Source: a virus. From it: a stretch of DNA of 64,000 nt. The stretch spans positions 1 to 64,000 of the IMG/VR virus record IMGVR_UViG_3300021181_000009. One strand, written 5' to 3'. The position numbers and the translations under genes were made by a program. Under the pieces are notes generated by a model. The model ran no database searches. It was not told the DNA's origin and was given only the letters and a program-made list of their open reading frames with translations. Within the stretch, counting starts at the first letter, position 1. The number at the start of each line of letters is the position of its first letter. Of this stretch, positions 1 to 64,000 are shown piece by piece.

Positions 1-2
1 CT

Positions 3-137
3 TCGGATATGTATCCTTGTGCGGGTTGGGGTGATCCAGATTACTGCGATACGATCTGGCTTGCATACGGCACGAAGGATATCGAAGGGCCGTTTGGTCA
101 GACAGTGTTTTATGACGCAATTGAAGAAAAAGCGTAA
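3..137 (+). CDS. C-terminal end of an unknown protein (5' truncated)
   Basis: An open frame enters from the left edge and ends at TAA 135-137, giving about 44 residues rich in Trp, Tyr, Asp and Cys (it contains CAGWGDPDYCD). A strong terminator follows 20 nt later, which supports this being a real gene end. I do not recognise the family from this fragment. Confidence 0.6.
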   Translation, partial: SDMYPCAGWGDPDYCDTIWLAYGTKDIEGPFGQTVFYDAIEEKA

Positions 138-156
138 TCTAAGCTAGTAACTTACA

Positions 157-180
157 AAAACGGAGCAATTGCTCCGTTTT
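157..180 (+). terminator. Rho-independent terminator
   Basis: A perfect palindrome centred at 168/169, with stem CGGAGCAA / TTGCTCCG flanked by an A run and ending in TTTT. It lies just after the truncated gene and before the endonuclease at 221. The A/T flanks would let it work in both directions. Confidence 0.8.
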
Positions 181-185
181 CCTTA

Positions 186-214
186 TTGCGACTAAAAACA
201 ACTACAAGTATAAT
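186..214 (+). promoter_or_regulatory. Sigma-70-like promoter
   Basis: TTGCGA at 186-191, a 17-nt spacer and an exact TATAAT at 209-214. The ATG of the endonuclease is at 221, so transcription would begin at or very near the start codon and leave almost no leader. The call rests on consensus match and position only. Confidence 0.5.
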
Positions 215-220
215 CAATTT

Positions 221-1105
221 ATGACTAAAAGAAAAACAAGCGAAGATTATATCCTTGAAATTTATCTAAAGTTTGGCAAAAGCGATGGCTATGAAAAATT
301 AGTGTATTTCGGAGCCAACTCTGATATCGAAGTCGTGTGTCCCGTCCATGGTCCTTATTGGCAAAATGCTTTTAATCATCTTAAAAGCGGGAAGTGCCCA
401 TACTGTTACGGATTTCGCAAAACTACTGAGACCTTCATTGCAGAAGCTAAAGAGGTTCATGGCGACACATATCTGTATCCAAATACTGTATTCGTTAGCC
501 AATATAAAAAGGTAGAAATTGAGTGTCGTATTCATGGGACATTTACTCAATTGCCGAATAATCATCTAGCAGGGAAAGGATGTAGAGAGTGTGGTATAGA
601 AGTTCGTGCCGCGAAACAACGAAAACTTTACCAAACTTTTATAGATCAATCCAATCTCAAACATAATTTCAGATATACTTATCCAGACCATAATATCTAT
701 GTAAATGCATCGACTAAACTAGACATTATTTGTAGTTTGCATGGTACATTCAAGAAACGACCAGCAGATCATTTAAACGGCGAAGGTTGTCCTACATGCG
801 CCAAATCAAAAATCAGTAAAGTGGAGGAAGAGTGGTTGGCCTCATTAAATATACCAAATCTAATCAAACAAAAACGAATTAAATTATCTGATGGAACATA
901 TGCGGTTGTAGATGGTTTTGATCCAAGTACAAATACTATATACGAATATCACGGTAAATTTTGGCATGGGCACCCAGATAGATGTGATCCAGATGAAAAG
1001 CACCCCAAAAACAAGATTTTAGGGAGTGACTTGTATTTCGATACTCTCATTCGAGAAATACGATTAAGAGATTTAGGTTACAAAATAGTATCTAAGTGGG
1101 CATAA
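221..1105 (+). CDS. Homing-type endonuclease: zinc-ribbon-like repeats plus Vsr-like nuclease domain
   Basis: 294 residues. Three N-terminal repeats of about 60 residues each carry a Cys-x2-His-Gly and a later Cys-x2-Cys (for example VCPVHG with CPYC), which looks like a repeated DNA-binding zinc module, DUF723-like from memory. The C-terminal 100 residues hold VVDGFDPSTNTIYEYHGKFW and WHGHPD, the pattern of Vsr/PD-(D/E)XK-like nucleases in free-standing phage homing endonucleases; the Asp of VDGFD and the Glu of YEYHG are the likely catalytic acids. Two paralogues lie at 4833-5705 and 40113-40988. The gene stands alone between two terminators with its own sigma-70-like promoter, as expected of a mobile intruder. 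The family call is firm; nuclease activity is inferred. Confidence 0.75.
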   Translation: MTKRKTSEDYILEIYLKFGKSDGYEKLVYFGANSDIEVVCPVHGPYWQNAFNHLKSGKCPYCYGFRKTTETFIAEAKEVHGDTYLYPNTVFVSQYKKVEIECRIHGTFTQLPNNHLAGKGCRECGIEVRAAKQRKLYQTFIDQSNLKHNFRYTYPDHNIYVNASTKLDIICSLHGTFKKRPADHLNGEGCPTCAKSKISKVEEEWLASLNIPNLIKQKRIKLSDGTYAVVDGFDPSTNTIYEYHGKFWHGHPDRCDPDEKHPKNKILGSDLYFDTLIREIRLRDLGYKIVSKWA

Positions 1106-1120
1106 TAGTTGCAAACTGTC

Positions 1121-1147
1121 AAGCGCTCTCCGGAGCGCTTTTTTTTC
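1121..1147 (+). terminator. Rho-independent terminator
   Basis: Stem AGCGCTC / GAGCGCT with loop TCCG, followed by a run of eight T. It ends the endonuclease transcript 16 nt after its stop codon and insulates the ART-like genes that follow. Confidence 0.85.
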
Positions 1148-1169
1148 GGCTATACAAAATACAATAACC

Positions 1170-1177
1170 AATAAATA
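1170..1177 (+). promoter_or_regulatory. T4-type late promoter octamer (AATAAATA)
   Basis: AATAAATA matches the T4 late consensus TATAAATA at seven of eight positions. It ends only 5 nt before the ATG at 1183. In T4 the start point is about 6 nt after the octamer, so the message would begin at the start codon. No Shine-Dalgarno sequence fits in the gap. Confidence 0.5.
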
Positions 1178-1182
1178 CTTGT

Positions 1183-1779
1183 ATGAAAATAAATGAAATA
1201 GATCCAGGCGAAAAACAAACATTCGAACCCTCTAATACAGATTTGAGCAAAAGTTTTGGTAAATTTTTGTCTGATTGTAGTGAATCCATTGCTGCAATGC
1301 AAGCTACAAATACATTTTTATATAGGGGTATGTCGAATATTGTTTCTCCGGATATTTTCATTGGACGTTCAAGAGAACATAGAAATTCATTAACATTCAA
1401 GCCATCTGTATCGAAACAAATTGATAAACAATTTATAAAAGCTGGATTCAAAACTCATAGATCCAACTCAATTTTCTGTACTAGTTTGGCGGGTGTAGCA
1501 GTTACTTATGGTAGGCTTTATATGATTTTTCCCATCAATGGTTTTGATTTTGCTTGGAGCAGTGAAGTTTATGATTTTGCTACAAATAATCGGTTGGCTA
1601 CTATAGCTAACATTAATCCAAAAGAATTTGATCCGATTGAGTTCAGTTATTCAGACACTAACTTAAAGGGTGCATTAATGTCTGGTAAGGAAATAATGAT
1701 ACACGGAACTTATTATGCATTCAGATACTCAAAATATGGAAAAGGTTTATCTAAGGCATTGAAGGTTGCACTACCATGA
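1183..1779 (+). CDS. ART-like protein 1 (putative ADP-ribosyltransferase)
   Basis: 198 residues and the simplest member of a ten-gene family in this window. The ART-like order is visible: FLYRG with Arg48 (motif 1), RSNSIFCTS with Ser96 (motif 2, in place of S-T-S) and KEIMIHGTYYAF with Glu170 (motif 3, strand E-h-x-h-x-G as in E-V-L-L-P-x-G of known ARTs). Between them sits the family signature IFPINGFDFAWS. The position two before the Glu is Gly rather than Glu/Gln, so the target specificity or activity is unclear. The N-terminus MKINEIDPGEK contains I-x-E at residues 3-5, the motif cut by T4-type prohead protease. The stop overlaps the next start (ATGA). ART fold is inferred from motifs; capsid delivery is a hypothesis. 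Confidence 0.6.
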   Translation: MKINEIDPGEKQTFEPSNTDLSKSFGKFLSDCSESIAAMQATNTFLYRGMSNIVSPDIFIGRSREHRNSLTFKPSVSKQIDKQFIKAGFKTHRSNSIFCTSLAGVAVTYGRLYMIFPINGFDFAWSSEVYDFATNNRLATIANINPKEFDPIEFSYSDTNLKGALMSGKEIMIHGTYYAFRYSKYGKGLSKALKVALP

Positions 1780-2435
1780 AACTATTTGAACTAGATCCAG
1801 GCGAAAGGCAAGGTGTGCCGTATCATGGCATGGAACGTATAATTGACGTCCTAGAATCTGAATGTGGAGATGCATTGCAGGCAGTAAAAAGTGCTCACAG
1901 ATTTATATACCGCGGCGTAAAGGTAGGTGGTTCAAATGTAGGGACATTTTGGAAACCAAGACATTTGCAAGGTAGCGCACCAACTATCTTTAAATCATCA
2001 TCTAGAGAAAATAGAAAGCCAATGGATACTCCAGGGCAAATTCAAAATATGATTGATGGTGCTCTAGAAGCAACTGGGTTTAAAGCACTGCGAAGTAATT
2101 CAATATTTTGTTCTGGTTACAAAGCTGCTGCAATTAATTATGGTGTGCCGTATATTATTTTCCCTATCAATGGATTCGACTTTACTTGGTCAAGAAGATA
2201 TGCAGATTTATTTTCTGACGTTATCGATAATCTAACAGTAAATGATGGAGCTAGAGAACAATTTTTCGATCAATTCGAACATGATCCTGGCGAGTGGATT
2301 TTCGATATTGCAAAATATAATAACAGTGGTTTAGAAAACGCCATCAATTCTAATCATGAAATTATGATTAGAGGCGAATACTATGCAATACATCATCAAT
2401 TTGAACCTGTCTTAAAAAGCTATTTGATGTATTAA
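1776..2435 (+). CDS. ART-like protein 2 (putative ADP-ribosyltransferase)
   Basis: 219 residues, coupled to the preceding paralogue by an ATGA overlap. Motifs: FIYRG (Arg46), LRSNSIFCSG, IFPINGFDFTWS and HEIMIRGEYYAI (Glu195). It has an insertion of about 17 residues after the first Arg (from KVGGSNVGTFW) that the other members lack. The N-terminal tag MKLFELDPGER has L-x-E at residues 3-5. The Cys of SECGDAL matches the conserved Cys of the helix before motif 1 in its relatives. The two-gene unit is followed by a late promoter for the fibre-like genes. Function is inferred as for paralogue 1. Confidence 0.6.
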   Translation: MKLFELDPGERQGVPYHGMERIIDVLESECGDALQAVKSAHRFIYRGVKVGGSNVGTFWKPRHLQGSAPTIFKSSSRENRKPMDTPGQIQNMIDGALEATGFKALRSNSIFCSGYKAAAINYGVPYIIFPINGFDFTWSRRYADLFSDVIDNLTVNDGAREQFFDQFEHDPGEWIFDIAKYNNSGLENAINSNHEIMIRGEYYAIHHQFEPVLKSYLMY

Positions 2436-2452
2436 ATTTTGTCCATTTTGTT

Positions 2453-2460
2453 AATAAATA
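2453..2460 (+). promoter_or_regulatory. T4-type late promoter octamer (AATAAATA)
   Basis: AATAAATA 20 nt before the ATG of the virion protein gene at 2481, in the 45-nt gap after the ART-like pair. The spacing allows a short leader of about 14 nt. There is only a weak ribosome-binding site (TGGAAT). Confidence 0.5.
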
Positions 2461-2480
2461 CATAATATGGAATTGACAAA

Positions 2481-2900
2481 ATGACACAACAAATAATTAA
2501 TATAGGTTCAGCACCAAACGACGGAACGGGTGATAATCTTCGTTCTGGCATGACTAAGGTGAATGCAAACTTCACTGATCTTTATACAAATAAATTAGGT
2601 TTTACTGGTAACTCTGTAATAGTCGGTGGAAATGTAGATATTTCTGTTGTTGGTTCTGGCATCAAAGTTGCTGAAGGATCTAATGCAAAACAAGGAGTCG
2701 CTACTCTATCATCTGGAGTGATTGTTGTGCCAAATACTTCCGTCACAGCGACTAGCAGAATTTTCCTAACTGCACAAGATAATAATAGCACAGGTGTATT
2801 AAGAATTTCGTCTAGGACGCCAGGGGTATCATTTACGATCACCTCAAGTAATTCAGGGGATTCTGGTGTGATTGCTTACGAAATTTTCGAACAAGGTTAA
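2481..2900 (+). CDS. Tail/virion structural protein, short paralogue
   Basis: 139 residues. The N-terminus (MTQQIIN, then NDGTGDNLRSGMTKVNANFT) is the widespread start of structural and fibre proteins in T4-like phages, recognisable by DGTGD-x-LR and K-x-N-x-NF. The C-terminal 88 residues (from about residue 53, DISVVGSG, to EIFEQG) are nearly the same as the C-terminus of the next gene, with SNAKQGVATLSSG and LTAQDNNSTG. That looks like a beta-rich surface module. The pair arose by tandem duplication, and this copy lacks the central segment of its neighbour. Exact virion location is unknown. Confidence 0.65.
   Translation: MTQQIINIGSAPNDGTGDNLRSGMTKVNANFTDLYTNKLGFTGNSVIVGGNVDISVVGSGIKVAEGSNAKQGVATLSSGVIVVPNTSVTATSRIFLTAQDNNSTGVLRISSRTPGVSFTITSSNSGDSGVIAYEIFEQG
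2637..2900 (+). repeat. Tandemly duplicated C-terminal module (second copy 3278-3541)
   Basis: The last 264 bases of the gene at 2481 and the last 264 bases of the gene at 2903 are the same length, align without gaps, and encode closely similar residues from DIS to the final EIFEQG. Most differences are third-position changes. This marks gene duplication with purifying selection on the C-terminal domain. Confidence 0.75.
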
Positions 2901-2902
2901 AC

Positions 2903-3541
2903 ATGACACAACAAATAATCAATGTTGGAGCAACTTCCAACGACGGAACCGGCGATAAGTTACGATATAGTATGCAAAAAGTAAATGCAAATTTCACAGA
3001 TTTGTATTCTACTTCCTACGCATCAAATGTTTTAAATACTTTCAATACTAGAAGTGGGACAGTAACATTGCTTTCAGCAGACGTGAACGGCGCGTTAGGC
3101 TACACGCCATATAGTTCAACAGGTGGTATTGTGTCTGGTGCAGTTACTATAGGTTCTACTGCGGCATCAACATCTACTACCACTGGCGCACTGATTGTAG
3201 CGGGTGGTGCGGGTGTCGCAGGTGCAATTAATTCTGCATCCGTAACAACTAGTTTATTAACGGTTACAGGAAATATCGATATTTCTACAATTGGTGCTGG
3301 ATTGAAGGTCGCTGAGGGTTCCAATGCCAAACAAGGAGTCGCTACACTGTCTTCTGGAACGGTTCTTGTATCAAATACTTCAGTTACTGCAACTAGTAGA
3401 ATCCAGCTAACTGCACAAGATAATAATAGCACCGGGGCATTACGAGTGTCAGCAAGAACACCATTTACATCTTTCACTATCACATCTAGCAATGGAAGTG
3501 ATTCTGGTGTCGTCGCTTACGAAATCTTCGAACAAGGTTAA
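2903..3541 (+). CDS. Tail/virion structural protein, long paralogue
   Basis: 212 residues, starting 2 nt after the preceding paralogue stops. It has the same DGTGD-x-LR N-terminus and the same C-terminal module. Between them is a segment with FNTRSGTVTLLSADVNGALG, the repeated phage-fibre motif (TRxGxVTLxxxDVxxALG) of fibre shafts, followed by GALIVAGGAGVAGAI, also common in fibre and collar proteins. A late-expressed fibre or baseplate decoration protein is the best reading. Host-range involvement is possible but not shown. Confidence 0.65.
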   Translation: MTQQIINVGATSNDGTGDKLRYSMQKVNANFTDLYSTSYASNVLNTFNTRSGTVTLLSADVNGALGYTPYSSTGGIVSGAVTIGSTAASTSTTTGALIVAGGAGVAGAINSASVTTSLLTVTGNIDISTIGAGLKVAEGSNAKQGVATLSSGTVLVSNTSVTATSRIQLTAQDNNSTGALRVSARTPFTSFTITSSNGSDSGVVAYEIFEQG

Positions 3542-3573
3542 ACCACGTTTTTTCTCATGCCACATCTCTACTA

Positions 3574-3581
3574 GTTAAATA
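3574..3581 (+). promoter_or_regulatory. T4-type late promoter octamer (GTTAAATA)
   Basis: GTTAAATA (TAAATA at 3576-3581) in the 71-nt gap before the gene at 3613. A clear ribosome-binding site, TGGAGATG, sits 9 nt before that ATG, so this gene block would have a normal leader. Confidence 0.45.
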
Positions 3582-3612
3582 TCTGTATATAACTCAATGG
3601 AGATGTAGCAAC

Positions 3613-3852
3613 ATGTCAGATGTAACCACTCAACAAACAGCACCAGAATTAGGCGTCCAGGACCTTCAAACGGTTCTTGCAGTAATTGAACTTGCAAGCA
3701 CACGCGGAGCATTTAAGGGCGGCGAATTAAGTGCCGTCGGTCAAATTTTTGATAAAATCAATAATTTCGTAACAGCATTCACTAAACAAGCAGAGGAAGC
3801 CGCTGCAAATGAAGCACAACAAGAATCATCAACACCAGGAGAAGCACAGTGA
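3613..3852 (+). CDS. Small conserved phage protein, T4-like core set (function unknown)
   Basis: 79 residues, acidic, with a helical core (VQDLQTVLAVIELASTRGAF, then KGGELSAVGQIFDKINNFV) and an Ala/Glu/Gln-rich tail. From memory, short proteins with the LQDL-x-x-x-x-x-IE-x-A-x-x-RGAF pattern are conserved in aquatic T4-like phages, next to the relatives of the two following genes. No enzyme motif is visible. It begins after a good GGAG ribosome-binding site and overlaps the next gene by an ATGA-like junction, so the three small genes at 3613-4836 are probably one translation-coupled unit. Confidence 0.55.
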   Translation: MSDVTTQQTAPELGVQDLQTVLAVIELASTRGAFKGGELSAVGQIFDKINNFVTAFTKQAEEAAANEAQQESSTPGEAQ

Positions 3853-4517
3853 TAAAGCATATTGGTAGACATAACAATAAGAAAGTAATAATTTTGTATC
3901 GTGAAGTTCCTGAGGAAGCACATATGTGCCTCGTGACATATAGTGATGCTCTACCACGTAAGTATCATGATACTATCATGCCAATTCTTGAATCTCAACC
4001 TGGGCAAGCAGCAGACGTATTTGCAGAAGCATTGCACCGCAATTTATTGCATGATGGTCGCAACATTTTAGGTAGTTTGCACAAAGAAGGATTTATCAAG
4101 AAAGTCCCGACAAATCAAGTCATTGTAACAGCAACCCCGACTAGTCAAGTTCGTCTTGATGAATTGAATAACATTCTTTCTGAAATGCGAAAGGGTGAAG
4201 AAGCAATTAAGAAAATGGCTGATCTAGACTCAAATCGCGGCATGAATGGAAATAATAATCCATACAAACAAAAAGCACAAGATATCGCAGAACAATTTGA
4301 TGAGTCGCAAAGTGGTGTCGGTGTATTAGATGATACGTATTTTGCACAACAGAATCTAGCTCAAGCTGCTAGAATGAAAACTGAAGCGGAAGGTTTGCTA
4401 AAAGAGGCAGCGCGTTTGGAAGCGGAAGCAAAAAAGTTCCTTCCAGAAGAAAAAGAAGCAAAAGTAGTCAAGACACGAGCTCCTCGCAATGCCAAGAAAG
4501 TCTCAGTCCAAAGCTAA
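3849..4517 (+). CDS. Conserved T4-like phage protein (function unknown)
   Basis: 222 residues. The N-terminal 95 residues are globular (MIKHIGRHNNKKVIILYREV through KKVPTNQVIVT). Residues 105-215 are highly charged and probably coiled coil (EMRKGEEAIKKM and AARMKTEAEGLLKEAARLEA). The protein ends in a basic tail (KTRAPRNAKK). The N-terminal sequence resembles a protein conserved in T4-like cyanophages, as I remember it, but I know no assigned function. A long coiled coil beside small conserved genes would suit a virion or head-assembly role; that is a guess. Confidence 0.5.
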   Translation: MIKHIGRHNNKKVIILYREVPEEAHMCLVTYSDALPRKYHDTIMPILESQPGQAADVFAEALHRNLLHDGRNILGSLHKEGFIKKVPTNQVIVTATPTSQVRLDELNNILSEMRKGEEAIKKMADLDSNRGMNGNNNPYKQKAQDIAEQFDESQSGVGVLDDTYFAQQNLAQAARMKTEAEGLLKEAARLEAEAKKFLPEEKEAKVVKTRAPRNAKKVSVQS

Positions 4518-4836
4518 CGCAGGACCCAAAGCCCGGAAAATTTCAATCAACGCTAAAAAAGATTGGAAGAATATTCTCAAGCAGGTGGAGAAACAAGAAG
4601 TTCCCTTAGAATTTGTTAGATCGATTATGATAAAATTGATCGACGGGACGGATATCTCCATTGACGTCCCAGCTTTATTAGAATCTAGTGAAGCTGGGAC
4701 TGTGGAGGAATATCTTAATGAAAAATTTGCAGAACTGGATGCTTACATACAATCAGTAGACTTTTTTATAAATGTAGAATCTGTAACTACAATAGTCCAA
4801 TCATCAACAGACGAATTATTTAAAAAATTGTCATGA
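4489..4836 (+). CDS. Conserved T4-like phage protein (function unknown)
   Basis: 115 residues, overlapping the end of the previous gene by 29 nt in another frame. The start at 4489 is the only one that keeps the basic N-terminus (MPRKSQSKANAGPKARK). The body, with VPLEFVRSIMIKLIDGTDIS and FAELDAYIQSVDFFINVESV, is a small alpha/beta domain. I recall a similar protein beside relatives of the previous two genes in marine T4-like phages. No catalytic motif is seen. Its last codons overlap the start of the endonuclease gene at 4833 (ATGA), so the intruding gene is translationally coupled to it. Confidence 0.5.
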   Translation: MPRKSQSKANAGPKARKISINAKKDWKNILKQVEKQEVPLEFVRSIMIKLIDGTDISIDVPALLESSEAGTVEEYLNEKFAELDAYIQSVDFFINVESVTTIVQSSTDELFKKLS

Positions 4837-5705
4837 CAAAAAGAAAAACTACCGAAGAATTCATTTCTGAATGTATTTCTATTCATGAATTTAAGTATGA
4901 TTATTCTAAAACTAATTATATAAATGCTAAAACTAAGGTAGAAATTATTTGTTCTTCTCATGGTAGCTTTTGGAAAGTCGCTGAATCTCATACTAAATTG
5001 AAAATCGGTTGTCCTAAATGCAGCGGAAGGTATGTAACCAATACTGAAGAATTTATTAATAATTCTAAGAAACTTCACAATAATTACTACGATTATTCTA
5101 AAGTAAACTATGTCTCTAGTTTAATTAAAGTTGAAATTATATGCCCAATCCATGGTAGTTTTTGGCAAACACCTGGAAATCATTCTAGTAAAAAAGGATG
5201 CATTTCTTGTTTTGGTCATAAGAAATTATCTACAAAAGAATTTATTATTAAGGCAAATAATATTCACAATAATAGATATGACTATTCTGAAACCAATTAC
5301 GTCAGCAACAATAAGAAGGTTAAAATACACTGTAAAGAGCATGGAATATTTTTGCAAACTCCTGATAATCATTTGCATAAAAAGGGTTGCCCCTTATGTG
5401 TTTCTACTATCAGCAAATCTGAAACAACTTGGTTAGATTCGTTTGATAATCCGAAAATTATTAGACAATATCGTATTATAGTAGCTGAGGGCAAACATTT
5501 TAGAGTTGATGGATATGATCCCACAACAAATACTGTATATGAATATCACGGGAAATATTGGCATGGTCATCCAGATGTATTTCCTGACCGAAATGCTGTT
5601 CATCCAGTAAACAAAATACCAGCAATCAATCTATATGAACGAACGCTAGAAAAAGAACATCTTCTCAAAGATTTGGGATATAATCTCATTTCAGTCTGGG
5701 AATAA
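4833..5705 (+). CDS. Homing-type endonuclease: zinc-ribbon-like repeats plus Vsr-like nuclease domain (copy 2)
   Basis: 290 residues, with the same architecture as the gene at 221: three repeats with C-x2-HG and C-x2-C (EIICSSHG with CPKC, EIICPIHG with CISC, KIHCKEHG with CPLC), then a nuclease domain with FRVDGYDPTTNTVYEYHGKY and WHGHPDVFPDR. Its repeats follow the pattern H-x3-YDYS-x2-NY-x6-KV. It joins the stop of the preceding conserved gene by ATGA and lies 16 nt before DHFR. Nucleotide-metabolism and structural genes are classic homing sites in T4-like phages. The cleavage site is probably in a neighbouring gene; I cannot define it from one sequence. Confidence 0.75.
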   Translation: MTKRKTTEEFISECISIHEFKYDYSKTNYINAKTKVEIICSSHGSFWKVAESHTKLKIGCPKCSGRYVTNTEEFINNSKKLHNNYYDYSKVNYVSSLIKVEIICPIHGSFWQTPGNHSSKKGCISCFGHKKLSTKEFIIKANNIHNNRYDYSETNYVSNNKKVKIHCKEHGIFLQTPDNHLHKKGCPLCVSTISKSETTWLDSFDNPKIIRQYRIIVAEGKHFRVDGYDPTTNTVYEYHGKYWHGHPDVFPDRNAVHPVNKIPAINLYERTLEKEHLLKDLGYNLISVWE

Positions 5706-5721
5706 TCAAAAAGAGAAAATT

Positions 5722-6231
5722 ATGAAAGCTATATTTGCTGTTGACTCATCCGGCGGGATAGGCAACAAGGGGTCACTCCCTTGGCCAAAACACGCTGAAG
5801 ACCTAGTGTGGTTTAAAGAGCACACACTAAACAATATCGTTGTAATGGGAAAAAACACGTGGAAGGACAAGAAAATGCCCAAACCACTCAAAGATCGCAT
5901 CAATGTTGTTGTAACAAATAATCCACCTGAAGATGCTTTGGCTCGATATTCTACTCCAGACAATCTTACTGAAACACTGATAACTCTCAAAGAAAGTTTT
6001 CCTGAAAAAGAAATTTTTGTCATCGGTGGCAAACAAGTTCTAGAATGGCTAAGACCGGAAATCAAGACAATTTATTTGACACGCTTCAAGGGAAGGTATT
6101 ATACTGATACTAGATTAGACTTGAATTCCTTTTTAACAGGATTCCGTTTAATGTCAGTCAAACCAGGTGATAATTGCACCTTCGAGGTTTGGGAAAAAAT
6201 TACATTTCCATGGAAGGATAAAGAAGAATGA
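5722..6231 (+). CDS. frd: Dihydrofolate reductase
   Basis: 169 residues. It reduces dihydrofolate to tetrahydrofolate with NADPH and recycles the folate oxidised by thymidylate synthase. The N-terminus MKAIFAVDSSGGIGNKGSLP has the DHFR motif (IGNKGSLPWP). Glu/Asp-lined and cofactor motifs follow: VVMGKNTW (M-G-R/K-x-T), INVVVTN, and EIFVIGGKQV (the IGG NADPH motif). A weak ribosome-binding site AGAGAAA lies 8 nt before the ATG. The gene overlaps thymidylate synthase by 4 nt (ATGA). The pairing matches T4 frd-td, where both serve the dTMP cycle. Confidence 0.93.
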   Translation: MKAIFAVDSSGGIGNKGSLPWPKHAEDLVWFKEHTLNNIVVMGKNTWKDKKMPKPLKDRINVVVTNNPPEDALARYSTPDNLTETLITLKESFPEKEIFVIGGKQVLEWLRPEIKTIYLTRFKGRYYTDTRLDLNSFLTGFRLMSVKPGDNCTFEVWEKITFPWKDKEE

Positions 6232-7118
6232 AAGCATACTTAGAACTATTACAAGACGTATTGGACAACGGAGTGCAGAAAACTGACAGAACAGGGACTG
6301 GCACTCTTTCTGTTTTCGGCAAACAATTGAGATTCGATCTATCAAAAGGGTTTCCCGCTGTCACTACTAAAAAATTAGCGTTTAATTCAATGAAAGCAGA
6401 ATTATTGTGGTTTATACGTGGATCAGGAAATGAATTAGATTTACGTGAAATTCTACATGGTGATCGTAACTCAGAAAAATCCACAATCTGGACTGATAAT
6501 GCAAATGCAGATTATTGGAAACCACATGCAGAATTTGAGGGTGATTTGGGACGCGTATATGGTGTGCAGTGGAGGCGCTGGATTACTCCGATTAATGAAT
6601 TCGGTGTTCATCAAGGCTCTCCAGCATACACTACTGTAGAAATTGATCAATTAACTGCATTGATCGATGGCATCAATACTGACCCAACTGGTCGCCGTCA
6701 TATTATTTCTGCATGGAACGCAGGTGAGATTGCTACGAAACAATTTGCATTGCCACCGTGTCACGTTATGGCACAATTCAATGTTGTAAATAACAAACTG
6801 GATTGCATGATGACCCAAAGAAGTGTGGATACCTTCTTGGGATTGCCGTTTAACATCGCCTCATATGCGCTATTTACACACATGATTGCCCAAATATGCA
6901 ACCTGGAAGTAGGTGAATTAATTATGTCATTGGGTGATACCCATATCTATTTAAATCATATAGATCAAGTTAGAGAACAACTTTCTAGAACTCCGCTCCA
7001 AGCACCTGCGTTATGGCTCAATCCAGATGTCACTAACATTGAATCCTTCATTATGGACGATATTCTGTTAGAAGATTATCAATCACATGCATCCATCAAA
7101 GCACCAATGGCGGTTTAA
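6228..7118 (+). CDS. thyA: Thymidylate synthase
   Basis: 296 residues (the bacterial enzyme is about 264, T4 td 286). It makes dTMP from dUMP with methylenetetrahydrofolate. Seen directly: DRTGTGTLSVFG, GFPAVTTKKL, ELLWFIRG, GRVYGVQWRRW, the double arginine of TGRRHIISAWN, the catalytic Cys178 in LPPCHV, QRSVDTFLGLPFNIASYA and GDTHIYLNHIDQV. All active-site blocks are present, and the gene is uninterrupted, unlike T4 td with its intron. It is coupled to DHFR upstream and directly abuts the epimerase gene at 7119. Confidence 0.96.
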   Translation: MKAYLELLQDVLDNGVQKTDRTGTGTLSVFGKQLRFDLSKGFPAVTTKKLAFNSMKAELLWFIRGSGNELDLREILHGDRNSEKSTIWTDNANADYWKPHAEFEGDLGRVYGVQWRRWITPINEFGVHQGSPAYTTVEIDQLTALIDGINTDPTGRRHIISAWNAGEIATKQFALPPCHVMAQFNVVNNKLDCMMTQRSVDTFLGLPFNIASYALFTHMIAQICNLEVGELIMSLGDTHIYLNHIDQVREQLSRTPLQAPALWLNPDVTNIESFIMDDILLEDYQSHASIKAPMAV

Positions 7119-8063
7119 ATGACTAAGAAAATTCTCGTTACTGGTGGAGACGGATTTATAGGAACATACGTTATCAAACTTTTATCAGAGAAGTATGGTT
7201 CTGACAATATCCTAAGTATGGATAATCATACAACATATCTCGATCTTATTCCAAAAGAAGAATTGACATTTCTATTAACAGAACGTCAAAAGATCGTAGG
7301 TGTTCCTCTAGCTTATTGTGATATCAATGACAAGACATTAGTAAAGAAGGCATTTGATATGTTCAAGCCAACACATGTTTTGCACTTAGCCGCTTTCCCG
7401 CGTGCCAAAGTAGTTGACAAGAATCCGTCATATGCTAGTGAAACATTAATATCAGGATTGCTTAATATTTTAGAAAATTGCTCTACTGTAGAGCATTTTG
7501 TTTATATCAGTAGTTCAATGGTATATGGTGATTTCGATCATCCAATATCAGAAAATGAACTATGCAATCCCAAAGGGACGTATGGTATTCTTAAACTAGC
7601 AGGAGAACAGCTAGTTAAAGATTGGGCATCTAAGATGGATAAAAATTATACAATTCTACGCCCTAGCGCGGTTTATGGACCACTTGATGTTCAGGATCGT
7701 GTTGTTAGTAAATTCTTTGAAGCTGCAATGAAAGATGAAGCATTAACCGTTCATGGTGCTGAACAATTACTAGACTTTACGTATGTAGAAGATTTAGCAT
7801 CTGGTATTTGTGCTACAATAGAAACACACAAAAGCTTTGGTCACACATTCAATATGTCTAGAGGTTCTTCACGAACATTATTGGATGCTGCTGAATGTAT
7901 TACAAAAATAGTCGGCGCTGGCCGAATCAACATTCAATCCAAACATCCGATGTATCCGTCAAGAGATTCATTAGATTGCAGTAAAGCATATGAATTATTA
8001 GATTTTACGCCTACTACTGATATTGAAGTGGGCTTTCTCAAATATTATGATTGGCTAAAATGA
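7119..8063 (+). CDS. NAD(P)-dependent nucleotide-sugar epimerase/dehydratase (extended SDR)
   Basis: 314 residues. The Rossmann motif TGGDGFIG (Gly9, Gly12, Gly15) opens the protein. LHLAAFPR, SSSMVYGD and the catalytic pair Y-x3-K in GTYGILKLAGEQL are all in place, as is LRPSAVYGPLD. It resembles GalE/RmlB-type enzymes that epimerise or dehydrate UDP- or dTDP-sugars. The substrate cannot be read from the sequence. It overlaps the aminotransferase gene by ATGA, and such pairs usually make an amino-deoxysugar donor. The glycosyltransferases at 35864-38798 are possible users. Confidence 0.85.
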   Translation: MTKKILVTGGDGFIGTYVIKLLSEKYGSDNILSMDNHTTYLDLIPKEELTFLLTERQKIVGVPLAYCDINDKTLVKKAFDMFKPTHVLHLAAFPRAKVVDKNPSYASETLISGLLNILENCSTVEHFVYISSSMVYGDFDHPISENELCNPKGTYGILKLAGEQLVKDWASKMDKNYTILRPSAVYGPLDVQDRVVSKFFEAAMKDEALTVHGAEQLLDFTYVEDLASGICATIETHKSFGHTFNMSRGSSRTLLDAAECITKIVGAGRINIQSKHPMYPSRDSLDCSKAYELLDFTPTTDIEVGFLKYYDWLK

Positions 8064-9166
8064 ACATTCCTTTTTTTGCTTTAGATAGACAGTATCAAAC
8101 AATTAGAACCGATATTCTCAATGCATATGATAAAGTATTATCATCTGGTAAAGTAATCAGAGGTATCAACACTCAAATGCTTGAAGAAGAAATTGCTGCT
8201 AGATGTGATAGGCAATTTGCAATCGCAGTTAATAGTGGCACAAGTGCATTAATGGGTGCTATCATTTCTTTGTATTGTCAATCAAAGAATATCTTATGTC
8301 CAGCAGAAAGCTTTGTCGCAACAGCAAACGCAATTTATTCTACATCAAATAATCCTGTGATTGTAGATTCTGATTACAGTGGATTGCTTGATATCAAAAA
8401 ATTGACTAAAGCGAAATTAGAAAACGCAAGTGCCTTGCTTTATGTAAATTTATACGGTAATTGTTTAGATTATGACAACTTACGTGTAATGCTAGAGTTA
8501 TATGGGATCAGCAATCTTCCTATTATTGAGGATGCGTGCCAAAGCTTCGGTTCATCATATAAAGGAATCCCATCAGGAAAACTGGGAACTATTAGTTGCT
8601 TGAGTTTTGATCCAACAAAGAATTTAAACAACTATGGATCAGGTGGAATGATTTTGACTGATGATATTCATGTTGCAGAATATATGCGAAACTTTAGATC
8701 AAATGGGACTGAAGTATATTCACACCGTTTAGAGTATGGAATAAATGTTCAAATGTCTGAAATGGATGCTGTTGGATTGCTCGTAAAGTTGAAACATTTT
8801 GATAAATGGCAAGCACGCAGAACACAAATTGCCAATCACTATAATTCAGAATTTTCTAAAATATTTGCATTAGATATTCCTACCCAAACACTCGATTCTG
8901 TGTGCAACTGGCACAAATATGTGTTGAGAACTTCATCGAACGATAGAGATAAACTTAGACAACATCTAGAAAAGAATGGTATTGAAATTAGAATTCATTA
9001 TGAGAAAACATTAAGGCATCATCATATGAATACTGACAAATACGATACCAATACTATTTCTCACAAAAATTGCCTAGAAAAGCTTAGTTTACCCATATAC
9101 CCAGAGCTCCAGGATGTCGAGGTGGAATACATCATAAAGGTAGTAAAAGAATACTACGGTAAATAG
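8060..9166 (+). CDS. DegT/DnrJ/EryC1/StrS-type PLP aminotransferase
   Basis: 368 residues. A PLP-dependent sugar aminotransferase that converts a keto-sugar nucleotide to an amino sugar. Seen: AIAVNSGTSAL near the phosphate site, IIEDACQSFGS with the PLP-nitrogen Asp158, and SFDPTKNLNNYGSGG with the Schiff-base Lys187. I chose ATG 8060 (MNIPFFAL), which overlaps the preceding stop as ATGA, over an in-frame TTG 9 nt upstream. Paired with the preceding epimerase it should yield a nucleotide-activated amino sugar. The next gene starts 4 nt after its stop. Confidence 0.87.
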   Translation: MNIPFFALDRQYQTIRTDILNAYDKVLSSGKVIRGINTQMLEEEIAARCDRQFAIAVNSGTSALMGAIISLYCQSKNILCPAESFVATANAIYSTSNNPVIVDSDYSGLLDIKKLTKAKLENASALLYVNLYGNCLDYDNLRVMLELYGISNLPIIEDACQSFGSSYKGIPSGKLGTISCLSFDPTKNLNNYGSGGMILTDDIHVAEYMRNFRSNGTEVYSHRLEYGINVQMSEMDAVGLLVKLKHFDKWQARRTQIANHYNSEFSKIFALDIPTQTLDSVCNWHKYVLRTSSNDRDKLRQHLEKNGIEIRIHYEKTLRHHHMNTDKYDTNTISHKNCLEKLSLPIYPELQDVEVEYIIKVVKEYYGK

Positions 9167-9170
9167 TAGT

Positions 9171-10052
9171 ATGAGACTCTATGAACTTAAACCAGGCCAA
9201 AAGAAGGAATTTCACCCTTCAAACACTGAAGAACCTCAATCATTTACTACGTTTTTAACGAATTGTAGTGAATCTATTGCTGCTATGCGCGAAGCTAAAA
9301 GTTTTTTATATCGCGGAATAAAGAGTACAAAAGGTGATATATTTTTAGGGCGGCCCAGAGCTAATCGTAATGCTGTGGATACAAAAGGCTCTATTCAGAA
9401 AGAAGTAGATAAATTTTACACTGCTGCAGGGTTTACTGCATTACGATCTAATTCTATATTTTGTTGTGGTGATATCAACACCGCTATATCCTATGGTGAT
9501 CCATATATAATTTTTCCTATAAACGGATTTGCATTCACTTGGAGTCCTAAGATATATGATTTTTATGATTATATGCAAAGCAAAGATATCAATAACCCAA
9601 GTGATTTGTATTCCAATCAAGATGTATTAGATACAATCAGGAAATCTTCAGACCGTATAGCAAATAAACTCGATTCTATAATAATTAAACGACGTTTTGA
9701 TGATGTAGGTGATGAACTCTATTATATCAAGGTTTGGTTCAACGACATAAGTTATGAATATAATCCGAAAGAAATCCCAAAGTTTCTAATGAAAGCATCC
9801 AAAAAATGTTTTGATATAGAAAAAAAGTATAAAGTTGATCTTAAAACTATACATGCATATATTTCTGAAATTAATGAACTGCTGAAAACCACTATCCTGA
9901 CGTCGGATCAGGTTCTATCAAATTTACAATACACTGATAAGGATTTTGCTGCTGCACTAAAATCCAAAAAAGAAATAATTGTCAATGGTGAATATTATGC
10001 ATTCACGAATAATAAATATCACAAATATCTGTGGGATGCACTCATTAAATGA
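9171..10052 (+). CDS. ART-like protein 3 (putative ADP-ribosyltransferase) with insertion
   Basis: 293 residues. The motifs of the family are kept: FLYRG (Arg48), LRSNSIFCCG, IFPINGFAFTWS and KEIIVNGEYYAF (Glu268). About 95 extra residues lie between the TWS block and the Glu strand, mostly charged and predicted helical (from YDYMQSKDINNPSD to KTTILTSDQV). The gene at 14831 has a similar-sized insertion in the same place. The N-terminal tag MRLYELKPGQK has L-x-E at residues 3-5, and HPSNTE plus NCSESIAAM match paralogues 1, 7 and 9. First of a three-gene ATGA-coupled run. ART assignment is by motif only. Confidence 0.58.
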   Translation: MRLYELKPGQKKEFHPSNTEEPQSFTTFLTNCSESIAAMREAKSFLYRGIKSTKGDIFLGRPRANRNAVDTKGSIQKEVDKFYTAAGFTALRSNSIFCCGDINTAISYGDPYIIFPINGFAFTWSPKIYDFYDYMQSKDINNPSDLYSNQDVLDTIRKSSDRIANKLDSIIIKRRFDDVGDELYYIKVWFNDISYEYNPKEIPKFLMKASKKCFDIEKKYKVDLKTIHAYISEINELLKTTILTSDQVLSNLQYTDKDFAAALKSKKEIIVNGEYYAFTNNKYHKYLWDALIK

Positions 10053-10651
10053 AGTTATACGAATTAGAAATCCAACTTGGTGAGAAACAAGAGCTAACAC
10101 CAGAACTTAGTGAAACGTATATCGCACTTATTAAACGAGATTGCTCAGAAGCACTTGCGGCAATGAAAGCGACAGGAAGGTTTTTGTATCGTGGTGTTCC
10201 TGGGGCGACCTTAAGGGCATTTAAAGGTGCATCAAGAGAAAATCGCAGACCACTCTCAACTAAAGCACATTTCCAAGTATTGATTGATGAAATGTTATCT
10301 CATTATGGATTTAAAGCATTAAGATCAAATTCTATATACTGCACTTCTGCATACGAAGAAGCACAATATTATGAGAAGGGATCTGGACATTTGTATATGA
10401 TTTTTCCCATCAATGGATTTGATTACACTTGGAGCCGATATTCAGGTGATCTTTATGCTATGATGGGATCGTCAGATTATCAAACGTTGAATAATAGAGA
10501 TTTCGAAAGTTTTCAAGAAAAATTCCAATTTACAAACAAGTATCTGAATGATGCCTTGACAGCTGGACACGAAGTAATGGTCCATGGTCAATATTATGCA
10601 TTTTCTAACCTAATATATGGCTATAATTTTGATAAGGAATTATTAGAATGA
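10049..10651 (+). CDS. ART-like protein 4 (putative ADP-ribosyltransferase)
   Basis: 200 residues, overlapping its neighbours on both sides by ATGA. Motifs: FLYRG (Arg48), LRSNSIYCTS, IFPINGFDYTWS and HEVMVHGQYYAF (Glu175). The start tag is MKLYELEIQLGEK, two residues longer than the usual MKIYEIEAGEK but with L-x-E still at residues 3-5. The segment RDCSEALAAM keeps the family Cys before motif 1. KGASRENRRPLS matches the R/K-x-SREN/DR-x-x-x-S loop that recurs after motif 1 in most members. Confidence 0.58.
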   Translation: MKLYELEIQLGEKQELTPELSETYIALIKRDCSEALAAMKATGRFLYRGVPGATLRAFKGASRENRRPLSTKAHFQVLIDEMLSHYGFKALRSNSIYCTSAYEEAQYYEKGSGHLYMIFPINGFDYTWSRYSGDLYAMMGSSDYQTLNNRDFESFQEKFQFTNKYLNDALTAGHEVMVHGQYYAFSNLIYGYNFDKELLE

Positions 10652-11292
10652 AAATATACGAAATTGAAGCTGGTGCCAAAGAGAAGTTTGAATCGCCGAT
10701 TGAAAAAATTGTTCCGTTAATTCAACAACATTGTAGGCAAGCACTTTACGGAATGCAGCAGGCAAACAGATTTCTCTATCGAGGAGTAAAAAAGATGCCA
10801 GCAGTAGCATTCCTGGGCCAATCTAGGGAAAACAGAAGTCCATCAGCATCGTCAGCGACATTTCATAGAAACATTAATTTAGCTTTTGCTACAGCAGGAT
10901 TCGTTGCAAATAGATCCAATTCAATATTTGCAACGTCTGATAAAGGAGAAGCTGCTGGCTATGCATTAGGAAGCAGCAATAAACCATATATGATATTCCC
11001 CATAGACGGATTTAAATTTACTTGGAGTCCATCAATTCAGGATCTCTTTGTTAATGAATATGGTTTATTTGGGAATGGCCCGGAAGAATACTTAAAGAGA
11101 ATGAAATTCTATTACGAGGATGATGCTGACCCAGAACTTATCAACGAATTTTTATGGAAATCAGAATATACTGATAAAGATTTCGGAGCAGCAGTTAGTT
11201 CACGCAATGAAATAATGATCCATGGCCAATATTATGCGGTTAGTACTGAATTCGAAGATTGGCCAGAGTTTAGACAACTCATTGGTTCTTGA
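10648..11292 (+). CDS. ART-like protein 5 (putative ADP-ribosyltransferase)
   Basis: 214 residues. Motifs: FLYRG (Arg45), NRSNSIFATS (Ala where most members have Cys), IFPIDGFKFTWS and NEIMIHGQYYAV (Glu188). Tag MKIYEIEAGAK with I-x-E at residues 3-5. The final 14 nt overlap, tail to tail, the end of the minus-strand gene at 11279, with no terminator between them, so the two transcripts must run into each other. Function inferred as for the family. Confidence 0.58.
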   Translation: MKIYEIEAGAKEKFESPIEKIVPLIQQHCRQALYGMQQANRFLYRGVKKMPAVAFLGQSRENRSPSASSATFHRNINLAFATAGFVANRSNSIFATSDKGEAAGYALGSSNKPYMIFPIDGFKFTWSPSIQDLFVNEYGLFGNGPEEYLKRMKFYYEDDADPELINEFLWKSEYTDKDFGAAVSSRNEIMIHGQYYAVSTEFEDWPEFRQLIGS

Positions 11293-14170
11293 AATATTCA
11301 TCCAACCACGCCCACTCAAAACTTAACAACAATTTATTCAATTCGCCATTGACACTTTCATAATATGTGATAGCGTCTTTTGCACCTTTAAGGCACATAT
11401 CTGCATTCTCGCCTTCGGCAACATTCAACCAAATATCCAATCTTTCTTTTGCAATATAGTCGCCATTGTCTGCAAAGTATCTAAGCTTCAAACTTTCCCT
11501 AAAAGATGTGCGCCAACATACTTTACTATCTTTATTAAAATGACTCGTTCCACTAAGCATAGGAACAACATCGTGCAACGAAGAAAGCGTAAAATCTAAT
11601 CCGTGATTATCATCCATACTCAATACCGTATTCTTGTGGTATGCGATAATTGCCTGATGGCCATATTCTAATCCATTGACAGGATTCTTTGCATGAAAAA
11701 TATAGTGGCGTGGCATGCGAAGTCGGTCTGGTTGCCAATTAAAATCAAAATTCGTATCAATCTCTAACTTAGCAAATACATTGAATGCCCAATTTGTTTC
11801 ACTAGCATTCGATGCTGCCTTATATGCTGCTGATCGACCATTTACACCATCGACCCTAACGATACGATTTTTGAAACCTTTATCTATAACGTATTCATTA
11901 AGCTTCAACCACATATCATCTGCCATCGATTCACCATTGCTAATGAATACAATATCAAGTGGTTTGCTTTTATACCAATCTTTCTTATCTATCGTAATGA
12001 ATGGATAGTCGTATATTTGAGAATTGAAATAGTTCTTAACGTCTTTTGGCACCAATGCAAACTCTGCACCATCACTCAATACATGCACCGATCTATCTTT
12101 ACCTGACCATAGATTTGGCGTGTATGTAAGCACGCCCCCTTCATATTTTTTAGGCAAAAACAATGCATAATTAGTAGAAAAAACGTGATTTTCGACTACT
12201 TGAGGCAAGGTTTCTTCAGTAAATCGTACAGTTTCAACGTCATACCTATTAACTGGCTGCACTGATACGTAATTCACTGTTTTAAAGTCCTCTAACTTAC
12301 TAATTTGCTGTCTCTGCGCTTTAAATTCAGTTACTGGAACATAAAATGTATCGCCATACTTCTGATCGTTACTAGGAAATACATGTAACATATTATGTTG
12401 CCAAGCACTTGGGTGCCAGCTAAAGTCAAATGTGGAATAATCACAAATACTTGAGATAACCCAAATATGTTTTGTCTCAGATTGATTGGCACAACGAGTT
12501 ATAGCATCCAAATAATTATCAACAAATCGCATCGTTTTTATATTAGAATATTTTTGCTTTAGAATATCTAATTGTGTTTTGCTTTCTGGATTGAAATGAT
12601 CTAGATACCAAATATCAATTTGTTCTTCACTATTATCCACTGTTTGATTCTTGACAAAATTAAGATTTGGCCAATCTTTGATATCATTGCACCATGTTCT
12701 GTTTCTGTTTAACTCAAACTTAGACAATAGAATTGAATCAGTCCATTTATCCCATTTACTACCGAACACATGTGTCATAGATAGTTCCCATGGTTCTGGG
12801 GACCAACTGAAATCAAATTCATCATAAACAAATTCACTACTGATAATCCAGAATCTATCTGTATTACATTTATTAGCACAACGAATTGCTGTTTGTTGTA
12901 AATTATTAACGAATCTCGTTTTTTGTAGCTGCGGATATTTGTTCTTTAATGATTCAAATCTTTCAGTACTTTCTTTGTTACCTTTGTCTAAAAAGAACAT
13001 ATCAAGTGATGCTGTATTTGTTGTTTTAATATCCGCAACATAGTTAATACTTGTATTACCGGCTAGATATGACGGTGCATTAACAAAATATGTTTCACTG
13101 TGTTGTTGCCATTGTGACGCAAATACATGAACAAGATCAATTTGACTTTTATCTGGGTGCCAACTGAAATCAAATTCATCATAATTTAAATCTTTACTCA
13201 ATGCCCAAAACTTTTCAGTAGGATGTTCGCTTATTAAATCTTCTAATGTAGATAGTATGAAATAGCGAGGGGAATTAATACCACTATAAAAAACCCGTAT
13301 ATCATTGATATAATTGCATCCACGAGGCGCGGTTGTTCCTGCGAAATATGAAGTTTCAGAAGTTTTTTGCCATTGTGAAGGGAAGACATGTTTATAATCC
13401 TTTTGACTTTCATCTGGATGCCATGAGAAATCAAACGTAAAATAATCTGCGTTAGGATCAAGCGTCCAATATTGCATTTCAGGTATTGCTTTAGCTTTTA
13501 ACTGTGGGACATATTTTTCTTGTGTCGCATTCTTTACAACGTATGTCGGACCACCTGTAGCTTGCCACTGCGTTCCAAATTTATAAATATATGGAGGGTC
13601 ATTAGGATGTGGGCACCAACTGAAATCAAAGCTACTCTTATCGATATTAGCGGGAACAATCCAGCCGCCAATTGGAATAGTTTTTGCACGCAACTCATCG
13701 TGGAATTTTGGAGCAACTGCTTTAATACAATGATATTCGGGTCCCCCAATGTCCCACCATACCGTACCGAATATGTGAATGTAAGGTGGCTCGTCTGGGT
13801 CAGGGTGCCAGGAGAAGTCGAAACTATCTACATCTATATTTTCAGGGACTACCCAGTTTTCGACACACGATTTCCTAACAACTCGTTGCTCAGTTCTATA
13901 ATTTTTAATTAAATTTGATTCAGTTAGATTTGCCGGAATGAGATACGTTCCAGCATTGCGCTGCCACTGCGAACCAAACACGTGAGTGTGATGCTGTTCC
14001 CATTTAGGTGGCATCCAATAAAAATCAAAATTATCATAATCTGTATCTGCTGTAATCACCCAACAAAACTTAGTTCTGCTTTGTTTTGCAGCATCGAAAA
14101 TATCTACTGCGTATTTTTCATGTGGAAATAGATTTGGTTTAGTAGAAGTGGTGTAGAATACGTCGAACAT
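11279..14170 (-). CDS. 963-residue repeat protein built from degenerate GT-A glycosyltransferase-like units
   Basis: Eight copies of a block FDF-[SYN]-W-x-P are visible at about 60-190-residue intervals (FDFYWMP, FDFSWHPDPD, FDFSWCPHPN, two FDFSWHPD, FDFSWSPEPW, FDFSWHPSAW, FDFNWQPD). Most are followed by HVF-x-S-x-W-Q. The C-terminal 230 residues (LDIVFISNGES, VRVDGVNGRSAAYKAASNAS, KNPVNGLEYGHQAI) align by eye with the intact glycosyltransferase-like protein at 35864-36802, but the DGDN metal motif of that protein is replaced (VFAKLE). The repeats look like copies of the same half-domain with the DxD lost. A glycan-binding or scaffold role is possible; catalytic activity is doubtful. It lies inverted within the ART array and starts 5 nt after a TAAATA octamer. 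Confidence 0.55.
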   Translation of the reverse strand: MFDVFYTTSTKPNLFPHEKYAVDIFDAAKQSRTKFCWVITADTDYDNFDFYWMPPKWEQHHTHVFGSQWQRNAGTYLIPANLTESNLIKNYRTEQRVVRKSCVENWVVPENIDVDSFDFSWHPDPDEPPYIHIFGTVWWDIGGPEYHCIKAVAPKFHDELRAKTIPIGGWIVPANIDKSSFDFSWCPHPNDPPYIYKFGTQWQATGGPTYVVKNATQEKYVPQLKAKAIPEMQYWTLDPNADYFTFDFSWHPDESQKDYKHVFPSQWQKTSETSYFAGTTAPRGCNYINDIRVFYSGINSPRYFILSTLEDLISEHPTEKFWALSKDLNYDEFDFSWHPDKSQIDLVHVFASQWQQHSETYFVNAPSYLAGNTSINYVADIKTTNTASLDMFFLDKGNKESTERFESLKNKYPQLQKTRFVNNLQQTAIRCANKCNTDRFWIISSEFVYDEFDFSWSPEPWELSMTHVFGSKWDKWTDSILLSKFELNRNRTWCNDIKDWPNLNFVKNQTVDNSEEQIDIWYLDHFNPESKTQLDILKQKYSNIKTMRFVDNYLDAITRCANQSETKHIWVISSICDYSTFDFSWHPSAWQHNMLHVFPSNDQKYGDTFYVPVTEFKAQRQQISKLEDFKTVNYVSVQPVNRYDVETVRFTEETLPQVVENHVFSTNYALFLPKKYEGGVLTYTPNLWSGKDRSVHVLSDGAEFALVPKDVKNYFNSQIYDYPFITIDKKDWYKSKPLDIVFISNGESMADDMWLKLNEYVIDKGFKNRIVRVDGVNGRSAAYKAASNASETNWAFNVFAKLEIDTNFDFNWQPDRLRMPRHYIFHAKNPVNGLEYGHQAIIAYHKNTVLSMDDNHGLDFTLSSLHDVVPMLSGTSHFNKDSKVCWRTSFRESLKLRYFADNGDYIAKERLDIWLNVAEGENADMCLKGAKDAITYYESVNGELNKLLLSFEWAWLDEYFKNQ

Positions 14171-14174
14171 AAAT

Positions 14175-14186
14175 ATATTTAAATAT
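14175..14186. promoter_or_regulatory. Divergent late promoters fused in a palindrome (ATATTTAAATAT)
   Basis: A perfect 12-bp palindrome between divergent genes. It reads TAAATA on both strands: minus 14181-14176, 5 nt before the ATG at 14170, and plus 14180-14185, 13 nt before the ATG at 14199. The same layout occurs at 25531-25544. Two RNA polymerases could not bind both octamers at once, so the two directions should compete. Confidence 0.5.
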
Positions 14187-14198
14187 GCATATTATAAC

Positions 14199-14834
14199 AT
14201 GAAAATAAACGAAATAACAGATAATCCCAAAGCCGATGATGCTGAAATTGATGCTTTAGTAAAAACAATTCGCACTGAATGTAGCCAATTTATTCCCTAT
14301 GTAGTTGAAGCCCGTTATGCATTATATCGCGGCTTGCAAGTCGGAACAAAATGGCATAGCTTTGTTACTAAACAACGACAAATCCCGTTAGCATTCGTAG
14401 GAAAATCTATAAGCCGTTACGGTAGTGGTGTATCGCCCACCGAAAAAGAATTTGATAATTTATTGTTAAATGCTGGATTTACTGCACTAAGATCAAATTC
14501 AATCTATACGACAGGTGATCAGCACGTAGCTGAAGGATATGGTGAAATGTATGAGATTCTTCCGAAGAACGGATTTACATACACTTGGGCTCCAGGTGCA
14601 GGTAAAGATAATGTATATATTGTAGAAACTATCAATGATATTTTAAAAAGTGGCAATACAGATCCAGAAAACGTTAGACAATATCTATCCGATACAAATT
14701 TGGCACAAGCAATAAAGCAAGGAACTGAAATATACATACATGGTGAATATTATGCATTTTCAAGATGGAAAATGCGGAGAGTGCTTGATAAATTGTGGAA
14801 CGAAGAATTTCATCCAGGACGGGTAATTCAATGA
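14199..14834 (+). CDS. ART-like protein 6 (putative ADP-ribosyltransferase), divergent member
   Basis: 211 residues, the most divergent of the ten. Motif 1 is ALYRG (Arg44), motif 2 is LRSNSIYTTG with Thr in place of Cys, the central block is ILPKNGFTYTWA, and motif 3 is TEIYIHGEYYAF (Glu177). Tag MKINEITDNPK has I-x-E at residues 3-5 but lacks the PGEK that usually follows. It starts a five-gene run (14199-17607) of overlapping paralogues read from the divergent promoter at 14175-14186. Confidence 0.55.
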   Translation: MKINEITDNPKADDAEIDALVKTIRTECSQFIPYVVEARYALYRGLQVGTKWHSFVTKQRQIPLAFVGKSISRYGSGVSPTEKEFDNLLLNAGFTALRSNSIYTTGDQHVAEGYGEMYEILPKNGFTYTWAPGAGKDNVYIVETINDILKSGNTDPENVRQYLSDTNLAQAIKQGTEIYIHGEYYAFSRWKMRRVLDKLWNEEFHPGRVIQ

Positions 14835-15784
14835 AAATAAATGAAATTGATTTGGAACCAGGACAAAAACAACGATTTGATCCTTCAAACACAGACTATG
14901 AAAGAAGTTTCGATAAATTTCTTTTAGATTGTAGTGATTCCATCGCAGCGATGAGGCAAGCAAAGCAACTTTTATATAGGGGGATAAAAACAAAAGTCCC
15001 TGATATTTTTGTTGGTATACCACGACAAGATAGGAGTCCATTGGACACCCCTAAGGGACATAATGAACAAATCAATACTCTCATGTCCAAAGCAGGATTT
15101 ACTGCAATAAGAACCAACTCTATATTTTGTTCAGGTTCAGTTTGGGAAACTGGAATGTATGGAAAAAATTACATCATCTTTCCTAAAAATGGATTTGATT
15201 TTACGTGGAGCACTAAGATAGATGATTTAACGCGCTACTTATCTTTAAATCGTACTAACTTTTCACAATATGGATTCCAAGCATATTCTGATACTTTTCA
15301 AAAATATAGAATTGCAGGGTTCAATGTAACATCTTATATGCGACAAATAATCCATGAAGTTAATAACTTACCTTATGGCTCTCCTGAAAGAAAAGGCGGT
15401 GAAAAACTAGGAGGTCTCATTGCAAATACTCAAAACTATTACAAGATGGATCTACAAACCAATACTTATATGTTTCCATCTGCAAAAGATGCTAAAAAAA
15501 TTGCTGCTGCGGTCGTCGCATACAATTCAATGTACAAGCAAAATATAGGTGAGAAATTGATGGACCACTTACCTGACTATATTCAATACGCAACTGCCAT
15601 GCAGAATCCGCAAAAGAATATTCATCCAAAAGACGTTATGCAAGGTATGGGTTATAAGTCAGATGATTTTACAGCGGCGCTTAACTCATTACATGAGATT
15701 CTGATTAAAGGTGAATACTATGCCTTTAATAAAGACAAATACTATTACGAACTAAGAGAAAAGATACTCTATGAAAATAAATGA
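14831..15784 (+). CDS. ART-like protein 7 (putative ADP-ribosyltransferase) with insertion
   Basis: 317 residues from ATG 14831, which overlaps the preceding stop as ATGA. An in-frame GTG at 14795 would add 12 residues inside the previous gene and would break the conserved MKINEI start, so I reject it. Motifs: LLYRG (Arg50), IRTNSIFCSG, IFPKNGFDFTWS and HEILIKGEYYAF (Glu289). About 120 extra residues between the TWS block and the Glu strand make it the longest member; they carry MRQIIHEVNNLPYGSPERK and a helical stretch. Tag MKINEIDLEPGQK. The insertion may recognise a different target. Confidence 0.58.
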   Translation: MKINEIDLEPGQKQRFDPSNTDYERSFDKFLLDCSDSIAAMRQAKQLLYRGIKTKVPDIFVGIPRQDRSPLDTPKGHNEQINTLMSKAGFTAIRTNSIFCSGSVWETGMYGKNYIIFPKNGFDFTWSTKIDDLTRYLSLNRTNFSQYGFQAYSDTFQKYRIAGFNVTSYMRQIIHEVNNLPYGSPERKGGEKLGGLIANTQNYYKMDLQTNTYMFPSAKDAKKIAAAVVAYNSMYKQNIGEKLMDHLPDYIQYATAMQNPQKNIHPKDVMQGMGYKSDDFTAALNSLHEILIKGEYYAFNKDKYYYELREKILYENK

Positions 15785-16370
15785 AATAGATCCTGGTGAA
15801 AAAATTGATATAAGTGATACAAATAATATTTATCATTTTATCGATCTAATTCATACTCATTGTTCAGAAGCTATTGCCGGAATGAAGCAAGCCAATAAAT
15901 TTCTGTATAGGGGGATAAATGGGGTGCCATCTATGTTTCATGGAAAACCTAGGTCCGACAGACAACCGACCAATAAAAATCGTACGGAATCACAGAAAAT
16001 GTTTGATATTGCACTAGCAAAACAAGGAATAGAAGCTAACCGTTCAAATTCTATATTTTGTTCTGGAAGCGTAACTCAAGCTATGATCTATGGATTAGAT
16101 GATAATGACGTTTATTGCATATTTCCCACAAATGGATTTAAGTTTGTCTGGAGTCCGAAAGTCAGAGATATAGTTAATGATCCAGACTATAATTGGCGAA
16201 ATCGTTACGAACAAGAATTTTATGATCGATATGTCATAAGGAAAGATTACACAAATCAAGCCTTAGGAGAAGCAATTAAGTCTGGTCATGAAATCATGAT
16301 TGCTGGAGAATATTATGCAATCCGTAGCAATCTTGCTGGCGGTGTTTTTTGGAAATATTTAGTCAAATGA
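15771..16370 (+). CDS. ART-like protein 8 (putative ADP-ribosyltransferase)
   Basis: 199 residues, overlapping the end of the previous paralogue by 14 nt. Motifs: FLYRG (Arg47), NRSNSIFCSG, IFPTNGFKFVWS and HEIMIAGEYYAI (Glu174). Tag MKINEIDPGEK, identical in its first eleven residues to paralogue 1 at 1183. THCSEAIAGM keeps the family Cys. The loop GKPRSDRQPTNK matches the R-x-x-R-x-x loop of its relatives. Confidence 0.58.
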   Translation: MKINEIDPGEKIDISDTNNIYHFIDLIHTHCSEAIAGMKQANKFLYRGINGVPSMFHGKPRSDRQPTNKNRTESQKMFDIALAKQGIEANRSNSIFCSGSVTQAMIYGLDDNDVYCIFPTNGFKFVWSPKVRDIVNDPDYNWRNRYEQEFYDRYVIRKDYTNQALGEAIKSGHEIMIAGEYYAIRSNLAGGVFWKYLVK

Positions 16371-16945
16371 AAATATACGAAATAGAAGCTGGTGAGAAAC
16401 AAAAATTTGAGCCGTCTAATTCAGATGAAAATAGAACGTTTCAAAAGTTCCTTTCTGATTGTAGTGATTCTATTGCTGCAATGCAATCTGCAAATAAATT
16501 TATATTCCGTGGTACATCCTCTTTTCCAAGTGAAATATTCATCGGAAAATCTAGAGATAATAGAAATTCACTAAGCTATGTTCGGGAAGAAAGTAAGATA
16601 ATAGATTTCCAATTTGAACAAGACGGATTTGATGCTAGGCGCACCAATTCTATTTTTTGCAGCGGGTCTGGTCCAGAGGCGGGTAGTTATGGTAAGCTTT
16701 ATATGATTTTCCCCATCAACGGATTTAAATTTACATGGAGCCCAATGGTTGTTGATTTCGCTACAAATGCAAGCATTAATAAACATTTATCACATTTTCA
16801 TCCACTAAGTTATGGCTACACAAATAAGAATTTAGTTGCGGCCATAAAATCAAAAAATGAAATAATGATTAATGGATCCTACTATGCATTTTCCTTCAAA
16901 GAATACTGGAAGCCATTATCTGAATATTTTGGGTTTAAAAAATGA
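16367..16945 (+). CDS. ART-like protein 9 (putative ADP-ribosyltransferase)
   Basis: 192 residues from ATG 16367 (ATGA overlap). An in-frame TTG at 16349 is rejected because it would displace the conserved tag. Motifs: FIFRG (Arg48; Phe for the usual Tyr), RRTNSIFCSG, IFPINGFKFTWS and NEIMINGSYYAF (Glu165). Tag MKIYEIEAGEK. Overall it is closest to paralogue 1: both share EPSN, the DCS-[ED]-SIAAMQ helix, FIGKSRDNRNSL / FIGRSREHRNSL and a short segment after TWS. One probably arose from the other although they are 15 kb apart. Confidence 0.58.
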   Translation: MKIYEIEAGEKQKFEPSNSDENRTFQKFLSDCSDSIAAMQSANKFIFRGTSSFPSEIFIGKSRDNRNSLSYVREESKIIDFQFEQDGFDARRTNSIFCSGSGPEAGSYGKLYMIFPINGFKFTWSPMVVDFATNASINKHLSHFHPLSYGYTNKNLVAAIKSKNEIMINGSYYAFSFKEYWKPLSEYFGFKK

Positions 16946-17607
16946 AAATATATGAAATAGAAGCTGGTGACAGAAATCCTGTAACAGATGGTGCAGATGA
17001 AAAAATTATTGAACTTCTAACTACAGAATGTAGTGATGCTATTTCAGCTATGCAACAAGCAAAAACATTTTTGTATAGAGGATTTAAAGATGCTGCTAAT
17101 GTGCCAGAAGCGTTCCATGGCAGACCAAGAGAAGATAGACGAACATTACATTCTAATCCGAAAGTTCAAATTGCATTTGATGAAAATATGAAAGTATATG
17201 GCTTTGCTACTAATAGATCAAATTCAATATTTTGCACTTCTGTAAAAAAGAGAACTAGTTTATATGGCTATCCGTATCTAATCTTTCCTAAGAATGGATT
17301 TAATTTTCTTTGGAGTCCTGACGTTCATGACCTATTTTCTGCGCCGCATATTGATAGTTGGGCTGAAACAATCCTGAAAACTTCGAACAAGGAAGCAGCA
17401 GCACAAGAGTTTGTTAGACGTTTCAAATATACTGATAATAACTTTGTTTCTGCATTAGAGAAGGGGAATGAAATTATGGTAAGTGGTGAATATTATGCAT
17501 TCTCTGCTAAGAATACAAGCGAGATATTCAAAAACCATTATGGTGATAAGATTAATTTTGAAACTATCCTTTCTGCAACATTTAAGATCCCGGTGCAGGG
17601 TGATTAA
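16942..17607 (+). CDS. ART-like protein 10 (putative ADP-ribosyltransferase)
   Basis: 221 residues, the last member of the run. Motifs: FLYRG (Arg46), NRSNSIFCTS, IFPKNGFNFLWS and NEIMVSGEYYAF (Glu177). Tag MKIYEIEAGDR. It has a C-terminal extension of about 18 residues past the usual end (ILSATFKIPVQGD). Its TAA (17605-17607) shares two bases with the minus-strand TAA (17604-17606) of the frameshifted deaminase tail, so the two genes meet stop on stop with no spare DNA. Confidence 0.58.
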   Translation: MKIYEIEAGDRNPVTDGADEKIIELLTTECSDAISAMQQAKTFLYRGFKDAANVPEAFHGRPREDRRTLHSNPKVQIAFDENMKVYGFATNRSNSIFCTSVKKRTSLYGYPYLIFPKNGFNFLWSPDVHDLFSAPHIDSWAETILKTSNKEAAAQEFVRRFKYTDNNFVSALEKGNEIMVSGEYYAFSAKNTSEIFKNHYGDKINFETILSATFKIPVQGD

Positions 17608-17679
17608 AGCTTCGTGACATTGATTCCGCATTTCTTTAAGAAGCCGATCCCAGATGTATCACGATAAACTTCGTCATAG
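17604..17679 (-). pseudogene. Out-of-frame C-terminal tail of the dCMP deaminase
   Basis: After the deaminase stop (17674-17676) the +1 frame stays open to TAA 17604-17606 and reads FYDEVYRDTSGIGFLKKCGI plus five more residues. The YRD-x-SG-x-x-FLK-x-x-G pattern is the usual C-terminus of ComE/dCMP-deaminase-type enzymes. One base fewer in the five-T run (minus strand 17684-17680) would join it in frame. It may be a recent frameshift, a programmed +1 shift, or a homopolymer error in the sequence. Confidence 0.55.
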
Positions 17680-18102
17680 AAAAATGATTTCAATTCCCGC
17701 TTCTTTGAGCATTAAACTTGATCGTTTAAAACTCTCTTCCCAAGTTGGATTATTCGGCTTTTTAGTAAAAATTTGTTTTATGCCAGCCTGGATAAGCCCC
17801 CTAGCACAATCTGCACAAGGAAACATTGTTATGTATGCTGTTGCACCATCGACTTTTATGCCATGCCTAGCAGCATGATACAACGCGTTTCGCTCTGCAT
17901 GTTCAAACCAATAATATTTTTCTGGTCGTTGTTTTCTGTTTTCTGTCTCTTCTACTTTTCTAGGTATGCCATTGTATCCCGTTGATAATATCTGAAATGT
18001 GTTTGGGTCTATTAACAAGCAACCCACTTTAGTTGTATCCTTCGAAAATTTCTCAGCTACGTATTCTGCCATATCGAAGTATTGTTTATTTTTATCTGTC
18101 AT
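17674..18102 (-). CDS. dCMP deaminase (zinc-dependent deoxycytidylate deaminase)
   Basis: 142 residues in the uninterrupted frame. It converts dCMP to dUMP, the substrate of thymidylate synthase at 6228, and belongs to the cytidine/dCMP deaminase fold. Zinc site: His68 of HAERNALYHA with the proton-shuttle Glu70, plus Cys96 and Cys99 of PCADCARG. The GYNGIPRKVEE loop is typical of dCMP deaminases. T4 dCMP deaminase is about 193 residues; this frame stops early in GIEIIFL, and the lost tail continues in the +1 frame to 17604. The catalytic core is complete, so the short form may still work. The start overlaps the end of the endonuclease gene by 11 nt. Confidence 0.9.
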   Translation of the reverse strand: MTDKNKQYFDMAEYVAEKFSKDTTKVGCLLIDPNTFQILSTGYNGIPRKVEETENRKQRPEKYYWFEHAERNALYHAARHGIKVDGATAYITMFPCADCARGLIQAGIKQIFTKKPNNPTWEESFKRSSLMLKEAGIEIIFL

Positions 18103-19153
18103 TAAGCTTCCTGTCTATTAAGTATTTTGCTTTAGCTTTAAATTCCATCGGTATTTCATTATCGAAAATTAAAATCGCATTGCAACTATTTGCTTTTGTA
18201 TCAATCAAAATTTTATTCTTTATATAATCTGACTTATCCTTAATCTCATATATATGATGTGTGTTAATATCAATAAAATCTGGATAATATTTTCTAATTT
18301 TCCCTTCCCATTCATAATTGAATCCTTTATTGTTTCTGTTTATAGAATCAATTTTCCATAATATGAATGATAGCTCTAATTTAGAATCAAATTTTAAAAT
18401 TTTATTTTGAATACGAACCCACCCGCGCTTGATTTCTCCGCGAGATTGCCTTTTTATTGATTTAACTGTTATTATCTCCACATCGCTTGATATTTGCCCC
18501 CTAAGGATACTAACAGTATCGTCCCATAATATGGGATGACAATAATGATTTTTTAAATTTAATACATCGCTTATAACATTTTTATGTAATCGTGACTTAG
18601 TATTATCAAATAATACTTTGTCAGTTGAGTTTTTAATCTTGTTTATCAATTGCGCTTTTTCTGAATCGTCTATTTTTTCTTTTTCTTTTCTTTTTCTGTC
18701 AATTGTTTTATTAAATTTGTCTAGCGCTTCTTCTTTATTTTTCTTTTTGTTGCTTTCTATGGATTGTTTTGAAAAATAATCCTCACCTAATTGATTTTTC
18801 TTTTCGTCAGCCCAAAGTTTCATTTTATTTGAATGATTTTCTCTATTTTGCGGATTTTCATAAAACTTTTTCTGATTTTGTGTCTTTTGTTTTTTAGCAT
18901 TAGCTTGACCCGCAGAGTTTTTCCTGGATATTGATTCATTTGTGTCAATAATTCTTTTAGAGCATTTCCTACAAACAAATATCCCCGACACCTCTTTATC
19001 ATATAATAAACGTTTAGATTCAAATCGTCTTATATAATCAGTATATTGTGTAGAAATAATTTTCCCGCATTCCGCACAGTGTGCGGAAATTCTGCATTGC
19101 ATTGGACCACCTGATCTAACCGCAGCGGCGTTTATAAATTGAAAAGTAAGCAT
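18092..19153 (-). CDS. Free-standing homing-type endonuclease, zinc ribbon plus PD-(D/E)XK domain
   Basis: 353 residues from ATG 19153, which has AAGGA 7 nt upstream; an ATG at 19168 has no such site and would contain that site within its coding sequence. Near the N-terminus two Cys pairs (CAECGK and CRKCSK) look like a zinc ribbon. Then comes a long Lys/Asn/Glu-rich region like the NUMOD-type DNA-binding linkers of homing endonucleases. The C-terminal 110 residues contain KYYPDFIDINTHHIYEIKDK: the Pro-Asp, then Glu-x-Lys, are the PD-(D/E)XK catalytic residues. It sits directly upstream of dCMP deaminase, a plausible homing target. No close family name is recognised. Confidence 0.65.
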   Translation of the reverse strand: MLTFQFINAAAVRSGGPMQCRISAHCAECGKIISTQYTDYIRRFESKRLLYDKEVSGIFVCRKCSKRIIDTNESISRKNSAGQANAKKQKTQNQKKFYENPQNRENHSNKMKLWADEKKNQLGEDYFSKQSIESNKKKNKEEALDKFNKTIDRKRKEKEKIDDSEKAQLINKIKNSTDKVLFDNTKSRLHKNVISDVLNLKNHYCHPILWDDTVSILRGQISSDVEIITVKSIKRQSRGEIKRGWVRIQNKILKFDSKLELSFILWKIDSINRNNKGFNYEWEGKIRKYYPDFIDINTHHIYEIKDKSDYIKNKILIDTKANSCNAILIFDNEIPMEFKAKAKYLIDRKLNDR

Positions 19154-19175
19154 TTGTATATCCTTCATACATCTT

Positions 19176-19183
19176 TATTTATC
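19176..19183 (-). promoter_or_regulatory. T4-type late promoter octamer (TGATAAATA)
   Basis: TAAATA on the minus strand at 19181-19176, 22 nt before the preferred ATG at 19153 and in the 46-nt gap after the carbamoyltransferase gene. It would give the endonuclease its own late transcript, with a leader of about 15 nt holding AAGGA. Confidence 0.45.
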
Positions 19184-19215
19184 AGACTAGAAAGAGTTCC
19201 ATTAAAATATCCTCG

Positions 19216-20709
19216 TCATAAAACTCTTACGTTATATTTTTGCTCAAACAATGCTGCATCTTGCAAGTCATTTACCATCGGCATCCCACGGATGTTTAGT
19301 GATGTATTTAACAGCATCGGACATCCTGTCTTGGCATACCAAACTTCTAACAACTTTCTAACACCGCTCTTAGAATTGATAGGAACAGTCTGAACGCGTG
19401 ATGTGTTATCAGTATGCACGATAGCAGGAAACTGATTAGGAAATTTACATGGTGCGACTACTTGCATGTAATCACTCTTATCCCAACCTTGTGGCATAAT
19501 AAAATATTGATGCACATGTTCCTCAAGTATGATAGGAGCGAATGGCCTGAAGTTCTGTCTGCGCTTAATAGAATTAACTTGATCTTTGATTTCTGGACCT
19601 CTCGGATCAGCTAACAAACTTCTATTGCCCAAAGCGCGTGGACCGAACTCTGCACAACCATTCGCTACCCCAACAATCTTGTTTGTTTGAAGTTCACTAA
19701 TTAGATCATCTACAGGATAAGGTCTATCGATATTATATCCTAGATAGGGTCCTTGCCAAGACATTTGTTTGCCATAGTTCAATGCACATGCACCTAAGCT
19801 ACTACCCGCATCGCCAGGATTCGGCATCACCCATATATTCTCAAAATAATTTCCTATTAATCTATTAGCTAAACAATTCAATGCGACACCGCCCATGAAT
19901 ACTAAGTTATGCGATTTGCTTATTGTTGCTGCACGACTCATTACATTACAAATCAATGTCTCGGTTATATTTTGAACACTCGCAGCAACATCAATTTTAT
20001 GGGTGTGATGATTCGAATCTAAAAATGTGGGATCGATTCCAATATGCAAATTTTCTTTAAATTTAATTTCGTATTCGTTCGAGATATATTTGTTTTTGAT
20101 TTCATCAACATACTTTGGCTCACCATATGCAGACATGCCCATCATAATGTATTCTTCATCCAATGGTTCTAGTCCGACATGCTTTGTAAATGCGCTATAG
20201 AACAATCCAATACTGTGTGGATACTTAGAAGACCAAAGCTTTTTATAAAATGCCTTTCCATTATAATCGTATTGTGCATGCCAAATCGTGATGCAATCAA
20301 ACTCTCCGATTGCATCAATGACAACTACTGTAGCATGTTCGAAATTAGATGTTTGAAACCCTGCTGCTGCGTGCGACATATGGTGATCATAACTAACAAA
20401 TGGGACTTTGTTTAAATTGAATTTCTTCAGTATTTCAGATGTTGGATTACTTCTGAATACGTTGTAGTTCTCTCCGCTACGAAGTTGTCTAAATTTTTTC
20501 TTTGTATGATTTTCATAGTAAGCAATCGTGTCCGGCTTACCGAAATTATCTATGGCATATGACAACATAGACTCGCTTAAATCTTTATCATGTTTCTTCT
20601 TTGAAAATCTCTCACTATGGGATGCAAATAGAATATTTTCATCTTGTGTGATTGTCAATGCTGAATCGTGAAATCCAGTTCCACTAATGCCAAAAATTAA
20701 TTTTGTCAT
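19216..20709 (-). CDS. O-carbamoyltransferase (NodU/CmcH/TobZ family)
   Basis: 497 residues (family about 540-580; shorter at the N-terminal half). Transfers a carbamoyl group from carbamoyl phosphate, through carbamoyl adenylate, to a hydroxyl of a sugar or natural product. Seen: GISGTGFHDSAL at the N-terminus, the metal-binding SYDHHMSHAAAG (His109, His110, His113), VVVIDAIGEFD, GGVALNCLANRLI, NPGDAGSSLGA and the C-domain EFGPRALGNRSLLADPR. It overlaps the next upstream gene (20706) by ATGA and heads a run with three SGNH-like genes. A carbamoylated glycan or modified nucleotide is the likely product; the acceptor is unknown. Confidence 0.9.
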   Translation of the reverse strand: MTKLIFGISGTGFHDSALTITQDENILFASHSERFSKKKHDKDLSESMLSYAIDNFGKPDTIAYYENHTKKKFRQLRSGENYNVFRSNPTSEILKKFNLNKVPFVSYDHHMSHAAAGFQTSNFEHATVVVIDAIGEFDCITIWHAQYDYNGKAFYKKLWSSKYPHSIGLFYSAFTKHVGLEPLDEEYIMMGMSAYGEPKYVDEIKNKYISNEYEIKFKENLHIGIDPTFLDSNHHTHKIDVAASVQNITETLICNVMSRAATISKSHNLVFMGGVALNCLANRLIGNYFENIWVMPNPGDAGSSLGACALNYGKQMSWQGPYLGYNIDRPYPVDDLISELQTNKIVGVANGCAEFGPRALGNRSLLADPRGPEIKDQVNSIKRRQNFRPFAPIILEEHVHQYFIMPQGWDKSDYMQVVAPCKFPNQFPAIVHTDNTSRVQTVPINSKSGVRKLLEVWYAKTGCPMLLNTSLNIRGMPMVNDLQDAALFEQKYNVRVL

Positions 20710-21317
20710 AATAGTTTCTTCTCAATGTGAGTAATCAATTCGTTAGCAACGTCTGCTGTGCTGCCAAACTTCACTGCCCCATTAGGAAATATAGTTTGAT
20801 TCTTCAAATACATTTCCTTCATTACTGCTATGTTTTCTAATTTTGGATTATCATTTCTATACTTTTCTTCATGATCATATGCTGTAAATGTAATTGTAGG
20901 AACATCATAACAACTAAAGAATTCAGCTAGACCGAAACAAGATGCATAGAATTGTGTTCCTAGATTTTCATCATTCAAAAATTTTCTACCAAAATTTACT
21001 AGATCCTTCGTATGTGGGAATTCTTTATGGTGCTGGTCCAGGCTATCTAGATTCATTCCCATATATTGTTTTAATTTGGGATCGAAATAAGTAAAAATGT
21101 TTCTAGTAGTTTCTTGTACTACACAAACATACTTATCATCAGGATGAATTCCTTTCAATCTAGTATATGTACTATACGCTGTAGCTGAAATCAATGATTG
21201 TCCAGACTTTGCCTTAGCATAGTTTTCTACTATCCAATCTGATTTTTTGCTTTTAATAAGATCGACAATACCTGACTGTTCTGTGTAGGCATCACCAAAA
21301 AATAGTATTCTATTCAT
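20706..21317 (-). CDS. SGNH-hydrolase-like protein, catalytic Ser lost
   Basis: 203 residues. It aligns with the four other SGNH-like proteins here (especially 24739-25512): FFGDAYTEQ replaces GDSFT, VCVVQETTRNIF matches the family line VCI-x-Q-D/E-T-x-x-x-R, and EFP-x-T-x-x-L-V and F-x-x-ENLGTQFYA recur. The nucleophile Ser is Ala, and the C-terminal block that carries the His in its relatives (LPGLHVN) is missing. It should not be an active esterase. A binding or regulatory role, or decay, is possible. Coupled by ATGA to the carbamoyltransferase. Confidence 0.5.
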   Translation of the reverse strand: MNRILFFGDAYTEQSGIVDLIKSKKSDWIVENYAKAKSGQSLISATAYSTYTRLKGIHPDDKYVCVVQETTRNIFTYFDPKLKQYMGMNLDSLDQHHKEFPHTKDLVNFGRKFLNDENLGTQFYASCFGLAEFFSCYDVPTITFTAYDHEEKYRNDNPKLENIAVMKEMYLKNQTIFPNGAVKFGSTADVANELITHIEKKLL

Positions 21318-21320
21318 AAT

Positions 21321-21425
21321 TTATTTGTAGATAAATGGGTCTCGTTCTTTCATCTTTTTAAGACGCTTGCGATATAATACTTCTATTTTGAATTTTAACC
21401 ACATTAGCTTAAACCAATTTTTCAT
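21321..21425 (-). CDS. Small basic protein, 34 residues
   Basis: ATG at 21425 overlaps the TGA of the upstream SGNH-like gene (ATGA), and the frame runs to TAA 21321-21323. The peptide is strongly basic and amphipathic (MKNWFKLMWLKFKIEVLYRK, then ending DPFIY). It fills the only 100-nt gap in this block. The overlap, the basic composition and the DPFIY ending, which I associate with small conserved proteins of T4-like phages, support a real gene. Function unknown. Confidence 0.45.
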   Translation of the reverse strand: MKNWFKLMWLKFKIEVLYRKRLKKMKERDPFIYK

Positions 21426-22246
21426 AATATTTTCCTTTTTTGCATTTCTTCTACTAACCACTTTCCCATGACTTTGTGAGAGTCACAATTTACATGAAGG
21501 CCAGGCAGATAAAAATTCTTATTGCCATAATAGTCCTCTAACTTATAGACCATTGCTATAGGCATACAATACTTATCATCAAAAAATACATCATGCATAA
21601 ATGTCATATCCAAATTTGATTCACCTATCCTATGTTGATTATCCCACATAATAAAATGCATGAAATCTATATCGTTATTGCAGCAATAATTTTGAACCAT
21701 TGCACTTTGCATGTAATAATCAAAATGTATTTGTGCTACTTTAGAGTATTTCAAATAGATATCTTTGATTTCATATGCTTCTAATTCATCATAGTAAGAT
21801 TTCTCTAGTAACGGTAATACGTAACTTTTTAATCCGTTAATTGGTCTATTGTAAATACGATTTGGGTCTCTATCTTTTATCCAAATCCTATCTGGACTAG
21901 TGTCTTGCATAATGCATATAATTTTTTCAATTGGATGTTTTTTCTTTAGCGCAGACAATGTAGCAAGAGTTAGTTGTGCTATCTCTTGTTGTGATGCGCC
22001 GCCCATTCCTACATTTATTACTTCACAGCCTAAAATCTCTTTTAATGTTCCGCTATAAGAGAGATTGCGAGATTTTTCATCAATGTTACTATGTGCTCCT
22101 CTTCCGCCAACTGAGTTATTAAAAAATTCTTCAGAGATTTTTGTTCCTTCGTCATGTGTTTTCGCTTGACTATAATAAGGAATGTGTATTTCTTCCCAAA
22201 GTTCCATCCCATGTGTGAATGAGCAACCAGAGCAAACAATAATCAC
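21422..22246 (-). CDS. SGNH/GDSL-hydrolase-like protein A
   Basis: 274 residues. Block I is VCSGCSFTHGMELWEE: G-C-S-F-T in place of G-D-S, keeping the Ser nucleophile. NVGMGGASQQEI resembles block II with its Gly, and ICIMQDTSPDRIWI stands where block III (G-x-N-D) is expected. The last block LPGLHVNCDSHKVMGKW resembles D-G-x-H-P-N but with Pro for Asp. GDSL proteins remove or transfer acyl groups on glycans and lipids; with these changes activity here is uncertain. Its start overlaps the stop of the gene at 22243. Confidence 0.6.
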   Translation of the reverse strand: MIIVCSGCSFTHGMELWEEIHIPYYSQAKTHDEGTKISEEFFNNSVGGRGAHSNIDEKSRNLSYSGTLKEILGCEVINVGMGGASQQEIAQLTLATLSALKKKHPIEKIICIMQDTSPDRIWIKDRDPNRIYNRPINGLKSYVLPLLEKSYYDELEAYEIKDIYLKYSKVAQIHFDYYMQSAMVQNYCCNNDIDFMHFIMWDNQHRIGESNLDMTFMHDVFFDDKYCMPIAMVYKLEDYYGNKNFYLPGLHVNCDSHKVMGKWLVEEMQKRKIL

Positions 22247-23019
22247 ATCAAACCTCGTATTTTTAATTCTTCAAAAAGCAATTTTGCAATTATTTTTTGT
22301 GCTTCACAATTTACATGAAGGCCTGGCAATACAAAATTATCATGTTGATAATATTCTACTAGCATATTCGTCATGTTATCGTTTACAGTGTGCTTAGGAT
22401 CGAAATATAGTTTTTCTATCATCGATAGCTCTATAGTTTTAATCCAATAATCATCGCGTTTCCAATTTCGGAACATTTGAAAGTGCAAAAAATCTATATC
22501 ATTGTTAGCACAAAAGTTTTTAACTGCAAGTCCTTGAAGGTAATATTCAGATAGAAGCATCTCAGTGGGTTGTTTAGTTAGATAGATGTTTTTTAATTCA
22601 TACGCTTCTAATTTGTCACCAGGATAATACGAACTGAGGCTAACGATAGACATATTCAAATTTATTTTAAACTCGTCATACCAAATCCAGATTCGCTCTA
22701 GTTCAGTATCTTGCAGAATACACACAATTTTTTCGTTGGGAAATTCTTTTTTAACAGCAGCAAGTTTCTTTATAGTTTTTTGTGTGATAGACAATTCTGA
22801 GCAACCATCTTCACCAACATTCATCGCACGACAATTTAATAATTCACCCAATGCATGTGGCCAGGCTAATTTCAGTCTAGCTTCTTCTGTTTCTAATGTT
22901 TTCACTTTTGCATTAAATGCATCTTGTTGGGTTTTCAACTCAGTATAGCCAGGCACGTTCTTTTCTTCCCAAAGTTCCATGCCATGCGTAAATGAATCAC
23001 CTGAACAAACTAGTATCAT
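22243..23019 (-). CDS. SGNH/GDSL-hydrolase-like protein B
   Basis: 258 residues. Block I VCSGDSFTHGMELWEEKNVP has the exact GDS motif, with Ser nucleophile. NVGEDGCSELSI and VCILQDTELERIWI follow. The C-terminal block is LPGLHVNCEAQKIIAKLLFE, with the catalytic His kept and the following His of paralogue A changed to Gln. It is the first gene behind the exact late octamer TATAAATA at 23036-23043 and has a GAGGG ribosome-binding site 6 nt before the ATG. Confidence 0.62.
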   Translation of the reverse strand: MILVCSGDSFTHGMELWEEKNVPGYTELKTQQDAFNAKVKTLETEEARLKLAWPHALGELLNCRAMNVGEDGCSELSITQKTIKKLAAVKKEFPNEKIVCILQDTELERIWIWYDEFKINLNMSIVSLSSYYPGDKLEAYELKNIYLTKQPTEMLLSEYYLQGLAVKNFCANNDIDFLHFQMFRNWKRDDYWIKTIELSMIEKLYFDPKHTVNDNMTNMLVEYYQHDNFVLPGLHVNCEAQKIIAKLLFEELKIRGLM

Positions 23020-23035
23020 AATTTCCCTCTAACAT

Positions 23036-23043
23036 TATTTATA
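23036..23043 (-). promoter_or_regulatory. T4 late promoter, exact TATAAATA
   Basis: The minus strand reads TATAAATA, identical to the T4 late consensus, 16 nt before the ATG at 23019. A GAGGG ribosome-binding site lies in the short leader. It should drive the leftward SGNH-carbamoyltransferase run as late genes. Confidence 0.75.
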
Positions 23044-23069
23044 TGGAATTATATCACCATATAATTCCA
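23044..23069. repeat. Inverted repeat between divergent genes
   Basis: TGGAATTATAT, loop CACC, then ATATAATTCCA: an 11-bp perfect stem directly upstream of the minus-strand late promoter and before the plus-strand promoter at 23083. No T run follows on either strand, so it is not an obvious terminator. An operator or late-regulator site is possible. The 149-nt gap 23020-23168 holds this, two promoters and a ribosome-binding site, and nothing else I can name. Confidence 0.5.
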
Positions 23070-23082
23070 AGTATTATTGTAC

Positions 23083-23088
23083 TAAATA
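23083..23088 (+). promoter_or_regulatory. Possible late promoter (ACTAAATA)
   Basis: TAAATA on the plus strand, 80 nt before the ATG at 23169. The long leader ends in a strong AAAGGAG ribosome-binding site. It is weaker than the minus-strand site and is called by core match and position only. Confidence 0.35.
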
Positions 23089-23168
23089 TTAATCCATACT
23101 TGCACAATGTAGGTATGTAATGATATTGAAGAAATCAAAAGTTTTACTAACATATAAAGGAGAAAATT

Positions 23169-23954
23169 ATGACAACTTCAAACCTAGCAACAATTCTTAC
23201 GGCAACCTTGCCTTCTGCAACCTCTACCACTCTCGGTGGTGTTTTAGTTGATTCAACTTCGTCTGGCTTACTTGCTATGACTGATGGGCATATTGCTGTA
23301 AAATATACAACCGGTCTTCAGATTGATAGCACTGGACATTTATACGTTGATTCAACACAATTCTTAACTGTATCAGCAGCATTTACTGAATATGCACAAA
23401 TATCATCTTTGTCTAATTATTTGTTACTGACAGGAGGTGATGTTCAGAACCACCTTAGTGTTTTTGATAGTTCTGCCTCTGGTCACAATATTGAATTTAA
23501 TTCAGGATCCGGTGGATCATTCTTAAGCTTCAATTCGCCTGAACCGTCGGTTGTGCCTGGGGGAATCATCTTTTCAGATAACACGACACAAACTACTGCA
23601 TTTGTTCCTACAGCAATATATAACTTGAATGGAATTACTAGCAATCTTTCTACGATTGTTTCTGTTATTCCTACCTCAGGATCTACCGTGTTCATTGCTG
23701 GAAACTGCCAAATCGTAGATTGTTCTACCATTACATATACTGGTACGATGCCATTATCGTTTCTTACACCGACGGTAGACGGACAATACATTGAGGTTGC
23801 AATCATTGATGGTCCAGGTGCATATAGTGCAAGTGGCTTAGCATTAGACGGTGTTACTCCGGTAACAGTTTTTTTGAATTTAGGGACTGGAGCCTATACC
23901 AATGGTGCATTCCGTTATGTAGATTCAACTAAAACTTGGTATCAAGTTTCATAA
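23169..23954 (+). CDS. Phage fibre/virion structural protein
   Basis: 261 residues, rich in Ser, Thr, Gly and Val, with no Lys- or Arg-rich segment. LGGVLVDSTSSGLLAMTDGH and GLQIDSTGHLYVDSTQF are repeats of the kind found in phage fibre shafts; IIFSDNTTQTTAF is the common collar/fibre segment (F-x-D-x-T-x-Q-x-TA). The C-terminal 110 residues look like a compact beta domain ending FRYVDSTKTWYQVS, which is common at ends of phage structural proteins. The strong AAAGGAG site fixes the start. It is the lone plus-strand gene within the minus-strand SGNH block. Confidence 0.65.
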   Translation: MTTSNLATILTATLPSATSTTLGGVLVDSTSSGLLAMTDGHIAVKYTTGLQIDSTGHLYVDSTQFLTVSAAFTEYAQISSLSNYLLLTGGDVQNHLSVFDSSASGHNIEFNSGSGGSFLSFNSPEPSVVPGGIIFSDNTTQTTAFVPTAIYNLNGITSNLSTIVSVIPTSGSTVFIAGNCQIVDCSTITYTGTMPLSFLTPTVDGQYIEVAIIDGPGAYSASGLALDGVTPVTVFLNLGTGAYTNGAFRYVDSTKTWYQVS

Positions 23955-23958
23955 ATCG

Positions 23959-23998
23959 TTGAGAAAACGGGACATTAAAGTATGTCCCGTTTTCTCAA
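23959..23998. terminator. Bidirectional terminator whose arm encodes a protein C-terminus
   Basis: A perfect 16-bp stem, TTGAGAAAACGGGACA / TGTCCCGTTTTCTCAA, with an 8-nt loop. It lies between convergent genes. The minus-strand gene at 23975 ends inside it: one arm encodes its last residues (LRKRDIL) and its stop lies at the loop edge. It can end transcription in both directions. Confidence 0.8.
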
Positions 23999-24742
23999 TT
24001 CATCCATAAGCCAATAAGCTATTAATTTGTGAGAATCACAATTGAAGTGCATGCTTGGTAATAAAAATGTATCATCATTAAAGTGCGAATACAATTTTTT
24101 ATACATAGAATCTTTTATATGAAATTTTTCCAGTAACGCGTTTTGTTTTAATAAACGATGACTTGAGATAGTATATTCATGCTGCTTATCGACCATATCA
24201 AAATGTACAAAATTTATATTTTGTTTTGCACAATAATGATGTAGTGCCAAAATTTGAAGATAAAATTCTTGGTTTATGTAATCGTCTAATGAATATTTTA
24301 GTAGCGTTGATCTAATTTCTATCGCATCTGATAAATCAAATTTCGGGCTAAACTTTGTCATTATAAAACTATCATTGCATTTTATTTTATCGTTCCAAAT
24401 CCAAGTTCTATTAGAATTTGTATTCTGCAATATACATACAATTTTTTCATAATGATTATTTTCTCTTATTTTTGATATAGCAATAATAGCTCTTTGTATA
24501 GAATCAATTTGAGAGCTACCTGATATGCCCAAATTAATTACGTTATATTTGCTGTCAGCCAGATAGTTAGTATAGCTCAATTTTTTCCTATCCTCATCAC
24601 ATATTTGATTTTCTAAATATGTTTTCTTTGATACTACTAATGCTTGCTTAGGATTTTTTATGTCAATATATCCAGGGACATTCTTCTCTTCCCAAAGCTC
24701 AGCACCTGCCGTAAAAGAATCCCCAGCACAAACAATAATCAT
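23975..24742 (-). CDS. SGNH/GDSL-hydrolase-like protein C
   Basis: 255 residues. Block I VCAGDSFTAGAELWEEKNVP keeps GDS. NLGISGSSQIDSI and VCILQNTNSNRTWIW are the middle blocks. The last block is LPSMHFNCDSHKLIAYWLMD, with His kept but Asp replaced. The family seems to have lost the usual Asp of the triad throughout. The last seven codons form one arm of a terminator hairpin. Coupled by ATGA to the upstream paralogue. Confidence 0.6.
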   Translation of the reverse strand: MIIVCAGDSFTAGAELWEEKNVPGYIDIKNPKQALVVSKKTYLENQICDEDRKKLSYTNYLADSKYNVINLGISGSSQIDSIQRAIIAISKIRENNHYEKIVCILQNTNSNRTWIWNDKIKCNDSFIMTKFSPKFDLSDAIEIRSTLLKYSLDDYINQEFYLQILALHHYCAKQNINFVHFDMVDKQHEYTISSHRLLKQNALLEKFHIKDSMYKKLYSHFNDDTFLLPSMHFNCDSHKLIAYWLMDELRKRDIL

Positions 24743-25512
24743 AGAAATTTATCCTCAATGTAATCTACCAAATCATTTGCAATTATCTCATGATATCGAC
24801 CTTTCAGATGCCAAGACGGTAACACTGCATCCTTCTCTTTTATTCGATAGTAATCATATGCTCTCTGTAATGCGCCCGTCGGAAAAATATCAATAGTTTT
24901 TATATACTCAGACTTCATTGCACGTATTTTTTCAGACATATCAAATCTGTATGTGTATGCATGATTATAGAAAGAAAAATTTAAGAATGGTATATTAAGT
25001 TTCTTGAAGAAATCTCGCATAATAAATGCTTGGGAATAAAATTGTGTCGCCAATGTTTCTTCATCTATAAATTTCTTAATATAACTTACTAATTCTGAAG
25101 TCTCAGGATAGTGTTTCGTATGTATGTCAATTTTATCAACATTCAAACCCTCCAATTGATATTTTTGGCTACTACAAAAAGTCATTCTATTTCTGAAAGT
25201 ATCTTGCATAACACAAACAATTTTTTCGTTTGGATATTCCATCCTGATTCTAACAAAATTGTTGAACATGTTTTCAGTGATCATTTGTTGTGATGCGCCA
25301 CCTTTCCCAAAATTATGTATTGACCAATCTGTTCTCATTTTCTTCATAAATCCAGTATAAGTTAGATCCTTTCTAAGAACATCAGTAGTTGGATTATACA
25401 CCATATTACTTCTAGCAATGTCAGGTGTCATTAAGCAATATTCCGGCACATTTTGTTCTTCCCACAATTCAGTTCCATCTGTATATGAATCACCAACACA
25501 AATAACGATCAT
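24739..25512 (-). CDS. SGNH/GDSL-hydrolase-like protein D
   Basis: 257 residues. Block I VICVGDSYTDGTELWEEQNV has GDS and the shared GTELWEE-x-NVP-x-Y stretch that marks the family. NFGKGGASQQMITENM and VCVMQDTFRNRMTF follow. The last block LPSWHLKGRYHEIIANDLVD keeps His. It is nearest to the Ser-lost gene at 20706 (shared RN-x-x-TF/IF line, FP-x-GA near the end). A GAGGAAG ribosome-binding site precedes it, and the palindromic late promoter at 25531-25544 is the likely start of this transcript. Confidence 0.6.
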   Translation of the reverse strand: MIVICVGDSYTDGTELWEEQNVPEYCLMTPDIARSNMVYNPTTDVLRKDLTYTGFMKKMRTDWSIHNFGKGGASQQMITENMFNNFVRIRMEYPNEKIVCVMQDTFRNRMTFCSSQKYQLEGLNVDKIDIHTKHYPETSELVSYIKKFIDEETLATQFYSQAFIMRDFFKKLNIPFLNFSFYNHAYTYRFDMSEKIRAMKSEYIKTIDIFPTGALQRAYDYYRIKEKDAVLPSWHLKGRYHEIIANDLVDYIEDKFL

Positions 25513-25530
25513 TTTATCTTCCTCATGAAT

Positions 25531-25544
25531 TATTTACGTAAATA
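25531..25544. promoter_or_regulatory. Divergent late promoters fused in a 14-bp palindrome (TATTTACGTAAATA)
   Basis: The perfect palindrome TATTTACGTAAATA holds CGTAAATA on each strand. On the minus strand it precedes the gene starting at 25512 by 18 nt, which include GAGGAAG. On the plus strand it ends 5 nt before the ATG at 25550, leaving no room for a leader. It is the second such fused divergent element after 14175-14186. Confidence 0.55.
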
Positions 25545-25549
25545 TTCGC

Positions 25550-26404
25550 ATGACTACGATTAAAATCACTTTTAATACGCACTACACATTAGATTTTACA
25601 TTAACAGATACAGAAATTTCAGAACGATGGCTCACAGTGTTAAAAGATGCTATCAAAAATTACAGCATCGATGATGCTAGACGCTTCTACGGCTTTTCTT
25701 CTAATGCTGACATTGCACTCCAAAAAATAAACATAACAATAGATACGATAAACAAACACAAACCGTTAATTGATAGAAACGTTTTATCCGTTCATGACTA
25801 TGATACTCTGAATTACTTGCACAGCATTTTTGAAAAACACCATGGACTATCAGATGCGCAAACAAATGAATTCAAAAGTATGCCAGAAGAATATCAAAAA
25901 GCATTATGTCAATTAAACATAGATGTTCATAGATGCGAATCTGTCCTCAGAGGCAACAAACCTAGAGTGGTAGTAACTTACTTTGGGCAACCAAAGACAG
26001 AAAAATTCAATGATTCTGATTTTGATTTGATGACTAATCGATATGAATTCGGAACCATCTACCTCAATTATGTGAATATCGGAAAAACTCTAGAAGATTT
26101 AGCGCAAGATAATGACGAATACATCAGCAGAGAAGCATTCAAGCCATTCATAAATTTTAGTTCTGATTTCAATATCAAATTTTGGGATACCGATGTGCCA
26201 AAAGCAAAGATAGTAGAAAAAATGATGGACGAATATTACATTGAACATCAAGAATTTTTCAATTCGTTAGGATATGATAGAAATCATCCGCATTTAAAAC
26301 CTGGTTCAATTCCTGTAGCAAATTTGTCCAGCAATGCAGATCGTGAATCCATCATTAACAACATAAAGAACAATCAACTCATTACAAAGATATCAATAGA
26401 ATGA
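25550..26404 (+). CDS. Unknown protein coupled to a radical SAM gene
   Basis: 284 residues, no family recognised. It begins with a beta hairpin-like segment (TTIKITFNTHYTLDFTLTDT), then an alpha-rich part, then RVVVTYFGQPKTEKF and RYEFGTIYLNYVNIGKTLED. His, Asp and Asn are frequent (NHPHLKPGS near the C-terminus), but I see no metal or catalytic motif. It overlaps the radical SAM gene at 26401 by ATGA, so the two are made together and may form a complex. It would be read from a leaderless late message. Confidence 0.5.
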   Translation: MTTIKITFNTHYTLDFTLTDTEISERWLTVLKDAIKNYSIDDARRFYGFSSNADIALQKINITIDTINKHKPLIDRNVLSVHDYDTLNYLHSIFEKHHGLSDAQTNEFKSMPEEYQKALCQLNIDVHRCESVLRGNKPRVVVTYFGQPKTEKFNDSDFDLMTNRYEFGTIYLNYVNIGKTLEDLAQDNDEYISREAFKPFINFSSDFNIKFWDTDVPKAKIVEKMMDEYYIEHQEFFNSLGYDRNHPHLKPGSIPVANLSSNADRESIINNIKNNQLITKISIE

Positions 26405-27357
26405 AACGAATCATAGAAATTTTCTCAGAAAAGCCAAACACATTTCACATTGACTTTTTGATCAACAATATATGCACCAACAGTTGCTGGTATTGTGAGC
26501 CAAATCTTTATAACGGTTCTAATCATCATTTCGAAGATGAAGAATTATTTGCATTCATTGATAATCTGAATTCAAATCTCAAAGACAAGAAAGTGCATAT
26601 TGCATTTTCTGGCGGTGAGCCAACACTTTATCCTAAATTTATAGAGTTAGTTCAACGAATGAAATCCTTGGGATGGACTGTAGGACTTACTTCAAATGGA
26701 CAGAGAACTGCTAGATACTTTTCTGAACTTGCACCACACTGTGCATACATCGCAATGTCGTATCACTCAGAATTTGCTAAAGATGATTGGATGAATACTG
26801 CGTTAGCTGCTGCTGAACATACACAAGTGCTTGTGCGTGTTATGATGGATCCATACAATTGGGATCATTGCTATGCTAAGTTTAATGAATTTGCTGCAAA
26901 TCCTAACTTAGCTGTTGAGGCAGTTAGATTATATAGGCACGAAGGTATGAGTCTAGGGGCAGACGGGAAGGATGTAGGTTATACTGACGAACAAGATAAT
27001 TGGTTGAATACGGTATCAAGAGTAGAACGTAAGAATTGGATTCAAACTGACGTCAATACAACTGATGCATTCGCTAAGTTCAATGATGGTGAATTCAAAA
27101 AGATCAACACGATTGATTTGGTTAATTCAAAACAGAATTCGTTTGTAGGGTTTGAATGCGATATCGGTAAAGCGAGTTTGTTTATCAACTACGATGGTCA
27201 AATAAAGCGTGGAAATTGTTTCAATGATGGTTGGGAAGGAAGGTTTGATGAAGTGGATTTAGAAAAACTTTTATCCACTTCTACTAAATGTCGGACACCA
27301 TTTTGTTATTGCGGTATCGACGTTACTGTTCCTAAACGGAAGATTACTTCGAAATAA
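26401..27357 (+). CDS. Radical SAM protein with C-terminal Cys-rich region
   Basis: 318 residues. The 4Fe-4S motif C-x3-C-x2-C is ICTNSCWYC; IAFSGGEPTLYP is the SAM-binding GGE motif. The C-terminal 80 residues hold further Cys (FECDIGKAS, GNCFNDGWEG, CRTPFCYCGI), like a SPASM or twitch auxiliary cluster. It is the only plus-strand radical SAM of the six and the only one without an N-terminal Cys-rich domain. Its end overlaps the end of the minus-strand radical SAM gene by 14 nt. Radical chemistry on a peptide or sugar is expected; the substrate is unknown. Confidence 0.85.
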   Translation: MKRIIEIFSEKPNTFHIDFLINNICTNSCWYCEPNLYNGSNHHFEDEELFAFIDNLNSNLKDKKVHIAFSGGEPTLYPKFIELVQRMKSLGWTVGLTSNGQRTARYFSELAPHCAYIAMSYHSEFAKDDWMNTALAAAEHTQVLVRVMMDPYNWDHCYAKFNEFAANPNLAVEAVRLYRHEGMSLGADGKDVGYTDEQDNWLNTVSRVERKNWIQTDVNTTDAFAKFNDGEFKKINTIDLVNSKQNSFVGFECDIGKASLFINYDGQIKRGNCFNDGWEGRFDEVDLEKLLSTSTKCRTPFCYCGIDVTVPKRKITSK

Positions 27358-28528
27358 CGATATCACCTAGATACTTAGGATATTGAATATCTCTAGTTTC
27401 ATTTAGTGCATTGATAACTTGATTAAGCTTATCTCTCATATTACTATCACTTTTGTTGTTGTCGAGCCAAGCGATCATTGTAGATTTGATCTGATCATCT
27501 TTTAGTGGTGCAATAGATTTTCTCACTTTTATCTTTTCAGCTTCAGTGAGCGCAGATGCAGAAAAATATTCAGGAGAATAAACTGGATTGACATACATTT
27601 GCAATTTATATTCTTCTAGAAAACCTTGCATCTGCTCTATTTGACATGCGTTCAATGCTGAAATTGTTTGGCATACAAAATAATATACATTATGTGGTTT
27701 GTTAGCAATATACCATTCTAGATTGTTTTGAATATCTGCAAAATTAGAACCATAACGAATATAGTCATTCATTTCATACGTAGCATCGATACTAAATTGT
27801 ACTGATACATACTTGAATTGACTCCAAAGTGCAATAAATTCTTCATCTTTGATCGTTAGATTAATACTGTATTCAATATGAATGTTCTTAGCAACTCCCA
27901 TATCAATAAGTTTTTGAAGCAATACTTTATGTTGCTTGATTAGCAGTGGTTCTCCACCATTGATATAAATTTTCTGAACATGTTTGCTTATGGCAGCTAA
28001 GTTTTCGTAAAATCCTTCGCTTTCGAACCAACGAGTTTGCTTAGAATTTTCAAAAGCTTTGAACCATTCAATTTTCTTCGTAAGAAATTGCTCATCCTTA
28101 CTCCACTTAGAACTAGATACGCTATTACACGTAATGCAGGCCAGGTTACACGTATTACCCAACCGTAACTCGATGAATTGTAAAGGTGAATCAATGCTAC
28201 CATCCACATACGTAAATGCGTCATCTTCTTTCCAGTTATATAAATGATTCTCTAACTGTCTCTTACTTCTTCCGCCAGATCGTTCAGTCTCATAGCATCG
28301 ATGACATTGGGAAGGTTCTTGTCCAGCAAGCATATTTAGACGAACTTGTTTAAATGATTCACTGTTACGAATTTCATCCAATGTATTTTTACCTAAGAAA
28401 AGCATCTGCCCGTTTGTTCTAGCAAACGAATTTGGGTTAGACATATCAGCTTGACAACATACACTTACAGAACCATTGGGATGAGTTCCAAGATGCTGAA
28501 ATGGGAGGCAGCAAGAAGTTTTAGCCAT
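27344..28528 (-). CDS. Twitch-domain radical SAM protein 1
   Basis: 394 residues from ATG 28528 (MAKTSCCLPFQHLG); an upstream GTG-like start at 28591 lies within the HNH gene and is rejected. The N-terminal domain has CCLPFQHLGTHPNGSVSVCC and CHRCYETE, the Cys pattern of an N-terminal auxiliary (twitch) cluster. The radical SAM core has NTCNLACITCN (C-x3-C-x2-C) and IYINGGEPLLI. The C-terminal part is helical. It belongs to the phage twitch radical SAM family of unknown substrate. Its start overlaps the HNH endonuclease gene by 8 nt. Confidence 0.85.
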   Translation of the reverse strand: MAKTSCCLPFQHLGTHPNGSVSVCCQADMSNPNSFARTNGQMLFLGKNTLDEIRNSESFKQVRLNMLAGQEPSQCHRCYETERSGGRSKRQLENHLYNWKEDDAFTYVDGSIDSPLQFIELRLGNTCNLACITCNSVSSSKWSKDEQFLTKKIEWFKAFENSKQTRWFESEGFYENLAAISKHVQKIYINGGEPLLIKQHKVLLQKLIDMGVAKNIHIEYSINLTIKDEEFIALWSQFKYVSVQFSIDATYEMNDYIRYGSNFADIQNNLEWYIANKPHNVYYFVCQTISALNACQIEQMQGFLEEYKLQMYVNPVYSPEYFSASALTEAEKIKVRKSIAPLKDDQIKSTMIAWLDNNKSDSNMRDKLNQVINALNETRDIQYPKYLGDIVISK

Positions 28529-29018
28529 GGTTTGCAAATTCACCATGCAATTTGCTTCTATACTCTTCGACCACCTTCTTGGCCTCCTCAATTGAATTAA
28601 ATGAACCTAAATTTTTATTACGACCATCCTCAAGCCCTATGTGGGCTTGCCATTTGTGCGATTTTTTATGCCAACTCACGCCTTTCACTCCAGATGTATT
28701 TTTTACATTCATTTTACTATTTCTTTGATTTTGCGCATTTGTAGCCTCCCTAAGGTTAATCCAAGAATTATTTGCTTTGTTTCCGTCTATATGATCTATG
28801 AAATTTTTCGGAAATTCTCCTGACATGTACAGCCAAGCTAATCTATGTGCATAATACCGTTTTCCTCGCACCTTAACTTGCACATATCCATCATGCTTTA
28901 ATGATCCTGCTATAGATCCAGGTTTAATATTACTAAATTTAGAGGGTGCAAGCCAAATAAATTGACCAGTAACTGGATCATAGGTTAAACTTTCTTTCAA
29001 TTCATGTTGTGTAATCAT
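28521..29018 (-). CDS. HNH homing endonuclease with AP2 DNA-binding domain
   Basis: 165 residues. The N-terminal 50 residues form the usual start (YDPVTGQFIWL). The HNH motif is FIDHIDGNKANNSWINLREA, followed by TNAQNQRN, and the C-terminal AP2-type DNA-binding segment is GVKGVSWHKKSHKWQAHI. Such free-standing genes copy themselves into sites lacking them. It is wedged exactly between two radical SAM genes with short overlaps on both sides (4 and 8 nt), so it is probably a recent insertion into their shared transcript. Confidence 0.9.
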   Translation of the reverse strand: MITQHELKESLTYDPVTGQFIWLAPSKFSNIKPGSIAGSLKHDGYVQVKVRGKRYYAHRLAWLYMSGEFPKNFIDHIDGNKANNSWINLREATNAQNQRNSKMNVKNTSGVKGVSWHKKSHKWQAHIGLEDGRNKNLGSFNSIEEAKKVVEEYRSKLHGEFANHG

Positions 29019-30304
29019 ATATTATCCCACCAATTTTTAGCATCACTTGCTAGTATATCAGACATAGTTAAAGGGTGCTTCCTATGTCCTTCCAATTTTA
29101 ACAATCTCTCTTTTCCTAATTTTAAACCTTGTTCATAATCAGGATATTTCTGATCAAAAGTCAATCTTCGTTTCATATCTTTAAACGTGTCTGAATATAC
29201 TTTTGTTAAAGGGTTGTGCAATGATTCCTCATAAGCGATCAAATCATCTAAAATAGGATCAAGAATAGTATGTGGTAGGGACATAGGGCTCATCAAAACT
29301 TGGCTATCAAAATCAAAAGTAATTTTAACATAACTCTTAACTCCTAATTCCGTTGCTAATTTCATCAAATTTTTCATGTCAAATAACCCAGGTAATGTTA
29401 TCGTCACATCAATAACCATACCGTTCATTCCGAACAAATTATTTAAGAACATACCTTCTTTAAAGTTCTCTAACCATTGCTCCCATTTAAGTCCAGTTCT
29501 AATGTATTCTGCAACATCAGCGGTAGCGTCCATTGAAGCACATACATTCACTCCCTTAAAGTAAGGCAACAAATCATATAGATTTCTTACATTGCTTAGA
29601 TTCGTATTATATCTCACAATTACATTTTTACTCTGACCAGTCTCTACAAGATGATTCATTATCGACCAGTGAATAGGATACATAAGTGGCTCTCCACCAA
29701 CCCAATATATTTCTTCAATACGATTCTCTTTGACTGCATCCCAAAGTTCTTGTTCTAAGACTTGTTGAAAATCTTCTATCTTCTCTTTGTTATCAGCACT
29801 CATCCATTTTTCAGTTTGCGGATTCCAAGTGCCCAGCATTCTTTTTTCACTTTCCCATGCAGAACTAAGTTCGGGACCACACATACGACATTTGAAGTTA
29901 CACAGGTTGCTGACACGGTAATCATAGCTCATTGGCTTCAATGAAGTATATCCGTTTTCGTCAATAGAATCAAACGCGTCTTGAATCTTATGTGAAAACA
30001 ACGTTTCATTAAAATATTGTTTATACGTATGAAGATTCAAGATATTATCATTGCATATTTCGCACTGCGAGGGAACTTCACCATTCTTCATTTTCAATCG
30101 TATTCTTCGAATGTATTCACTATTCCACCAATCATCTAGAGGAATAGGATTATAGTCTAATTGTGTTGCTTCACCCTTATCAATATATCCTTTAAAGAAT
30201 TGCGGTTCCTCTCTACTAGCACAACATAATCTGCGCTCGCCCGACGGATGCGCCATAGTATGCAATACCGAAGCAGTGCAAAATGATTTTGGTATTTGAG
30301 ACAT
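29015..30304 (-). CDS. Twitch-domain radical SAM protein 2
   Basis: 429 residues. The N-terminal Cys domain has SFCTASVLHTMAHPSGERRL followed by CC and then CEICND. The core motif is NLCNFKCRMCG, and the SAM-binding motif is IYWVGGEPLMYP. FDSIDENGY and the C-terminal helices have no match I can name. The two N-terminal clusters and the core Cys set match the twitch radical SAM pattern. It abuts the small gene ending at 30304. Its GGE and Cys motifs are complete, so it should be active. Confidence 0.85.
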   Translation of the reverse strand: MSQIPKSFCTASVLHTMAHPSGERRLCCASREEPQFFKGYIDKGEATQLDYNPIPLDDWWNSEYIRRIRLKMKNGEVPSQCEICNDNILNLHTYKQYFNETLFSHKIQDAFDSIDENGYTSLKPMSYDYRVSNLCNFKCRMCGPELSSAWESEKRMLGTWNPQTEKWMSADNKEKIEDFQQVLEQELWDAVKENRIEEIYWVGGEPLMYPIHWSIMNHLVETGQSKNVIVRYNTNLSNVRNLYDLLPYFKGVNVCASMDATADVAEYIRTGLKWEQWLENFKEGMFLNNLFGMNGMVIDVTITLPGLFDMKNLMKLATELGVKSYVKITFDFDSQVLMSPMSLPHTILDPILDDLIAYEESLHNPLTKVYSDTFKDMKRRLTFDQKYPDYEQGLKLGKERLLKLEGHRKHPLTMSDILASDAKNWWDNI

Positions 30305-30597
30305 TATAAGTGTTTAATTATGAATTCTAGTGCTTCTTTTTCGCAATCGAAGACTAAAATGATTCTTGAGTAAAGGGATGTTCCAGCAAATCCCTGAGGA
30401 TAAATCGGAGTTTCTAATTCTAATTTTGATCTTACAGATTTTCCTTGAAGGAAATTTGATTGTGCAGTAGTTAGCCACATGCGAGTTTCGAAACATAGTG
30501 AATCATTTTCTACTGTTTTCATTTCAGTATATGCACCTGGCCATGAGGCGTCTAGATTGATTCTATTCCATGATTTCAAAACTACTTCAGTTGCCAT
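30304..30597 (-). CDS. Small companion protein a (shared C-terminal motif)
   Basis: 97 residues from ATG 30597 (ATGA overlap with the upstream small gene); a TTG one codon earlier is not needed. The C-terminal IILVFDCEKEALEFIIKHL matches the ends of the small proteins at 30597 and 32121: hydrophobic strand, F-[DE], then D/E-A-x-x-F. No Cys-rich or leader-like core of a RiPP precursor is visible. Position between radical SAM genes suggests a partner or regulator; this is inference. Confidence 0.5.
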   Translation of the reverse strand: MATEVVLKSWNRINLDASWPGAYTEMKTVENDSLCFETRMWLTTAQSNFLQGKSVRSKLELETPIYPQGFAGTSLYSRIILVFDCEKEALEFIIKHL

Positions 30598-30896
30598 CAA
30601 TTCGCCATTCTGTTATTGTATCTTAAACTAAATTCAAACGCATCTTGCTCGGTATCAAATTCTATATAATAATGTATAGAATACTTTTGTCCCGGCCATT
30701 CTGTGTGAGTCTGCTTTACAAGTGTCTCTCTAATTATCCTGTATGATTTTTGTTTCAGCCAATCAAGAGACAATATTTCCTTATACAGAGAAAATGGATT
30801 CTTCTCTATTTCTTTTTTATCATAAACAACTTTCCCAACTTCCATTGTCCTCAAGAAGTTTGGTTCAATTTTTTCGAGTAATACTCTGCTTGTCAT
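30597..30896 (-). CDS. Small companion protein b (shared C-terminal motif)
   Basis: 99 residues, overlapping the 3' end of the radical SAM gene at 30865 by 32 nt. The N-terminus SRVLLEKIEP parallels TEVVLKSWNR of companion a, which supports the upstream ATG (30896) over the internal one at 30845. The C-terminus is YYIEFDTEQDAFEFSLRY. Both proteins have WPG (TEWPGQKY here, SWPGAYTE in a), so a and b are paralogues. Function unknown. Confidence 0.5.
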   Translation of the reverse strand: MTSRVLLEKIEPNFLRTMEVGKVVYDKKEIEKNPFSLYKEILSLDWLKQKSYRIIRETLVKQTHTEWPGQKYSIHYYIEFDTEQDAFEFSLRYNNRMAN

Positions 30897-32124
30897 AAAG
30901 AGTTTTATTAATTAACAACTCAGCTAGTTCTGGAGCAACATCGAAAATATTTTCGTTCCTCTGAAAATCCAATAGTTCAGTATTAATTGTAAATTGGTCA
31001 CTTAAGTCTTGCCCAGGCTGCATCATAAAGCCAATCAATCCGTCTGCTGAAGAAACCAATTTGTTGTCAAATTCAAATTCTGATTTCTTCAAATATTCAA
31101 CATAGCTTTCTAGTTTAGTTTTTGCATACTGTTTAAATTCATCACTCGTATTCTTAACACAATAATACTCTTGTGTGTGCAAAAGGTTAAACAAAATTTC
31201 TGGCCTTGCGCCATCTAACCAGCCAGACGCTCTAAAATATTTATGAATGTCTTCTAGACGAGTGATATTAAAAACGCTAATCGTAGGAGCAAACCAAACA
31301 CAAACATTTGTATGCTCTTTAGTATAAATCATCATTTCATCAATATTTTTCTTAACGACGGGCCAATCTGTCCCATATCGCCAATATTCAGCACGACCCT
31401 CAATTTCGTCTATACTAAAACTCATAGTAACGCTATTAAATTTGTGCCAAGCGTCTCTAAAATCAAATGTCTTGTAGGTTAATTTGCTGCCATTTGTAGA
31501 GTATTGAATATTCACATCCGTTCTATTTTCTTCAATCAATTTGTTGATAATTTTATAATGATCTTCCATTAATAATGGTTCGCCGCCCGCAAAATGCATT
31601 GCCTTAACTTGATTAGTATTCTGTTCAATGATTTGGTTAAGACCAATTTCTGATGCACTTCGAATGTGTGTTACTTTGTCACTTTTAATTCCTGATGCCC
31701 TATCTGACAGTTGCTTATATGTGCTACTCAATTGTGGTCCGCATGTTCTGCATGCATAATTGCATAAATTACTTGATCTAAAATCCCAATTTAACATTTT
31801 TACATCTGCTGTTCCATCTTCTTGTGTAGAATCTATCAACTCTTGGGCATGATCTAAAAATTGGTGATTATAAGATTTTCTGAGAGATACTTGTCCAGCC
31901 TCTTCTGCCTTCCAGCATGTTTTGCATACATCTAGTTTTTTATCTGCTAGAATGTCAATTCTAAATTTCTTAAATTTTTCATTGTTCATTATAGCAATAC
32001 CTGATTCATCCAATTGCCCAAATGAATCTGCTGAATTTACTGCGCAGCATGGATATACATTGTTATTCGGCCAAAGGTGCATAGAGACCCATGGAGCACA
32101 GCATAGATGTTTTCTTTCACTCAT
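30865..32124 (-). CDS. Twitch-domain radical SAM protein 3
   Basis: 419 residues. N-terminal cluster: LCCAPWVSMHLWPNNNVYPC with a second C next to it, then CKTCWKAEEAG. Core: SNLCNYACRTCG. SAM site: MHFAGGEPLLMED. The C-terminal part is helical with no further Cys motif. The WPN and CCAV segments mark it as the same subfamily as radical SAM proteins 1 and 2, probably by duplication. It is flanked on both sides by the small companion genes and joined to 32121 by ATGA. Confidence 0.85.
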   Translation of the reverse strand: MSERKHLCCAPWVSMHLWPNNNVYPCCAVNSADSFGQLDESGIAIMNNEKFKKFRIDILADKKLDVCKTCWKAEEAGQVSLRKSYNHQFLDHAQELIDSTQEDGTADVKMLNWDFRSSNLCNYACRTCGPQLSSTYKQLSDRASGIKSDKVTHIRSASEIGLNQIIEQNTNQVKAMHFAGGEPLLMEDHYKIINKLIEENRTDVNIQYSTNGSKLTYKTFDFRDAWHKFNSVTMSFSIDEIEGRAEYWRYGTDWPVVKKNIDEMMIYTKEHTNVCVWFAPTISVFNITRLEDIHKYFRASGWLDGARPEILFNLLHTQEYYCVKNTSDEFKQYAKTKLESYVEYLKKSEFEFDNKLVSSADGLIGFMMQPGQDLSDQFTINTELLDFQRNENIFDVAPELAELLINKTLYDKQSITRKN

Positions 32125-32420
32125 TTCTTCAATTTAAACGCCAATGCGTCTAACCTATTTTCAAATTTAATAAAGAATTTAGCTTGAACGAAGGGAGAAC
32201 AATTAACATCCTGCTCTTCCTTCGTTTCAACTAATATCTTTACGCCTCTATACAGAGAAAAATCTATAGTTGATAATATCTTTTGCACTGCATGATTTAC
32301 AAAACGAATATGACCTGGATCATATTCGTGTTCTGTATCGTAAAAAGACGCATCATATCTATCATCAATAATGCCATAGCTTTGTGTATAAACTAAAACT
32401 TTTAGATCGTCATCATTCAT
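32121..32420 (-). CDS. Small companion protein c (shared C-terminal motif)
   Basis: 99 residues. Acidic N-terminus (MNDDDLKVLVYTQSYG), then EYDPGHIRFVNHAVQ, and the shared C-terminal motif FFIKFENRLDALAFKLKK. It is joined by ATGA to the radical SAM gene at 30865 and by an 8-nt overlap to the one at 32413, so it is translated between two radical SAM proteins. An accessory alpha/beta domain is likely; function unknown. Confidence 0.5.
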   Translation of the reverse strand: MNDDDLKVLVYTQSYGIIDDRYDASFYDTEHEYDPGHIRFVNHAVQKILSTIDFSLYRGVKILVETKEEQDVNCSPFVQAKFFIKFENRLDALAFKLKK

Positions 32421-33951
32421 TTGTGTCAGGATTAATAATATCCCTGACAGTCTGAGGTTCTACATATTCTTGACTGCCAGGATTTGCTTTTGAGGGAGAA
32501 AGAATCCATCCCTCCTCTTTAGCTTTATTTAACAATTCCTTATGCACGAACTCCATCGCTTTGGTGTTATCACCGTTAATCAATTCTTTGATCGGCTTCA
32601 ATTTTGTCTCAGGTAAACTCAAATACCAATCTTTCAATGCTGGGAACGTTTCAACAAAATTTTTACCTCTGCGTTGATCATATTCAGCAAAGAATGTTCT
32701 GAAATCCCTTTGTCGAGATTCTAAACTACTCACGTTGCTGTGACCTTCATCAACTTCACGAATGTATGCTATCATTCGCTCAATTCCTTCATACTCGTGA
32801 TTTTGCAATTTTGACCTATTTGCAATTGCCCAGGTTTGTATCTTTACAGCTTGGGCCTCCCTGACAATATATGGCAATGTATTTACGCTCATAAAACTCG
32901 GGAAGCGTAAGATATTGAAACTCATGCCTGCATGCCAATGCCCATGTTTCTCTTTCAATTTCAGCATCTCATCCATGAATTCAGTAATACTGAACAAACA
33001 CAGTGCATTGATAGTCATCATCACATGAGTATTCTTGCAGTTGCCTTCACTCAGAATGTATTCAAAATTGTTGAGCCATTCATCCCAAACTAGACCGTCG
33101 CGTATATATTCTGCATGAGCACCGAAACTCTCGTTGCTTGTATAAAGATGAAAATCTTCAAAACTATGTGTAGCTCTGCACAACCGTTCAATCAATTCTT
33201 TCTTAGCTCCGAGATTGCTATTGACTGCTAAGCGAACTTTGCAATTTGGATTCTGTTCCCACCAATCTATAAGCTTCCAGAAATCCGGACTCATAGTTCC
33301 TTCGCCACCTGTAATGCGCAATTCAACTAAGCTATATTGCAATTCATTGTTCCACCATTGCCAAAATGCTTCAGTATATGGATTATCTTTGTTTTTGATT
33401 CCGTACGGCATTGCCCATGACCCATCCTGATGATAGGCGCCAGCGCCGTCACTTACGAGATTTTGATAAGCACCATTGACTTTAATATCATGCGCCCAAG
33501 TTGAGCTAAAACTTGCATTACAGTATGAACAAGCAAAATTGCACAAATTATCAAACGAAATCTCTAATGTCTTTGGGGCAATATCTTCAAAATTTTTATA
33601 TTGTTCAATACTCTTTTGAATATCATCTTCTGAATGAATTATGCTCTTATAAACTCTATCACTCACTAAATCCTTGCCTAAATTTTCTACTCGCCAGCAG
33701 TAATCACATTCTTTAGTTTGTATTCCATCAATCATTTCTTTTCTTACTGTCTTTCTATATTCTGTGTTTAGCAATGCTTTGTAACTTGCTTTTAGTTCAG
33801 TAAGAGGAATTTTTGATGCTGGTGGGTGATGGCATTGGGCAGACGATCCAGACCCAAGCCAAATAGTTCCTCCTAGTGCTTTACCAGCACAATAAGTCGG
33901 GCTAATTGCATCTAATACTCGTTTTTTGTAATCTAAGTTTGATTCATTCAT
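32413..33951 (-). CDS. Twitch-like radical SAM protein 4
   Basis: 512 residues, the longest of the six. The N-terminal cluster is changed: TYCAGKALGGTIWLGSGSSA, then QCHHPPASKIP and later CDYCWRVENLG. Core: DNLCNFACSYCN. SAM site: LRITGGEGTMSP, with Gly after GGE instead of Pro. It is a close relative of the next gene (shared CHH, CWR/CWN-x-E-D/N-LG, SDR-x-YKS, LVELRITGGE, YDQRRG near the end). It forms an 8-nt overlap with it. The HHPP loop near the N-terminal cluster is unusual. Confidence 0.83.
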   Translation of the reverse strand: MNESNLDYKKRVLDAISPTYCAGKALGGTIWLGSGSSAQCHHPPASKIPLTELKASYKALLNTEYRKTVRKEMIDGIQTKECDYCWRVENLGKDLVSDRVYKSIIHSEDDIQKSIEQYKNFEDIAPKTLEISFDNLCNFACSYCNASFSSTWAHDIKVNGAYQNLVSDGAGAYHQDGSWAMPYGIKNKDNPYTEAFWQWWNNELQYSLVELRITGGEGTMSPDFWKLIDWWEQNPNCKVRLAVNSNLGAKKELIERLCRATHSFEDFHLYTSNESFGAHAEYIRDGLVWDEWLNNFEYILSEGNCKNTHVMMTINALCLFSITEFMDEMLKLKEKHGHWHAGMSFNILRFPSFMSVNTLPYIVREAQAVKIQTWAIANRSKLQNHEYEGIERMIAYIREVDEGHSNVSSLESRQRDFRTFFAEYDQRRGKNFVETFPALKDWYLSLPETKLKPIKELINGDNTKAMEFVHKELLNKAKEEGWILSPSKANPGSQEYVEPQTVRDIINPDTNE

Positions 33952-35329
33952 AAAATTCTCTATATTCTGGGAATGTGGTTAAAAAATCTGTTCCTCTACG
34001 TTGATCGTATTCTTTGTAAAAGCTTTTGAAGTCTGATAATCGTTTTTGTAAATCAGCATTATCCAGTGGTGTCAAAGCATATTCCTTTAGTCGCGCAATT
34101 TGATCCAATTCTTCTAGATAAAATCTACCAGCAGCATCCTTACTATGATTTCTATCATGCATATTCATCCATTGATCAATATCATTCAGATACTTTAACT
34201 TAAATTCAGTAGGTAAAATTCTAACGTCTTGAAATTGTGGCCACCGCAAGTAACTAATTACAAACGGGATGCGGTTGAATCCATCATTCTCATTGTAGTC
34301 TCGCCTGAAGTTCCATATATCATACATGAAACCCTTGAATGAAGTCAAACTTAATGCATTGAATGTAATCATGAAATTTATACGATAATTACTAGGCGTT
34401 TCGTCTAGATACCTATCTACATTTTTTATAAACGTATCATAATCCATCCCGTATCTGATATAATTAGCTTGAATATCTGACGCCTCGCAGCTTGTGTATA
34501 ATTCAAATTCTTTGACCTTACCGTTTAGCTTGTTTGCATAGTCAATTATTTTATCTATTAATTGATCAGGAACCATCATATTTGAATTTACTGATATTTT
34601 CAAATTTGGCATAGGATTCTGATAAATCATATCGAGCAATTTCCAAAAATCTTTACTAAGCAATGGTTCTCCGCCTGTAATTCTTAGCTCTACTAACGTT
34701 TTACTTAGTTCGGGCCACCAACTCCAGAATGCATCTACATATGGATTATGATCTTTGTGAGGAATAGGCATCTTTCCTTGTTGCTTAATCCATTCAATAT
34801 TACCTATTCCAACTTTGTATTCACCGTAACGGTCAATCTCTTCCATCCAACTTGAAGAAACATCAGGGGAACAATACATGCATGACATTTGACATACACT
34901 GCTAAACGAAATTTCTACATATGTCGGCGTTATATTGTTTAATGGTCCATTCGTTAATACTTTATCAGCATACGGATATGCCCAGCTTTCATCTGTGCTT
35001 TTATATGTTCTATCACTGATATGATCATTACCCAAATCCTCAATATTCCAACAGTAGTTACATGCTGATGGACGCCGAGATTCCATCATGTCAAGTCTTT
35101 CTAATTTTTTTTCTTTTGTATTATGTAGCGCTGAATAATTATTCTTTAGTTCTTCTACTGAAATTTTGTTTGACTTACAGTGATGGCAGGATGAGGTATG
35201 ACCGTTATGCAAGTTGATGGTCGTTTGTAACCATTTAGCTAGACAAATGCTATCGCTGCCTGCCTTAATTTCTATTTCAGTCATTCTCGATAACATGTTA
35301 TCGACGTTGATCTGGTTTGGGGATTTCAT
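33944..35329 (-). CDS. Twitch-like radical SAM protein 5
   Basis: 461 residues. N-terminal cluster: CLAKWLQTTINLHNGHTSSC, then HHCKSNKIS and CNYCWNIEDLG. Core: SSVCQMSCMYCS. SAM site: LRITGGEPLLSKDFW. YDQRRGTDFLTTFPE closes the protein, matching YDQRRGKNFVETFPA in radical SAM 4. Thus 4 and 5 arose by duplication, and separately from 1-3. Its start is coupled by ATGA to the small gene at 35326. Confidence 0.85.
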   Translation of the reverse strand: MKSPNQINVDNMLSRMTEIEIKAGSDSICLAKWLQTTINLHNGHTSSCHHCKSNKISVEELKNNYSALHNTKEKKLERLDMMESRRPSACNYCWNIEDLGNDHISDRTYKSTDESWAYPYADKVLTNGPLNNITPTYVEISFSSVCQMSCMYCSPDVSSSWMEEIDRYGEYKVGIGNIEWIKQQGKMPIPHKDHNPYVDAFWSWWPELSKTLVELRITGGEPLLSKDFWKLLDMIYQNPMPNLKISVNSNMMVPDQLIDKIIDYANKLNGKVKEFELYTSCEASDIQANYIRYGMDYDTFIKNVDRYLDETPSNYRINFMITFNALSLTSFKGFMYDIWNFRRDYNENDGFNRIPFVISYLRWPQFQDVRILPTEFKLKYLNDIDQWMNMHDRNHSKDAAGRFYLEELDQIARLKEYALTPLDNADLQKRLSDFKSFYKEYDQRRGTDFLTTFPEYREFYE

Positions 35330-35619
35330 TTGTTTCTTAATATTATTTCCAATTTTTCTTCATCAGTTAGTTCACCATAAACTTCCCAATCTAGATATTG
35401 GGAAGCCAAATCTTCATATACCATACCTGGTTCCTCTGTTGGCCAGGCACCTTTGAAGGATTCAATAAGATCATCAGGCCAATTTACTGTAAATGTAGTA
35501 GTATAACTATTAATAGTGTATTGATTCCTTTTTGTTCCAATGATTACCAAAAATCTGTTCTGTGGTTTCCAAAACAGATTTTTTATATCTGCTAGATTTA
35601 TTTTTGTAAAATTATTCAT
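35326..35619 (-). CDS. Small protein of the radical SAM cluster (d)
   Basis: 97 residues, probably one alpha/beta domain (FLVIIGTKRNQYTINSYTTT), ending LTDEEKLEIILRNK. The ELT-[DE]-x-EKL end is shared with the next upstream small protein at 35619 (ELTEQEKLVERLKHS), so d and e have related C-termini. It does not have the F-[DE]-x3-DA-x-x-F ending of companions a-c. Coupled to both neighbours (ATGA and TAATG). Confidence 0.5.
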   Translation of the reverse strand: MNNFTKINLADIKNLFWKPQNRFLVIIGTKRNQYTINSYTTTFTVNWPDDLIESFKGAWPTEEPGMVYEDLASQYLDWEVYGELTDEEKLEIILRNK

Positions 35620-35867
35620 TAACTGTGTTTTAATCTCTCTACTAATTTTTCTTGTTCTGTCAATTCTTTATTATAAACAACTATTGTTCCTTCAAGCAAA
35701 CATTCTTCGTAATCATTAATGTCTGTCATAAATGAGTCTTCTCCCTCATACTGAACCACAATATATGGCCATATTGATTCTGAATTTCTAACTCCTAATA
35801 TCATTCCAAACTCATGTATAGTTTTAGAGTATATTGAACATCCCACTGGAATCGTCACTTGGCTCAT
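35619..35867 (-). CDS. Small protein of the radical SAM cluster (e)
   Basis: 82 residues: IPVGCSIYSKTIHEFGMILG, then WPYIVVQYEGEDSF, and the ELT-x-x-EKL end shared with the gene at 35326. The fold looks like a small beta domain with one Cys near the N-terminus and one in YEECLLEG. It is coupled by ATGA to the glycosyltransferase-like gene at 35864, linking the radical SAM and glycosyltransferase parts of one transcript. Confidence 0.5.
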   Translation of the reverse strand: MSQVTIPVGCSIYSKTIHEFGMILGVRNSESIWPYIVVQYEGEDSFMTDINDYEECLLEGTIVVYNKELTEQEKLVERLKHS

Positions 35868-36802
35868 TGTAATCCTCTGTTAAAATTGATGACATCCATT
35901 TCAGTAATCATTGCATTAGAAGCATTCTTATGTGCATTTGCATAGTGATGTTTAAAGAACTTACTTTGTTCTGCGTTCATGTCAATGATAGGAAGATTCA
36001 ATCTACTCCTGAGCATCGGTGTTATATGATTGATATCATGCGATTGATCCCAAATTTCTTTGATCTTATCAAAATCATGAACTTCAGTATAATCCCAATT
36101 TGTTAACATAGTGAGGTATGTTCCTAAACGTGCGCCATATATTGCGTAATTGCCATTTTCAATGTCGGCGCCGATATTCATCCAAATCATTAAATTATCT
36201 AAATTACGTGAATGCACCTTAGCTTCAAAGTCTTGTAATGATGGTTTAGAACCCCTATCTAAACACATCTTTACGCCTTCTCTAAATCCTGCACGAAATG
36301 CTTGAAATGCACTCTGATTGGGGTATGTTGTGCTATATGTATTATGTAGTGCAATATACCTAGAATCAAAGCAAAATTCCACGTTGTTTTCATCTTTGCC
36401 ATCACTATTTTCATGTGTTTTCATATTGTTTATAAAATCCTTCGTCCACATGCTCAATCCACCGTTACCATAGCAAAGTCCATTAATGTGATTGCGTGCT
36501 TTCCAACGAAATACGCAATCATTCTGCCAATCTTGTATACGTAATTGTAAATTAAAGAAATCAGAGTCAGGAATATTATCGCCATCGATCAAAATAAATC
36601 TATCTGTATCACTTGCTGCTGCTGCTGCTTTATGTGCAGAGTCTGAACCTTTAATCCCATCTACACGTTTTGCCCATGGAGCGATATTCTGAATCTTAAT
36701 CCAGAATTCTTCTTTCTTCGGTTCGTCATAAGTCAAAAAGATAACATCTAAATCTGCTACGTCTATAATCTTATCACTACTAATGTATTCATTTTGAAAC
36801 AT
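35864..36802 (-). CDS. GT-A-type glycosyltransferase-like protein
   Basis: 312 residues. LDVIFLTYDEPKKEEFWIKI opens a Rossmann-like domain, and RFILIDGDNIPDSDFF holds the DxD-type metal motif (Asp73-Gly-Asp75-Asn) of GT-A glycosyltransferases. NHINGLCYGNGGLSMW follows. The region is homologous by eye to the C-terminal domain of the 963-residue protein at 11279, where the DxD is lost. It should transfer a sugar from a nucleotide donor, perhaps one made by the epimerase and aminotransferase at 7119-9166; the acceptor is unknown. Confidence 0.65.
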   Translation of the reverse strand: MFQNEYISSDKIIDVADLDVIFLTYDEPKKEEFWIKIQNIAPWAKRVDGIKGSDSAHKAAAAASDTDRFILIDGDNIPDSDFFNLQLRIQDWQNDCVFRWKARNHINGLCYGNGGLSMWTKDFINNMKTHENSDGKDENNVEFCFDSRYIALHNTYSTTYPNQSAFQAFRAGFREGVKMCLDRGSKPSLQDFEAKVHSRNLDNLMIWMNIGADIENGNYAIYGARLGTYLTMLTNWDYTEVHDFDKIKEIWDQSHDINHITPMLRSRLNLPIIDMNAEQSKFFKHHYANAHKNASNAMITEMDVINFNRGLQ

Positions 36803-37133
36803 AAGAATCTCTCTCGGTTATCGAATCATCCGCTAAAATTAGCATGTTATTCTTTACGGTTTTAAAATTTCCATCTTCTACTTTTTCTAAGTAGATAGTA
36901 TTAATACTAGATAGGGACATATTATGTATCTCGCCATTCTTTACTTTATATTTCCCCATCTGAATTGCTATAAATGCGTCTAAATCAACAATAATATAGT
37001 CACCATCTTTATCTTCTATAGTGCAATCCGTAATATTTCCTTTAGCATCATAATATATTTTATGCTCTATTGGTAGCGGCGCGACAAAAGCTGAGTCTGC
37101 TAATGCTTTCCAAAATTCATCTTCATTTGACAT
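36789..37133 (-). CDS. Small conserved protein between glycosyltransferase genes
   Basis: 114 residues from ATG 37133 (MSNEDEFWKALAD), which overlaps the upstream gene by 11 nt; an earlier start would run deeper into that gene. The body is acidic and beta-rich (HKIYYDAKGNITDCTIEDKD, then YIIVDLDAFIAIQMGKY). No motif is recognised. It overlaps the start of the next glycosyltransferase by 14 nt. A partner of the flanking enzymes is possible. Confidence 0.45.
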   Translation of the reverse strand: MSNEDEFWKALADSAFVAPLPIEHKIYYDAKGNITDCTIEDKDGDYIIVDLDAFIAIQMGKYKVKNGEIHNMSLSSINTIYLEKVEDGNFKTVKNNMLILADDSITERDSYVSK

Positions 37134-37980
37134 ATTTTTGCATGACCTCATCTGTCGCATAATCTTTTTGATAGTAATGAAACGGATACATTTGTCTAGT
37201 AAATCCTACAGTATGATTATACTCATCATCTATTTGTGAATACAGCTTAGTAGTCCAATCCTCATCAATTCCCCACCCTTGAATTCCACCTTTCATATGA
37301 ACGATTTTTGGGATGCTCAAATCAGGGATATAGAAATTTTCTTCGCCTAATATTTTTGCAGCAATAGAAAAAACAACATCTGTAGTTGGATACGTATCCC
37401 TACAATTAATGAGAAGTTCGTCTCTAAAGTATTTCCAATTCTGATAAATTTTTCTTGCCAAATCAAAGAACTCTGCTGATTGAAGTGAATATCTGAAGTA
37501 GAAAAATGCTGAATATAGATTTGGCAGTCTATTTTCATCAAACATTCTTCTATAAGCCCTAGAGTTTGAAACATTTCCCAGATAATCAACAACTTTTGTT
37601 GTGAATAAAACATCTTTCAACTGATACACTGGCCACCAATGGTCTATGTTTCTATTGAAAGTCATGTCACAATCTAATTTCACTGTTTCTTTGAATGGAG
37701 TTAACCAATAAGATTTCCATTCATCGCCTAGCTTCCATTCAGGATCTTCATTCTCATTTGTGTCAGGAATTTGAATTACGTAATCAAATACCTTCTGATG
37801 TTCATCTGTAATTTCTTTAAACGTCTCTGCGTCAACTGCAACTGCATATAAATTAGTTGCTTGAGTCTTTTTAATTGAAGCAGCTTGCAAATATGCTAGA
37901 CGCAAATAATCACATTTGCTTGTATTCTTAGCAAATGTGAAATACCCCTTTTGTGCAGAAAATTCACCTCTAGTTAGCAT
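37123..37980 (-). CDS. GT-A-type glycosyltransferase-like protein (D-x-D as DCD)
   Basis: 285 residues. YFTFAKNTSKCDYLRLAYLQ is the GT8-like N-terminus, and ETVKLDCDMTFNRNIDHWWP carries the likely metal motif Asp-Cys-Asp. NLYSAFFYFRYS and TDVVFSIAAKILG follow as in GT8/Nuc-diphosphosugar transferases, and IVHMKGGIQGWG has the His-x-Lys-Gly that closes the GT8 donor site. That combination makes a GT-A fold likely. It overlaps the next gene by 7 nt. Confidence 0.65.
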   Translation of the reverse strand: MLTRGEFSAQKGYFTFAKNTSKCDYLRLAYLQAASIKKTQATNLYAVAVDAETFKEITDEHQKVFDYVIQIPDTNENEDPEWKLGDEWKSYWLTPFKETVKLDCDMTFNRNIDHWWPVYQLKDVLFTTKVVDYLGNVSNSRAYRRMFDENRLPNLYSAFFYFRYSLQSAEFFDLARKIYQNWKYFRDELLINCRDTYPTTDVVFSIAAKILGEENFYIPDLSIPKIVHMKGGIQGWGIDEDWTTKLYSQIDDEYNHTVGFTRQMYPFHYYQKDYATDEVMQKYVK

Positions 37981-38798
37981 TCATATTTCTCCAACTTATA
38001 TAACAATTGTTCATCTTGGCATGACCACTTTCCTAGAACATGTACATTGTGATTTTTTATATAATCAACATATTTTCTAGAATTCTTTTCATACGTATAA
38101 ATCAATCCTCTATCTTCTTTATAATCAATAACTTTTACGTCTGTAGAAAGCATGCACATTTCGCCAGGCAGTGCCCATATTGGGCAACTATATGCTTGCG
38201 CAGCAATAGTCAATGCATAATCATTTCTATATGGTTGAGGATCTACACCCAATAATTTGTGATAATAGTCATAGTTGTCCCTTACTTGTTTCATCATGTA
38301 GAACACTGAGCAGGCTGGATAAGATTTATCGAAATAACAAACTGTTGCCCAAAGCATAGGAATAGTAAATTTTGATGCCATCATACTTCCAGAAAATGAA
38401 TTCCTGCATGTGGGATCAAATACTTTTGAGTAACACATGAAATGATTTGATGATGCAAATACTGTTTTTAACGATGGTTCTAAGATAAAATAATCTGCAT
38501 CAATAAGTAATGTTCTGTCATAGGGTGACAAATCATATGCGCCTGGGCGAGATTGGTTAAACCATTTCACATTTTGATATTGGTCGCCGTCGAACATTGC
38601 CCGATTTGTATAATCACCTTTGTCAATGATGATTGTATCTTCTGCATACTTAAAATTGCATTTCCTATCTGTAATTATAGTAGTAGGTATTCCCAAATTT
38701 TTCTTGACAAGTCCAGCAGCAACATCTGCCAATCTAGTGTATTCAAAATCACCGTTGTTTATAGCGAAAATTATGCATCCCTTAGATTTGTTTGCCAT
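37974..38798 (-). CDS. GT-A-type glycosyltransferase-like protein (DAD motif)
   Basis: 274 residues. CIIFAINNGDFEYTRLADVA opens a Rossmann domain. YDRTLLIDADYFILEPSLKT gives the Asp-Ala-Asp metal motif, and NHNVHVLGKWSCQDE has a His near the donor site. It resembles the previous gene in plan and differs in sequence, so this region has three GT-A-like proteins (also 35864). They may build successive bonds of one glycan. No signal peptide or membrane segment is seen, so they act in the cytoplasm. Confidence 0.62.
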   Translation of the reverse strand: MANKSKGCIIFAINNGDFEYTRLADVAAGLVKKNLGIPTTIITDRKCNFKYAEDTIIIDKGDYTNRAMFDGDQYQNVKWFNQSRPGAYDLSPYDRTLLIDADYFILEPSLKTVFASSNHFMCYSKVFDPTCRNSFSGSMMASKFTIPMLWATVCYFDKSYPACSVFYMMKQVRDNYDYYHKLLGVDPQPYRNDYALTIAAQAYSCPIWALPGEMCMLSTDVKVIDYKEDRGLIYTYEKNSRKYVDYIKNHNVHVLGKWSCQDEQLLYKLEKYEC

Positions 38799-39096
38799 TT
38801 CTAATCCTCAGAATTTTCTGATACTCAACTTCCCAATCATTCATGATTGTTTGGTAACATTGCTTTAGTTCATCTAATAATTTTTCACGTTCGATTCGGA
38901 TTGGATTTCCATAACTGTCCTCAATTACATCAACTTCTACAATTGATAGGAATGTAATAAGCTCCGGAGCAGCTTTAAATAAGCCACCATTATGAGCTAC
39001 ATATAATTGTTGTTGAGATTTCTCTTTAAGTTCTAGCTTTTTGGCTGCATGATTAAATGCAGCCTCAGCCATACTATTGATATTTGAATTATTCAT
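38782..39096 (-). CDS. Small conserved phage protein
   Basis: 104 residues, mostly helical. AAFNHAAKKLELKEKSQQQL is followed by YVAHNGGLFKAAPELITFLS and DSYGNPIRIEREKLLDEL. I recall proteins like this in T4-like phages near tail genes, without a function. It is the first gene downstream of the sigma-70-like promoter at 39103-39131 and overlaps the next gene by 17 nt, so it opens the transcript that runs through the glycosyltransferases to the radical SAM genes. Confidence 0.5.
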   Translation of the reverse strand: MNNSNINSMAEAAFNHAAKKLELKEKSQQQLYVAHNGGLFKAAPELITFLSIVEVDVIEDSYGNPIRIEREKLLDELKQCYQTIMNDWEVEYQKILRIRNGKQI

Positions 39097-39102
39097 ACAA
39101 AC

Positions 39103-39131
39103 ACTGTAGCAGGTTTTGTATGAAATGTCAA
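39103..39131 (-). promoter_or_regulatory. Sigma-70-like promoter for the glycosyltransferase / radical SAM transcript
   Basis: TTGACA (exact) at 39131-39126, a 17-nt spacer and TACAGT (four of six) at 39108-39103, in the 37-nt gap before the gene starting at 39096. The predicted start point falls at the ATG, as at 221. It would allow host-polymerase, early reading of this block, separate from the late structural genes upstream. Confidence 0.4.
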
Positions 39132-39133
39132 AT

Positions 39134-40108
39134 TTAACTACCTGTTACTGTGCCGCCTGATATAATGGGAGTGCCCCAAGTGTTGGATAGATATGTGGTG
39201 GGAGGCATTCCTGCTGACCAATTAACTTGTGATACACCATCTACAATGTCTGTAGGAGGCCCCCAAGTATCTGTTGCTGCATCAGTCCAAACGATAGAGA
39301 ATGTCAATACTGAACCTACATCACCGTTTGATCCTTGGTGTCCGTTTGAATTTACGTTTGTTTGAATTAAATTGACGTTTGCATATGGTGCTGCACCTGC
39401 AGCATATTGCTTTTGAATGGTTTGGGCGCCAATTGTCTGTTGCCAATAACCTATAGCAACAGGAGGCACAAGAGTTCCAGTTCCGCCAGCAGTATTCCCA
39501 GAAGCAGTCGTTGTATTATACCCGAAGCTTATAGTTCCGCATGCCGCGCACAAATTTACCCATGACGTATTTTTATTATTTGTAGTAAATGGTGTATGTG
39601 TAAATGAGAAATTGATTGTTCCGCCAGCATTGAAGAAATATCTAGCTGCATCTCCAGAGGTAAAAGTGACAGTGACAGGAAAAGTTAATGCATTTTGCCA
39701 ACGATTGTTATTTGCTGCGCTGTATGCTGATGATCCAGATGCAGAAGTAGTTCTAGTAGTTACCTTACCGATATTATTCGTAACAGTATTGATATCACCA
39801 CTAAGAACTGATATAGCCTGAATTAAATTTCCAGTGGTGGGATTAGTTAATGCAGAAATCGAAGTGCCTTGATGGTTTGCAGATGCAGTAATCTTAGAAA
39901 ACATCGAAGACCATTGCGCTGCCGTCACTAACGTGCCTGTCGTTACCGGAGACAATACTGTAGATTGGCCGTAACCTTTGCTGCCATTACCGACTCCCCA
40001 AATTGTGTTAACGTTTGCTACTGAGTTATTGGCTACACCATTTGCTGATCCAGTCGCGAAAGTGTTGTAATCTCCATTTGCGATTATTTGGCCTGTTGCG
40101 TAAGTCAT
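39134..40108 (-). CDS. Fibre/virion structural protein
   Basis: 324 residues, rich in Thr, Asn, Gly and Ala. MTYATGQIIANGDYNTFATG is a typical start for structural proteins of large phages, ANVNTIWGVGNGSKGYGQST is a Gly/Asn-rich loop, and NAGGTINFSFTHTPFTT lies in the C-terminal beta domain. The frequent short-period Thr/Asn pattern is that of fibre or surface proteins. It starts 4 nt from the end of the intruding endonuclease gene and is otherwise adjacent to the fibre-like gene at 40998. A virion location is inferred. Confidence 0.6.
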   Translation of the reverse strand: MTYATGQIIANGDYNTFATGSANGVANNSVANVNTIWGVGNGSKGYGQSTVLSPVTTGTLVTAAQWSSMFSKITASANHQGTSISALTNPTTGNLIQAISVLSGDINTVTNNIGKVTTRTTSASGSSAYSAANNNRWQNALTFPVTVTFTSGDAARYFFNAGGTINFSFTHTPFTTNNKNTSWVNLCAACGTISFGYNTTTASGNTAGGTGTLVPPVAIGYWQQTIGAQTIQKQYAAGAAPYANVNLIQTNVNSNGHQGSNGDVGSVLTFSIVWTDAATDTWGPPTDIVDGVSQVNWSAGMPPTTYLSNTWGTPIISGGTVTGS

Positions 40109-40112
40109 AGTT

Positions 40113-40988
40113 TCATTCCCATATCGAAATAATATTGTATCCTGCGTCTTTCAAAAGAGATTCTCTTTCAATAGTTTTCTTATACAGTTCATCGACAGAG
40201 ATTTTTGATGCAGGATGAATCATTTTTCTGTCTGGGAATATGTCTGGATGCCCATGCCAATATTTTCCGTGATATTCGTATATTGTGTTTGTAGATGGAT
40301 CGAAACCATCTACAATTATCTTTTTGTTTCGTGAAACTAATCTATATTGTCTCACTATATTTGAATTATTTAGTGAGTCTAACCATTCAGTTTCTTTTTT
40401 GCTAATAGCCGCACCAGAAAATAATCCGCAGTCTGGACAACCATTATTTCTGAGATGGCTATTTGGAAGTTGATCAAAATTTCCGTGTTTAGGACAAATT
40501 ATTGTTATCTTAGTGTGTGCATTTTTGTATTCGACTAATGAGTAGTCATATTTGTCTGAATGGATTTTCTTTGCACGGTCAATAAACTGTTCTTTCGTCA
40601 ATCTCACATTATCAGCGCAGTATTTGCAACCTTTGCCTTTAAGGTGATTGTCTGGTGTTTGATCAAATGATCCGTGTATTGGACACAATATTTCCACTTC
40701 TACTTTGTAGCTAATATATTCTGTCTTAGAATAATCGAACAAATTACCATGGATGACTTTCGCTCTTTCTATAAAGCGTTCAGTTGTTGATTGAACGTTC
40801 CCTGCGCAATATCTGCAACCTTTACCCATTAAATGATTTGATGGCGTTTGATCGAAGGTATGTCCGTTTGGGCAGATAATTGTTACCTTGGTGCTATTGT
40901 TGATATAAACAACATGGGAATAATCAAACTTATTCCCATGTACTGTCGATGCCTGTTGTAAAAATGTCTCTTTAGTGAATTTATTCAT
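40113..40988 (-). CDS. Homing-type endonuclease: zinc-ribbon-like repeats plus Vsr-like nuclease domain (copy 3)
   Basis: 291 residues, paralogue of the genes at 221 and 4833. Three repeats: ICPNGH with CRYC, ILCPIHG with CKYC, ICPKHG with CPDCG. Each follows H-x-x-x-FDYS/YDYS and KV-x-I/KI-x-I. The nuclease domain has IVDGFDPSTNTIYEYHGKYW and HGHPDIFPDRK. Inserted exactly between two structural genes (4 and 9 nt gaps). The first repeat has Asn-Gly-His in place of x-His-Gly. Homing into a fibre locus is unusual but consistent with late, variable genes. Confidence 0.75.
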   Translation of the reverse strand: MNKFTKETFLQQASTVHGNKFDYSHVVYINNSTKVTIICPNGHTFDQTPSNHLMGKGCRYCAGNVQSTTERFIERAKVIHGNLFDYSKTEYISYKVEVEILCPIHGSFDQTPDNHLKGKGCKYCADNVRLTKEQFIDRAKKIHSDKYDYSLVEYKNAHTKITIICPKHGNFDQLPNSHLRNNGCPDCGLFSGAAISKKETEWLDSLNNSNIVRQYRLVSRNKKIIVDGFDPSTNTIYEYHGKYWHGHPDIFPDRKMIHPASKISVDELYKKTIERESLLKDAGYNIISIWE

Positions 40989-40997
40989 CTACATATT

Positions 40998-42371
40998 TTA
41001 AACTGCTTTAATAAATGCCTCAACTACTCCCTCACCATCTGTCGCTTTATCATTAAGCGATCTACCAATCACATTAAATGACGATATCTCTGATTGCAAT
41101 GCTGCTCTTGCAAATCCGTTTCCAGCAGAAACTAAACGATCACCTTTTTTAACTTGCCCAATGACATTTACAGGAACTCTTCCCATTAACGCCACAAACG
41201 GATGCGTGTCGTCGGGACCTGAAGCGACGTTCATCATAATTGCTGGATTAGTAGAAATTACACCAAAAACATCTTCACTCAAATCGTCTGTGGTCAAAGT
41301 AATTTCGTTGACTCCACCTAGAGAAACTACCGTTCCTGGCTTATAAATCGCATCCGCCCAATATTTTTCGCACAAATCGGCGTATAAAGCCTGACTTGAA
41401 GTTCCAGTAAATGTTGTTGCATAAATGTTACTAAACACTAAACTCGGACTGCCGATTGTTTGCGTATTAGTAGTCGTAGGCAATAACGTTGCGTTCAATG
41501 TGACGTTAGACGTTGCTCCAGCGATAGTAAGTGCCGGAGTTTGAGTTCCGCCTTTATTAACTTGAATGTATAAATTGCCATTCAAATCTGTATTCTGAAT
41601 GTATGCATTTTGTGCAACGATAGAAAATTGTAAATCATTTCCTGCACCAACGGTTAAACCAGTATTATTTACGACCCCAAGTGTACCAGTCGTAGATGTA
41701 TTCGTATCTGAACGCATAAACTGGGTTGATAACAATCCACCTACAGTATTAGAATTTGTAGCTGTGCCAGACAACTGGATACCTGGGATTGCTCCAGTTG
41801 TCGCTAAGTTAAAACCTGGAGCAATAGTCGGAAATCCTGGGATAGTTGTTTGAGGTGTAAACAATGAATCTTTACTTAGAATACCAACCGCAATATTGCT
41901 TACATAAAAATAAACGATAACGTGACTAGTTGATGTTGTGTCAATAACGGTACTAACGATAGCGCCAGACTGACCTGTTGCTGAAGTAAATGATGGCCCA
42001 ATAAGTGTAAATGATGATCCGTTATAAACGTTCAATTGTTGATTAACTGTATCAAACCACAAATCTCCTATAACGGCTCCGGTTGGTGCCGTAGCTGATG
42101 CAGTTGAGCTACTAATAGGTTTGAATGTTGTTCCAGTATATACTTTTAAAACGTTGTGACTCGAATCCCACCAAAGCTGTCCAACTAGAGGATTGACAGG
42201 AGATGTCGCATTTGCAAAGTTTTCTAACAAGTAGACAAAGTTTTCATCAATAAATTGACCATAACCTGCGTAGTTTTTACCTACTAGGGTTAAGTTAGTT
42301 GTTGTATCGACTGTGCCATCATTAACCGTAGTAAGCGCGGCACCATTATAATGTGTTATTGTATATGGAAT
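40998..42371 (-). CDS. Fibre/virion structural protein, probable AUU start
   Basis: 457 residues from ATT 42371. The frame is open without ATG, GTG or TTG from a stop at 42401 to residue 48 of this protein (a TTG at 42230). The skipped part encodes a typical virion-protein N-terminus (PYTITHYNGAALTTVNDGTV and LVGKNYAGYGQFIDENFVYL), so the gene must start upstream. A strong AAGGGG ribosome-binding site at 42384-42379 is 7 nt before ATT 42371. Two tandem repeats follow (QLWWDSSHNVLKVYTGTTFK and DLWFDTVNQQLNVYNGSSFT). The C-terminus (YADLCEKYWADAIYKPGTVV, LMGRVPVNVIGQVKKGDRLV) is a fibre/peptidase-G2-like module. Confidence 0.6.
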   Translation of the reverse strand: MPYTITHYNGAALTTVNDGTVDTTTNLTLVGKNYAGYGQFIDENFVYLLENFANATSPVNPLVGQLWWDSSHNVLKVYTGTTFKPISSSTASATAPTGAVIGDLWFDTVNQQLNVYNGSSFTLIGPSFTSATGQSGAIVSTVIDTTSTSHVIVYFYVSNIAVGILSKDSLFTPQTTIPGFPTIAPGFNLATTGAIPGIQLSGTATNSNTVGGLLSTQFMRSDTNTSTTGTLGVVNNTGLTVGAGNDLQFSIVAQNAYIQNTDLNGNLYIQVNKGGTQTPALTIAGATSNVTLNATLLPTTTNTQTIGSPSLVFSNIYATTFTGTSSQALYADLCEKYWADAIYKPGTVVSLGGVNEITLTTDDLSEDVFGVISTNPAIMMNVASGPDDTHPFVALMGRVPVNVIGQVKKGDRLVSAGNGFARAALQSEISSFNVIGRSLNDKATDGEGVVEAFIKAV

Positions 42372-42395
42372 TTTAATTCCCCTTGATAATATATG

Positions 42396-42403
42396 TATTT
42401 ATT
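42396..42403 (-). promoter_or_regulatory. T4-type late promoter octamer (AATAAATA)
   Basis: Minus strand AATAAATA with TAAATA at 42401-42396. The predicted start point is near 42390, so the leader would carry AAGGGG and reach the ATT start at 42371. It lies at the end of the gene at 42405, so the fibre gene has its own late transcript. Confidence 0.5.
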
Positions 42404-42404
42404 A

Positions 42405-43160
42405 CTACTTCAAACCTTTTTGAGCCAGAAAAGAAAAATAGTCTGAGTAATTGCTATATTCTTGTTCTATCTCTCTAAAAAACTTTAAAAATGGTTCTGA
42501 CGCTGTAAGTTCTTGAATGTCTCGTTCATTGATCGATTGATTAAGCTCATTCATAAACTGCTTATTCTCTATATGCATACTGAACTTTCTATCATTTAGT
42601 ATAATGATATACAAGCTACCCTTTGATGCATACTTACTAAATTCATTATAGATGGATCCTGAGACACACCACTTAGTTCCCTTCCCGTATATCTTTGCTG
42701 CGTTAGCAGTCTTAGGAATAATTACTAGTAATCCTCTATCTTCAATGAATCTAACAGATTCAGTTTCCTTTATCTGTTTTTCTATTTCATTCTTAGACAA
42801 GCTACCAAATTTATTCTTTATAAAACAAACAACATCGTCAATTGTTTGATGCTGAAATAATTCTTTAAGAGATTTAGTGGATTCATCTAATGTCTCGAAA
42901 TACAACTCCAAAACTTCTTTATACTGTACAATTTCTACCATCTGAAACTTTTTCTTTTTATATTGATTAGATAACCAATCTATACCTGACACAGTTTTCA
43001 GACAACTTTCAAAATGCCCTAGTATTACTACTAGACTAAGATCCATACTATCAAAGTATGAATCTTTTCTTGCAGCTTCGATCAATCCTTTCTCTATACT
43101 AAGCAAAAATTTTCTTTGCTTGTTCGGTATAGATGTTAGATCAAAGTCTTTAATTCTCAT
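42405..43160 (-). CDS. Conserved phage protein with GTKWC motif (function unknown)
   Basis: 251 residues, mostly helical, charged. KTANAAKIYGKGTKWCVSGS carries the sequence AKxYGxGTKWCxS; LYIIILNDRKFSMHIENKQF follows. I recall this GTKWC-(x)-MHIE-x-x-QF arrangement in many uncharacterised phage proteins with a helical N-terminal region. No catalytic assignment is known to me. It sits between virion genes with an A-TG overlap to the upstream gene, hinting at late expression. Confidence 0.5.
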   Translation of the reverse strand: MRIKDFDLTSIPNKQRKFLLSIEKGLIEAARKDSYFDSMDLSLVVILGHFESCLKTVSGIDWLSNQYKKKKFQMVEIVQYKEVLELYFETLDESTKSLKELFQHQTIDDVVCFIKNKFGSLSKNEIEKQIKETESVRFIEDRGLLVIIPKTANAAKIYGKGTKWCVSGSIYNEFSKYASKGSLYIIILNDRKFSMHIENKQFMNELNQSINERDIQELTASEPFLKFFREIEQEYSNYSDYFSFLAQKGLK

Positions 43161-43756
43161 TACGCTAAATTAGTCAATGATTGGATACGCAATGTATAAT
43201 CAATTTGTAGCATACGATTCAATGATTTTTGAACTGGACTAAAAATGACATGAGTCAGTAACAAACCTGCCCCCGGGGTACCATTCCAGCTTTTAAGACC
43301 TAGTTCATCGAAAGTAAACGTATCATTAAAGTTAGTTGAGTTATCGAATGCTGCTTGCCCGGCAGGTTCTCCGAAATCTAACAAGCAAGAAATCAAAATG
43401 TCAGTATACACTTGACCTTGTGAGTGATTTACTTGCATAAAATTTACACCTGGATTCGGATTTAATGAACTTTGATCATTAACTACTTTGTAATACGTAT
43501 CGTTATACAGACTAGCATTTTGCCCTGTCACATTCGGCGGCAAATATGTAATGATTCCTGTCGAACTAACACTAGTACCACCATTACCGAAATGCATTTC
43601 TTGAATCCATCCAGTCGTTCTGTTTGCTAAGGTTAATGCCATTGCATTGGAAATATTTTCATAATGACAAGCATTATCTTTCTCAACTAAAATTTCTTTT
43701 GAAATTGGATCAAAAATTTTAATGTGTCCATGGACACTCATAGGAATATTAATCAT
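43160..43756 (-). CDS. Virion structural protein
   Basis: 198 residues. HGHIKIFDPISKEILVEKDN opens the protein, followed by HYENISNAMALTLANRTTGW and IQEMHFGNGGTSVSSTGIIT, then FDELGLKSWNG near the end. The KIFDP-x-[ST]-x-E/K-x-[LF]-VE segment is shared with the 47-residue protein encoded just upstream. The combination looks like a small structural protein of large phages; I recall similar proteins near baseplate genes of T4-like phages. Precise location unknown. Confidence 0.55.
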   Translation of the reverse strand: MINIPMSVHGHIKIFDPISKEILVEKDNACHYENISNAMALTLANRTTGWIQEMHFGNGGTSVSSTGIITYLPPNVTGQNASLYNDTYYKVVNDQSSLNPNPGVNFMQVNHSQGQVYTDILISCLLDFGEPAGQAAFDNSTNFNDTFTFDELGLKSWNGTPGAGLLLTHVIFSPVQKSLNRMLQIDYTLRIQSLTNLA

Positions 43757-43760
43757 TTGT

Positions 43761-43904
43761 TCAAGCCCTTATTTCGACAAAAACTTCATTTGTCCTTGGA
43801 TCGAAGATTTTAATCTTACCTTGCGTCAAAATGCCTGACTTCTCATCAGGCATTTGATCCTTAGGCTTAATATCTTCATTAGGTTTAATAGGTTTTTCTT
43901 GCAT
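43761..43904 (-). CDS. 47-residue protein with KIFDP motif
   Basis: ATG 43904 to TGA 43761-43763. The peptide starts MQEKPIKPNEDIKPKDQMPD and ends TQGKIKIFDPRTNEVFVEIR plus Ala. Its last 20 residues match the start of the next protein (HIKIFDPISKEILVE), so a common motif is present in both. It lies 4 nt from that gene and begins 6 nt after a TAAATA octamer. Coding is supported by the shared motif and the fit between its neighbours. Confidence 0.6.
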   Translation of the reverse strand: MQEKPIKPNEDIKPKDQMPDEKSGILTQGKIKIFDPRTNEVFVEIRA

Positions 43905-43910
43905 AAAGAA

Positions 43911-43918
43911 TATTTATC
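43911..43918 (-). promoter_or_regulatory. T4-type late promoter octamer (GATAAATA)
   Basis: GATAAATA on the minus strand overlaps the TAA stop of the 4425-residue gene and ends 6 nt before the ATG at 43904. There is no room for a Shine-Dalgarno sequence, so the message would be leaderless. It gives the downstream virion genes their own late start. Confidence 0.5.
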
Positions 43919-46900
43919 CTATATAGAATGTGGGTTGTTCCTTCAAGAATATAGCTTGAATTGTGTCATCATTCACTAATGATTGACCATTTGACGGTGT
44001 AGTTGCTCCTAATGTGTACCAAGTCATTCCTGCAGCATTCGGAATCTCTTGACCCATACTTGCGTCTTCTACTAAAGTTCCCACTGGAATAGTTGCTTGT
44101 GTGGCGCCAGTTCCTGCTGTCCCTCTTCGTATTTGTAACAAAGCATTATTGACAGTATCAATTTGCCAATATGTGATTCGTTCTCCGCCAATGAAGATTA
44201 CGCCTGGAATTACTTGTTCAGGATTAGGAATACCTAAGGTAGAAACATCTTTAACAAATATTTCTGTATCTGTAATGTGCAATGCCTGAACCAGAGTAGT
44301 CGTATTTGCTTGACTCAATCTCAAATAAGACCAATTATCCCTCATATCCTTAAACATACGGAATCCAATTGCAGATTGTTGAACTACTTCAGTTAAGCTA
44401 GTAATCACTACAATATCAGATTGTTGAACGTTCAATGTTGAACTCAAAGTAACTACGGTAGGAGTTAACAATGAAAAATCATTGTATGGAATCAAACGGC
44501 GGCCATTAAATGTAATGATCAAGTAGTTCAAATTAGCTGCTGGCCTGCTTAACGTGTAATTAGGAACAATAAGCTCAATTGTAGATGGTGCATCAAATCC
44601 AGCGGTATCATATGGTGCCGCTGAGAAACCGTTTAATGTTGACGCGCCGATAATTTGTCCGCCTTGATACACCTGAGTTCTTATAGACTCAAGATCATCA
44701 CATTGAACACTAATAATTGAAATAATATCGCCCGGTAACAATGTGACTTCTGAAGAATTAATAGTAAATTGATTATTTCCAATTGGTGATCCGCCAGTCA
44801 TTACATATTGTGCTCCAGTATTCACGCCTACAGAAATTTGTGCTCCTACAGGAGGTGCTGTGTTGAACTGAATTTGTCTAGGGATCGTACCTGAAGGTGG
44901 CAATATAGTATAAGAGCTAGAGAAATATGGAACATTATTGATCCAAACATCAAAGTCGCCAGGTTGGACCGTTGCAGGATTAATATTCTGAGTTCCTTGT
45001 GATGCAAATACAGTAGTCACACCATCGCCAGTATAGTAAGCTGTATTTGTAGGAATTAATCTATTGTCATTATGGTTTACAATAATTGCTCCGCCAATTG
45101 GGCCTGCATTAAAGATAGTCCTATCCATATTTATAATATATGAACTTGATGTTATCGGACCTGCAATGACAACTTCTTGGACATGGACTTCTGCTCTAGT
45201 CAAATATGTGCTATACAAATGCACATGCACATTCAATCCGTTCAATGCCGCAGCGGTGATTGTCAACAATGTATTTCGACCATCTGGAGCTAGTGACAAT
45301 GTATATGCATTTGTTGTTAATCCGTTAAACAATACTAAGCTATCCATAACTTCTGCATATGGTGCATTTAGTGTAATAAGATTTGTGTTTCCTGACAGGA
45401 TGAACGACTCTGCAAAAATCTGATTACCACCAGCATCGTCAATAACATAAAGATACACATAATCACTAGATGCTGGCGGAAACTTAAACGTAATCGTCTT
45501 ACTATTAAATGACATAGTATAATTCACATTCGGAATTTGCATTCCACCGTTCTTTGTGAAAACAAGGACATTATCTCCCAGTAGGTTTGTTGCAGAGTAT
45601 GAATATGTTTGTGTAAATCCTGTACCTGGATAACTGAACAACTCAACTGGAACTCCCTTCGGATTCGTTGAATTTATTGTAGGATCATTAGTAACAACCT
45701 TAAAATCCAATGTATCGAATACTGAGCCTGGGACTAATTCTTCTGGAGCATAACTTGCAAACGCATCAATATATGCACCACCATCAACAATTATGTCAGC
45801 TGGACGAATTCCTAGCTCTAAATCAGTATATAAACTAGAAACTTCTACATCATACAATGAATCAGAAGGTATCGGGAATCCCTCAGGGCCAATTTGAGTG
45901 GCATCAAATGGCTCAGTATCGAATCCACCTACATCCCAGACTGGAGTTTGTTCAAACGTTAATCCAGTCATCTTGACACCAGAATAATCAATGCCTGATT
46001 GAACTTGATTTAAGAAGTCGCCGGGCATTCCAGATGAAGGATCATATAGCGCAGCAATTCTGTCATTTGCATTTGTATAATCTGAATCACTCATTAAGAA
46101 TAAGTTCGTTGTATCAAATGTGCTTCCTGACACAAATATACCAGCTGTCTCATCAACTGATATCAATGTGGTATCATCTGATACTAAAATATCATCAACT
46201 GATCCAGTAAAATTAACATTTATGCCATATGATAAACCATTGTAAGTAACAATTTGATTTGTAGTGAATGTTGTGTTTGGAGTCCATGGCACAACATTCG
46301 TATTATAGCTAATACGATCAAATTTCATCGTCAGATCAAATGATCGAATCAAATTATTTCCGATGATTGCAACTGCTGTTGCTCCAATGCCCCCACCACC
46401 AGAAATCGTAACAATAGGGGCAGTTACATAATTAACACCTTCTGATAATATTTCGATAGATGCGACTGTGCTGCCATTCATAATTGCTATAGCAGTGGCA
46501 CCGGTGCCGCCGCCACCAGTCACATAAACTGTAGGGGTGCTGATAAATCCTGACCCACCATTACTCAATTCGATACTAATCAAATTATTAGACAAATGAT
46601 AATTGTTCCACATTTCGTATTGTGGTTGAGTATCTAACAAAAATTGATCATTCGGTTGCGTGCCATTTGGACTTCTATAATATCCCAAACTTGAATCAAA
46701 GTACGGTGGCAAATCAAAGTCAGTAACATCACCTAGGTATGTATCTTGCCAAGTATAATCAAGCACATAGTCTCGGATTATAGTATGATATGGTAATACC
46801 TCATTCAAATAGTCTTGGAAGTATGTTTGGTTATCAATTTGATAACTAGGAACTTGACTCAATTCACGAATCTGATGTAGAACTGATACAAAGCTAGTCT

Positions 46901-49900
46901 TGAAAATCCAATCGACCCACTTTTGTTCAGACAAGATGTAATTAATCATTCTAAAGAACAGACTATTAGCATTGATAGCTAGATCATCAATAAAAATGTT
47001 GTTAAAAATACAATTGATAATGTTTCTAGTTTCTTGAACAGGAAACTTGTCGAACGGCTGCACGTCAAACCGTTGATTGTCCCATCCTAGTTGATTATCC
47101 ACAAAATCATACAAGCTACTATCGAATTGAATAGTTGCGTTATCTAATGCTAGTGTTGTATAATTTCCAATCGAATTAAACAACACTATCTCTGAATCAC
47201 CAGAACCATTATCATTGATCTTGATGATGTTTCCTGGTTGAACATTAGTTAAGAATGCTATATCAACTAGAGTATCTACAACAAAGTCTGGTGTGTATGC
47301 AGGGTTATATTCTGGACTATACCAAGTAACATATTGCCAATATTGTCTAGTATCGTAACTTTGCATCTGTATGGCAACCCACACATTAGATTGTGTTTTA
47401 GAATAGATTGCCCAGAATCCATTAAAATTGAAGTCATTAGCTACGAGAACTTTGTAACCTGGTGCGAGTGCTGCAACTGGCAAGAAAGTCAATGTTTCGT
47501 AATTCGCAACAGTTTGATTATAATTTATTGTTCCATTGTTGCTTATCGCTGGCGGAATAGGATCAAATTGCTGTATTACGCTCAAATCTTTTGAGAATGC
47601 GATTTGATTAACAGAGCAAACAGAATTTACATACTGAATTAAAACTTCTAAACCAGTAAGCCTATCTATCACCATGCTCTGAATTGGTCGCAATGCTGTT
47701 CCGTATTGCTCGCTGACAGGCAACGATGAGTCTGGCACAGTATTACCTAACTTATCAACCCCTACTAGGCTATCAGTTAGTTTGCTAATAATTTGAGGTG
47801 GAATCTTGCTATTAACATTGCCATTCTGCACCAATTGATATTCATTATGAATCAAATTGTCTGAAACAGAATTGTTATAATTAATGTGCAAAATAGTATC
47901 ATTGCTAGATACGTTACTAATTACGTTATACAATGCAAGTGCATTCGTGTCTAAGATTGCAGCAAATTCAATTCCTTGAGCTTGAGGATTAGAAATAATT
48001 TGAGCGACAGAATTGACTGGAAGAGTTTTTGGACTTGTGACATTAATCGAAGTCTTATTTTTAATCCAATAGTAATATGTAATAACTTGATTACCTGTGA
48101 TTGAATCATACGTAATCTGAGAACAATATACTGAATCGTCTGCGTGCTTAGGAACACCGTCACCAACTTGAGTAACATACTGAGAAGGTAGATAGATAGT
48201 TGATACCCATTCATATACATCAACAGAACTACCTGGCATTAATGATGCCCAGTTCGCTGCTCGATATGCCAAGTCACCTTGTTTATAATCTACAAATCTA
48301 ACTGTATCTAAGTTCCACCATACTAGCCCAATTTGATCTTTACCCCATGGCGCCAATGGATTTAGAATTAATCCGCTTTCTGCATTTTGAACCACTTCAT
48401 ACACAGCTGGATCTACGCTAGTAAAGAAATCAATATTCTGTTTTGCTTCACCAGGAATCATTCCGAATAATGGATCTACTGTTTCAATATTTTGTAGAAT
48501 AGTATTTGTTTGCTTACTATAGACAAACATCTTATTAACTGGATTAGGGATAATAGGTGATGATTGTGTTCTAAGAATTTCCCATCCTAGTGTTCCAGAA
48601 GAATTCACATATTGTTGAACAGTTCCTGCTTGTGGATTTCTATCAAATGCGTTAGGAGAACCTACAAAAATATCTGTTCCTGAACTGTCAATCGCTGTTC
48701 CGAACAAATCGCCGGACACTTGCTTACCGGACACAAGTTGCTGAACTTCTACGTATTGTCCCAAATTAGAACCATCTATGTCTGGTTGCAATTCAAATAC
48801 AAATACACTTCCGCTAGGTATAGCATCTACAAAATGGGTAGTTGTTCTATCGAATGTAGTAGAAGCACTATCAAATGTTGTATCTTCATATGTGCTTGCA
48901 AATGGACTTCCTACCATCATCTCTGTTCCGCCATCTTGGATTGCTACTGCATAACCAAATCTAGCATTTGATGTTGCTATAGGATTTATAATTTGCTGAG
49001 TCTGTTGTATAGGCACAAATCCCAGGTTTTTGTATGTGTTTCCTAATACTGGAGAAATAGCAAGTCGATTTGCTGTTGCTGACGAACTGCTAGTAATCAC
49101 TAATGCATTGTTTAATACTGATGCAGTAATACCAGTTATTTTTGCTGCGTTAATATTCGATGCAAAGCCATTAAGAGTTGCATTTGTTACTGTTACATAA
49201 AAACTGTTAATAGCAATAACGTCACCCGCTATCAATGTAGGATTTATAACTGACGTTAATGTGCCTGTGCTAGATCCAGCGTCGATAAATCTGTATACTG
49301 CGCCAGAATAATAAATTGATTCATCCGTTTCATTTGGCGCACCGACTAGTAGATTTCCACTTAGATCATCATATGCGATTGACTGACCAAAATTAACCGT
49401 TTGCTGTGTTGTATTTCCACCTAGCTTTTGAATTTGATTGAAGTTGCCATAAACTACTTTGACTATAGATCCGGCTGCTGGTGCATTCAAAAATACAATA
49501 GTATTATTAGAAGTGTTAATAATAACATTATATGTATTAGGGTTAAAAATATTTGATGGTTGATATACACCATCAATTGTAACTGTTACGTTATTTGATA
49601 TAGGAAGAGTTGGCACAACAACTGTCGTTGCTCCATCCATAACGAATTGCTGACCTGATCTTGCGAAACAATAGACAGCGCCGGCCTTAAATTCATTTGC
49701 ATTTCCGACATTGTTTGGCGCAGAAACATACAATCTATTACCAGCAGCATTACAAGTGATATCAAAACCAAATTCATCGTTTAGCGCTGAATCTGAAGCT
49801 GTAATAGTTGAGATATAATTATAAAATTGTGTCGGTTGAGTAACAATCACATTTGTTGTTGGTGCAACGTTAAACACAATGTTTGAACCACTAATAGTAT

Positions 49901-52900
49901 AATCAATATTAGGAACATATGCGATCAATCCACTGTTATCTAATACATTCAATGAATTAATGCTTAGTGGTGTGAATCCTAATGCGAATGTCGCTGTGAC
50001 ACTATCTGCCGTTAATGTAATTTGATTATATGCCGCTCCTTGAACTAGACCGTATGCATAAACTTCATTTACCTTAGGAGCACTAATAAACAAATATGAT
50101 CCATCTGCTGTTGCACATAGACTTCCACCGAAGTTACTCAACACACCAAAATCAGGAGCAACAATAGTCTGTGTAATTACAAATCCTGCATTTTTAATAA
50201 TGCCGGTATATACATATCCTGTTCCGCTGCGGCTACCTGGTGCAGATGCAATCCAACCAATTGGCGTATTGATTGCTGTTTGACCTAGATTCGCAATTTG
50301 AGTGCTTGTGATTTCAAGCTCTTGTGCTGGCACCAAAGTTCCATTGCTAGATTTAACAAACAATGAAAGAGTGCCACCATTTGCATTAAAGCCTAGGCCT
50401 GGCGCACCAACTAATACGAAGCTATTTGAAGAGGATGCAGCAATAGCTGTTCCGAAATTAGCTCCTATGTTAGTAGTAAATCGTGATAGATAATTAGTAA
50501 AATCAAATGGACTATTTTTCTGCAATACTGCCCATTCACCTAAGTCTTGATAATTGTCAATCCAGGTCATATCTCCATCAAGCCATGCATTGATAGGTGT
50601 GAATGTGGACATATCTGATGCTACAGTAAATCTAATGCTTTGCAATGTAAACACCAATCCTGTTCCTGTGGCTTGCACAAAGCCTGACAGGTTCGCTGAA
50701 TACGCAACAAGAATATTTTGAAGATCAACTACTTGCAACACTTGATAAAATCCATCAAATGCGGAACTAAAATTCTTCAATGCAATAATTTGCCCAACAG
50801 TAAACTGATGATATTGTGCAAATGAAAGCTGAATTAATCCATCCAGTGCATTAGATACAGTTTCACAAGTTACTCCCGTTTCAGACACTCTATATACATT
50901 CCAATCATTGGTGAAGTCTTTTGCTGTCCAGATAGTATAACCACTTCCTATGTTGGGAATTACATTATCAATTGTTGCAATATCAGTAATATCAAATACT
51001 ACTGCATCAACATCACTGGGTCTTACATATCCAGCAGTAGGCAACTGTTGTTCAATAGGGATGCCAGGGCCAGTAATAAACGGTGATGAGTCCCAACTAA
51101 GTGGTGCTGAATATAGTTGTGATGGAGCATAGCTAACTGCTGGAACGACACTATTTGAAGTATCAATAACAGTAGGATTAAATTCAATGATTTGCGGATT
51201 ACCAGTAAACGTTGCACTATCTAATTGAACTTCTACGTCCAATTTTGTTTCAGTGGCGCCGAAGGATCCCACACGAATAGCCCATTCTTCAAACAATTCT
51301 ACATTGCTGCTTAGATTTCCAAAATTTGCACGAGTAAACGCGTCAACTGCTGTTGTAGTTCCTTTTTGTTTGATAAATCCCTGATAGAATTTAATTTGAC
51401 TGCTGCTTTCAACATCAAGATCAGTCAAGTATGTGCGAGGTCTAAAACCAATTAATCCCTTTGCATGGGCATCTGCTTGATCATTAAAGTTTACATAATC
51501 AACATTATAGAAATTTTGATACTGTTGTGCAGTATTAGCAAAGTTGGGAATCAATCCAGTCTTTATGACAGATGAATCAATTTGTTGCCATACCGTAAAA
51601 TTAAATGTTGAGCTTGGGTAAACAATTTGTTTAGCTGTATAATATACGCCTTTAAAGCTAACTAGATCATTAGTATTGTATGTCGTATTCGGATCCCATG
51701 TTTGTACATTATTCTGATTGATAAAGAATCCAGGAGTGGACATTGAACCATTCCAAGCCGTAGTTTTATATCCGTTCAACTTCACTCGATACTGTCTATC
51801 ACTCGTTGCCGGCTGATATATAATGTCGTTAAATGAAGTGATGTTATCAAATACCAACACATGTTCCCATTGCACTAAATTAATAGTCATCAAACCAATC
51901 GTTGTTCCGTCTACTACCTCAACTGCAAAAATATTCGGAGTTGCCGACGAATCACGTAATACTGTATAACGCGTGTTATCGATTACATTAAAATTCAAAT
52001 CTAAGATTCTTGCGCCAAATGCATTATCTTGCAACGAATCTGCTACAGACAATGCTGACAACAATTGCAATTTATTCGCTACAGGACTTAATACGATAGC
52101 TGCTCCGACGTCCCATCCTTGCTGACTCCAGGCTAAGAATTCGTTAGAACTTAGATACCAATCTTGTTGTTGATTCAACGCAGAACTTCTATCTGAGAAA
52201 TTAAATCCAACAGCATTCAAGTATCTCTGATAGCTTACTAAGAAATCTACAAGTTGTTGCTTAGTAGTAAATGTAGATCCGTATGCAACTGACATTAGGA
52301 CAGGTGTATAATCTTGATATATCGTTGCTGTTGCGCCTGCTTGTGAAATAGTTACAGCATTGCTACTAGATACACTAGGAACTATGTTGAAATATGGTGT
52401 AGTTGCATCATAGCCACGGACTGAATATCCGCCTGAAGTTAATTCAACAATAACTGCGCTGTAAGTTGCTGTAGTGACTGGCGCAGATTTAATCAAAGAA
52501 ACACTATAATTATCCACTGGAACTAAAATGCCTTGCGTAGTTGTAGCAGGTGTGTTTTGTTCCAAAATTACATTCAAATAATTTTGATCTGTAAATGCAC
52601 CCATCTTATATGCAAGTTGAATTGTCATTGCTGTTATGTCAGAAAGCAAAGTAGTCGATGGATTGATACCTTGAGTTCTAATATAATCTGCTACCCAGTT
52701 TGTATAACTTGCTTGGCGGACTATCAAATTATTGACAGTTGTTCCATTAAATGACGTATCTGTTTGTTTAAATCGTTCATTATCAGTAAACAAAAATTGA
52801 TTTAGACTTGCATTCTTTTGATATCCGTTATCAATTAGCAAACCGAAATATTTTGCAGGTTTAGCTAATGCTTCCAAAATTTGAATTGAGAATGGATATT

Positions 52901-55900
52901 CACTAGAACTTCTCCAAGCGTATTCTGGCGGTGCAACATCTCCGAACTCATAATTCGCATCTGCCAATGATGAATCAAAATTTTTCGTAACTACTTGAGT
53001 GGGTGGTAACAAATTCCCAGCTAAATCGACCGGAATATAGTTAGATAACCCTGGGCGTGCATATAATGGGTTTATTCCAATATTATTTCCACCACCAACA
53101 TAGCCAGCCTCAAGATCCTGCCACAACAATGTGTTGCCTTTAGTATAAGGTGCAGGACCATACTGACTTATCCACCAGTCTGGAATTTGTGAAAATCCCA
53201 ACATTTCCCAAGGGCGGGTATCTGGGTGAGTAGTATCATAGAAATATTCATAGATACCTCTCCAGTAACCATGCAACTGTTGATTGTCTTTATCTTCGAA
53301 TGAGCTATAATTCCAAGTAAATGCATTATTGCTTTGGAACCAATTGTTGTCAGAATAATCTACCTTATTAATTCCTGCCCAGGTTAGAAATTCTCCAGAC
53401 AATATCTGATTAATTTCAGAAATCGAATAGTCAGTAGTTCTGAACTTACCAGGAATAATTGAATTGACATCAAGTTTATCGGTATACGTAGTCTTAATGT
53501 TATTATAGATACGCAATTCTAGTTCTAACAAAAGATCATCTCGGAAGTCTCCGAATGCAGGAGTATAACTACCGTCATGACCAATGATAACATCCATCGG
53601 AGTCTGATACGTATTATCTAGAACAATCTGAGGAATGAATGCGGGGTATAAACCTAGCTTAGTGGGAGTTTCCGGCACTAATGAACCATCAGTGCTAGAA
53701 TAATCCACGATGCTTATCACATCACCTGCAGCAAATGTAGTATTGATAAATTCAATAACAGCATTAGTTGTGCTAAATTGATAGTTCAATCCTCTAGTCA
53801 ATTGCACACCATTATGGTATACTAATACTGCTCTATTAGACAATTCAGTTGGATCAAAAATTGCAGAGATATTATAATTAAGTTGTGTAGGGTTAGCAAC
53901 ATTGTATGTTGTAGTAACGCCTGTTGATCCATATGGAATCATATCACTATAGTAATATGGGAATGAAATATCTTTATTCGCATTAATATATTTCATTATC
54001 GCATCGACTGCTGCTGGCGTAGCTAATTGATCAATATCACTAATCGTAATTGCTGCTTGCAAGAATTTTGTCTTGAAAGTGTTGTATTCATACCTAGCCT
54101 GGCGTATCGCATTGATGAAATTGTAATTATTATTCAATAAAAATAATTCAGCATACTGCAAGCCTGCACTATTCTGAATGATTTTTCCTTTATATTTGTA
54201 GATATTAGGAAAATCACGAAGATTTTGAGTTTCTACTCCTGTGCCGCCGTAAGTCAAGTTCGGAGATGATACATTATCACCAGAATACAATGTAGTATCA
54301 GCATCAAATAATGTTGTGTCTGAGGTCAATATTTGATTTTGTGTATTTTCAGAAAATGCAAATACATTTGTTTTTTGTGAAGCAAATTGTGATACATTAT
54401 CAGCAGTCACACCTGCTGTGTCAGCAGTTATTTGTGTTGTGTCTGATGTATCCACGATAGCAGGTAAGTAATTTGCAACTGCAAGACCAGGAATTATACC
54501 TAAGGATTGTGTAGCTGAAATAAACTGCTCGCTAATGTGGCTTCTATATTGACCTAAGGTAACTGTATCGATAGTTGCATTTTGCGCATTATCTTCTAAG
54601 TTGTCTGGAATTTCATAATAGCCAATTGATGTTGACTCTTGACTGTAGATGAAAATATCTACTTTATCGCCTGGATTTAATGTGACGTTCATTACTACAT
54701 ACAATCCAATGTCCAGCTGTTCTATAGCATACAGATCATTTTCAACATACAGATCATTTACATATAGCAATATATTTTCAACTAAAGTTGAAGTTTCAGG
54801 TGTGACGTCAATTAGGAATTGAGTTGCACCACTTGTATAAGTATAAGTGAAATGTTGATATTGCTTACTTTCCTCTGATGCAGTTGACCACACATTTCTC
54901 AAATCATAACCCAATGCAGCACTGGAATCAGTTTTATGCAAAAAGCCTATGTTGATATTTTTAGTAACAGTTAGTCCATTACTCAAGTATGAGAATACAT
55001 CTGTATCGAAAAAGTTTGTAAATTGAATATCACCTACATTGTTGAATGTTCGATATGTAATAGGGAAACCCAGCACTGAATCAGGTGACCCAGTTCCAAT
55101 TGTGTAACCAAAAATCTTTGTTCCAATAAATGTTGTTCCAGGATACAATGTTTGTTCTGTAAAACTGTTTCCTGCAGTGTCAAACATATCAAATAAGATG
55201 GGTTGATTTACAGAGAATTTTTCTTGATTAGTAACCCAATCGTTGCCATTAAAATTCATTGAAACACCAGTATACTTAGTTCCTTCCGATATAATGATGT
55301 TTTGATTTTCTTGTGCGACTTCCAATGGAGTTAAATTTAGCTGCGGGTTTGCACCAGCAGTCACAGTAATTAATTGTGCTTCATATACAGTTTGTCTAAC
55401 TGTCGGATTTGTAGCACCTGCAAATATTACTTTTACGCCATTTGTCAATTTAACTTGATCTACATAAAATCCTTGCTTTCCTTCTACTTGAGAGAATGGA
55501 TCAGTTACAGAAAAATCAATTAAATTTACAACATCGAAAAATGATGCGCCAGTGTTTATGAGTTGATAATTTTTTTCAAACTCAATTATTGGTCTAATTG
55601 CACGCTTAGTAGGATCTAATACTAAAGATGTGCTATTATAATTTGCAGCAGATTGCAATACATCAATATGAAACCATCTGTTTGATCTTGCCCATGGATT
55701 TCTATCTTCACTAGAACGTTGCATAGTAAGATAGTCAGGCTCTGTTAGCCCGATTGCAGTGTTAGCATACGGCTCTGGAGTTACTAAAGTATTTACTTGG
55801 ACCAATTCGATAGATTGCCCAACCCCCTCAACATAATATGCATTAAATTGATAATTAGATGGAGTAACATCGTCTCCGAAAATAATTTTCAATCCGTTTG

Positions 55901-57191
55901 TAAACTGGACTCCGTCTGGACTTGTGTATGTTGTTCTGCCTAGAATTTCAGTAGTTACATCAATTACTGATGAAGTGGGAGTATTAACAATATTAATTAC
56001 CCCAAATTGGTTAGCATTATTAGTAGTTTGATAATACAAAGTCTGAAGATTCGCTGTGATAACTGGAATCAATTCAAACGAATTGTCATAGTTAGTGCTT
56101 CTAGCAAATTCTCTGTTAGCATATGCATCACCTTCAAGTACATGAACTTTTTGACCGACTGGCACAGAACTTAGTGGTGAAAGTCTAATATAATTATTTG
56201 TATCTATAGTCAACAACCATGTGCCGAATCGCTCAGTCATAGGCACTACCGTATGCGTTTGACTAGAAGTCCAATCAGAATTAGAATTTGATTGGTTAGA
56301 GAAAATAATGATCTTATTGTTGATATAACGAAGCCCGTCAATTCCATCATAATTAGAAATGATACCATTTAATGGCATATCAGCAATTTGCGCATATGTC
56401 AAATCAGAAGCAATGTTAATAGTTGCAGCAAGAGGCATGTTTATGTAACCATCTTGAGCATCTGATTGTGGGACAGTAAAAGTTACAGTTTGAAGTGACG
56501 ACGCTCCATTGTTACTTACGCCGTCAATTTGCCTAGTAGGAACAGTGGTTAGCACAGTGTTAAAACCACTAAGCCCCGGTTGTGTCTGAATCCAGAAATT
56601 TTCAACATTTGTGTTTAACACAAAAGAGTACGTACCTCCTCTAGAAAGATTCAGAGTAGGATTTGCGTCATTTCCAGCTTGATCAAATTGTACGTAATTT
56701 GCTTGATTGTTAGATGAAACTAAAAATGTTTCATTTAACGGAATGGTTACTGTACTAACATTAACAACTGGTGGACCTTCTGGGACCCAATAATATTGGA
56801 AAAAGTTTATAAATTTATCTTCGTCAATCAATGGATTGAAGTTGTAATATTCATTTTCAAAAAGTCTAGAGTGATTATTTACAGGAACATTGTAATTAGC
56901 TAATTTGTTAATCAAATCTGGATATGTTGTAACTGAGGATACTAAGCCTGTAGTGCTATCTGTAATTACAAGACTAGGCTCTAATTGATAATTTGCTCTG
57001 TCAGTAGTCGTTTCGACAATATACCCGTCACCTTGCTTCCAGGTAGGCGTAAAAGTTCTACCCACAAAAGCACTAATTTTTTGTAATTGAGGTTCCGTAG
57101 TTAATTTGTCTAGGGTGGAACCTAGAACTTTTCTATTTGTATCAGTACGGAAAATCGAAGGGAGGTAGTCTAAACTGCGTAAAGTAGCCAT
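43914..57191 (-). CDS. Giant 4425-residue virion structural protein with FG-GAP propeller
   Basis: The frame is uninterrupted over 13.3 kb. The N-terminus (LDYLPSIFRTDTNRKVLGST, LDKLTTEP, then FVGRTFTPTW) is a conserved start of very large structural proteins next to baseplate genes in T4-like aquatic phages, as I recall. Seven FG-GAP/integrin-type repeats (FG-x-AI ... VGAP/VGSP/ISAP) at about residues 2244, 2300, 2350, 2474, 2599, 2744 and 2827 fit a seven-bladed beta-propeller with insertions. Two Gly-rich repeats (GGGGTGATAIAI, GGGGIGATAVAI) lie at about 3540-3610. Ser/Thr/Asn-rich, with little Cys. It is transcribed with gp6 and is probably a tail or baseplate-periphery/fibre protein; no enzymatic domain seen. 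Confidence 0.75.
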   Translation of the reverse strand: MATLRSLDYLPSIFRTDTNRKVLGSTLDKLTTEPQLQKISAFVGRTFTPTWKQGDGYIVETTTDRANYQLEPSLVITDSTTGLVSSVTTYPDLINKLANYNVPVNNHSRLFENEYYNFNPLIDEDKFINFFQYYWVPEGPPVVNVSTVTIPLNETFLVSSNNQANYVQFDQAGNDANPTLNLSRGGTYSFVLNTNVENFWIQTQPGLSGFNTVLTTVPTRQIDGVSNNGASSLQTVTFTVPQSDAQDGYINMPLAATINIASDLTYAQIADMPLNGIISNYDGIDGLRYINNKIIIFSNQSNSNSDWTSSQTHTVVPMTERFGTWLLTIDTNNYIRLSPLSSVPVGQKVHVLEGDAYANREFARSTNYDNSFELIPVITANLQTLYYQTTNNANQFGVINIVNTPTSSVIDVTTEILGRTTYTSPDGVQFTNGLKIIFGDDVTPSNYQFNAYYVEGVGQSIELVQVNTLVTPEPYANTAIGLTEPDYLTMQRSSEDRNPWARSNRWFHIDVLQSAANYNSTSLVLDPTKRAIRPIIEFEKNYQLINTGASFFDVVNLIDFSVTDPFSQVEGKQGFYVDQVKLTNGVKVIFAGATNPTVRQTVYEAQLITVTAGANPQLNLTPLEVAQENQNIIISEGTKYTGVSMNFNGNDWVTNQEKFSVNQPILFDMFDTAGNSFTEQTLYPGTTFIGTKIFGYTIGTGSPDSVLGFPITYRTFNNVGDIQFTNFFDTDVFSYLSNGLTVTKNINIGFLHKTDSSAALGYDLRNVWSTASEESKQYQHFTYTYTSGATQFLIDVTPETSTLVENILLYVNDLYVENDLYAIEQLDIGLYVVMNVTLNPGDKVDIFIYSQESTSIGYYEIPDNLEDNAQNATIDTVTLGQYRSHISEQFISATQSLGIIPGLAVANYLPAIVDTSDTTQITADTAGVTADNVSQFASQKTNVFAFSENTQNQILTSDTTLFDADTTLYSGDNVSSPNLTYGGTGVETQNLRDFPNIYKYKGKIIQNSAGLQYAELFLLNNNYNFINAIRQARYEYNTFKTKFLQAAITISDIDQLATPAAVDAIMKYINANKDISFPYYYSDMIPYGSTGVTTTYNVANPTQLNYNISAIFDPTELSNRAVLVYHNGVQLTRGLNYQFSTTNAVIEFINTTFAAGDVISIVDYSSTDGSLVPETPTKLGLYPAFIPQIVLDNTYQTPMDVIIGHDGSYTPAFGDFRDDLLLELELRIYNNIKTTYTDKLDVNSIIPGKFRTTDYSISEINQILSGEFLTWAGINKVDYSDNNWFQSNNAFTWNYSSFEDKDNQQLHGYWRGIYEYFYDTTHPDTRPWEMLGFSQIPDWWISQYGPAPYTKGNTLLWQDLEAGYVGGGNNIGINPLYARPGLSNYIPVDLAGNLLPPTQVVTKNFDSSLADANYEFGDVAPPEYAWRSSSEYPFSIQILEALAKPAKYFGLLIDNGYQKNASLNQFLFTDNERFKQTDTSFNGTTVNNLIVRQASYTNWVADYIRTQGINPSTTLLSDITAMTIQLAYKMGAFTDQNYLNVILEQNTPATTTQGILVPVDNYSVSLIKSAPVTTATYSAVIVELTSGGYSVRGYDATTPYFNIVPSVSSSNAVTISQAGATATIYQDYTPVLMSVAYGSTFTTKQQLVDFLVSYQRYLNAVGFNFSDRSSALNQQQDWYLSSNEFLAWSQQGWDVGAAIVLSPVANKLQLLSALSVADSLQDNAFGARILDLNFNVIDNTRYTVLRDSSATPNIFAVEVVDGTTIGLMTINLVQWEHVLVFDNITSFNDIIYQPATSDRQYRVKLNGYKTTAWNGSMSTPGFFINQNNVQTWDPNTTYNTNDLVSFKGVYYTAKQIVYPSSTFNFTVWQQIDSSVIKTGLIPNFANTAQQYQNFYNVDYVNFNDQADAHAKGLIGFRPRTYLTDLDVESSSQIKFYQGFIKQKGTTTAVDAFTRANFGNLSSNVELFEEWAIRVGSFGATETKLDVEVQLDSATFTGNPQIIEFNPTVIDTSNSVVPAVSYAPSQLYSAPLSWDSSPFITGPGIPIEQQLPTAGYVRPSDVDAVVFDITDIATIDNVIPNIGSGYTIWTAKDFTNDWNVYRVSETGVTCETVSNALDGLIQLSFAQYHQFTVGQIIALKNFSSAFDGFYQVLQVVDLQNILVAYSANLSGFVQATGTGLVFTLQSIRFTVASDMSTFTPINAWLDGDMTWIDNYQDLGEWAVLQKNSPFDFTNYLSRFTTNIGANFGTAIAASSSNSFVLVGAPGLGFNANGGTLSLFVKSSNGTLVPAQELEITSTQIANLGQTAINTPIGWIASAPGSRSGTGYVYTGIIKNAGFVITQTIVAPDFGVLSNFGGSLCATADGSYLFISAPKVNEVYAYGLVQGAAYNQITLTADSVTATFALGFTPLSINSLNVLDNSGLIAYVPNIDYTISGSNIVFNVAPTTNVIVTQPTQFYNYISTITASDSALNDEFGFDITCNAAGNRLYVSAPNNVGNANEFKAGAVYCFARSGQQFVMDGATTVVVPTLPISNNVTVTIDGVYQPSNIFNPNTYNVIINTSNNTIVFLNAPAAGSIVKVVYGNFNQIQKLGGNTTQQTVNFGQSIAYDDLSGNLLVGAPNETDESIYYSGAVYRFIDAGSSTGTLTSVINPTLIAGDVIAINSFYVTVTNATLNGFASNINAAKITGITASVLNNALVITSSSSATANRLAISPVLGNTYKNLGFVPIQQTQQIINPIATSNARFGYAVAIQDGGTEMMVGSPFASTYEDTTFDSASTTFDRTTTHFVDAIPSGSVFVFELQPDIDGSNLGQYVEVQQLVSGKQVSGDLFGTAIDSSGTDIFVGSPNAFDRNPQAGTVQQYVNSSGTLGWEILRTQSSPIIPNPVNKMFVYSKQTNTILQNIETVDPLFGMIPGEAKQNIDFFTSVDPAVYEVVQNAESGLILNPLAPWGKDQIGLVWWNLDTVRFVDYKQGDLAYRAANWASLMPGSSVDVYEWVSTIYLPSQYVTQVGDGVPKHADDSVYCSQITYDSITGNQVITYYYWIKNKTSINVTSPKTLPVNSVAQIISNPQAQGIEFAAILDTNALALYNVISNVSSNDTILHINYNNSVSDNLIHNEYQLVQNGNVNSKIPPQIISKLTDSLVGVDKLGNTVPDSSLPVSEQYGTALRPIQSMVIDRLTGLEVLIQYVNSVCSVNQIAFSKDLSVIQQFDPIPPAISNNGTINYNQTVANYETLTFLPVAALAPGYKVLVANDFNFNGFWAIYSKTQSNVWVAIQMQSYDTRQYWQYVTWYSPEYNPAYTPDFVVDTLVDIAFLTNVQPGNIIKINDNGSGDSEIVLFNSIGNYTTLALDNATIQFDSSLYDFVDNQLGWDNQRFDVQPFDKFPVQETRNIINCIFNNIFIDDLAINANSLFFRMINYILSEQKWVDWIFKTSFVSVLHQIRELSQVPSYQIDNQTYFQDYLNEVLPYHTIIRDYVLDYTWQDTYLGDVTDFDLPPYFDSSLGYYRSPNGTQPNDQFLLDTQPQYEMWNNYHLSNNLISIELSNGGSGFISTPTVYVTGGGGTGATAIAIMNGSTVASIEILSEGVNYVTAPIVTISGGGGIGATAVAIIGNNLIRSFDLTMKFDRISYNTNVVPWTPNTTFTTNQIVTYNGLSYGINVNFTGSVDDILVSDDTTLISVDETAGIFVSGSTFDTTNLFLMSDSDYTNANDRIAALYDPSSGMPGDFLNQVQSGIDYSGVKMTGLTFEQTPVWDVGGFDTEPFDATQIGPEGFPIPSDSLYDVEVSSLYTDLELGIRPADIIVDGGAYIDAFASYAPEELVPGSVFDTLDFKVVTNDPTINSTNPKGVPVELFSYPGTGFTQTYSYSATNLLGDNVLVFTKNGGMQIPNVNYTMSFNSKTITFKFPPASSDYVYLYVIDDAGGNQIFAESFILSGNTNLITLNAPYAEVMDSLVLFNGLTTNAYTLSLAPDGRNTLLTITAAALNGLNVHVHLYSTYLTRAEVHVQEVVIAGPITSSSYIINMDRTIFNAGPIGGAIIVNHNDNRLIPTNTAYYTGDGVTTVFASQGTQNINPATVQPGDFDVWINNVPYFSSSYTILPPSGTIPRQIQFNTAPPVGAQISVGVNTGAQYVMTGGSPIGNNQFTINSSEVTLLPGDIISIISVQCDDLESIRTQVYQGGQIIGASTLNGFSAAPYDTAGFDAPSTIELIVPNYTLSRPAANLNYLIITFNGRRLIPYNDFSLLTPTVVTLSSTLNVQQSDIVVITSLTEVVQQSAIGFRMFKDMRDNWSYLRLSQANTTTLVQALHITDTEIFVKDVSTLGIPNPEQVIPGVIFIGGERITYWQIDTVNNALLQIRRGTAGTGATQATIPVGTLVEDASMGQEIPNAAGMTWYTLGATTPSNGQSLVNDDTIQAIFLKEQPTFYIG

Positions 57192-57219
57192 AGGTTTATC
57201 ATTTTATATCTGTTAAAGA

Positions 57220-57227
57220 TATTTATG
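57220..57227 (-). promoter_or_regulatory. T4-type late promoter octamer (CATAAATA)
   Basis: CATAAATA on the minus strand, 28 nt before the ATG at 57191, just after the terminator that ends the gp6 transcript. The leader of about 22 nt has no strong ribosome-binding site. It is the start for the 13-kb structural gene. Confidence 0.6.
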
Positions 57228-57232
57228 CCATA

Positions 57233-57262
57233 AAAAAGCCCACTTTTTGAATCTGCGGGCTT
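57233..57262 (-). terminator. Rho-independent terminator after gp6
   Basis: Minus strand AAGCCCGC, an 11-nt loop and GTGGGCTT (one G-T pair), followed by a T run. It separates the gp6 transcript from the late promoter of the giant gene at 57220-57227. Confidence 0.75.
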
Positions 57263-57284
57263 CTTTTATTTTACGAAATTTATT

Positions 57285-60200
57285 TCAACTAAAAATTACA
57301 TTGCTTGCTTTAATTTGCGATGCAGTAATAGAGGATATGATTTGAACATTATCCACAGTTGCAGCAGAAATCAAAATCTCATTGAAATTTGCATTTACTT
57401 GCATGAGACTACCGAAAGATTGATTATTTGCTGCTGGCACTAGTAATACTGAACTAATTTCTGATGCCAATTGCGTATGTAGATATGCAGCCAAATCTGA
57501 ATAGTAAAATGTTTCTCCGAAATCCCAATTGCTAATAGAGAAATAATTGTTAATTGCACCTATAATGCCAGTCTGGACTTCATTGGGAGTAGCATTCGTA
57601 GATGGATTCATTACTACTAAGAAATTAGCTTGTAATGATGGGTCTGCTTTCGAACCAAATAGAGGTTTATATACGGCGCTATTGAAAATCAATTCATCAC
57701 TTATCATTTTGTAATTGTTTAGTGAATTATATGCATCAAACAATTCATCTGTTGTTGGCGCGCTGGGTTCTACAACAGTTCCTGTAGTATCTTGAATCCA
57801 ATTTCTATAAGATGTGTCATACGCTTGCGTCAGTAAGTAGATATCGATCAAATTCATCGGGCTAGGATCAATTCTTCTACTACCGATAGCATTGTGCTTA
57901 TATTGAAAATATAGCCCATATCGACCTGTCCTGGTGATGTAATTTGTAACTACACTCAAAGTTGTTGCAGTATACAGTCCAGTAACTGGATTGATTGTAT
58001 TTGCAGATTGATAGAATACGCCTTCGCTCGTAGCATAGAATGTTGTGCCAATTGTAAACGTGTTAACTGCTGATTTAATTTGCGCTTGAGTCGCATATGC
58101 ATTAATAATTATGCCAGGAGCAACTGGTGTGTATTTGATATACCCACCATACGTAGTTGATTGCTCAAAAAATACAATCTTATTAGTTACATTTACGGTT
58201 GGATTTACTATGTCGATGAAAAAATCTGGATTGTCTGGTGCTCCGTTTCCATTGATACTACTGAATGTTACTTTAACTCTATTAGGGTCTACATAACCAT
58301 CGCTTGCAGTAATTGAATCTAATACTGAACATGAAATGTCATTCAGAAATCCGATGGATGTGTCAGGTTGCGCATTAATTTTCAACACATTAATCGTATC
58401 TGCAACTACTTGACCTGTAGATGAATCATATACTTTGGCTAGAGGATCAAAATAGAACGTTGTCTCACCCACACTCTCAAAGATATATGCAAGACCTCTA
58501 TAAAATGCATTGTATCCAATGGAAGTTGGTTGGAACCAGACCAACCAACTATTATCTAAGTTTTGATTTGATGTATCGCCGGCGAATTGTAATGAGAATG
58601 GTGTTGTTGTATTCAAATTTTGAGAATTAATAATCACTAACGAACTTGTTGGTACATCATATCTAACACCAAATGTCACATTAGTAACAAAGTTAGTCAA
58701 CATAGTTTGACTAAGCGATGAAGAAACTTGAAATTGATATTGAGGAATTATCGATGTTACTACGGCATTGCCTGGCAGGATACCATCAATTACAACAGGA
58801 CCATAACCTGTAGACAATATCCCTGTCCCATTCGCAGTGCCATCACCAACTACTGCTCCTATTTGAAAATATAATACTGTAGAATCACCTGGATTGACTG
58901 GCGATCCCGCCATCAATAATCCGATCGTTGAGAAATAGAATCCTGCAGGTGCAGTAAATTCAATCAGTGCACCTTGAGTTATATACTTATTGTTTGTTTG
59001 TGAAAAACTACCTAGTTCAACAATTTTTCCAGTGGAATCTGTGAAATATCCTGTCGCATTGCTTGTAGTTGCAGTAACTTGATTCCAAGTCAATGCAGAA
59101 GTAAATCTAGGGAAGTTTGCATAGAAGAATTGTAGCATTTCTGGACCTTCTAATGCTTCTTGAATTTCTCCCGTAATAACATTGTTGATATCATTATTAT
59201 TAGTAAAGCTAAACGTAAAAGATTGATCATCTTCTTCTTCGTAAATGATCCCGTCATCACAAAATATATTCGTGCTACTGTATGTTCCAGTTACGTCTAT
59301 AACATCAATAAATCTACTGATACCACTAGATACTCGATTTACTGCTTTTGCTTTTACAATCGTGCTGAAGGATGTATATGGAAAGATATTATAATCTTCA
59401 CCATTCACCATTCTATTCTGTGTATAGTATTGCTGTGGTGCTTTTAATTTAATGTCTGCTAACGATTCTCTGCTAGTTGCTGTTGCAACAGTATATTGCA
59501 AACTTGCTGTAACTGTCATTGTTTCAATTCTGCCTAGTCTACTAATGTAATTGACGGGCACAACAATTCGTTGCATCTCTGTAGGGCTAATAACATAAGT
59601 CAATCCATTGCTGATACGATAGTAGACTCTGAATGTTCCTTGAGGGATATTTGCAAATACACCATCACCAAATACTAAATCAACTTGATCATTTGCTCTA
59701 GAAACAACTTGATATATATTCCTGTCTGTAGCCGAAATACTATTGAACGCGATGTTGACCCCTGATATAGCAGGGACTTGTTCCCAAAGTGTTGTCGGAT
59801 TATTATTTGCGTCAAGTTGATACAACCAAATGTCTGTGTTATTAATGTTATCAAAATTTACACTAATTACTCGATTAGTTAGAACTTCAGTGATATTAAA
59901 ATCTTGATATGCAAGCGTCCCTTGTGTGAATCGAACGAAGAAACCGGTATTAGGGCTCGTATTTCCTGCATTGTCATTTTGATAGAATAATGAAAATGGT
60001 GCGCCAGGTGTAGGATCTACTTCTGCAATAGTTCCATCATTGATATTAGTGCCAGTCACTTCAAATGAGGTGTTAGTCCCATTAACTTTATTTTGGAACG
60101 AGAACACTGGCAATACATTTGATAGTGAATTCACTTGATATACATTTGTAGTGATGTTATTCACTAAATTAGTTGCAGACGGTGTGCCGACTTTTTGCGC

Positions 60201-60686
60201 AGGCGAAAACGCAGCGTTAAGTATCGAATTAAATTGCTCTTGCCAATTGAGATTTGATGGATCATTCCAATTTATTGAAATATTTGCAATATTGTTTCCT
60301 AGACTGTCTATTACACTTTCTGTTGTTGACAGAGAAACTAGTTTCATTTGACCGTTTGCAGGAATGTTTCTGCTTGGATTATAACTAACAAGTCGTGCCA
60401 ACTTTAAAATACTGTCTCTGCGTTCAGCAGTGTCAATAAAGTTTTCTCGTGAATTCAAGTCACCGCGGAACGCTAGATTCTGACCGAAGAATGCAATCAA
60501 TTCAATTAATGCAATATATTCACTACTGTCAATAAAATCGTTGAAATTTTCTGCGTAGTTTAAACGCAAATAATCGATCATAGCCTTTCTAATAGTCTGA
60601 AAGTCATATGATTGAAAATTTGCCTGACTAAAGGCTTGATATATTTTTGTCCAGTCGTTGACTGCTTGTAGATTTTGTGAGGCCAT
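57285..60686 (-). CDS. gp6: Baseplate wedge protein, gp6-like
   Basis: 1133 residues (T4 gp6 is 660). In T4, gp6 joins the wedges into the ring of the baseplate. The N-terminus holds the conserved gp6 segment (IRKAMIDYLRLNYAENFNDF, IDSSEYIALIELIAFFGQNL, AFRGDLNSRENFIDTAERRD). VFGDGVFANIPQGTFRVYYR is the baseplate-J-like core signature (G-D-G-x-x-G-x-x-P). The C-terminal part (WDFGETFYYSDLAAYLHTQL) is also gp6-like. The extra length comes from inserted beta-rich domains in the middle. Gene order gp5-gp25-gp6 on one strand matches T4-like baseplate modules. Confidence 0.9.
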   Translation of the reverse strand: MASQNLQAVNDWTKIYQAFSQANFQSYDFQTIRKAMIDYLRLNYAENFNDFIDSSEYIALIELIAFFGQNLAFRGDLNSRENFIDTAERRDSILKLARLVSYNPSRNIPANGQMKLVSLSTTESVIDSLGNNIANISINWNDPSNLNWQEQFNSILNAAFSPAQKVGTPSATNLVNNITTNVYQVNSLSNVLPVFSFQNKVNGTNTSFEVTGTNINDGTIAEVDPTPGAPFSLFYQNDNAGNTSPNTGFFVRFTQGTLAYQDFNITEVLTNRVISVNFDNINNTDIWLYQLDANNNPTTLWEQVPAISGVNIAFNSISATDRNIYQVVSRANDQVDLVFGDGVFANIPQGTFRVYYRISNGLTYVISPTEMQRIVVPVNYISRLGRIETMTVTASLQYTVATATSRESLADIKLKAPQQYYTQNRMVNGEDYNIFPYTSFSTIVKAKAVNRVSSGISRFIDVIDVTGTYSSTNIFCDDGIIYEEEDDQSFTFSFTNNNDINNVITGEIQEALEGPEMLQFFYANFPRFTSALTWNQVTATTSNATGYFTDSTGKIVELGSFSQTNNKYITQGALIEFTAPAGFYFSTIGLLMAGSPVNPGDSTVLYFQIGAVVGDGTANGTGILSTGYGPVVIDGILPGNAVVTSIIPQYQFQVSSSLSQTMLTNFVTNVTFGVRYDVPTSSLVIINSQNLNTTTPFSLQFAGDTSNQNLDNSWLVWFQPTSIGYNAFYRGLAYIFESVGETTFYFDPLAKVYDSSTGQVVADTINVLKINAQPDTSIGFLNDISCSVLDSITASDGYVDPNRVKVTFSSINGNGAPDNPDFFIDIVNPTVNVTNKIVFFEQSTTYGGYIKYTPVAPGIIINAYATQAQIKSAVNTFTIGTTFYATSEGVFYQSANTINPVTGLYTATTLSVVTNYITRTGRYGLYFQYKHNAIGSRRIDPSPMNLIDIYLLTQAYDTSYRNWIQDTTGTVVEPSAPTTDELFDAYNSLNNYKMISDELIFNSAVYKPLFGSKADPSLQANFLVVMNPSTNATPNEVQTGIIGAINNYFSISNWDFGETFYYSDLAAYLHTQLASEISSVLLVPAANNQSFGSLMQVNANFNEILISAATVDNVQIISSITASQIKASNVIFS

Positions 60687-60705
60687 GTTTAACCCGATAA
60701 TAGAA

Positions 60706-60713
60706 TATTTATC
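60706..60713 (-). promoter_or_regulatory. T4-type late promoter octamer (GATAAATA)
   Basis: GATAAATA on the minus strand, 19 nt before the ATG of the gp6-like gene at 60686. The leader shows only a weak TCGGG site. It lies in the 49-nt gap after gp25. Confidence 0.6.
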
Positions 60714-60735
60714 TGATTTTTATGGCGAATTTTAG

Positions 60736-61122
60736 TTATGCTGCTGTTACTGTAGAGAAAAGTTGTTGATTTTCATTATAAAAACTTAGCAACATATTTG
60801 CTGTTTGATTTGTGGGAATATAAGTCAATGTAATAGCCAATTGAATCCCTTTGTTGAACTGCGTAACAATAATATTTGACAAAGATACACGAGGATCATT
60901 GCCTGCTATAGTCTGAATATCTTTTACCATCGCAGATTTCACATCTTCTGTAAAATTTTCAAACAATAGATTCCAAATGATAGTGCCATAATTAGGATTC
61001 ATCAACTTCTCACCCTTTCGAATGTTAAAATTGTTGAGAATATCCCTGATAACTAAATCTATATCAGACAAAGTAAATTTCTTTGTCTGACCGATTGTTG
61101 AAAATCCAATGTAGGTTGACAT
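60736..61122 (-). CDS. gp25: Baseplate wedge protein, gp25-like
   Basis: 128 residues (T4 gp25 132). In T4 it sits at the inner baseplate with gp6 and gp53 and nucleates sheath assembly. Seen: FTLSDIDLVIRDILNNFNIR, KGEKLMNPNYGTIIWNLLFE (the gp25/LysW-like G-E-x-L-x-P-x-Y-G-T-x-[IL]-W line), DPRVSLSNI and a C-terminal TLTYIPTNQTANMLLSF. Its ATG lies 5 nt after a TAAATA octamer and 8 nt after the stop of the gp5-like gene, so the late message would be leaderless. Confidence 0.9.
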   Translation of the reverse strand: MSTYIGFSTIGQTKKFTLSDIDLVIRDILNNFNIRKGEKLMNPNYGTIIWNLLFENFTEDVKSAMVKDIQTIAGNDPRVSLSNIIVTQFNKGIQLAITLTYIPTNQTANMLLSFYNENQQLFSTVTAA

Positions 61123-61127
61123 ATTAT

Positions 61128-61135
61128 TATTTAGT
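61128..61135 (-). promoter_or_regulatory. T4-type late promoter octamer (ACTAAATA)
   Basis: ACTAAATA on the minus strand ends 5 nt before the ATG at 61122 and overlaps the stop of the gp5-like gene. It would give gp25 a leaderless late message in addition to readthrough from the gp5 gene. Confidence 0.45.
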
Positions 61136-63167
61136 TAGAACTCGTGCCAGTCGTTGAAGCTGAACCCAATACGTCAACACCGTAACGGCCTTGATTAAAA
61201 TATTGCGAGCCGGTTGTGCCGAATGCATCTGACCCTGAACCAGTATTTCTCCATGTATTCGCTCCAGCAGCACCCAACAAGTGAGCAACTTGCATCATGC
61301 CGCCAACCGTGCCAGGATCGTCGCCTGGCTGGATAGCACCGTTCTGAACCATTGCATTGTAATTGCTTTGTGTATAATTAGTCATAACATTTTCTTGAAC
61401 TGTTGGATTGTTCAAAAAATCTTGTGCAGAATTGATACCATTTTGTCCAGTCCAAGCAGATGGATCATTGACTACGGCATTTCCTTCAGCATTATATGAC
61501 GCTGGCGAAATATAACCTTGACTTACTAATGCTGATGCTCCCATTTGATACTTTCCTAAATAATGTCCATTTGAACCACCTTGAACACTATAGTTATCTC
61601 CACTTTCATTATATCCGACTTGGGCTAGATATGCTTGTGTCTGAGAAGTAGACAGTGTTCCGATTGATTTACTAGGTGTCGGCTGATTTTGTAATACTGA
61701 TAATGGTGCACCCTTTTTAACACCTTTACCCGTCTGTGTTTTAGCAGCATCTTGTGATGGTGTTTGGCCGTTCTTAGTGGCAGGCACAGTTGATGTGAAT
61801 CCTGAGGTGGGCGCCTGGCTATTTGGATCTACAGGCCTTTGCCATGGTTCATGCGTGGGGATTTTTTGAGATACAGGATCACTTAATGATGGTGCTGATG
61901 GAACTGATGCTCCGCCACCATCATTCAATCCTATATGACTTGCATTGAAATTTAGTGTTCCGGGCGACGTCACATTTGTCCCTGATCCACTAGACATATT
62001 GAGTTGTGCCCCTGCCTTAAATAGCAAGTTACTTCCAGTTGTAAAGTTTGTATCTGCTTTACTATTCGCGTATAAATTACTTCCTTGTAGCTGCAAATTA
62101 CCTTTAGCATTTACTTGAAAGTTTCCACCTGCATCGATTCTAACATCCTTATCAAATTTCATATTTAAAGAACCATTCGCATGCAGATTAAAATCTCCCT
62201 GCACGAACATATTAAAATCACCAGCATTAGTTAATTCAATCCAGACTGTTCCTTTAGCGTTAGCTATGTAGACTACTCCTCCATTATCATGCATCAAAAA
62301 TTGATGGCCTGAAGATGAACGCAATCTGAACAATTGATTCTCACCAAATACATCACCATCGTCCATAACAAATGTGTGCCCACCTTGACGTGCTGCAACA
62401 TCAAAATCTGACTGTTGAAATGTTCCGTTTTGTAACTTTGCCGCAAATTCAGGATCTTGTGCTAAGTCAGGATCTCTCCGACCTGGAGAACTTATTCCAA
62501 AAACTGCTCCAGGAATATCTCGTTGACTACTGCTTGTAGTTGTACCACGTAAAGTATCTTTATCTAATCCTTGAGTCTGCAAAATTTGATATTGAACAGT
62601 ATGCAGAGGGTGAGGATTATTTAAAAAATCAGTCTTAGTTGCTAATGCATCAATTTTATCATTAAATTCTACAACAGGGGCGTCCGGAGCAGAGCTATCA
62701 GCTAAATTGGTGCTTGATGCAAGACCAGGTACCATATAATGATTTGTTCCGTCAGGTACACATGCAAACCAATAGCCACGATTCGGATCTCCATTAACAA
62801 ACATAACTAAAACAGTTGTTCCAGGATCAGGCGGCACAAACCACATACCATAGCTCTGTTTAGTGTACCCAAATTGATTTTGTTCTGTCTGTTGAGAATT
62901 TTTACCTGTATTAGGATTAACTACTCCATAAAAAGGTGTAGCGTAACTAACTGTTCTCCAGAATGTTGGATCTTCTGGATTTTGTGTAGCTGCGCTAGTA
63001 TCATTAGCACCTAATTCAGGAATATAAACTTGCAAGCGACCATGCCGAGCCGGGTCTACTACGTTTTTAACAATAGCTTCATATGGGCCTGCATCAATTC
63101 TAACACCTGGTGCAAGATTTCTGTCGTAAATATCATTTTGTTTACGACCAACTCTTTTATCTAACAT
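61131..63167 (-). CDS. gp5: Baseplate hub/spike protein, gp5-like, with C-terminal lysozyme-like domain
   Basis: 678 residues. Residues about 25-150 form the gp5/VgrG OB domain (RIDAGPYEAIVKNVVDPARH, GRLQVYIPELG, then MWFVPPDPGTTVLVMFVNGD). Residues 260-400 look like the repetitive triple-stranded spike (VWIELTNAGDFNMFVQGDFN, LHANGSLNMKFDKDV). After a Pro/Ser/Thr/Gln linker, residues 510-670 resemble a lytic transglycosylase/lysozyme-like domain (GYNESGDNYS with Glu521, GHYLGKYQMGASAL, MQVAHLLGAAG). T4 gp5 instead has the lysozyme between the OB domain and the spike. It should pierce and locally digest the cell envelope during infection. Confidence 0.85.
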   Translation of the reverse strand: MLDKRVGRKQNDIYDRNLAPGVRIDAGPYEAIVKNVVDPARHGRLQVYIPELGANDTSAATQNPEDPTFWRTVSYATPFYGVVNPNTGKNSQQTEQNQFGYTKQSYGMWFVPPDPGTTVLVMFVNGDPNRGYWFACVPDGTNHYMVPGLASSTNLADSSAPDAPVVEFNDKIDALATKTDFLNNPHPLHTVQYQILQTQGLDKDTLRGTTTSSSQRDIPGAVFGISSPGRRDPDLAQDPEFAAKLQNGTFQQSDFDVAARQGGHTFVMDDGDVFGENQLFRLRSSSGHQFLMHDNGGVVYIANAKGTVWIELTNAGDFNMFVQGDFNLHANGSLNMKFDKDVRIDAGGNFQVNAKGNLQLQGSNLYANSKADTNFTTGSNLLFKAGAQLNMSSGSGTNVTSPGTLNFNASHIGLNDGGGASVPSAPSLSDPVSQKIPTHEPWQRPVDPNSQAPTSGFTSTVPATKNGQTPSQDAAKTQTGKGVKKGAPLSVLQNQPTPSKSIGTLSTSQTQAYLAQVGYNESGDNYSVQGGSNGHYLGKYQMGASALVSQGYISPASYNAEGNAVVNDPSAWTGQNGINSAQDFLNNPTVQENVMTNYTQSNYNAMVQNGAIQPGDDPGTVGGMMQVAHLLGAAGANTWRNTGSGSDAFGTTGSQYFNQGRYGVDVLGSASTTGTSSN

Positions 63168-63177
63168 TGTTTAACCT

Positions 63178-64000
63178 TTATTGTCTTCTACTATTAGGAT
63201 CTTGAATTACTACTACATTCAATTCTGGATTCGGTAATGCCCCGTTGCCTCCTGTGCCGTTGCTACCGGGAGCCAGTATATCTGATACTGTTCCGGTGAA
63301 ATCACTAACAAACGGAGTTTGCCCTATTTGAACCACATTTGTAGGTGATGGTAAATTAGGAACTTGATCTACTGCATTCTCAACTAAATTATTTGCTGTT
63401 GAAATAGCCCCATTACCAATTGATGCACCTGCCAAGACTGATGCTCCGATTTGTGTAGAATTTATTCCCGACGGGGTATCATAACCAGTCACCGATCTTT
63501 CTGCACTAGTATCAGAATTAGTCGTCCCTTGCGCTGTATAATCATTAGTTTGATTAGGCAATCTGACCATACTTAGTTTTTGTGTAAATTGCCCGCTAGT
63601 GAACGTGGACGTTACTTGCAATACTCTATACAACCCATTAAAAACATTATTAGTTGCTTGATATGTCGTTTTTGATAAAAGTCCAGTATTCATATCATAA
63701 TCACCAGCAGATTTAAATGTTAATCTAACATCCACTTCTCCTGTGTCCATCGGAATAGAACCGTGTATATTGGATGCATTATTTCCAATATACAAAATAT
63801 CATCCTGCTTAATAAAATCAGGGTCACCTATAATTTCCATTGTTATAGACAACATATCAGATTGAGATTTAGATAACAAATTGGCATGCAAATCTGCTGC
63901 CATAGTTGTTCTAGTGTCTTTAAATGCATATCCCGGGGCTGTAGCAGACATTATGCCTGACACCGGTTGAAAACTACTAGGACTTATATTGCCCTGGGCA
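63178..64000 (-). CDS. Baseplate hub-region structural protein (N-terminus beyond window)
   Basis: The frame is open to the right edge. It can be read past the GTG at 63963 without a stop (upstream residues QGNISPSSFQP), so the protein is truncated by the window end and that GTG is internal. Visible part about 274 residues: LSITMEIIGDPDFIKQDDIL, then PMDTGEVDVRLTFKSAGDYD and FNGLYRVLQVTSTFTSGQFT. IIGDPxFIKQDD is a line I recall from hub or tail-tip proteins of T4-like phages. It ends 10 nt before the gp5-like gene, which fits a hub role. Confidence 0.55.
   Translation of the reverse strand, partial: AQGNISPSSFQPVSGIMSATAPGYAFKDTRTTMAADLHANLLSKSQSDMLSITMEIIGDPDFIKQDDILYIGNNASNIHGSIPMDTGEVDVRLTFKSAGDYDMNTGLLSKTTYQATNNVFNGLYRVLQVTSTFTSGQFTQKLSMVRLPNQTNDYTAQGTTNSDTSAERSVTGYDTPSGINSTQIGASVLAGASIGNGAISTANNLVENAVDQVPNLPSPTNVVQIGQTPFVSDFTGTVSDILAPGSNGTGGNGALPNPELNVVVIQDPNSRRQ

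Follow-up and report, generated by a model that had tools for sequence, protein, structure and literature searches.

Textbooks illustrate sigma switching with the late genes of T4-like phages, which are assumed to be translated from SD-led messages. In the 64,000-nucleotide stretch of viral DNA analysed here (the window), which is one part of a 71,174-base record, the TAAATA core of putative late promoters lies 5 or 6 nt before several start codons. This raises the question of whether the late messages begin at the AUG itself and, if so, whether this is a property of late genes alone. On the sequence evidence presented here, it is highly probable that these phages have a general leaderless mode, in which late TAAATA promoters, and sigma-70 promoters as well, place +1 at the AUG, alongside SD-led leaders. 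No earlier report of leaderless late messages in T4-like phages was found in the searchable literature.

The record belongs with the T4-like jumbo myophages; the gp6-like baseplate protein is 34-36% identical to those of GAP32, PBECO4, and Phosso, and members of the gp25, gp6, and gp5-like baseplate families were identified in the window. The same record encodes gp55 shortly beyond the window (67304-68107), and every relative examined also has the gene. Scans of genome contigs for the host of this phage returned nothing informative. Spacing was compared in the relatives G003 (280 kb), G010 (340 kb), and G002 (130 kb), in stretches of T4 (50 kb) and GAP32 (69 kb), and in G001, a near-duplicate of the window record. 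Genes were simple open reading frame calls and SD motifs were scored against a brief list; both are sources of noise, which cannot create a one-nucleotide spacing spike.

Promoter cores in the window

The five TAAATA sites of the original prediction, 5 nt before the ATGs at 1183, 14170, 25550, and 61122 and 6 nt before that at 43904, were all exact, as were the two sigma-70-like promoters 6 nt before the ATGs at 221 and 39096. A sixth site, TAAATA-N5-ATG at 9160-9173 (gene 9171), had been missed (Table 1). The description of these sites as late octamers applies to the core: TAAATA is present in all, but none equals TATAAATA, which occurs three times in the window and never at a start of this type. 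Because the first two octamer positions differ from TATAAATA, +1 could shift by 1-2 nt, and because some sites have gaps of 4 or 6 nt, a leader of 0-2 nt fits equally well. The statement that the remaining genes carry ordinary leaders and ribosome-binding sites was too broad, as an SD-like motif is present in only 16 of the 63 genes of this record, although leadered late promoters do precede the genes starting at 2481, 14199, 23019, 57191, and 60686. ATAAATA is rarer in the window than expected (14 seen, 38 expected), and at least 8 of the 14 copies are shortly 5′ of a gene on the sense strand, a placement consistent with a functional promoter.

Table 1. Promoters in the window, their distance to the start codon, and confidence in a leaderless reading
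Promoter	Position (strand)	Gap to ATG (nt)	Start or gene	Octamer or other sequence	Leaderless reading	Remarks
Late core TAAATA	1172..1177 (+)	5	1183	AATAAATA	Good
Late core TAAATA	9160..9165 (+)	5	9171	GGTAAATA	Moderate	Overlaps stop codon of upstream gene
Late core TAAATA	14176..14181 (-)	5	14170	TTTAAATA	Low	Weakest octamer
Late core TAAATA	25539..25544 (+)	5	25550	CGTAAATA	Moderate
Late core TAAATA	43911..43916 (-)	6	43904; 47-aa ORF 43761-43904	GATAAATA	Moderate	ORF short but coding; TAA doubles as stop codon of giant structural gene 43914-57191
Late core TAAATA	61128..61133 (-)	5	61122; gp25-like baseplate wedge gene 60736-61122	ACTAAATA	High	TAA is stop codon of upstream gene 61131-63167; spacing kept across gp25 homologues
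Sigma-70 TTGCGA-17 bp-TATAAT	186..214 (+)	6	221		Good
Sigma-70 TTGACA-17 bp-TACAGT	39103..39131 (-)	6	39096		Good	Promoter and spacing kept in G001
Leadered late ATAAATA	2454..2460 (+)	20	2481
Leadered late ATAAATA	14169..14175 (+)	23	14199
Late ATAAATA	19176..19182 (-)	7	19168			22 nt before likelier start 19153 (AAGGA motif)
Leadered late ATAAATA	23036..23042 (-)	16	23019	SD-like AGAGGGAA
Leadered late ATAAATA	57220..57226 (-)	28	57191; giant structural gene
Leadered late ATAAATA	60706..60712 (-)	19	60686; gp6-like gene			17-25 nt in relatives

Comparison with G001 supports two of these starts. At 1183 it keeps the hexamer and the spacing despite differing from codon 2 onward, and 11 of the 17 differences in the 47-aa reading frame are at third positions, showing that this short frame is coding. 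For the sites at 14170, 25550, and 9171, conservation is seen in this near-identical relative only. The 14170 site is in an AT palindrome common to the divergent gene at 14199; likewise, the palindrome TATTTACGTAAATA at the 25550 site is used by the divergent leadered gene 24739-25512 too. At 16 or more sites in the genomes compared, including those at 61131 and 43914 in the window, the TAA of TAAATA is the stop codon of the upstream gene, so that stop codon, promoter, and start fit in 14-15 bases.

Spacing across related phages

Distances were taken from TAAATA to an ATG opening a reading frame of at least 60 codons, with the expectation derived from permuted hexamers. They are bimodal, with a spike at 4-6 nt, near-empty intervals at 0-3 and 9-13 nt, and a hump at 14-36 nt. 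TAAATA at 4-6 nt was seen 24 times in G003 (2.6 expected), 23 times in G010 (3.5 expected), and 14 times in G002 (1.1 expected). There is no spike in either the 50-kb stretch of T4 or the 69 kb of GAP32, which have one and no TAAATA at 4-6 nt, respectively.

Shuffled DNA had been named as the comparison that could refute the spacing, and it did not reproduce it. When each upstream stretch was shuffled 200 times with dinucleotides kept, TAAATA at 5 nt before the gene starts of the window record (5 of 63) was expected 0.14 times and no shuffle reached the observed count; the permuted-hexamer control gave 0.59. Over 953 starts in six related records, TAAATA occurs at 4-5 nt 49 times, compared with 2.5 in shuffles, again reached by none of 200. 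In an unbiased hexamer scan of the same 953 starts, TAAATA at 5 nt ranks first (32 against 4.4 expected), above all SD hexamers, and TATAAT at 6 nt is also enriched (13 against 2.2).

The cultured Pelagibacter phage HTVC008M has 12 TAAATA exactly 5 nt before an ATG (reading frames of at least 40 codons) and between 0 and 3 at each of the other spacings under 10 nt. Its independent annotation has a gene start at every one of the 12, and the genes include gp25 (31132), gp48 (19456), gp4 (18943), gp2 (18916, minus strand), gp3 (75830), a tape measure protein, and a baseplate protein (49760), the T4 gene numbers having been partly assigned here from product names and gene order. The spike is weaker in Mosig (6 at 5 nt) and marginal in Melnitz, and there is no clear excess over reversed controls in P-SSM2, S-PM2, Syn1, KVP40, CP220, RaK2, T4, or phiM12. 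In this comparison T4 has 10 against 5, yet none of the genes called in its 50-kb stretch starts at such a site.

Promoter class, SD motifs, and late specificity

The -10 box of a sigma-70 promoter covers -12 to -7, so that 6 nt is the predicted gap before +1. In T4 the late octamer occupies -13 to -6, with A(-13) as a first-position variant (PMC2988020); a 5-nt gap therefore places +1 on the A of the start codon. The observed gaps match the geometry of each class, 6 nt for sigma-70 and 5 nt for late TAAATA. Distances from sigma-70-like sites to the start codon spike at 6 nt in G003 and G010 but not in T4 or GAP32, and TTGACN-N17-TATAAT-N6-ATG occurs 15 times in these two genomes (8 in G003 and 7 in G010), with none in reversed controls. 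TTGAC is found at 17 bp in most of the 16 cases of TATAAT at 6 nt; upstream of 55 TAAATA sites at 4-5 nt there is no conserved position and no -35 element. The two sets are thereby distinguished as sigma-70 and T4-late-like promoters.

Starts of the leaderless type almost lack SD-like motifs: 2 of 62 such genes have one, against 52 of 85 late genes in which TAAATA lies 13-36 nt away (Fisher p 2e-14) and 35% of other genes. At 4-5 nt the start codon is ATG in 71 cases and GTG or TTG in 5 (six non-duplicate records, leaving out G001). Folding at the 5′ end of leaderless late genes is weaker than in genes at large (p 0.0002), but it is similar in leadered late genes; weak 5′ structure is thus not specific and was dropped as a hallmark.

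Taken from promoter motifs, spacing, conservation, SD absence, AUG bias, and the gp55 gene, the predicted mechanism is that a gp55-type phage sigma factor would read a T4-type late promoter, with a TAAATA core and no -35 element, and start transcription on the A of the AUG. The message, beginning with AUG and without an SD motif, would be entered directly by the ribosome at its 5′-terminal AUG. In the same genomes, host sigma-70 promoters would give AUG-starting messages for a set of genes, some of early type. The original prediction of leaderless late messages is in this respect upheld, as far as 5′ ends can be predicted, by the spacing statistics, conservation, the sigma-70 class one nucleotide further away, and the near absence of SD motifs.

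Leaderlessness might instead be specific to late genes and act as a translation switch, which is unlikely, albeit the best of the alternatives. Several of the leaderless late genes serve morphogenesis (TerL, tail tube, head-tail adaptor, and gp25), and those of G003 also include virion proteins. However, the sigma-70 promoters of the same genomes, among them that of an exonuclease, are leaderless too, indicating a general mode rather than a late-only device, and leadered late promoters outnumber leaderless ones. The phase-specific translational control originally suggested is therefore not supported as stated, since host-type (early) promoters are also predicted to start messages at the AUG and many late promoters have SD leaders. 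The leaderless gene set fits no simple functional class.

A related proposal, slightly less likely again, is that an altered ribosome, for example one carrying phage bS21, favours leaderless messages late in infection, so that SD-less operon-internal genes would be translated only from late AUG-starting messages. HTVC008M encodes a bS21 and, according to earlier work cited in PMC9723584, this protein enters E. coli ribosomes. bS21 (PF01165) is encoded by G003, HTVC008M, Mosig, Melnitz, Phosso, and SCTP-2, but its presence does not follow the trait: it was not found in G010, which has the spike, and Phosso and SCTP-2 have it without a spike. Phage bS21 was therefore rejected as the cause. Gating of operon-internal SD-less genes such as gp25, which would be readable as leaderless only after late initiation, is possible.

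It is improbable that TAAATA at -11 is a translational signal, such as an A/U-rich ribosome-binding element (a bS1 site, for example), rather than a promoter. A-rich upstream elements do serve SD-less genes in some bacteria, but they would lack a single fixed spacing, and TAAATA at 13-36 nt also precedes SD-led late genes. A translational element would not track promoter class; the distinct promoter TTGAC-17-TATAAT peaks exactly one nucleotide further, at 6 nt, and this offset, together with the presence of the -35 element, argues for promoters and led to rejection of the translational element.

Conservation of the starts and comparison with known systems

The general leaderless mode is also supported by homologues. 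TAAATA is 4-5 nt before the ATG in 35 of 38 gp25 homologues sharing the M..[FY].GF N-terminus, at 40-60% identity and with diverged flanks, as counted by eye from the list of homologues, where many loci are close relatives of each other and 16 distinct 30-nt upstream stretches are represented outside the window. The other three have an SD-like leader or one mismatch, and gp25 of GAP32, PBECO4, and Phosso has SD leaders. Orthologous pairs of the late class keep the spacing at 33-66% identity in a heptose adenylyltransferase-like protein, an 80-aa protein, and the terminase, for which the gap is 5 nt in G003 and 6 nt in G010. In the sigma-70 class, pairs for an exonuclease and a GIY-YIG-like protein (labelled from its sequence, without a family hit) do likewise.

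These alignments bear on the possibility that late transcription starts near the annotated ATG and translation uses a leadered in-frame start further downstream. This does hold at 19168, where 19153 has the better site. As a general explanation it is marginally less probable than a translational signal, because leaderless-type proteins can be aligned from their first residue with orthologues whose genes have SD-led leaders or different promoters, supporting the start assignments, MxxFxGFxTIGQ is kept from the first codon in gp25, and HTVC008M was independently annotated at the same ATG. Wrong start codons were rejected on these N-termini. Least credible of all, and ruled out by the shuffles, permuted hexamers, and reversed pattern, is chance occurrence of TAAATA at any distance in AT-rich spacers: TAAATA-N5-ATG anywhere in the 64 kb is indeed not significant alone (5 against 2.6 expected, reached by 12 of 100 shuffles), but the spike at gene starts has a hole on either side, ATAAATA is depleted, and gene starts of T4 and GAP32 have no such TAAATA.

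The late promoters described here share with those of T4 (gp55/gp33/gp45) a TATA-box-like core at -10, the absence of a -35 element, a gp55 gene, and morphogenetic genes downstream. They differ in having a TAAATA core with free first positions, often 4-6 nt from the AUG, whereas those of T4 and GAP32 are mostly 12-38 nt upstream, with SD leaders. Phage lambda has a leaderless message. In bacteria, leaderless genes carry TA-like signals some 10-12 nt ahead of their starts, as described in a study that also provides precedent for the method (PMC3160421). The starts described here share with bacterial and lambda leaderless genes the fixed short -10 distance, lack of SD, and strong preference for AUG; here, however, a phage late sigma promoter is involved in addition to sigma-70, for dozens of genes in one phage. 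In T4 gene e and similar genes, initiation at a late promoter close to the start codon eliminates inhibitory 5′ structure (PMC3014915); there too the late start point alters translation, but a leader with a ribosome-binding site stays, which here is gone. T-even gene 25 likewise has a non-standard initiation region, a split ribosome-binding site in which an RNA hairpin draws the SD close to the AUG (PMC3014915), while here there is no SD and TAAATA is 5 nt away.

A published search using the cyanophage method was unable to predict late promoters in Pelagibacter myophages (PMC7029224), a failure that a TAAATA core abutting the start codon could explain. The spacing of TAAATA to ATG gives a simple annotation rule and is testable in a cultured phage. 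If the leaderless reading is true, part of virion protein translation in these phages would bypass SD recognition, from AUG-starting messages driven by both late and sigma-70 promoters.

Packing and palindromes around late promoter cores

At 61131-61133 and 43914-43916 in the window, the stop codon of one gene, the late promoter core (TAAATA) and the start codon of the following gene are held within 14-15 bases. This packing is found at no fewer than 16 sites across the set of phages compared. In each of the divergent gene pairs at 14170-14199 and 25512-25550, the two genes share an AT palindrome with TAAATA on each strand; in the 25512/25550 pair, one gene is leadered and the opposite gene is leaderless-type, its message being predicted to start at the AUG.

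Gene families in the window

Approximately 10 paralogues of 200-330 aa each are present at 1183-17607, sharing the N-terminus MK[IL]xE[IL]xxGEKQ and a conserved core (LYRG, SNSIF and IFPINGF); a Pfam scan of two of these returned no matches. The gene series at 26401-35329 contains radical-SAM-like cysteine motifs, with small ORFs interspersed.

Genes in other phages

Adenylate cyclase genes preceded by TAAATA (L100, a locus of the relative G003)
Gene	Phage	Position	Strand	TAAATA to ATG
CHASE2-adenylate cyclase	G003	L100:544-2595	(-)	5 nt
Adenylate cyclase (annotated)	HTVC008M	11972		5 nt

Locus L123 (about 101-112 kb) of the relative G010 contains 30 tRNA genes as well as a candidate tmRNA. 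Ribosomal protein bS21 is encoded by some leaderless-type phages, among them G003 (locus L173) and the cultured Pelagibacter phage HTVC008M (locus L168); it was not found in G010.

What the first reader, a model, noticed from the sequence alone, without database searches (positions are those of the whole stretch)
1183..17607. Ten tandem ART-like paralogues in one phage region
Ten genes (1183, 1776, 9171, 10049, 10648, 14199, 14831, 15771, 16367, 16942) share, in order, [FLI]-[YF]-RG, R-[ST]-NSI-[FY], I-[FL]-P-x-[ND]-GF-x-[FY]-x-W-[SA] and E-[IV]-x-[IV]-x-G-x-YYA. R, then S, then E is the ADP-ribosyltransferase order. T4 has three ARTs (Alt, ModA, ModB) that modify host RNA polymerase and other proteins. 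Ten in one region would be a striking expansion, perhaps an arms race over host targets. Two members carry about 100-residue insertions at the same site. The residue two before the Glu is not Glu/Gln, so it is not a textbook arginine-ART; this may be a new clade.
Basis: partly seen in the sequence, partly recalled or inferred. Interest (0 to 1): 0.9.

Follow-up and report, generated by a model that had tools for sequence, protein, structure and literature searches.

The report
Expanded family of likely injected phage proteins
This virus of bacteria carries ten (in a fuller assembly eleven) related genes whose products begin with a tag like the one phage T4 uses to load proteins into its head, so they are probably injected into the host, but a calibrated structure test does not confirm that they are ADP-ribosyltransferases.

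Summary
The ten paralogues are real: three ATGA-overlapped clusters (2+3+5 genes), 29-55% identical. The ART label is not confirmed. The AF2 model of g1 is excellent (pLDDT 93.5), yet Foldseek finds no ART in the PDB. A poorer control model of the T4 Alt ART domain (72.6) finds 129 chains at E<=0.001, the 50 best all ADP-ribosylating enzymes. Profile comparison with Alt/ModA/ModB is at noise; Pfam, NCBIfam and PADLOC show no ART. The R-S-E order, its strand positions and R-to-His swaps keep a remote ART-like clade possible (about 35%).

New results:
(1) All ten start M[KR][IL]xE[IL]; 114/144 distinct family leaders have a T4-protease-type [LI]xE in the first 12 residues (7.6% at internal Met). 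A matrix from these leaders ranks, among 242 T4 N-termini, gp24, gp2, ipIII and ipII first to fourth. Unrelated enzymes nearby share the leader.
(2) The family is expanded in many large phages (11 tandem in Agrobacterium phage Atu_ph07, inside a virion-protein gene cluster).
(3) A zeta-toxin-like kinase sits beside a family gene in 12/12 lineages tested (chance about 1e-9) and is fused to the domain in others.

Best reading: virion-packaged, injected host-takeover enzymes of unknown chemistry.

The parts
1183..1779 (+). family member g1, 198 aa, leader MKINEI; modelled by AF2 (pLDDT 93.5)
1776..2435 (+). family member g2, 219 aa, leader MKLFEL; overlaps g1 by ATGA
9171..10052 (+). family member g3, 293 aa, leader MRLYEL; about 100-residue insertion before the Glu strand
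10049..10651 (+). family member g4, 200 aa, leader MKLYEL
10648..11292 (+). family member g5, 214 aa, leader MKIYEI
14199..14834 (+). family member g6, 211 aa, leader MKINEI; most divergent copy
14831..15784 (+). family member g7, 317 aa, leader MKINEI; about 100-residue insertion at the same site as g3
15771..16370 (+). family member g8, 199 aa, leader MKINEI
16367..16945 (+). family member g9, 192 aa, leader MKIYEI
16942..17607 (+). family member g10, 221 aa, leader MKIYEI
1183..1200 (+). example of the N-terminal leader (M-K-I-N-E-I); the same element opens all ten genes and resembles T4 capsid-targeting/prohead-protease propeptides

Best explanation
A lineage-expanded family of about 200-residue phage proteins that are loaded into the capsid during assembly and injected with the DNA, like T4 internal proteins and Alt. 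Step 1 (inferred from sequence): the N-terminal leader M[KR][IL]xE[IL] targets each protein to the prohead core and is trimmed by a gp21-type protease that cuts after [LI]xE. Step 2 (inferred): the mature globular domain enters the host with the DNA. Step 3 (inferred): it acts on a host macromolecule or defence factor through a pocket built from near-invariant Arg67, Arg93-x-Asn-Ser96 and Glu170 (plus Arg/His48 and Cys32); paralogues divide the targets. The chemistry is open: NAD-dependent ADP-ribosyl transfer by a remote ART-like clade is the leading single guess but was not confirmed. A zeta-like P-loop kinase works with at least one longer member of the family, as a neighbour or as part of the same protein.
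For: Leader: 10/10 window genes begin M[KR][IL]xE[IL], with [IL]xE at residues 3-5. Across the family 114/144 distinct leaders hold [LI]xE within 12 residues against 46/608 at internal Met. A weight matrix from family leaders (T4 and Atu_ph07 left out) ranks T4 gp24 (cleaved by gp21) 1st, gp2 DNA end protector 2nd, ipIII 3rd, ipII 4th and Alt 9th of 242 N-termini; 2 of 2000 column-permuted matrices do as well on gp24, ipIII, ipII and Alt. The motif opens 124/160 family genes and 95/716 non-family genes in the same loci, against 4.4% at internal Met; non-family carriers include zeta-like kinases, an NT5C nucleotidase and DUF6267. T4 gp21 cuts after L/I-X-E and the first 10 residues of IPIII suffice for packaging (PMC9026906). 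The four records with a strong gp23-type capsid match also have the S77 prohead protease. In Atu_ph07 eleven tandem members, starting M[KR][WL]xxLxE, are gp53-gp63, inside cluster CDS 31-76 with 29 mass-spectrometry-identified virion proteins. Selection: dN/dS 0.08-0.32 against a related phage. Copy number changes quickly: 10 here, about 6 in a relative 83-97% identical over aligned stretches. Kinase: adjacent in 12/12 lineages, fused in Atu_ph07 and L059.
Against: No direct proof that any member is in a virion: the Atu_ph07 protein list is in a supplement that could not be opened, so the evidence is at cluster level only. Atu_ph07 members score low with the leader matrix, because their leader is M[KR]W.QL.E. 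Some long family members lack an obvious leader (e.g. L009:344-1642, MTDKIKKL). The window contig does not show head genes. Conserved residues suggest an enzyme, but no activity or ligand is known. Similarity of a 6-10 residue leader could partly reflect common ancestry inside the family.
Confidence: 0.6

Rival explanations
1. They are a new, very divergent ADP-ribosyltransferase clade: Arg/His48 on strand 1 and Glu170 hold NAD and the Ser96 region supports it; each modifies a different host protein, like T4 Alt, ModA and ModB. (This can be true together with packaging.)
For: R/H-S-E order with ART-like local contexts (LYRG, LYHGS; A..YG; E.....G.Y); similar one-dimensional order of strands and helices around R, S, E as in the Alt model; R replaced by His in 5/93, as between ART clades; a forced ModA/ModB alignment puts LYRG and EIMI-G on LWRG/LYRG and E-x-MIP-G. 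One member is fused to a nucleotidyltransferase-like domain.
Against: Foldseek PDB search negative with a pLDDT 93.5 model while the Alt control is strongly positive; profile comparison at noise; no ART family in Pfam, NCBIfam or PADLOC for 93 members; no QxE/ExE; T4 itself gives no match to the family profile.
Confidence: 0.35
2. The family is one half of a two-enzyme module with the zeta-like kinase (modification and phosphorylation of a nucleotide, RNA or DNA target, or a toxin/antidote pair) and the leader is secondary.
For: Kinase adjacent to a family gene in 12/12 lineages and fused in Atu_ph07 gp53 and L059; PHROG 12810 is this fusion. The kinase is zeta/PezT-like.
Against: One kinase per locus against many family copies; the pair lies in several relative orientations (often convergent); in the window contig itself no kinase is found, it appears only in the longer assembly next to the eleventh member.
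Confidence: 0.2
3. They are structural or decoration proteins of the virion with no enzymatic role, expanded for capsid or whisker architecture.
For: Virion-rich gene neighbourhood in Atu_ph07, a phage described as having whisker- or hair-like structures.
Against: Polar residues (R67, R93, N95, S96, E170) conserved across members as low as about 20-30% identical, fusions to kinase and nucleotidyltransferase-like domains, and copy-number turnover look like effectors rather than structure.
Confidence: 0.1

Closest known systems
PHROG 11975, 12810 and 15932 (unknown function)
   Same: All ten proteins match phrog_11975 (E 1e-18 to 1e-33), and most also 12810 and 15932; PHROG 12810 contains the family domain fused to a zeta-like kinase.
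   Different: These PHROGs carry no function; neither the leader, the expansion nor the kinase link is recorded there.
T4 internal proteins IPII/IPIII, Alt and gp24 (capsid-targeted or gp21-processed)
   Same: Short N-terminal leader with [LI]xE; the family's leader matrix retrieves gp24, ipIII and ipII from T4.
   Different: Globular domain shows no similarity to Alt by fold or profile; packaging and cleavage not shown.
T4 Alt / ModA / ModB ADP-ribosyltransferases
   Same: Order R, S, E; LYRG motif; Alt is packaged and injected.
   Different: No detectable fold similarity to solved ARTs and no profile similarity; no E/Q two before the Glu; extra near-invariant R67, R93 and C32.
Agrobacterium phage Atu_ph07 gp53-gp63
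   Same: Eleven tandem homologues with leader M[KR][WL]xxLxE; gp53 also holds the kinase.
   Different: 250-780 aa, partly a more divergent branch; annotated hypothetical.
Zeta toxin / PezT kinases
   Same: Partner kinase belongs to this P-loop superfamily (Pfam Zeta_toxin E 4e-15; ZETA and PezT chains in the PDB).
   Different: Often carries the phage leader and sits beside or inside family proteins; substrate unknown.

Membership tests
ADP-ribosyltransferase (R-S-E clade) | ART fold (split beta-sandwich) similar to solved ARTs | tested here: not met
   No PDB match at E<=0.001 with a pLDDT 93.5 model; Alt control positive, 129 chains
ADP-ribosyltransferase (R-S-E clade) | Catalytic Arg at strand 1 | tested here: inconclusive
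   LYRG at strand 47-50; R 80, H 5, S 5, K 3 of 93
ADP-ribosyltransferase (R-S-E clade) | STS-type motif before strand 2 | tested here: inconclusive
   R-S-N-S96 precedes strand 97-100; S96 in 91/93, but not STS
ADP-ribosyltransferase (R-S-E clade) | ExE or QxE with catalytic Glu | tested here: not met
   Single Glu170 (87/93); position -2 is mostly G, N, K
ADP-ribosyltransferase (R-S-E clade) | Profile similarity to Alt, ModA, ModB or an ART family model | tested here: not met
   hhalign scores within noise; Pfam, NCBIfam, PADLOC negative
ADP-ribosyltransferase (R-S-E clade) | NAD binding and ADP-ribosyl transfer | not testable with these tools
   Needs biochemistry
T4-type capsid-targeted internal proteins | Short N-terminal targeting leader with L/I-X-E | tested here: met
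   10/10 in the window; 114/144 family leaders vs 7.6% null; matrix retrieves T4 gp24, ipIII, ipII
T4-type capsid-targeted internal proteins | Leader shared by unrelated cargo proteins | tested here: met
   95/716 neighbours carry it vs 4.4% null; they include kinases, a nucleotidase, DUF6267
T4-type capsid-targeted internal proteins | gp21-type prohead protease in the same phage | tested here: met
   In relatives: S77 protease in all four records with a strong gp23 match. Not testable for the window phage, whose contig lacks the head module
T4-type capsid-targeted internal proteins | Protein present and cleaved in the virion | tested here: inconclusive
   Only cluster-level mass spectrometry for Atu_ph07 gp53-gp63 (PMC6102473)
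Zeta toxin (partner kinase) | P-loop kinase with Zeta_toxin profile | tested here: met
   Pfam PF06414 E 3.7e-15 (L009) and 3.1e-13 (L016); activity not tested

The most novel reading that the evidence does not exclude
A new enzyme fold, unlike any solved structure, that large T4-like phages have multiplied to a dozen or more copies as an injected arsenal, carried by a portable capsid-targeting tag that also marks other injected enzymes (kinases, nucleotidases), with a zeta-like kinase as a conserved partner.
Probability: 0.3. Interest if true: 0.85.

Novelty: new variant of a known kind. Interest (0 to 1): 0.62.

Why it matters
If the leader is a capsid-targeting sequence, the injected protein repertoire of many large uncultured phages can be read directly from N-termini, including proteins of unknown function. 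It turns an unnamed family into a testable set of first-minute host-takeover or counter-defence effectors, shows rapid copy-number turnover between close phages, and links the family to a zeta-like kinase. It also corrects a plausible ART annotation that a calibrated fold test does not support, and it predicts that T4 gp2 bears the same kind of leader.

Tried and rejected
Profile search of PDB sequences with 10 and 93 family members: nothing relevant. Pfam on ten proteins, then on 93 members: only scattered weak hits (one DRAT hit at E 0.13 in g8, judged chance). hhalign with T4 Alt/ModA/ModB looked suggestive (E 0.04, motifs in register), but a null of 135 phage ORFs and a reversed profile gives equal or higher scores, so it was dropped as evidence. 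Scan of 85,000 bacterial/archaeal genomes for cellular relatives: none, so no bridge to annotated cellular ARTs. Alignment A2 was too diverse for pattern scans. A T4 late-promoter-like xxTAAATA lies near g1, g3, g6 and gp6, but in AT-rich DNA this is weak and was left out of the argument. The sister jumbo phage paper (PMC11242549) does not list which Atu_ph07 proteins were seen in virions. The leader matrix does not rank the Atu_ph07 members high, since their leader is a W/Q variant.
Full report
WHAT IS THERE. The window is the first 64 kb of a 71 kb IMG/VR virus record from a large T4-like phage: ORFs at 57-63 kb look like T4 baseplate proteins by size and content (my reading), and a 4425-aa ORF is like in size to the 4449-aa structural protein of Atu_ph07. 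All pairs are homologous (29-55% identity). A near-identical second assembly (99.95%) reaches 8.8 kb further upstream and holds an eleventh member and a zeta-like kinase.

HOW WIDESPREAD. One scan of IMG/VR gave 57 loci; ORF search of these gave 116 distinct family proteins. Counts per record run up to 22 match pieces (some genes give two pieces), in 18 of 18 records searched. Named phages: Agrobacterium phage Atu_ph07 has 11 tandem members plus one match elsewhere, Salicola phage SCTP-2 has 14 matches scattered over its genome. No relative was found in 85,000 cellular genomes by pattern scan. So multi-copy expansion is a repeated property of the family, not a peculiarity of this phage. Between the window phage and a relative that is 83-97% identical over its aligned stretches, the third cluster has five genes against two, and the totals are 10 against about 6. 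Orthologous or closest pairs show dN/dS of 0.08-0.32, so the copies are under purifying selection. In the tree, window copies g2, g3, g4, g5, g10 each pair with a copy of that relative, g1 and g9 are sisters, and g6 falls among distant phages.

IS IT AN ART? AlphaFold2 with 93 sequences gives pLDDT 93.5, pTM 0.89. In that model R48 lies in the first strand of the main domain (47-50), S96 precedes strand 97-100, and E170 precedes strand 171-174, and the order of elements resembles that of the Alt model. But Foldseek against the PDB returns nothing at E<=0.001 and no ART among the 50 rows shown other than two PARP1 chains at E 4.9 with rmsd 14.7. Against predicted viral proteins the significant hits (28 at E<=0.001) are phage proteins of unknown function, many of them Atu_ph07 members of this family. 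To calibrate, the ART domain of T4 Alt was modelled from 24 sequences; the model is poor (pLDDT 72.6), yet 129 PDB chains match at E<=0.001, the 50 best all ADP-ribosylating enzymes. Profile-profile comparison with Alt, ModA and ModB is not above the noise of unrelated phage ORFs and of a reversed profile. Pfam, NCBIfam and PADLOC scans of the 93 members show no ART family. Membership in the R-S-E ART clade therefore fails the tests that could be run. A remote ART-like clade is still possible: the control belongs to a clade with many solved members, and His at the Arg position (LYHGS) echoes the R/H exchange between ART clades. I put it at about 0.35.

THE N-TERMINUS. Every window member starts M[KR][IL][NYF]E[IL]. 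In Atu_ph07 the eleven tandem members start M[KR][WL]xxLxE. Elsewhere in the family: MKSYEFLSE, MRYHEILPE, MKAYEILRE, MKLWDLLE. T4 gp21 cuts after L/I-X-E and the first ten residues of IPIII are sufficient for packaging (PMC9026906); IPII and IPIII begin MKTYQEFIAE. Three tests were made. (a) 114 of 144 distinct family leaders hold [LI]xE within 12 residues, against 46 of 608 internal methionines of the same proteins. (b) A weight matrix from the family's leaders, with T4 and Atu_ph07 left out, was run on 242 T4 N-termini: ranks 1-4 are gp24 (vertex protein, cleaved by gp21), gp2 (DNA end protector), ipIII and ipII; Alt with its true start is 9th. Only 2 of 2000 column-permuted matrices do as well on gp24, ipIII, ipII and Alt (ipII and ipIII share their leader, so they are not independent). 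(c) The motif opens 77% of family genes, 13% of unrelated genes in the same loci and 4.4% of internal methionine sites; the unrelated carriers include zeta-like kinases, an NT5C nucleotidase, DUF6267, DUF4116 and Gp88-type proteins. A short N-terminal element shared by unrelated proteins is what a targeting tag looks like. The four records with a strong gp23 match also have the S77 prohead protease.

VIRION EVIDENCE. In Atu_ph07 the tandem members are CDS 53-63; the numbering was checked against gp2, gp128 and gp132 of the paper. They lie inside CDS 31-76, one of three clusters that hold most mass-spectrometry-identified virion proteins, 29 in this cluster (PMC6102473). This is support, not proof.

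THE KINASE. In 12 representative lineages a zeta-toxin-like P-loop kinase is the immediate neighbour of a family gene in all 12; from the fraction of non-family genes that are neighbours in each locus, chance is about 1e-9. (One further locus, L038, has a kinase 5 kb away.) In Atu_ph07 gp53 and in L059/L061 kinase and family domain are one protein, and PHROG 12810 is that fusion. The kinase keeps the P-loop and matches ZETA and PezT. It often carries the same leader. One family member (L019) is instead fused to a nucleotidyltransferase-like domain with HPWSAGH and ISSASKIR motifs (domain name is my reading, Pfam is silent).

HOW IT MOST LIKELY WORKS. Shown: the paralogues, their spread, the conserved residues, the leader and its match to T4 head proteins, the kinase link. 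Inferred: packaging, cleavage, injection, enzymatic action on host targets. Open: the chemistry. Iyer et al. (PMC9503650) argue that ARTs and related enzymes are often packaged in myoviruses and note at least ten ARTs in phage G; the main text does not mention Atu_ph07. The role proposed here is the same; the family is not shown to be theirs.

NOVELTY AND INTEREST. PHROGs list the family as unknown. I found no paper describing the leader, the expansion or the kinase pairing, within an open-access library only. I rate it a new variant of a known kind (packaged T4-type effectors), interest 0.62.

Noticed in passing
T4 NC_000866 76061-76885 (L125, L149): T4 gp2 (DNA end protector) starts MAIFQIINEST and is the second best match of 242 T4 N-termini to the leader matrix; it may be an unrecognised capsid-targeted or protease-trimmed protein.
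   Followed up: partly
L009:1672-2418; L016:6988-7716; L033:10995-11798; L034:11010-11762; L051:13975-14688; L052:1623-2627: Zeta-toxin-like kinases, most with the same leader, beside the family genes, often in convergent orientation.
   Followed up: yes
L019:1630-3231; L040:6036-6686: Nucleotidyltransferase-like protein (FPGGFH...GH and ISSASKIR motifs) fused to the family domain in L019, and a separate leader-bearing gene in L040; Pfam does not recognise it.
   Followed up: partly
L009:344-1642: Eleventh member of the same phage, 433 aa, without the usual leader, convergent with the kinase gene.
   Followed up: partly
window 11279-14170 (-): 963-aa ORF between clusters 2 and 3 with repeated FDFSWHPD-like units; function unknown.
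   Followed up: no
window 26401-35329: Run of about six radical-SAM-like genes (cysteine-motif proteins), followed by glycosyltransferase-like genes at 35864-38798.
   Followed up: no
window 221-1105, 4833-5705, 40113-40988: Three related Vsr/treble-clef-type endonuclease-like ORFs, possible mobile homing genes.
   Followed up: no
L098:9201-13925 (-): 1575-aa leader-bearing ORF with a Gp88 domain near its C-terminus, in the same stretch of that contig as further family matches.
   Followed up: partly
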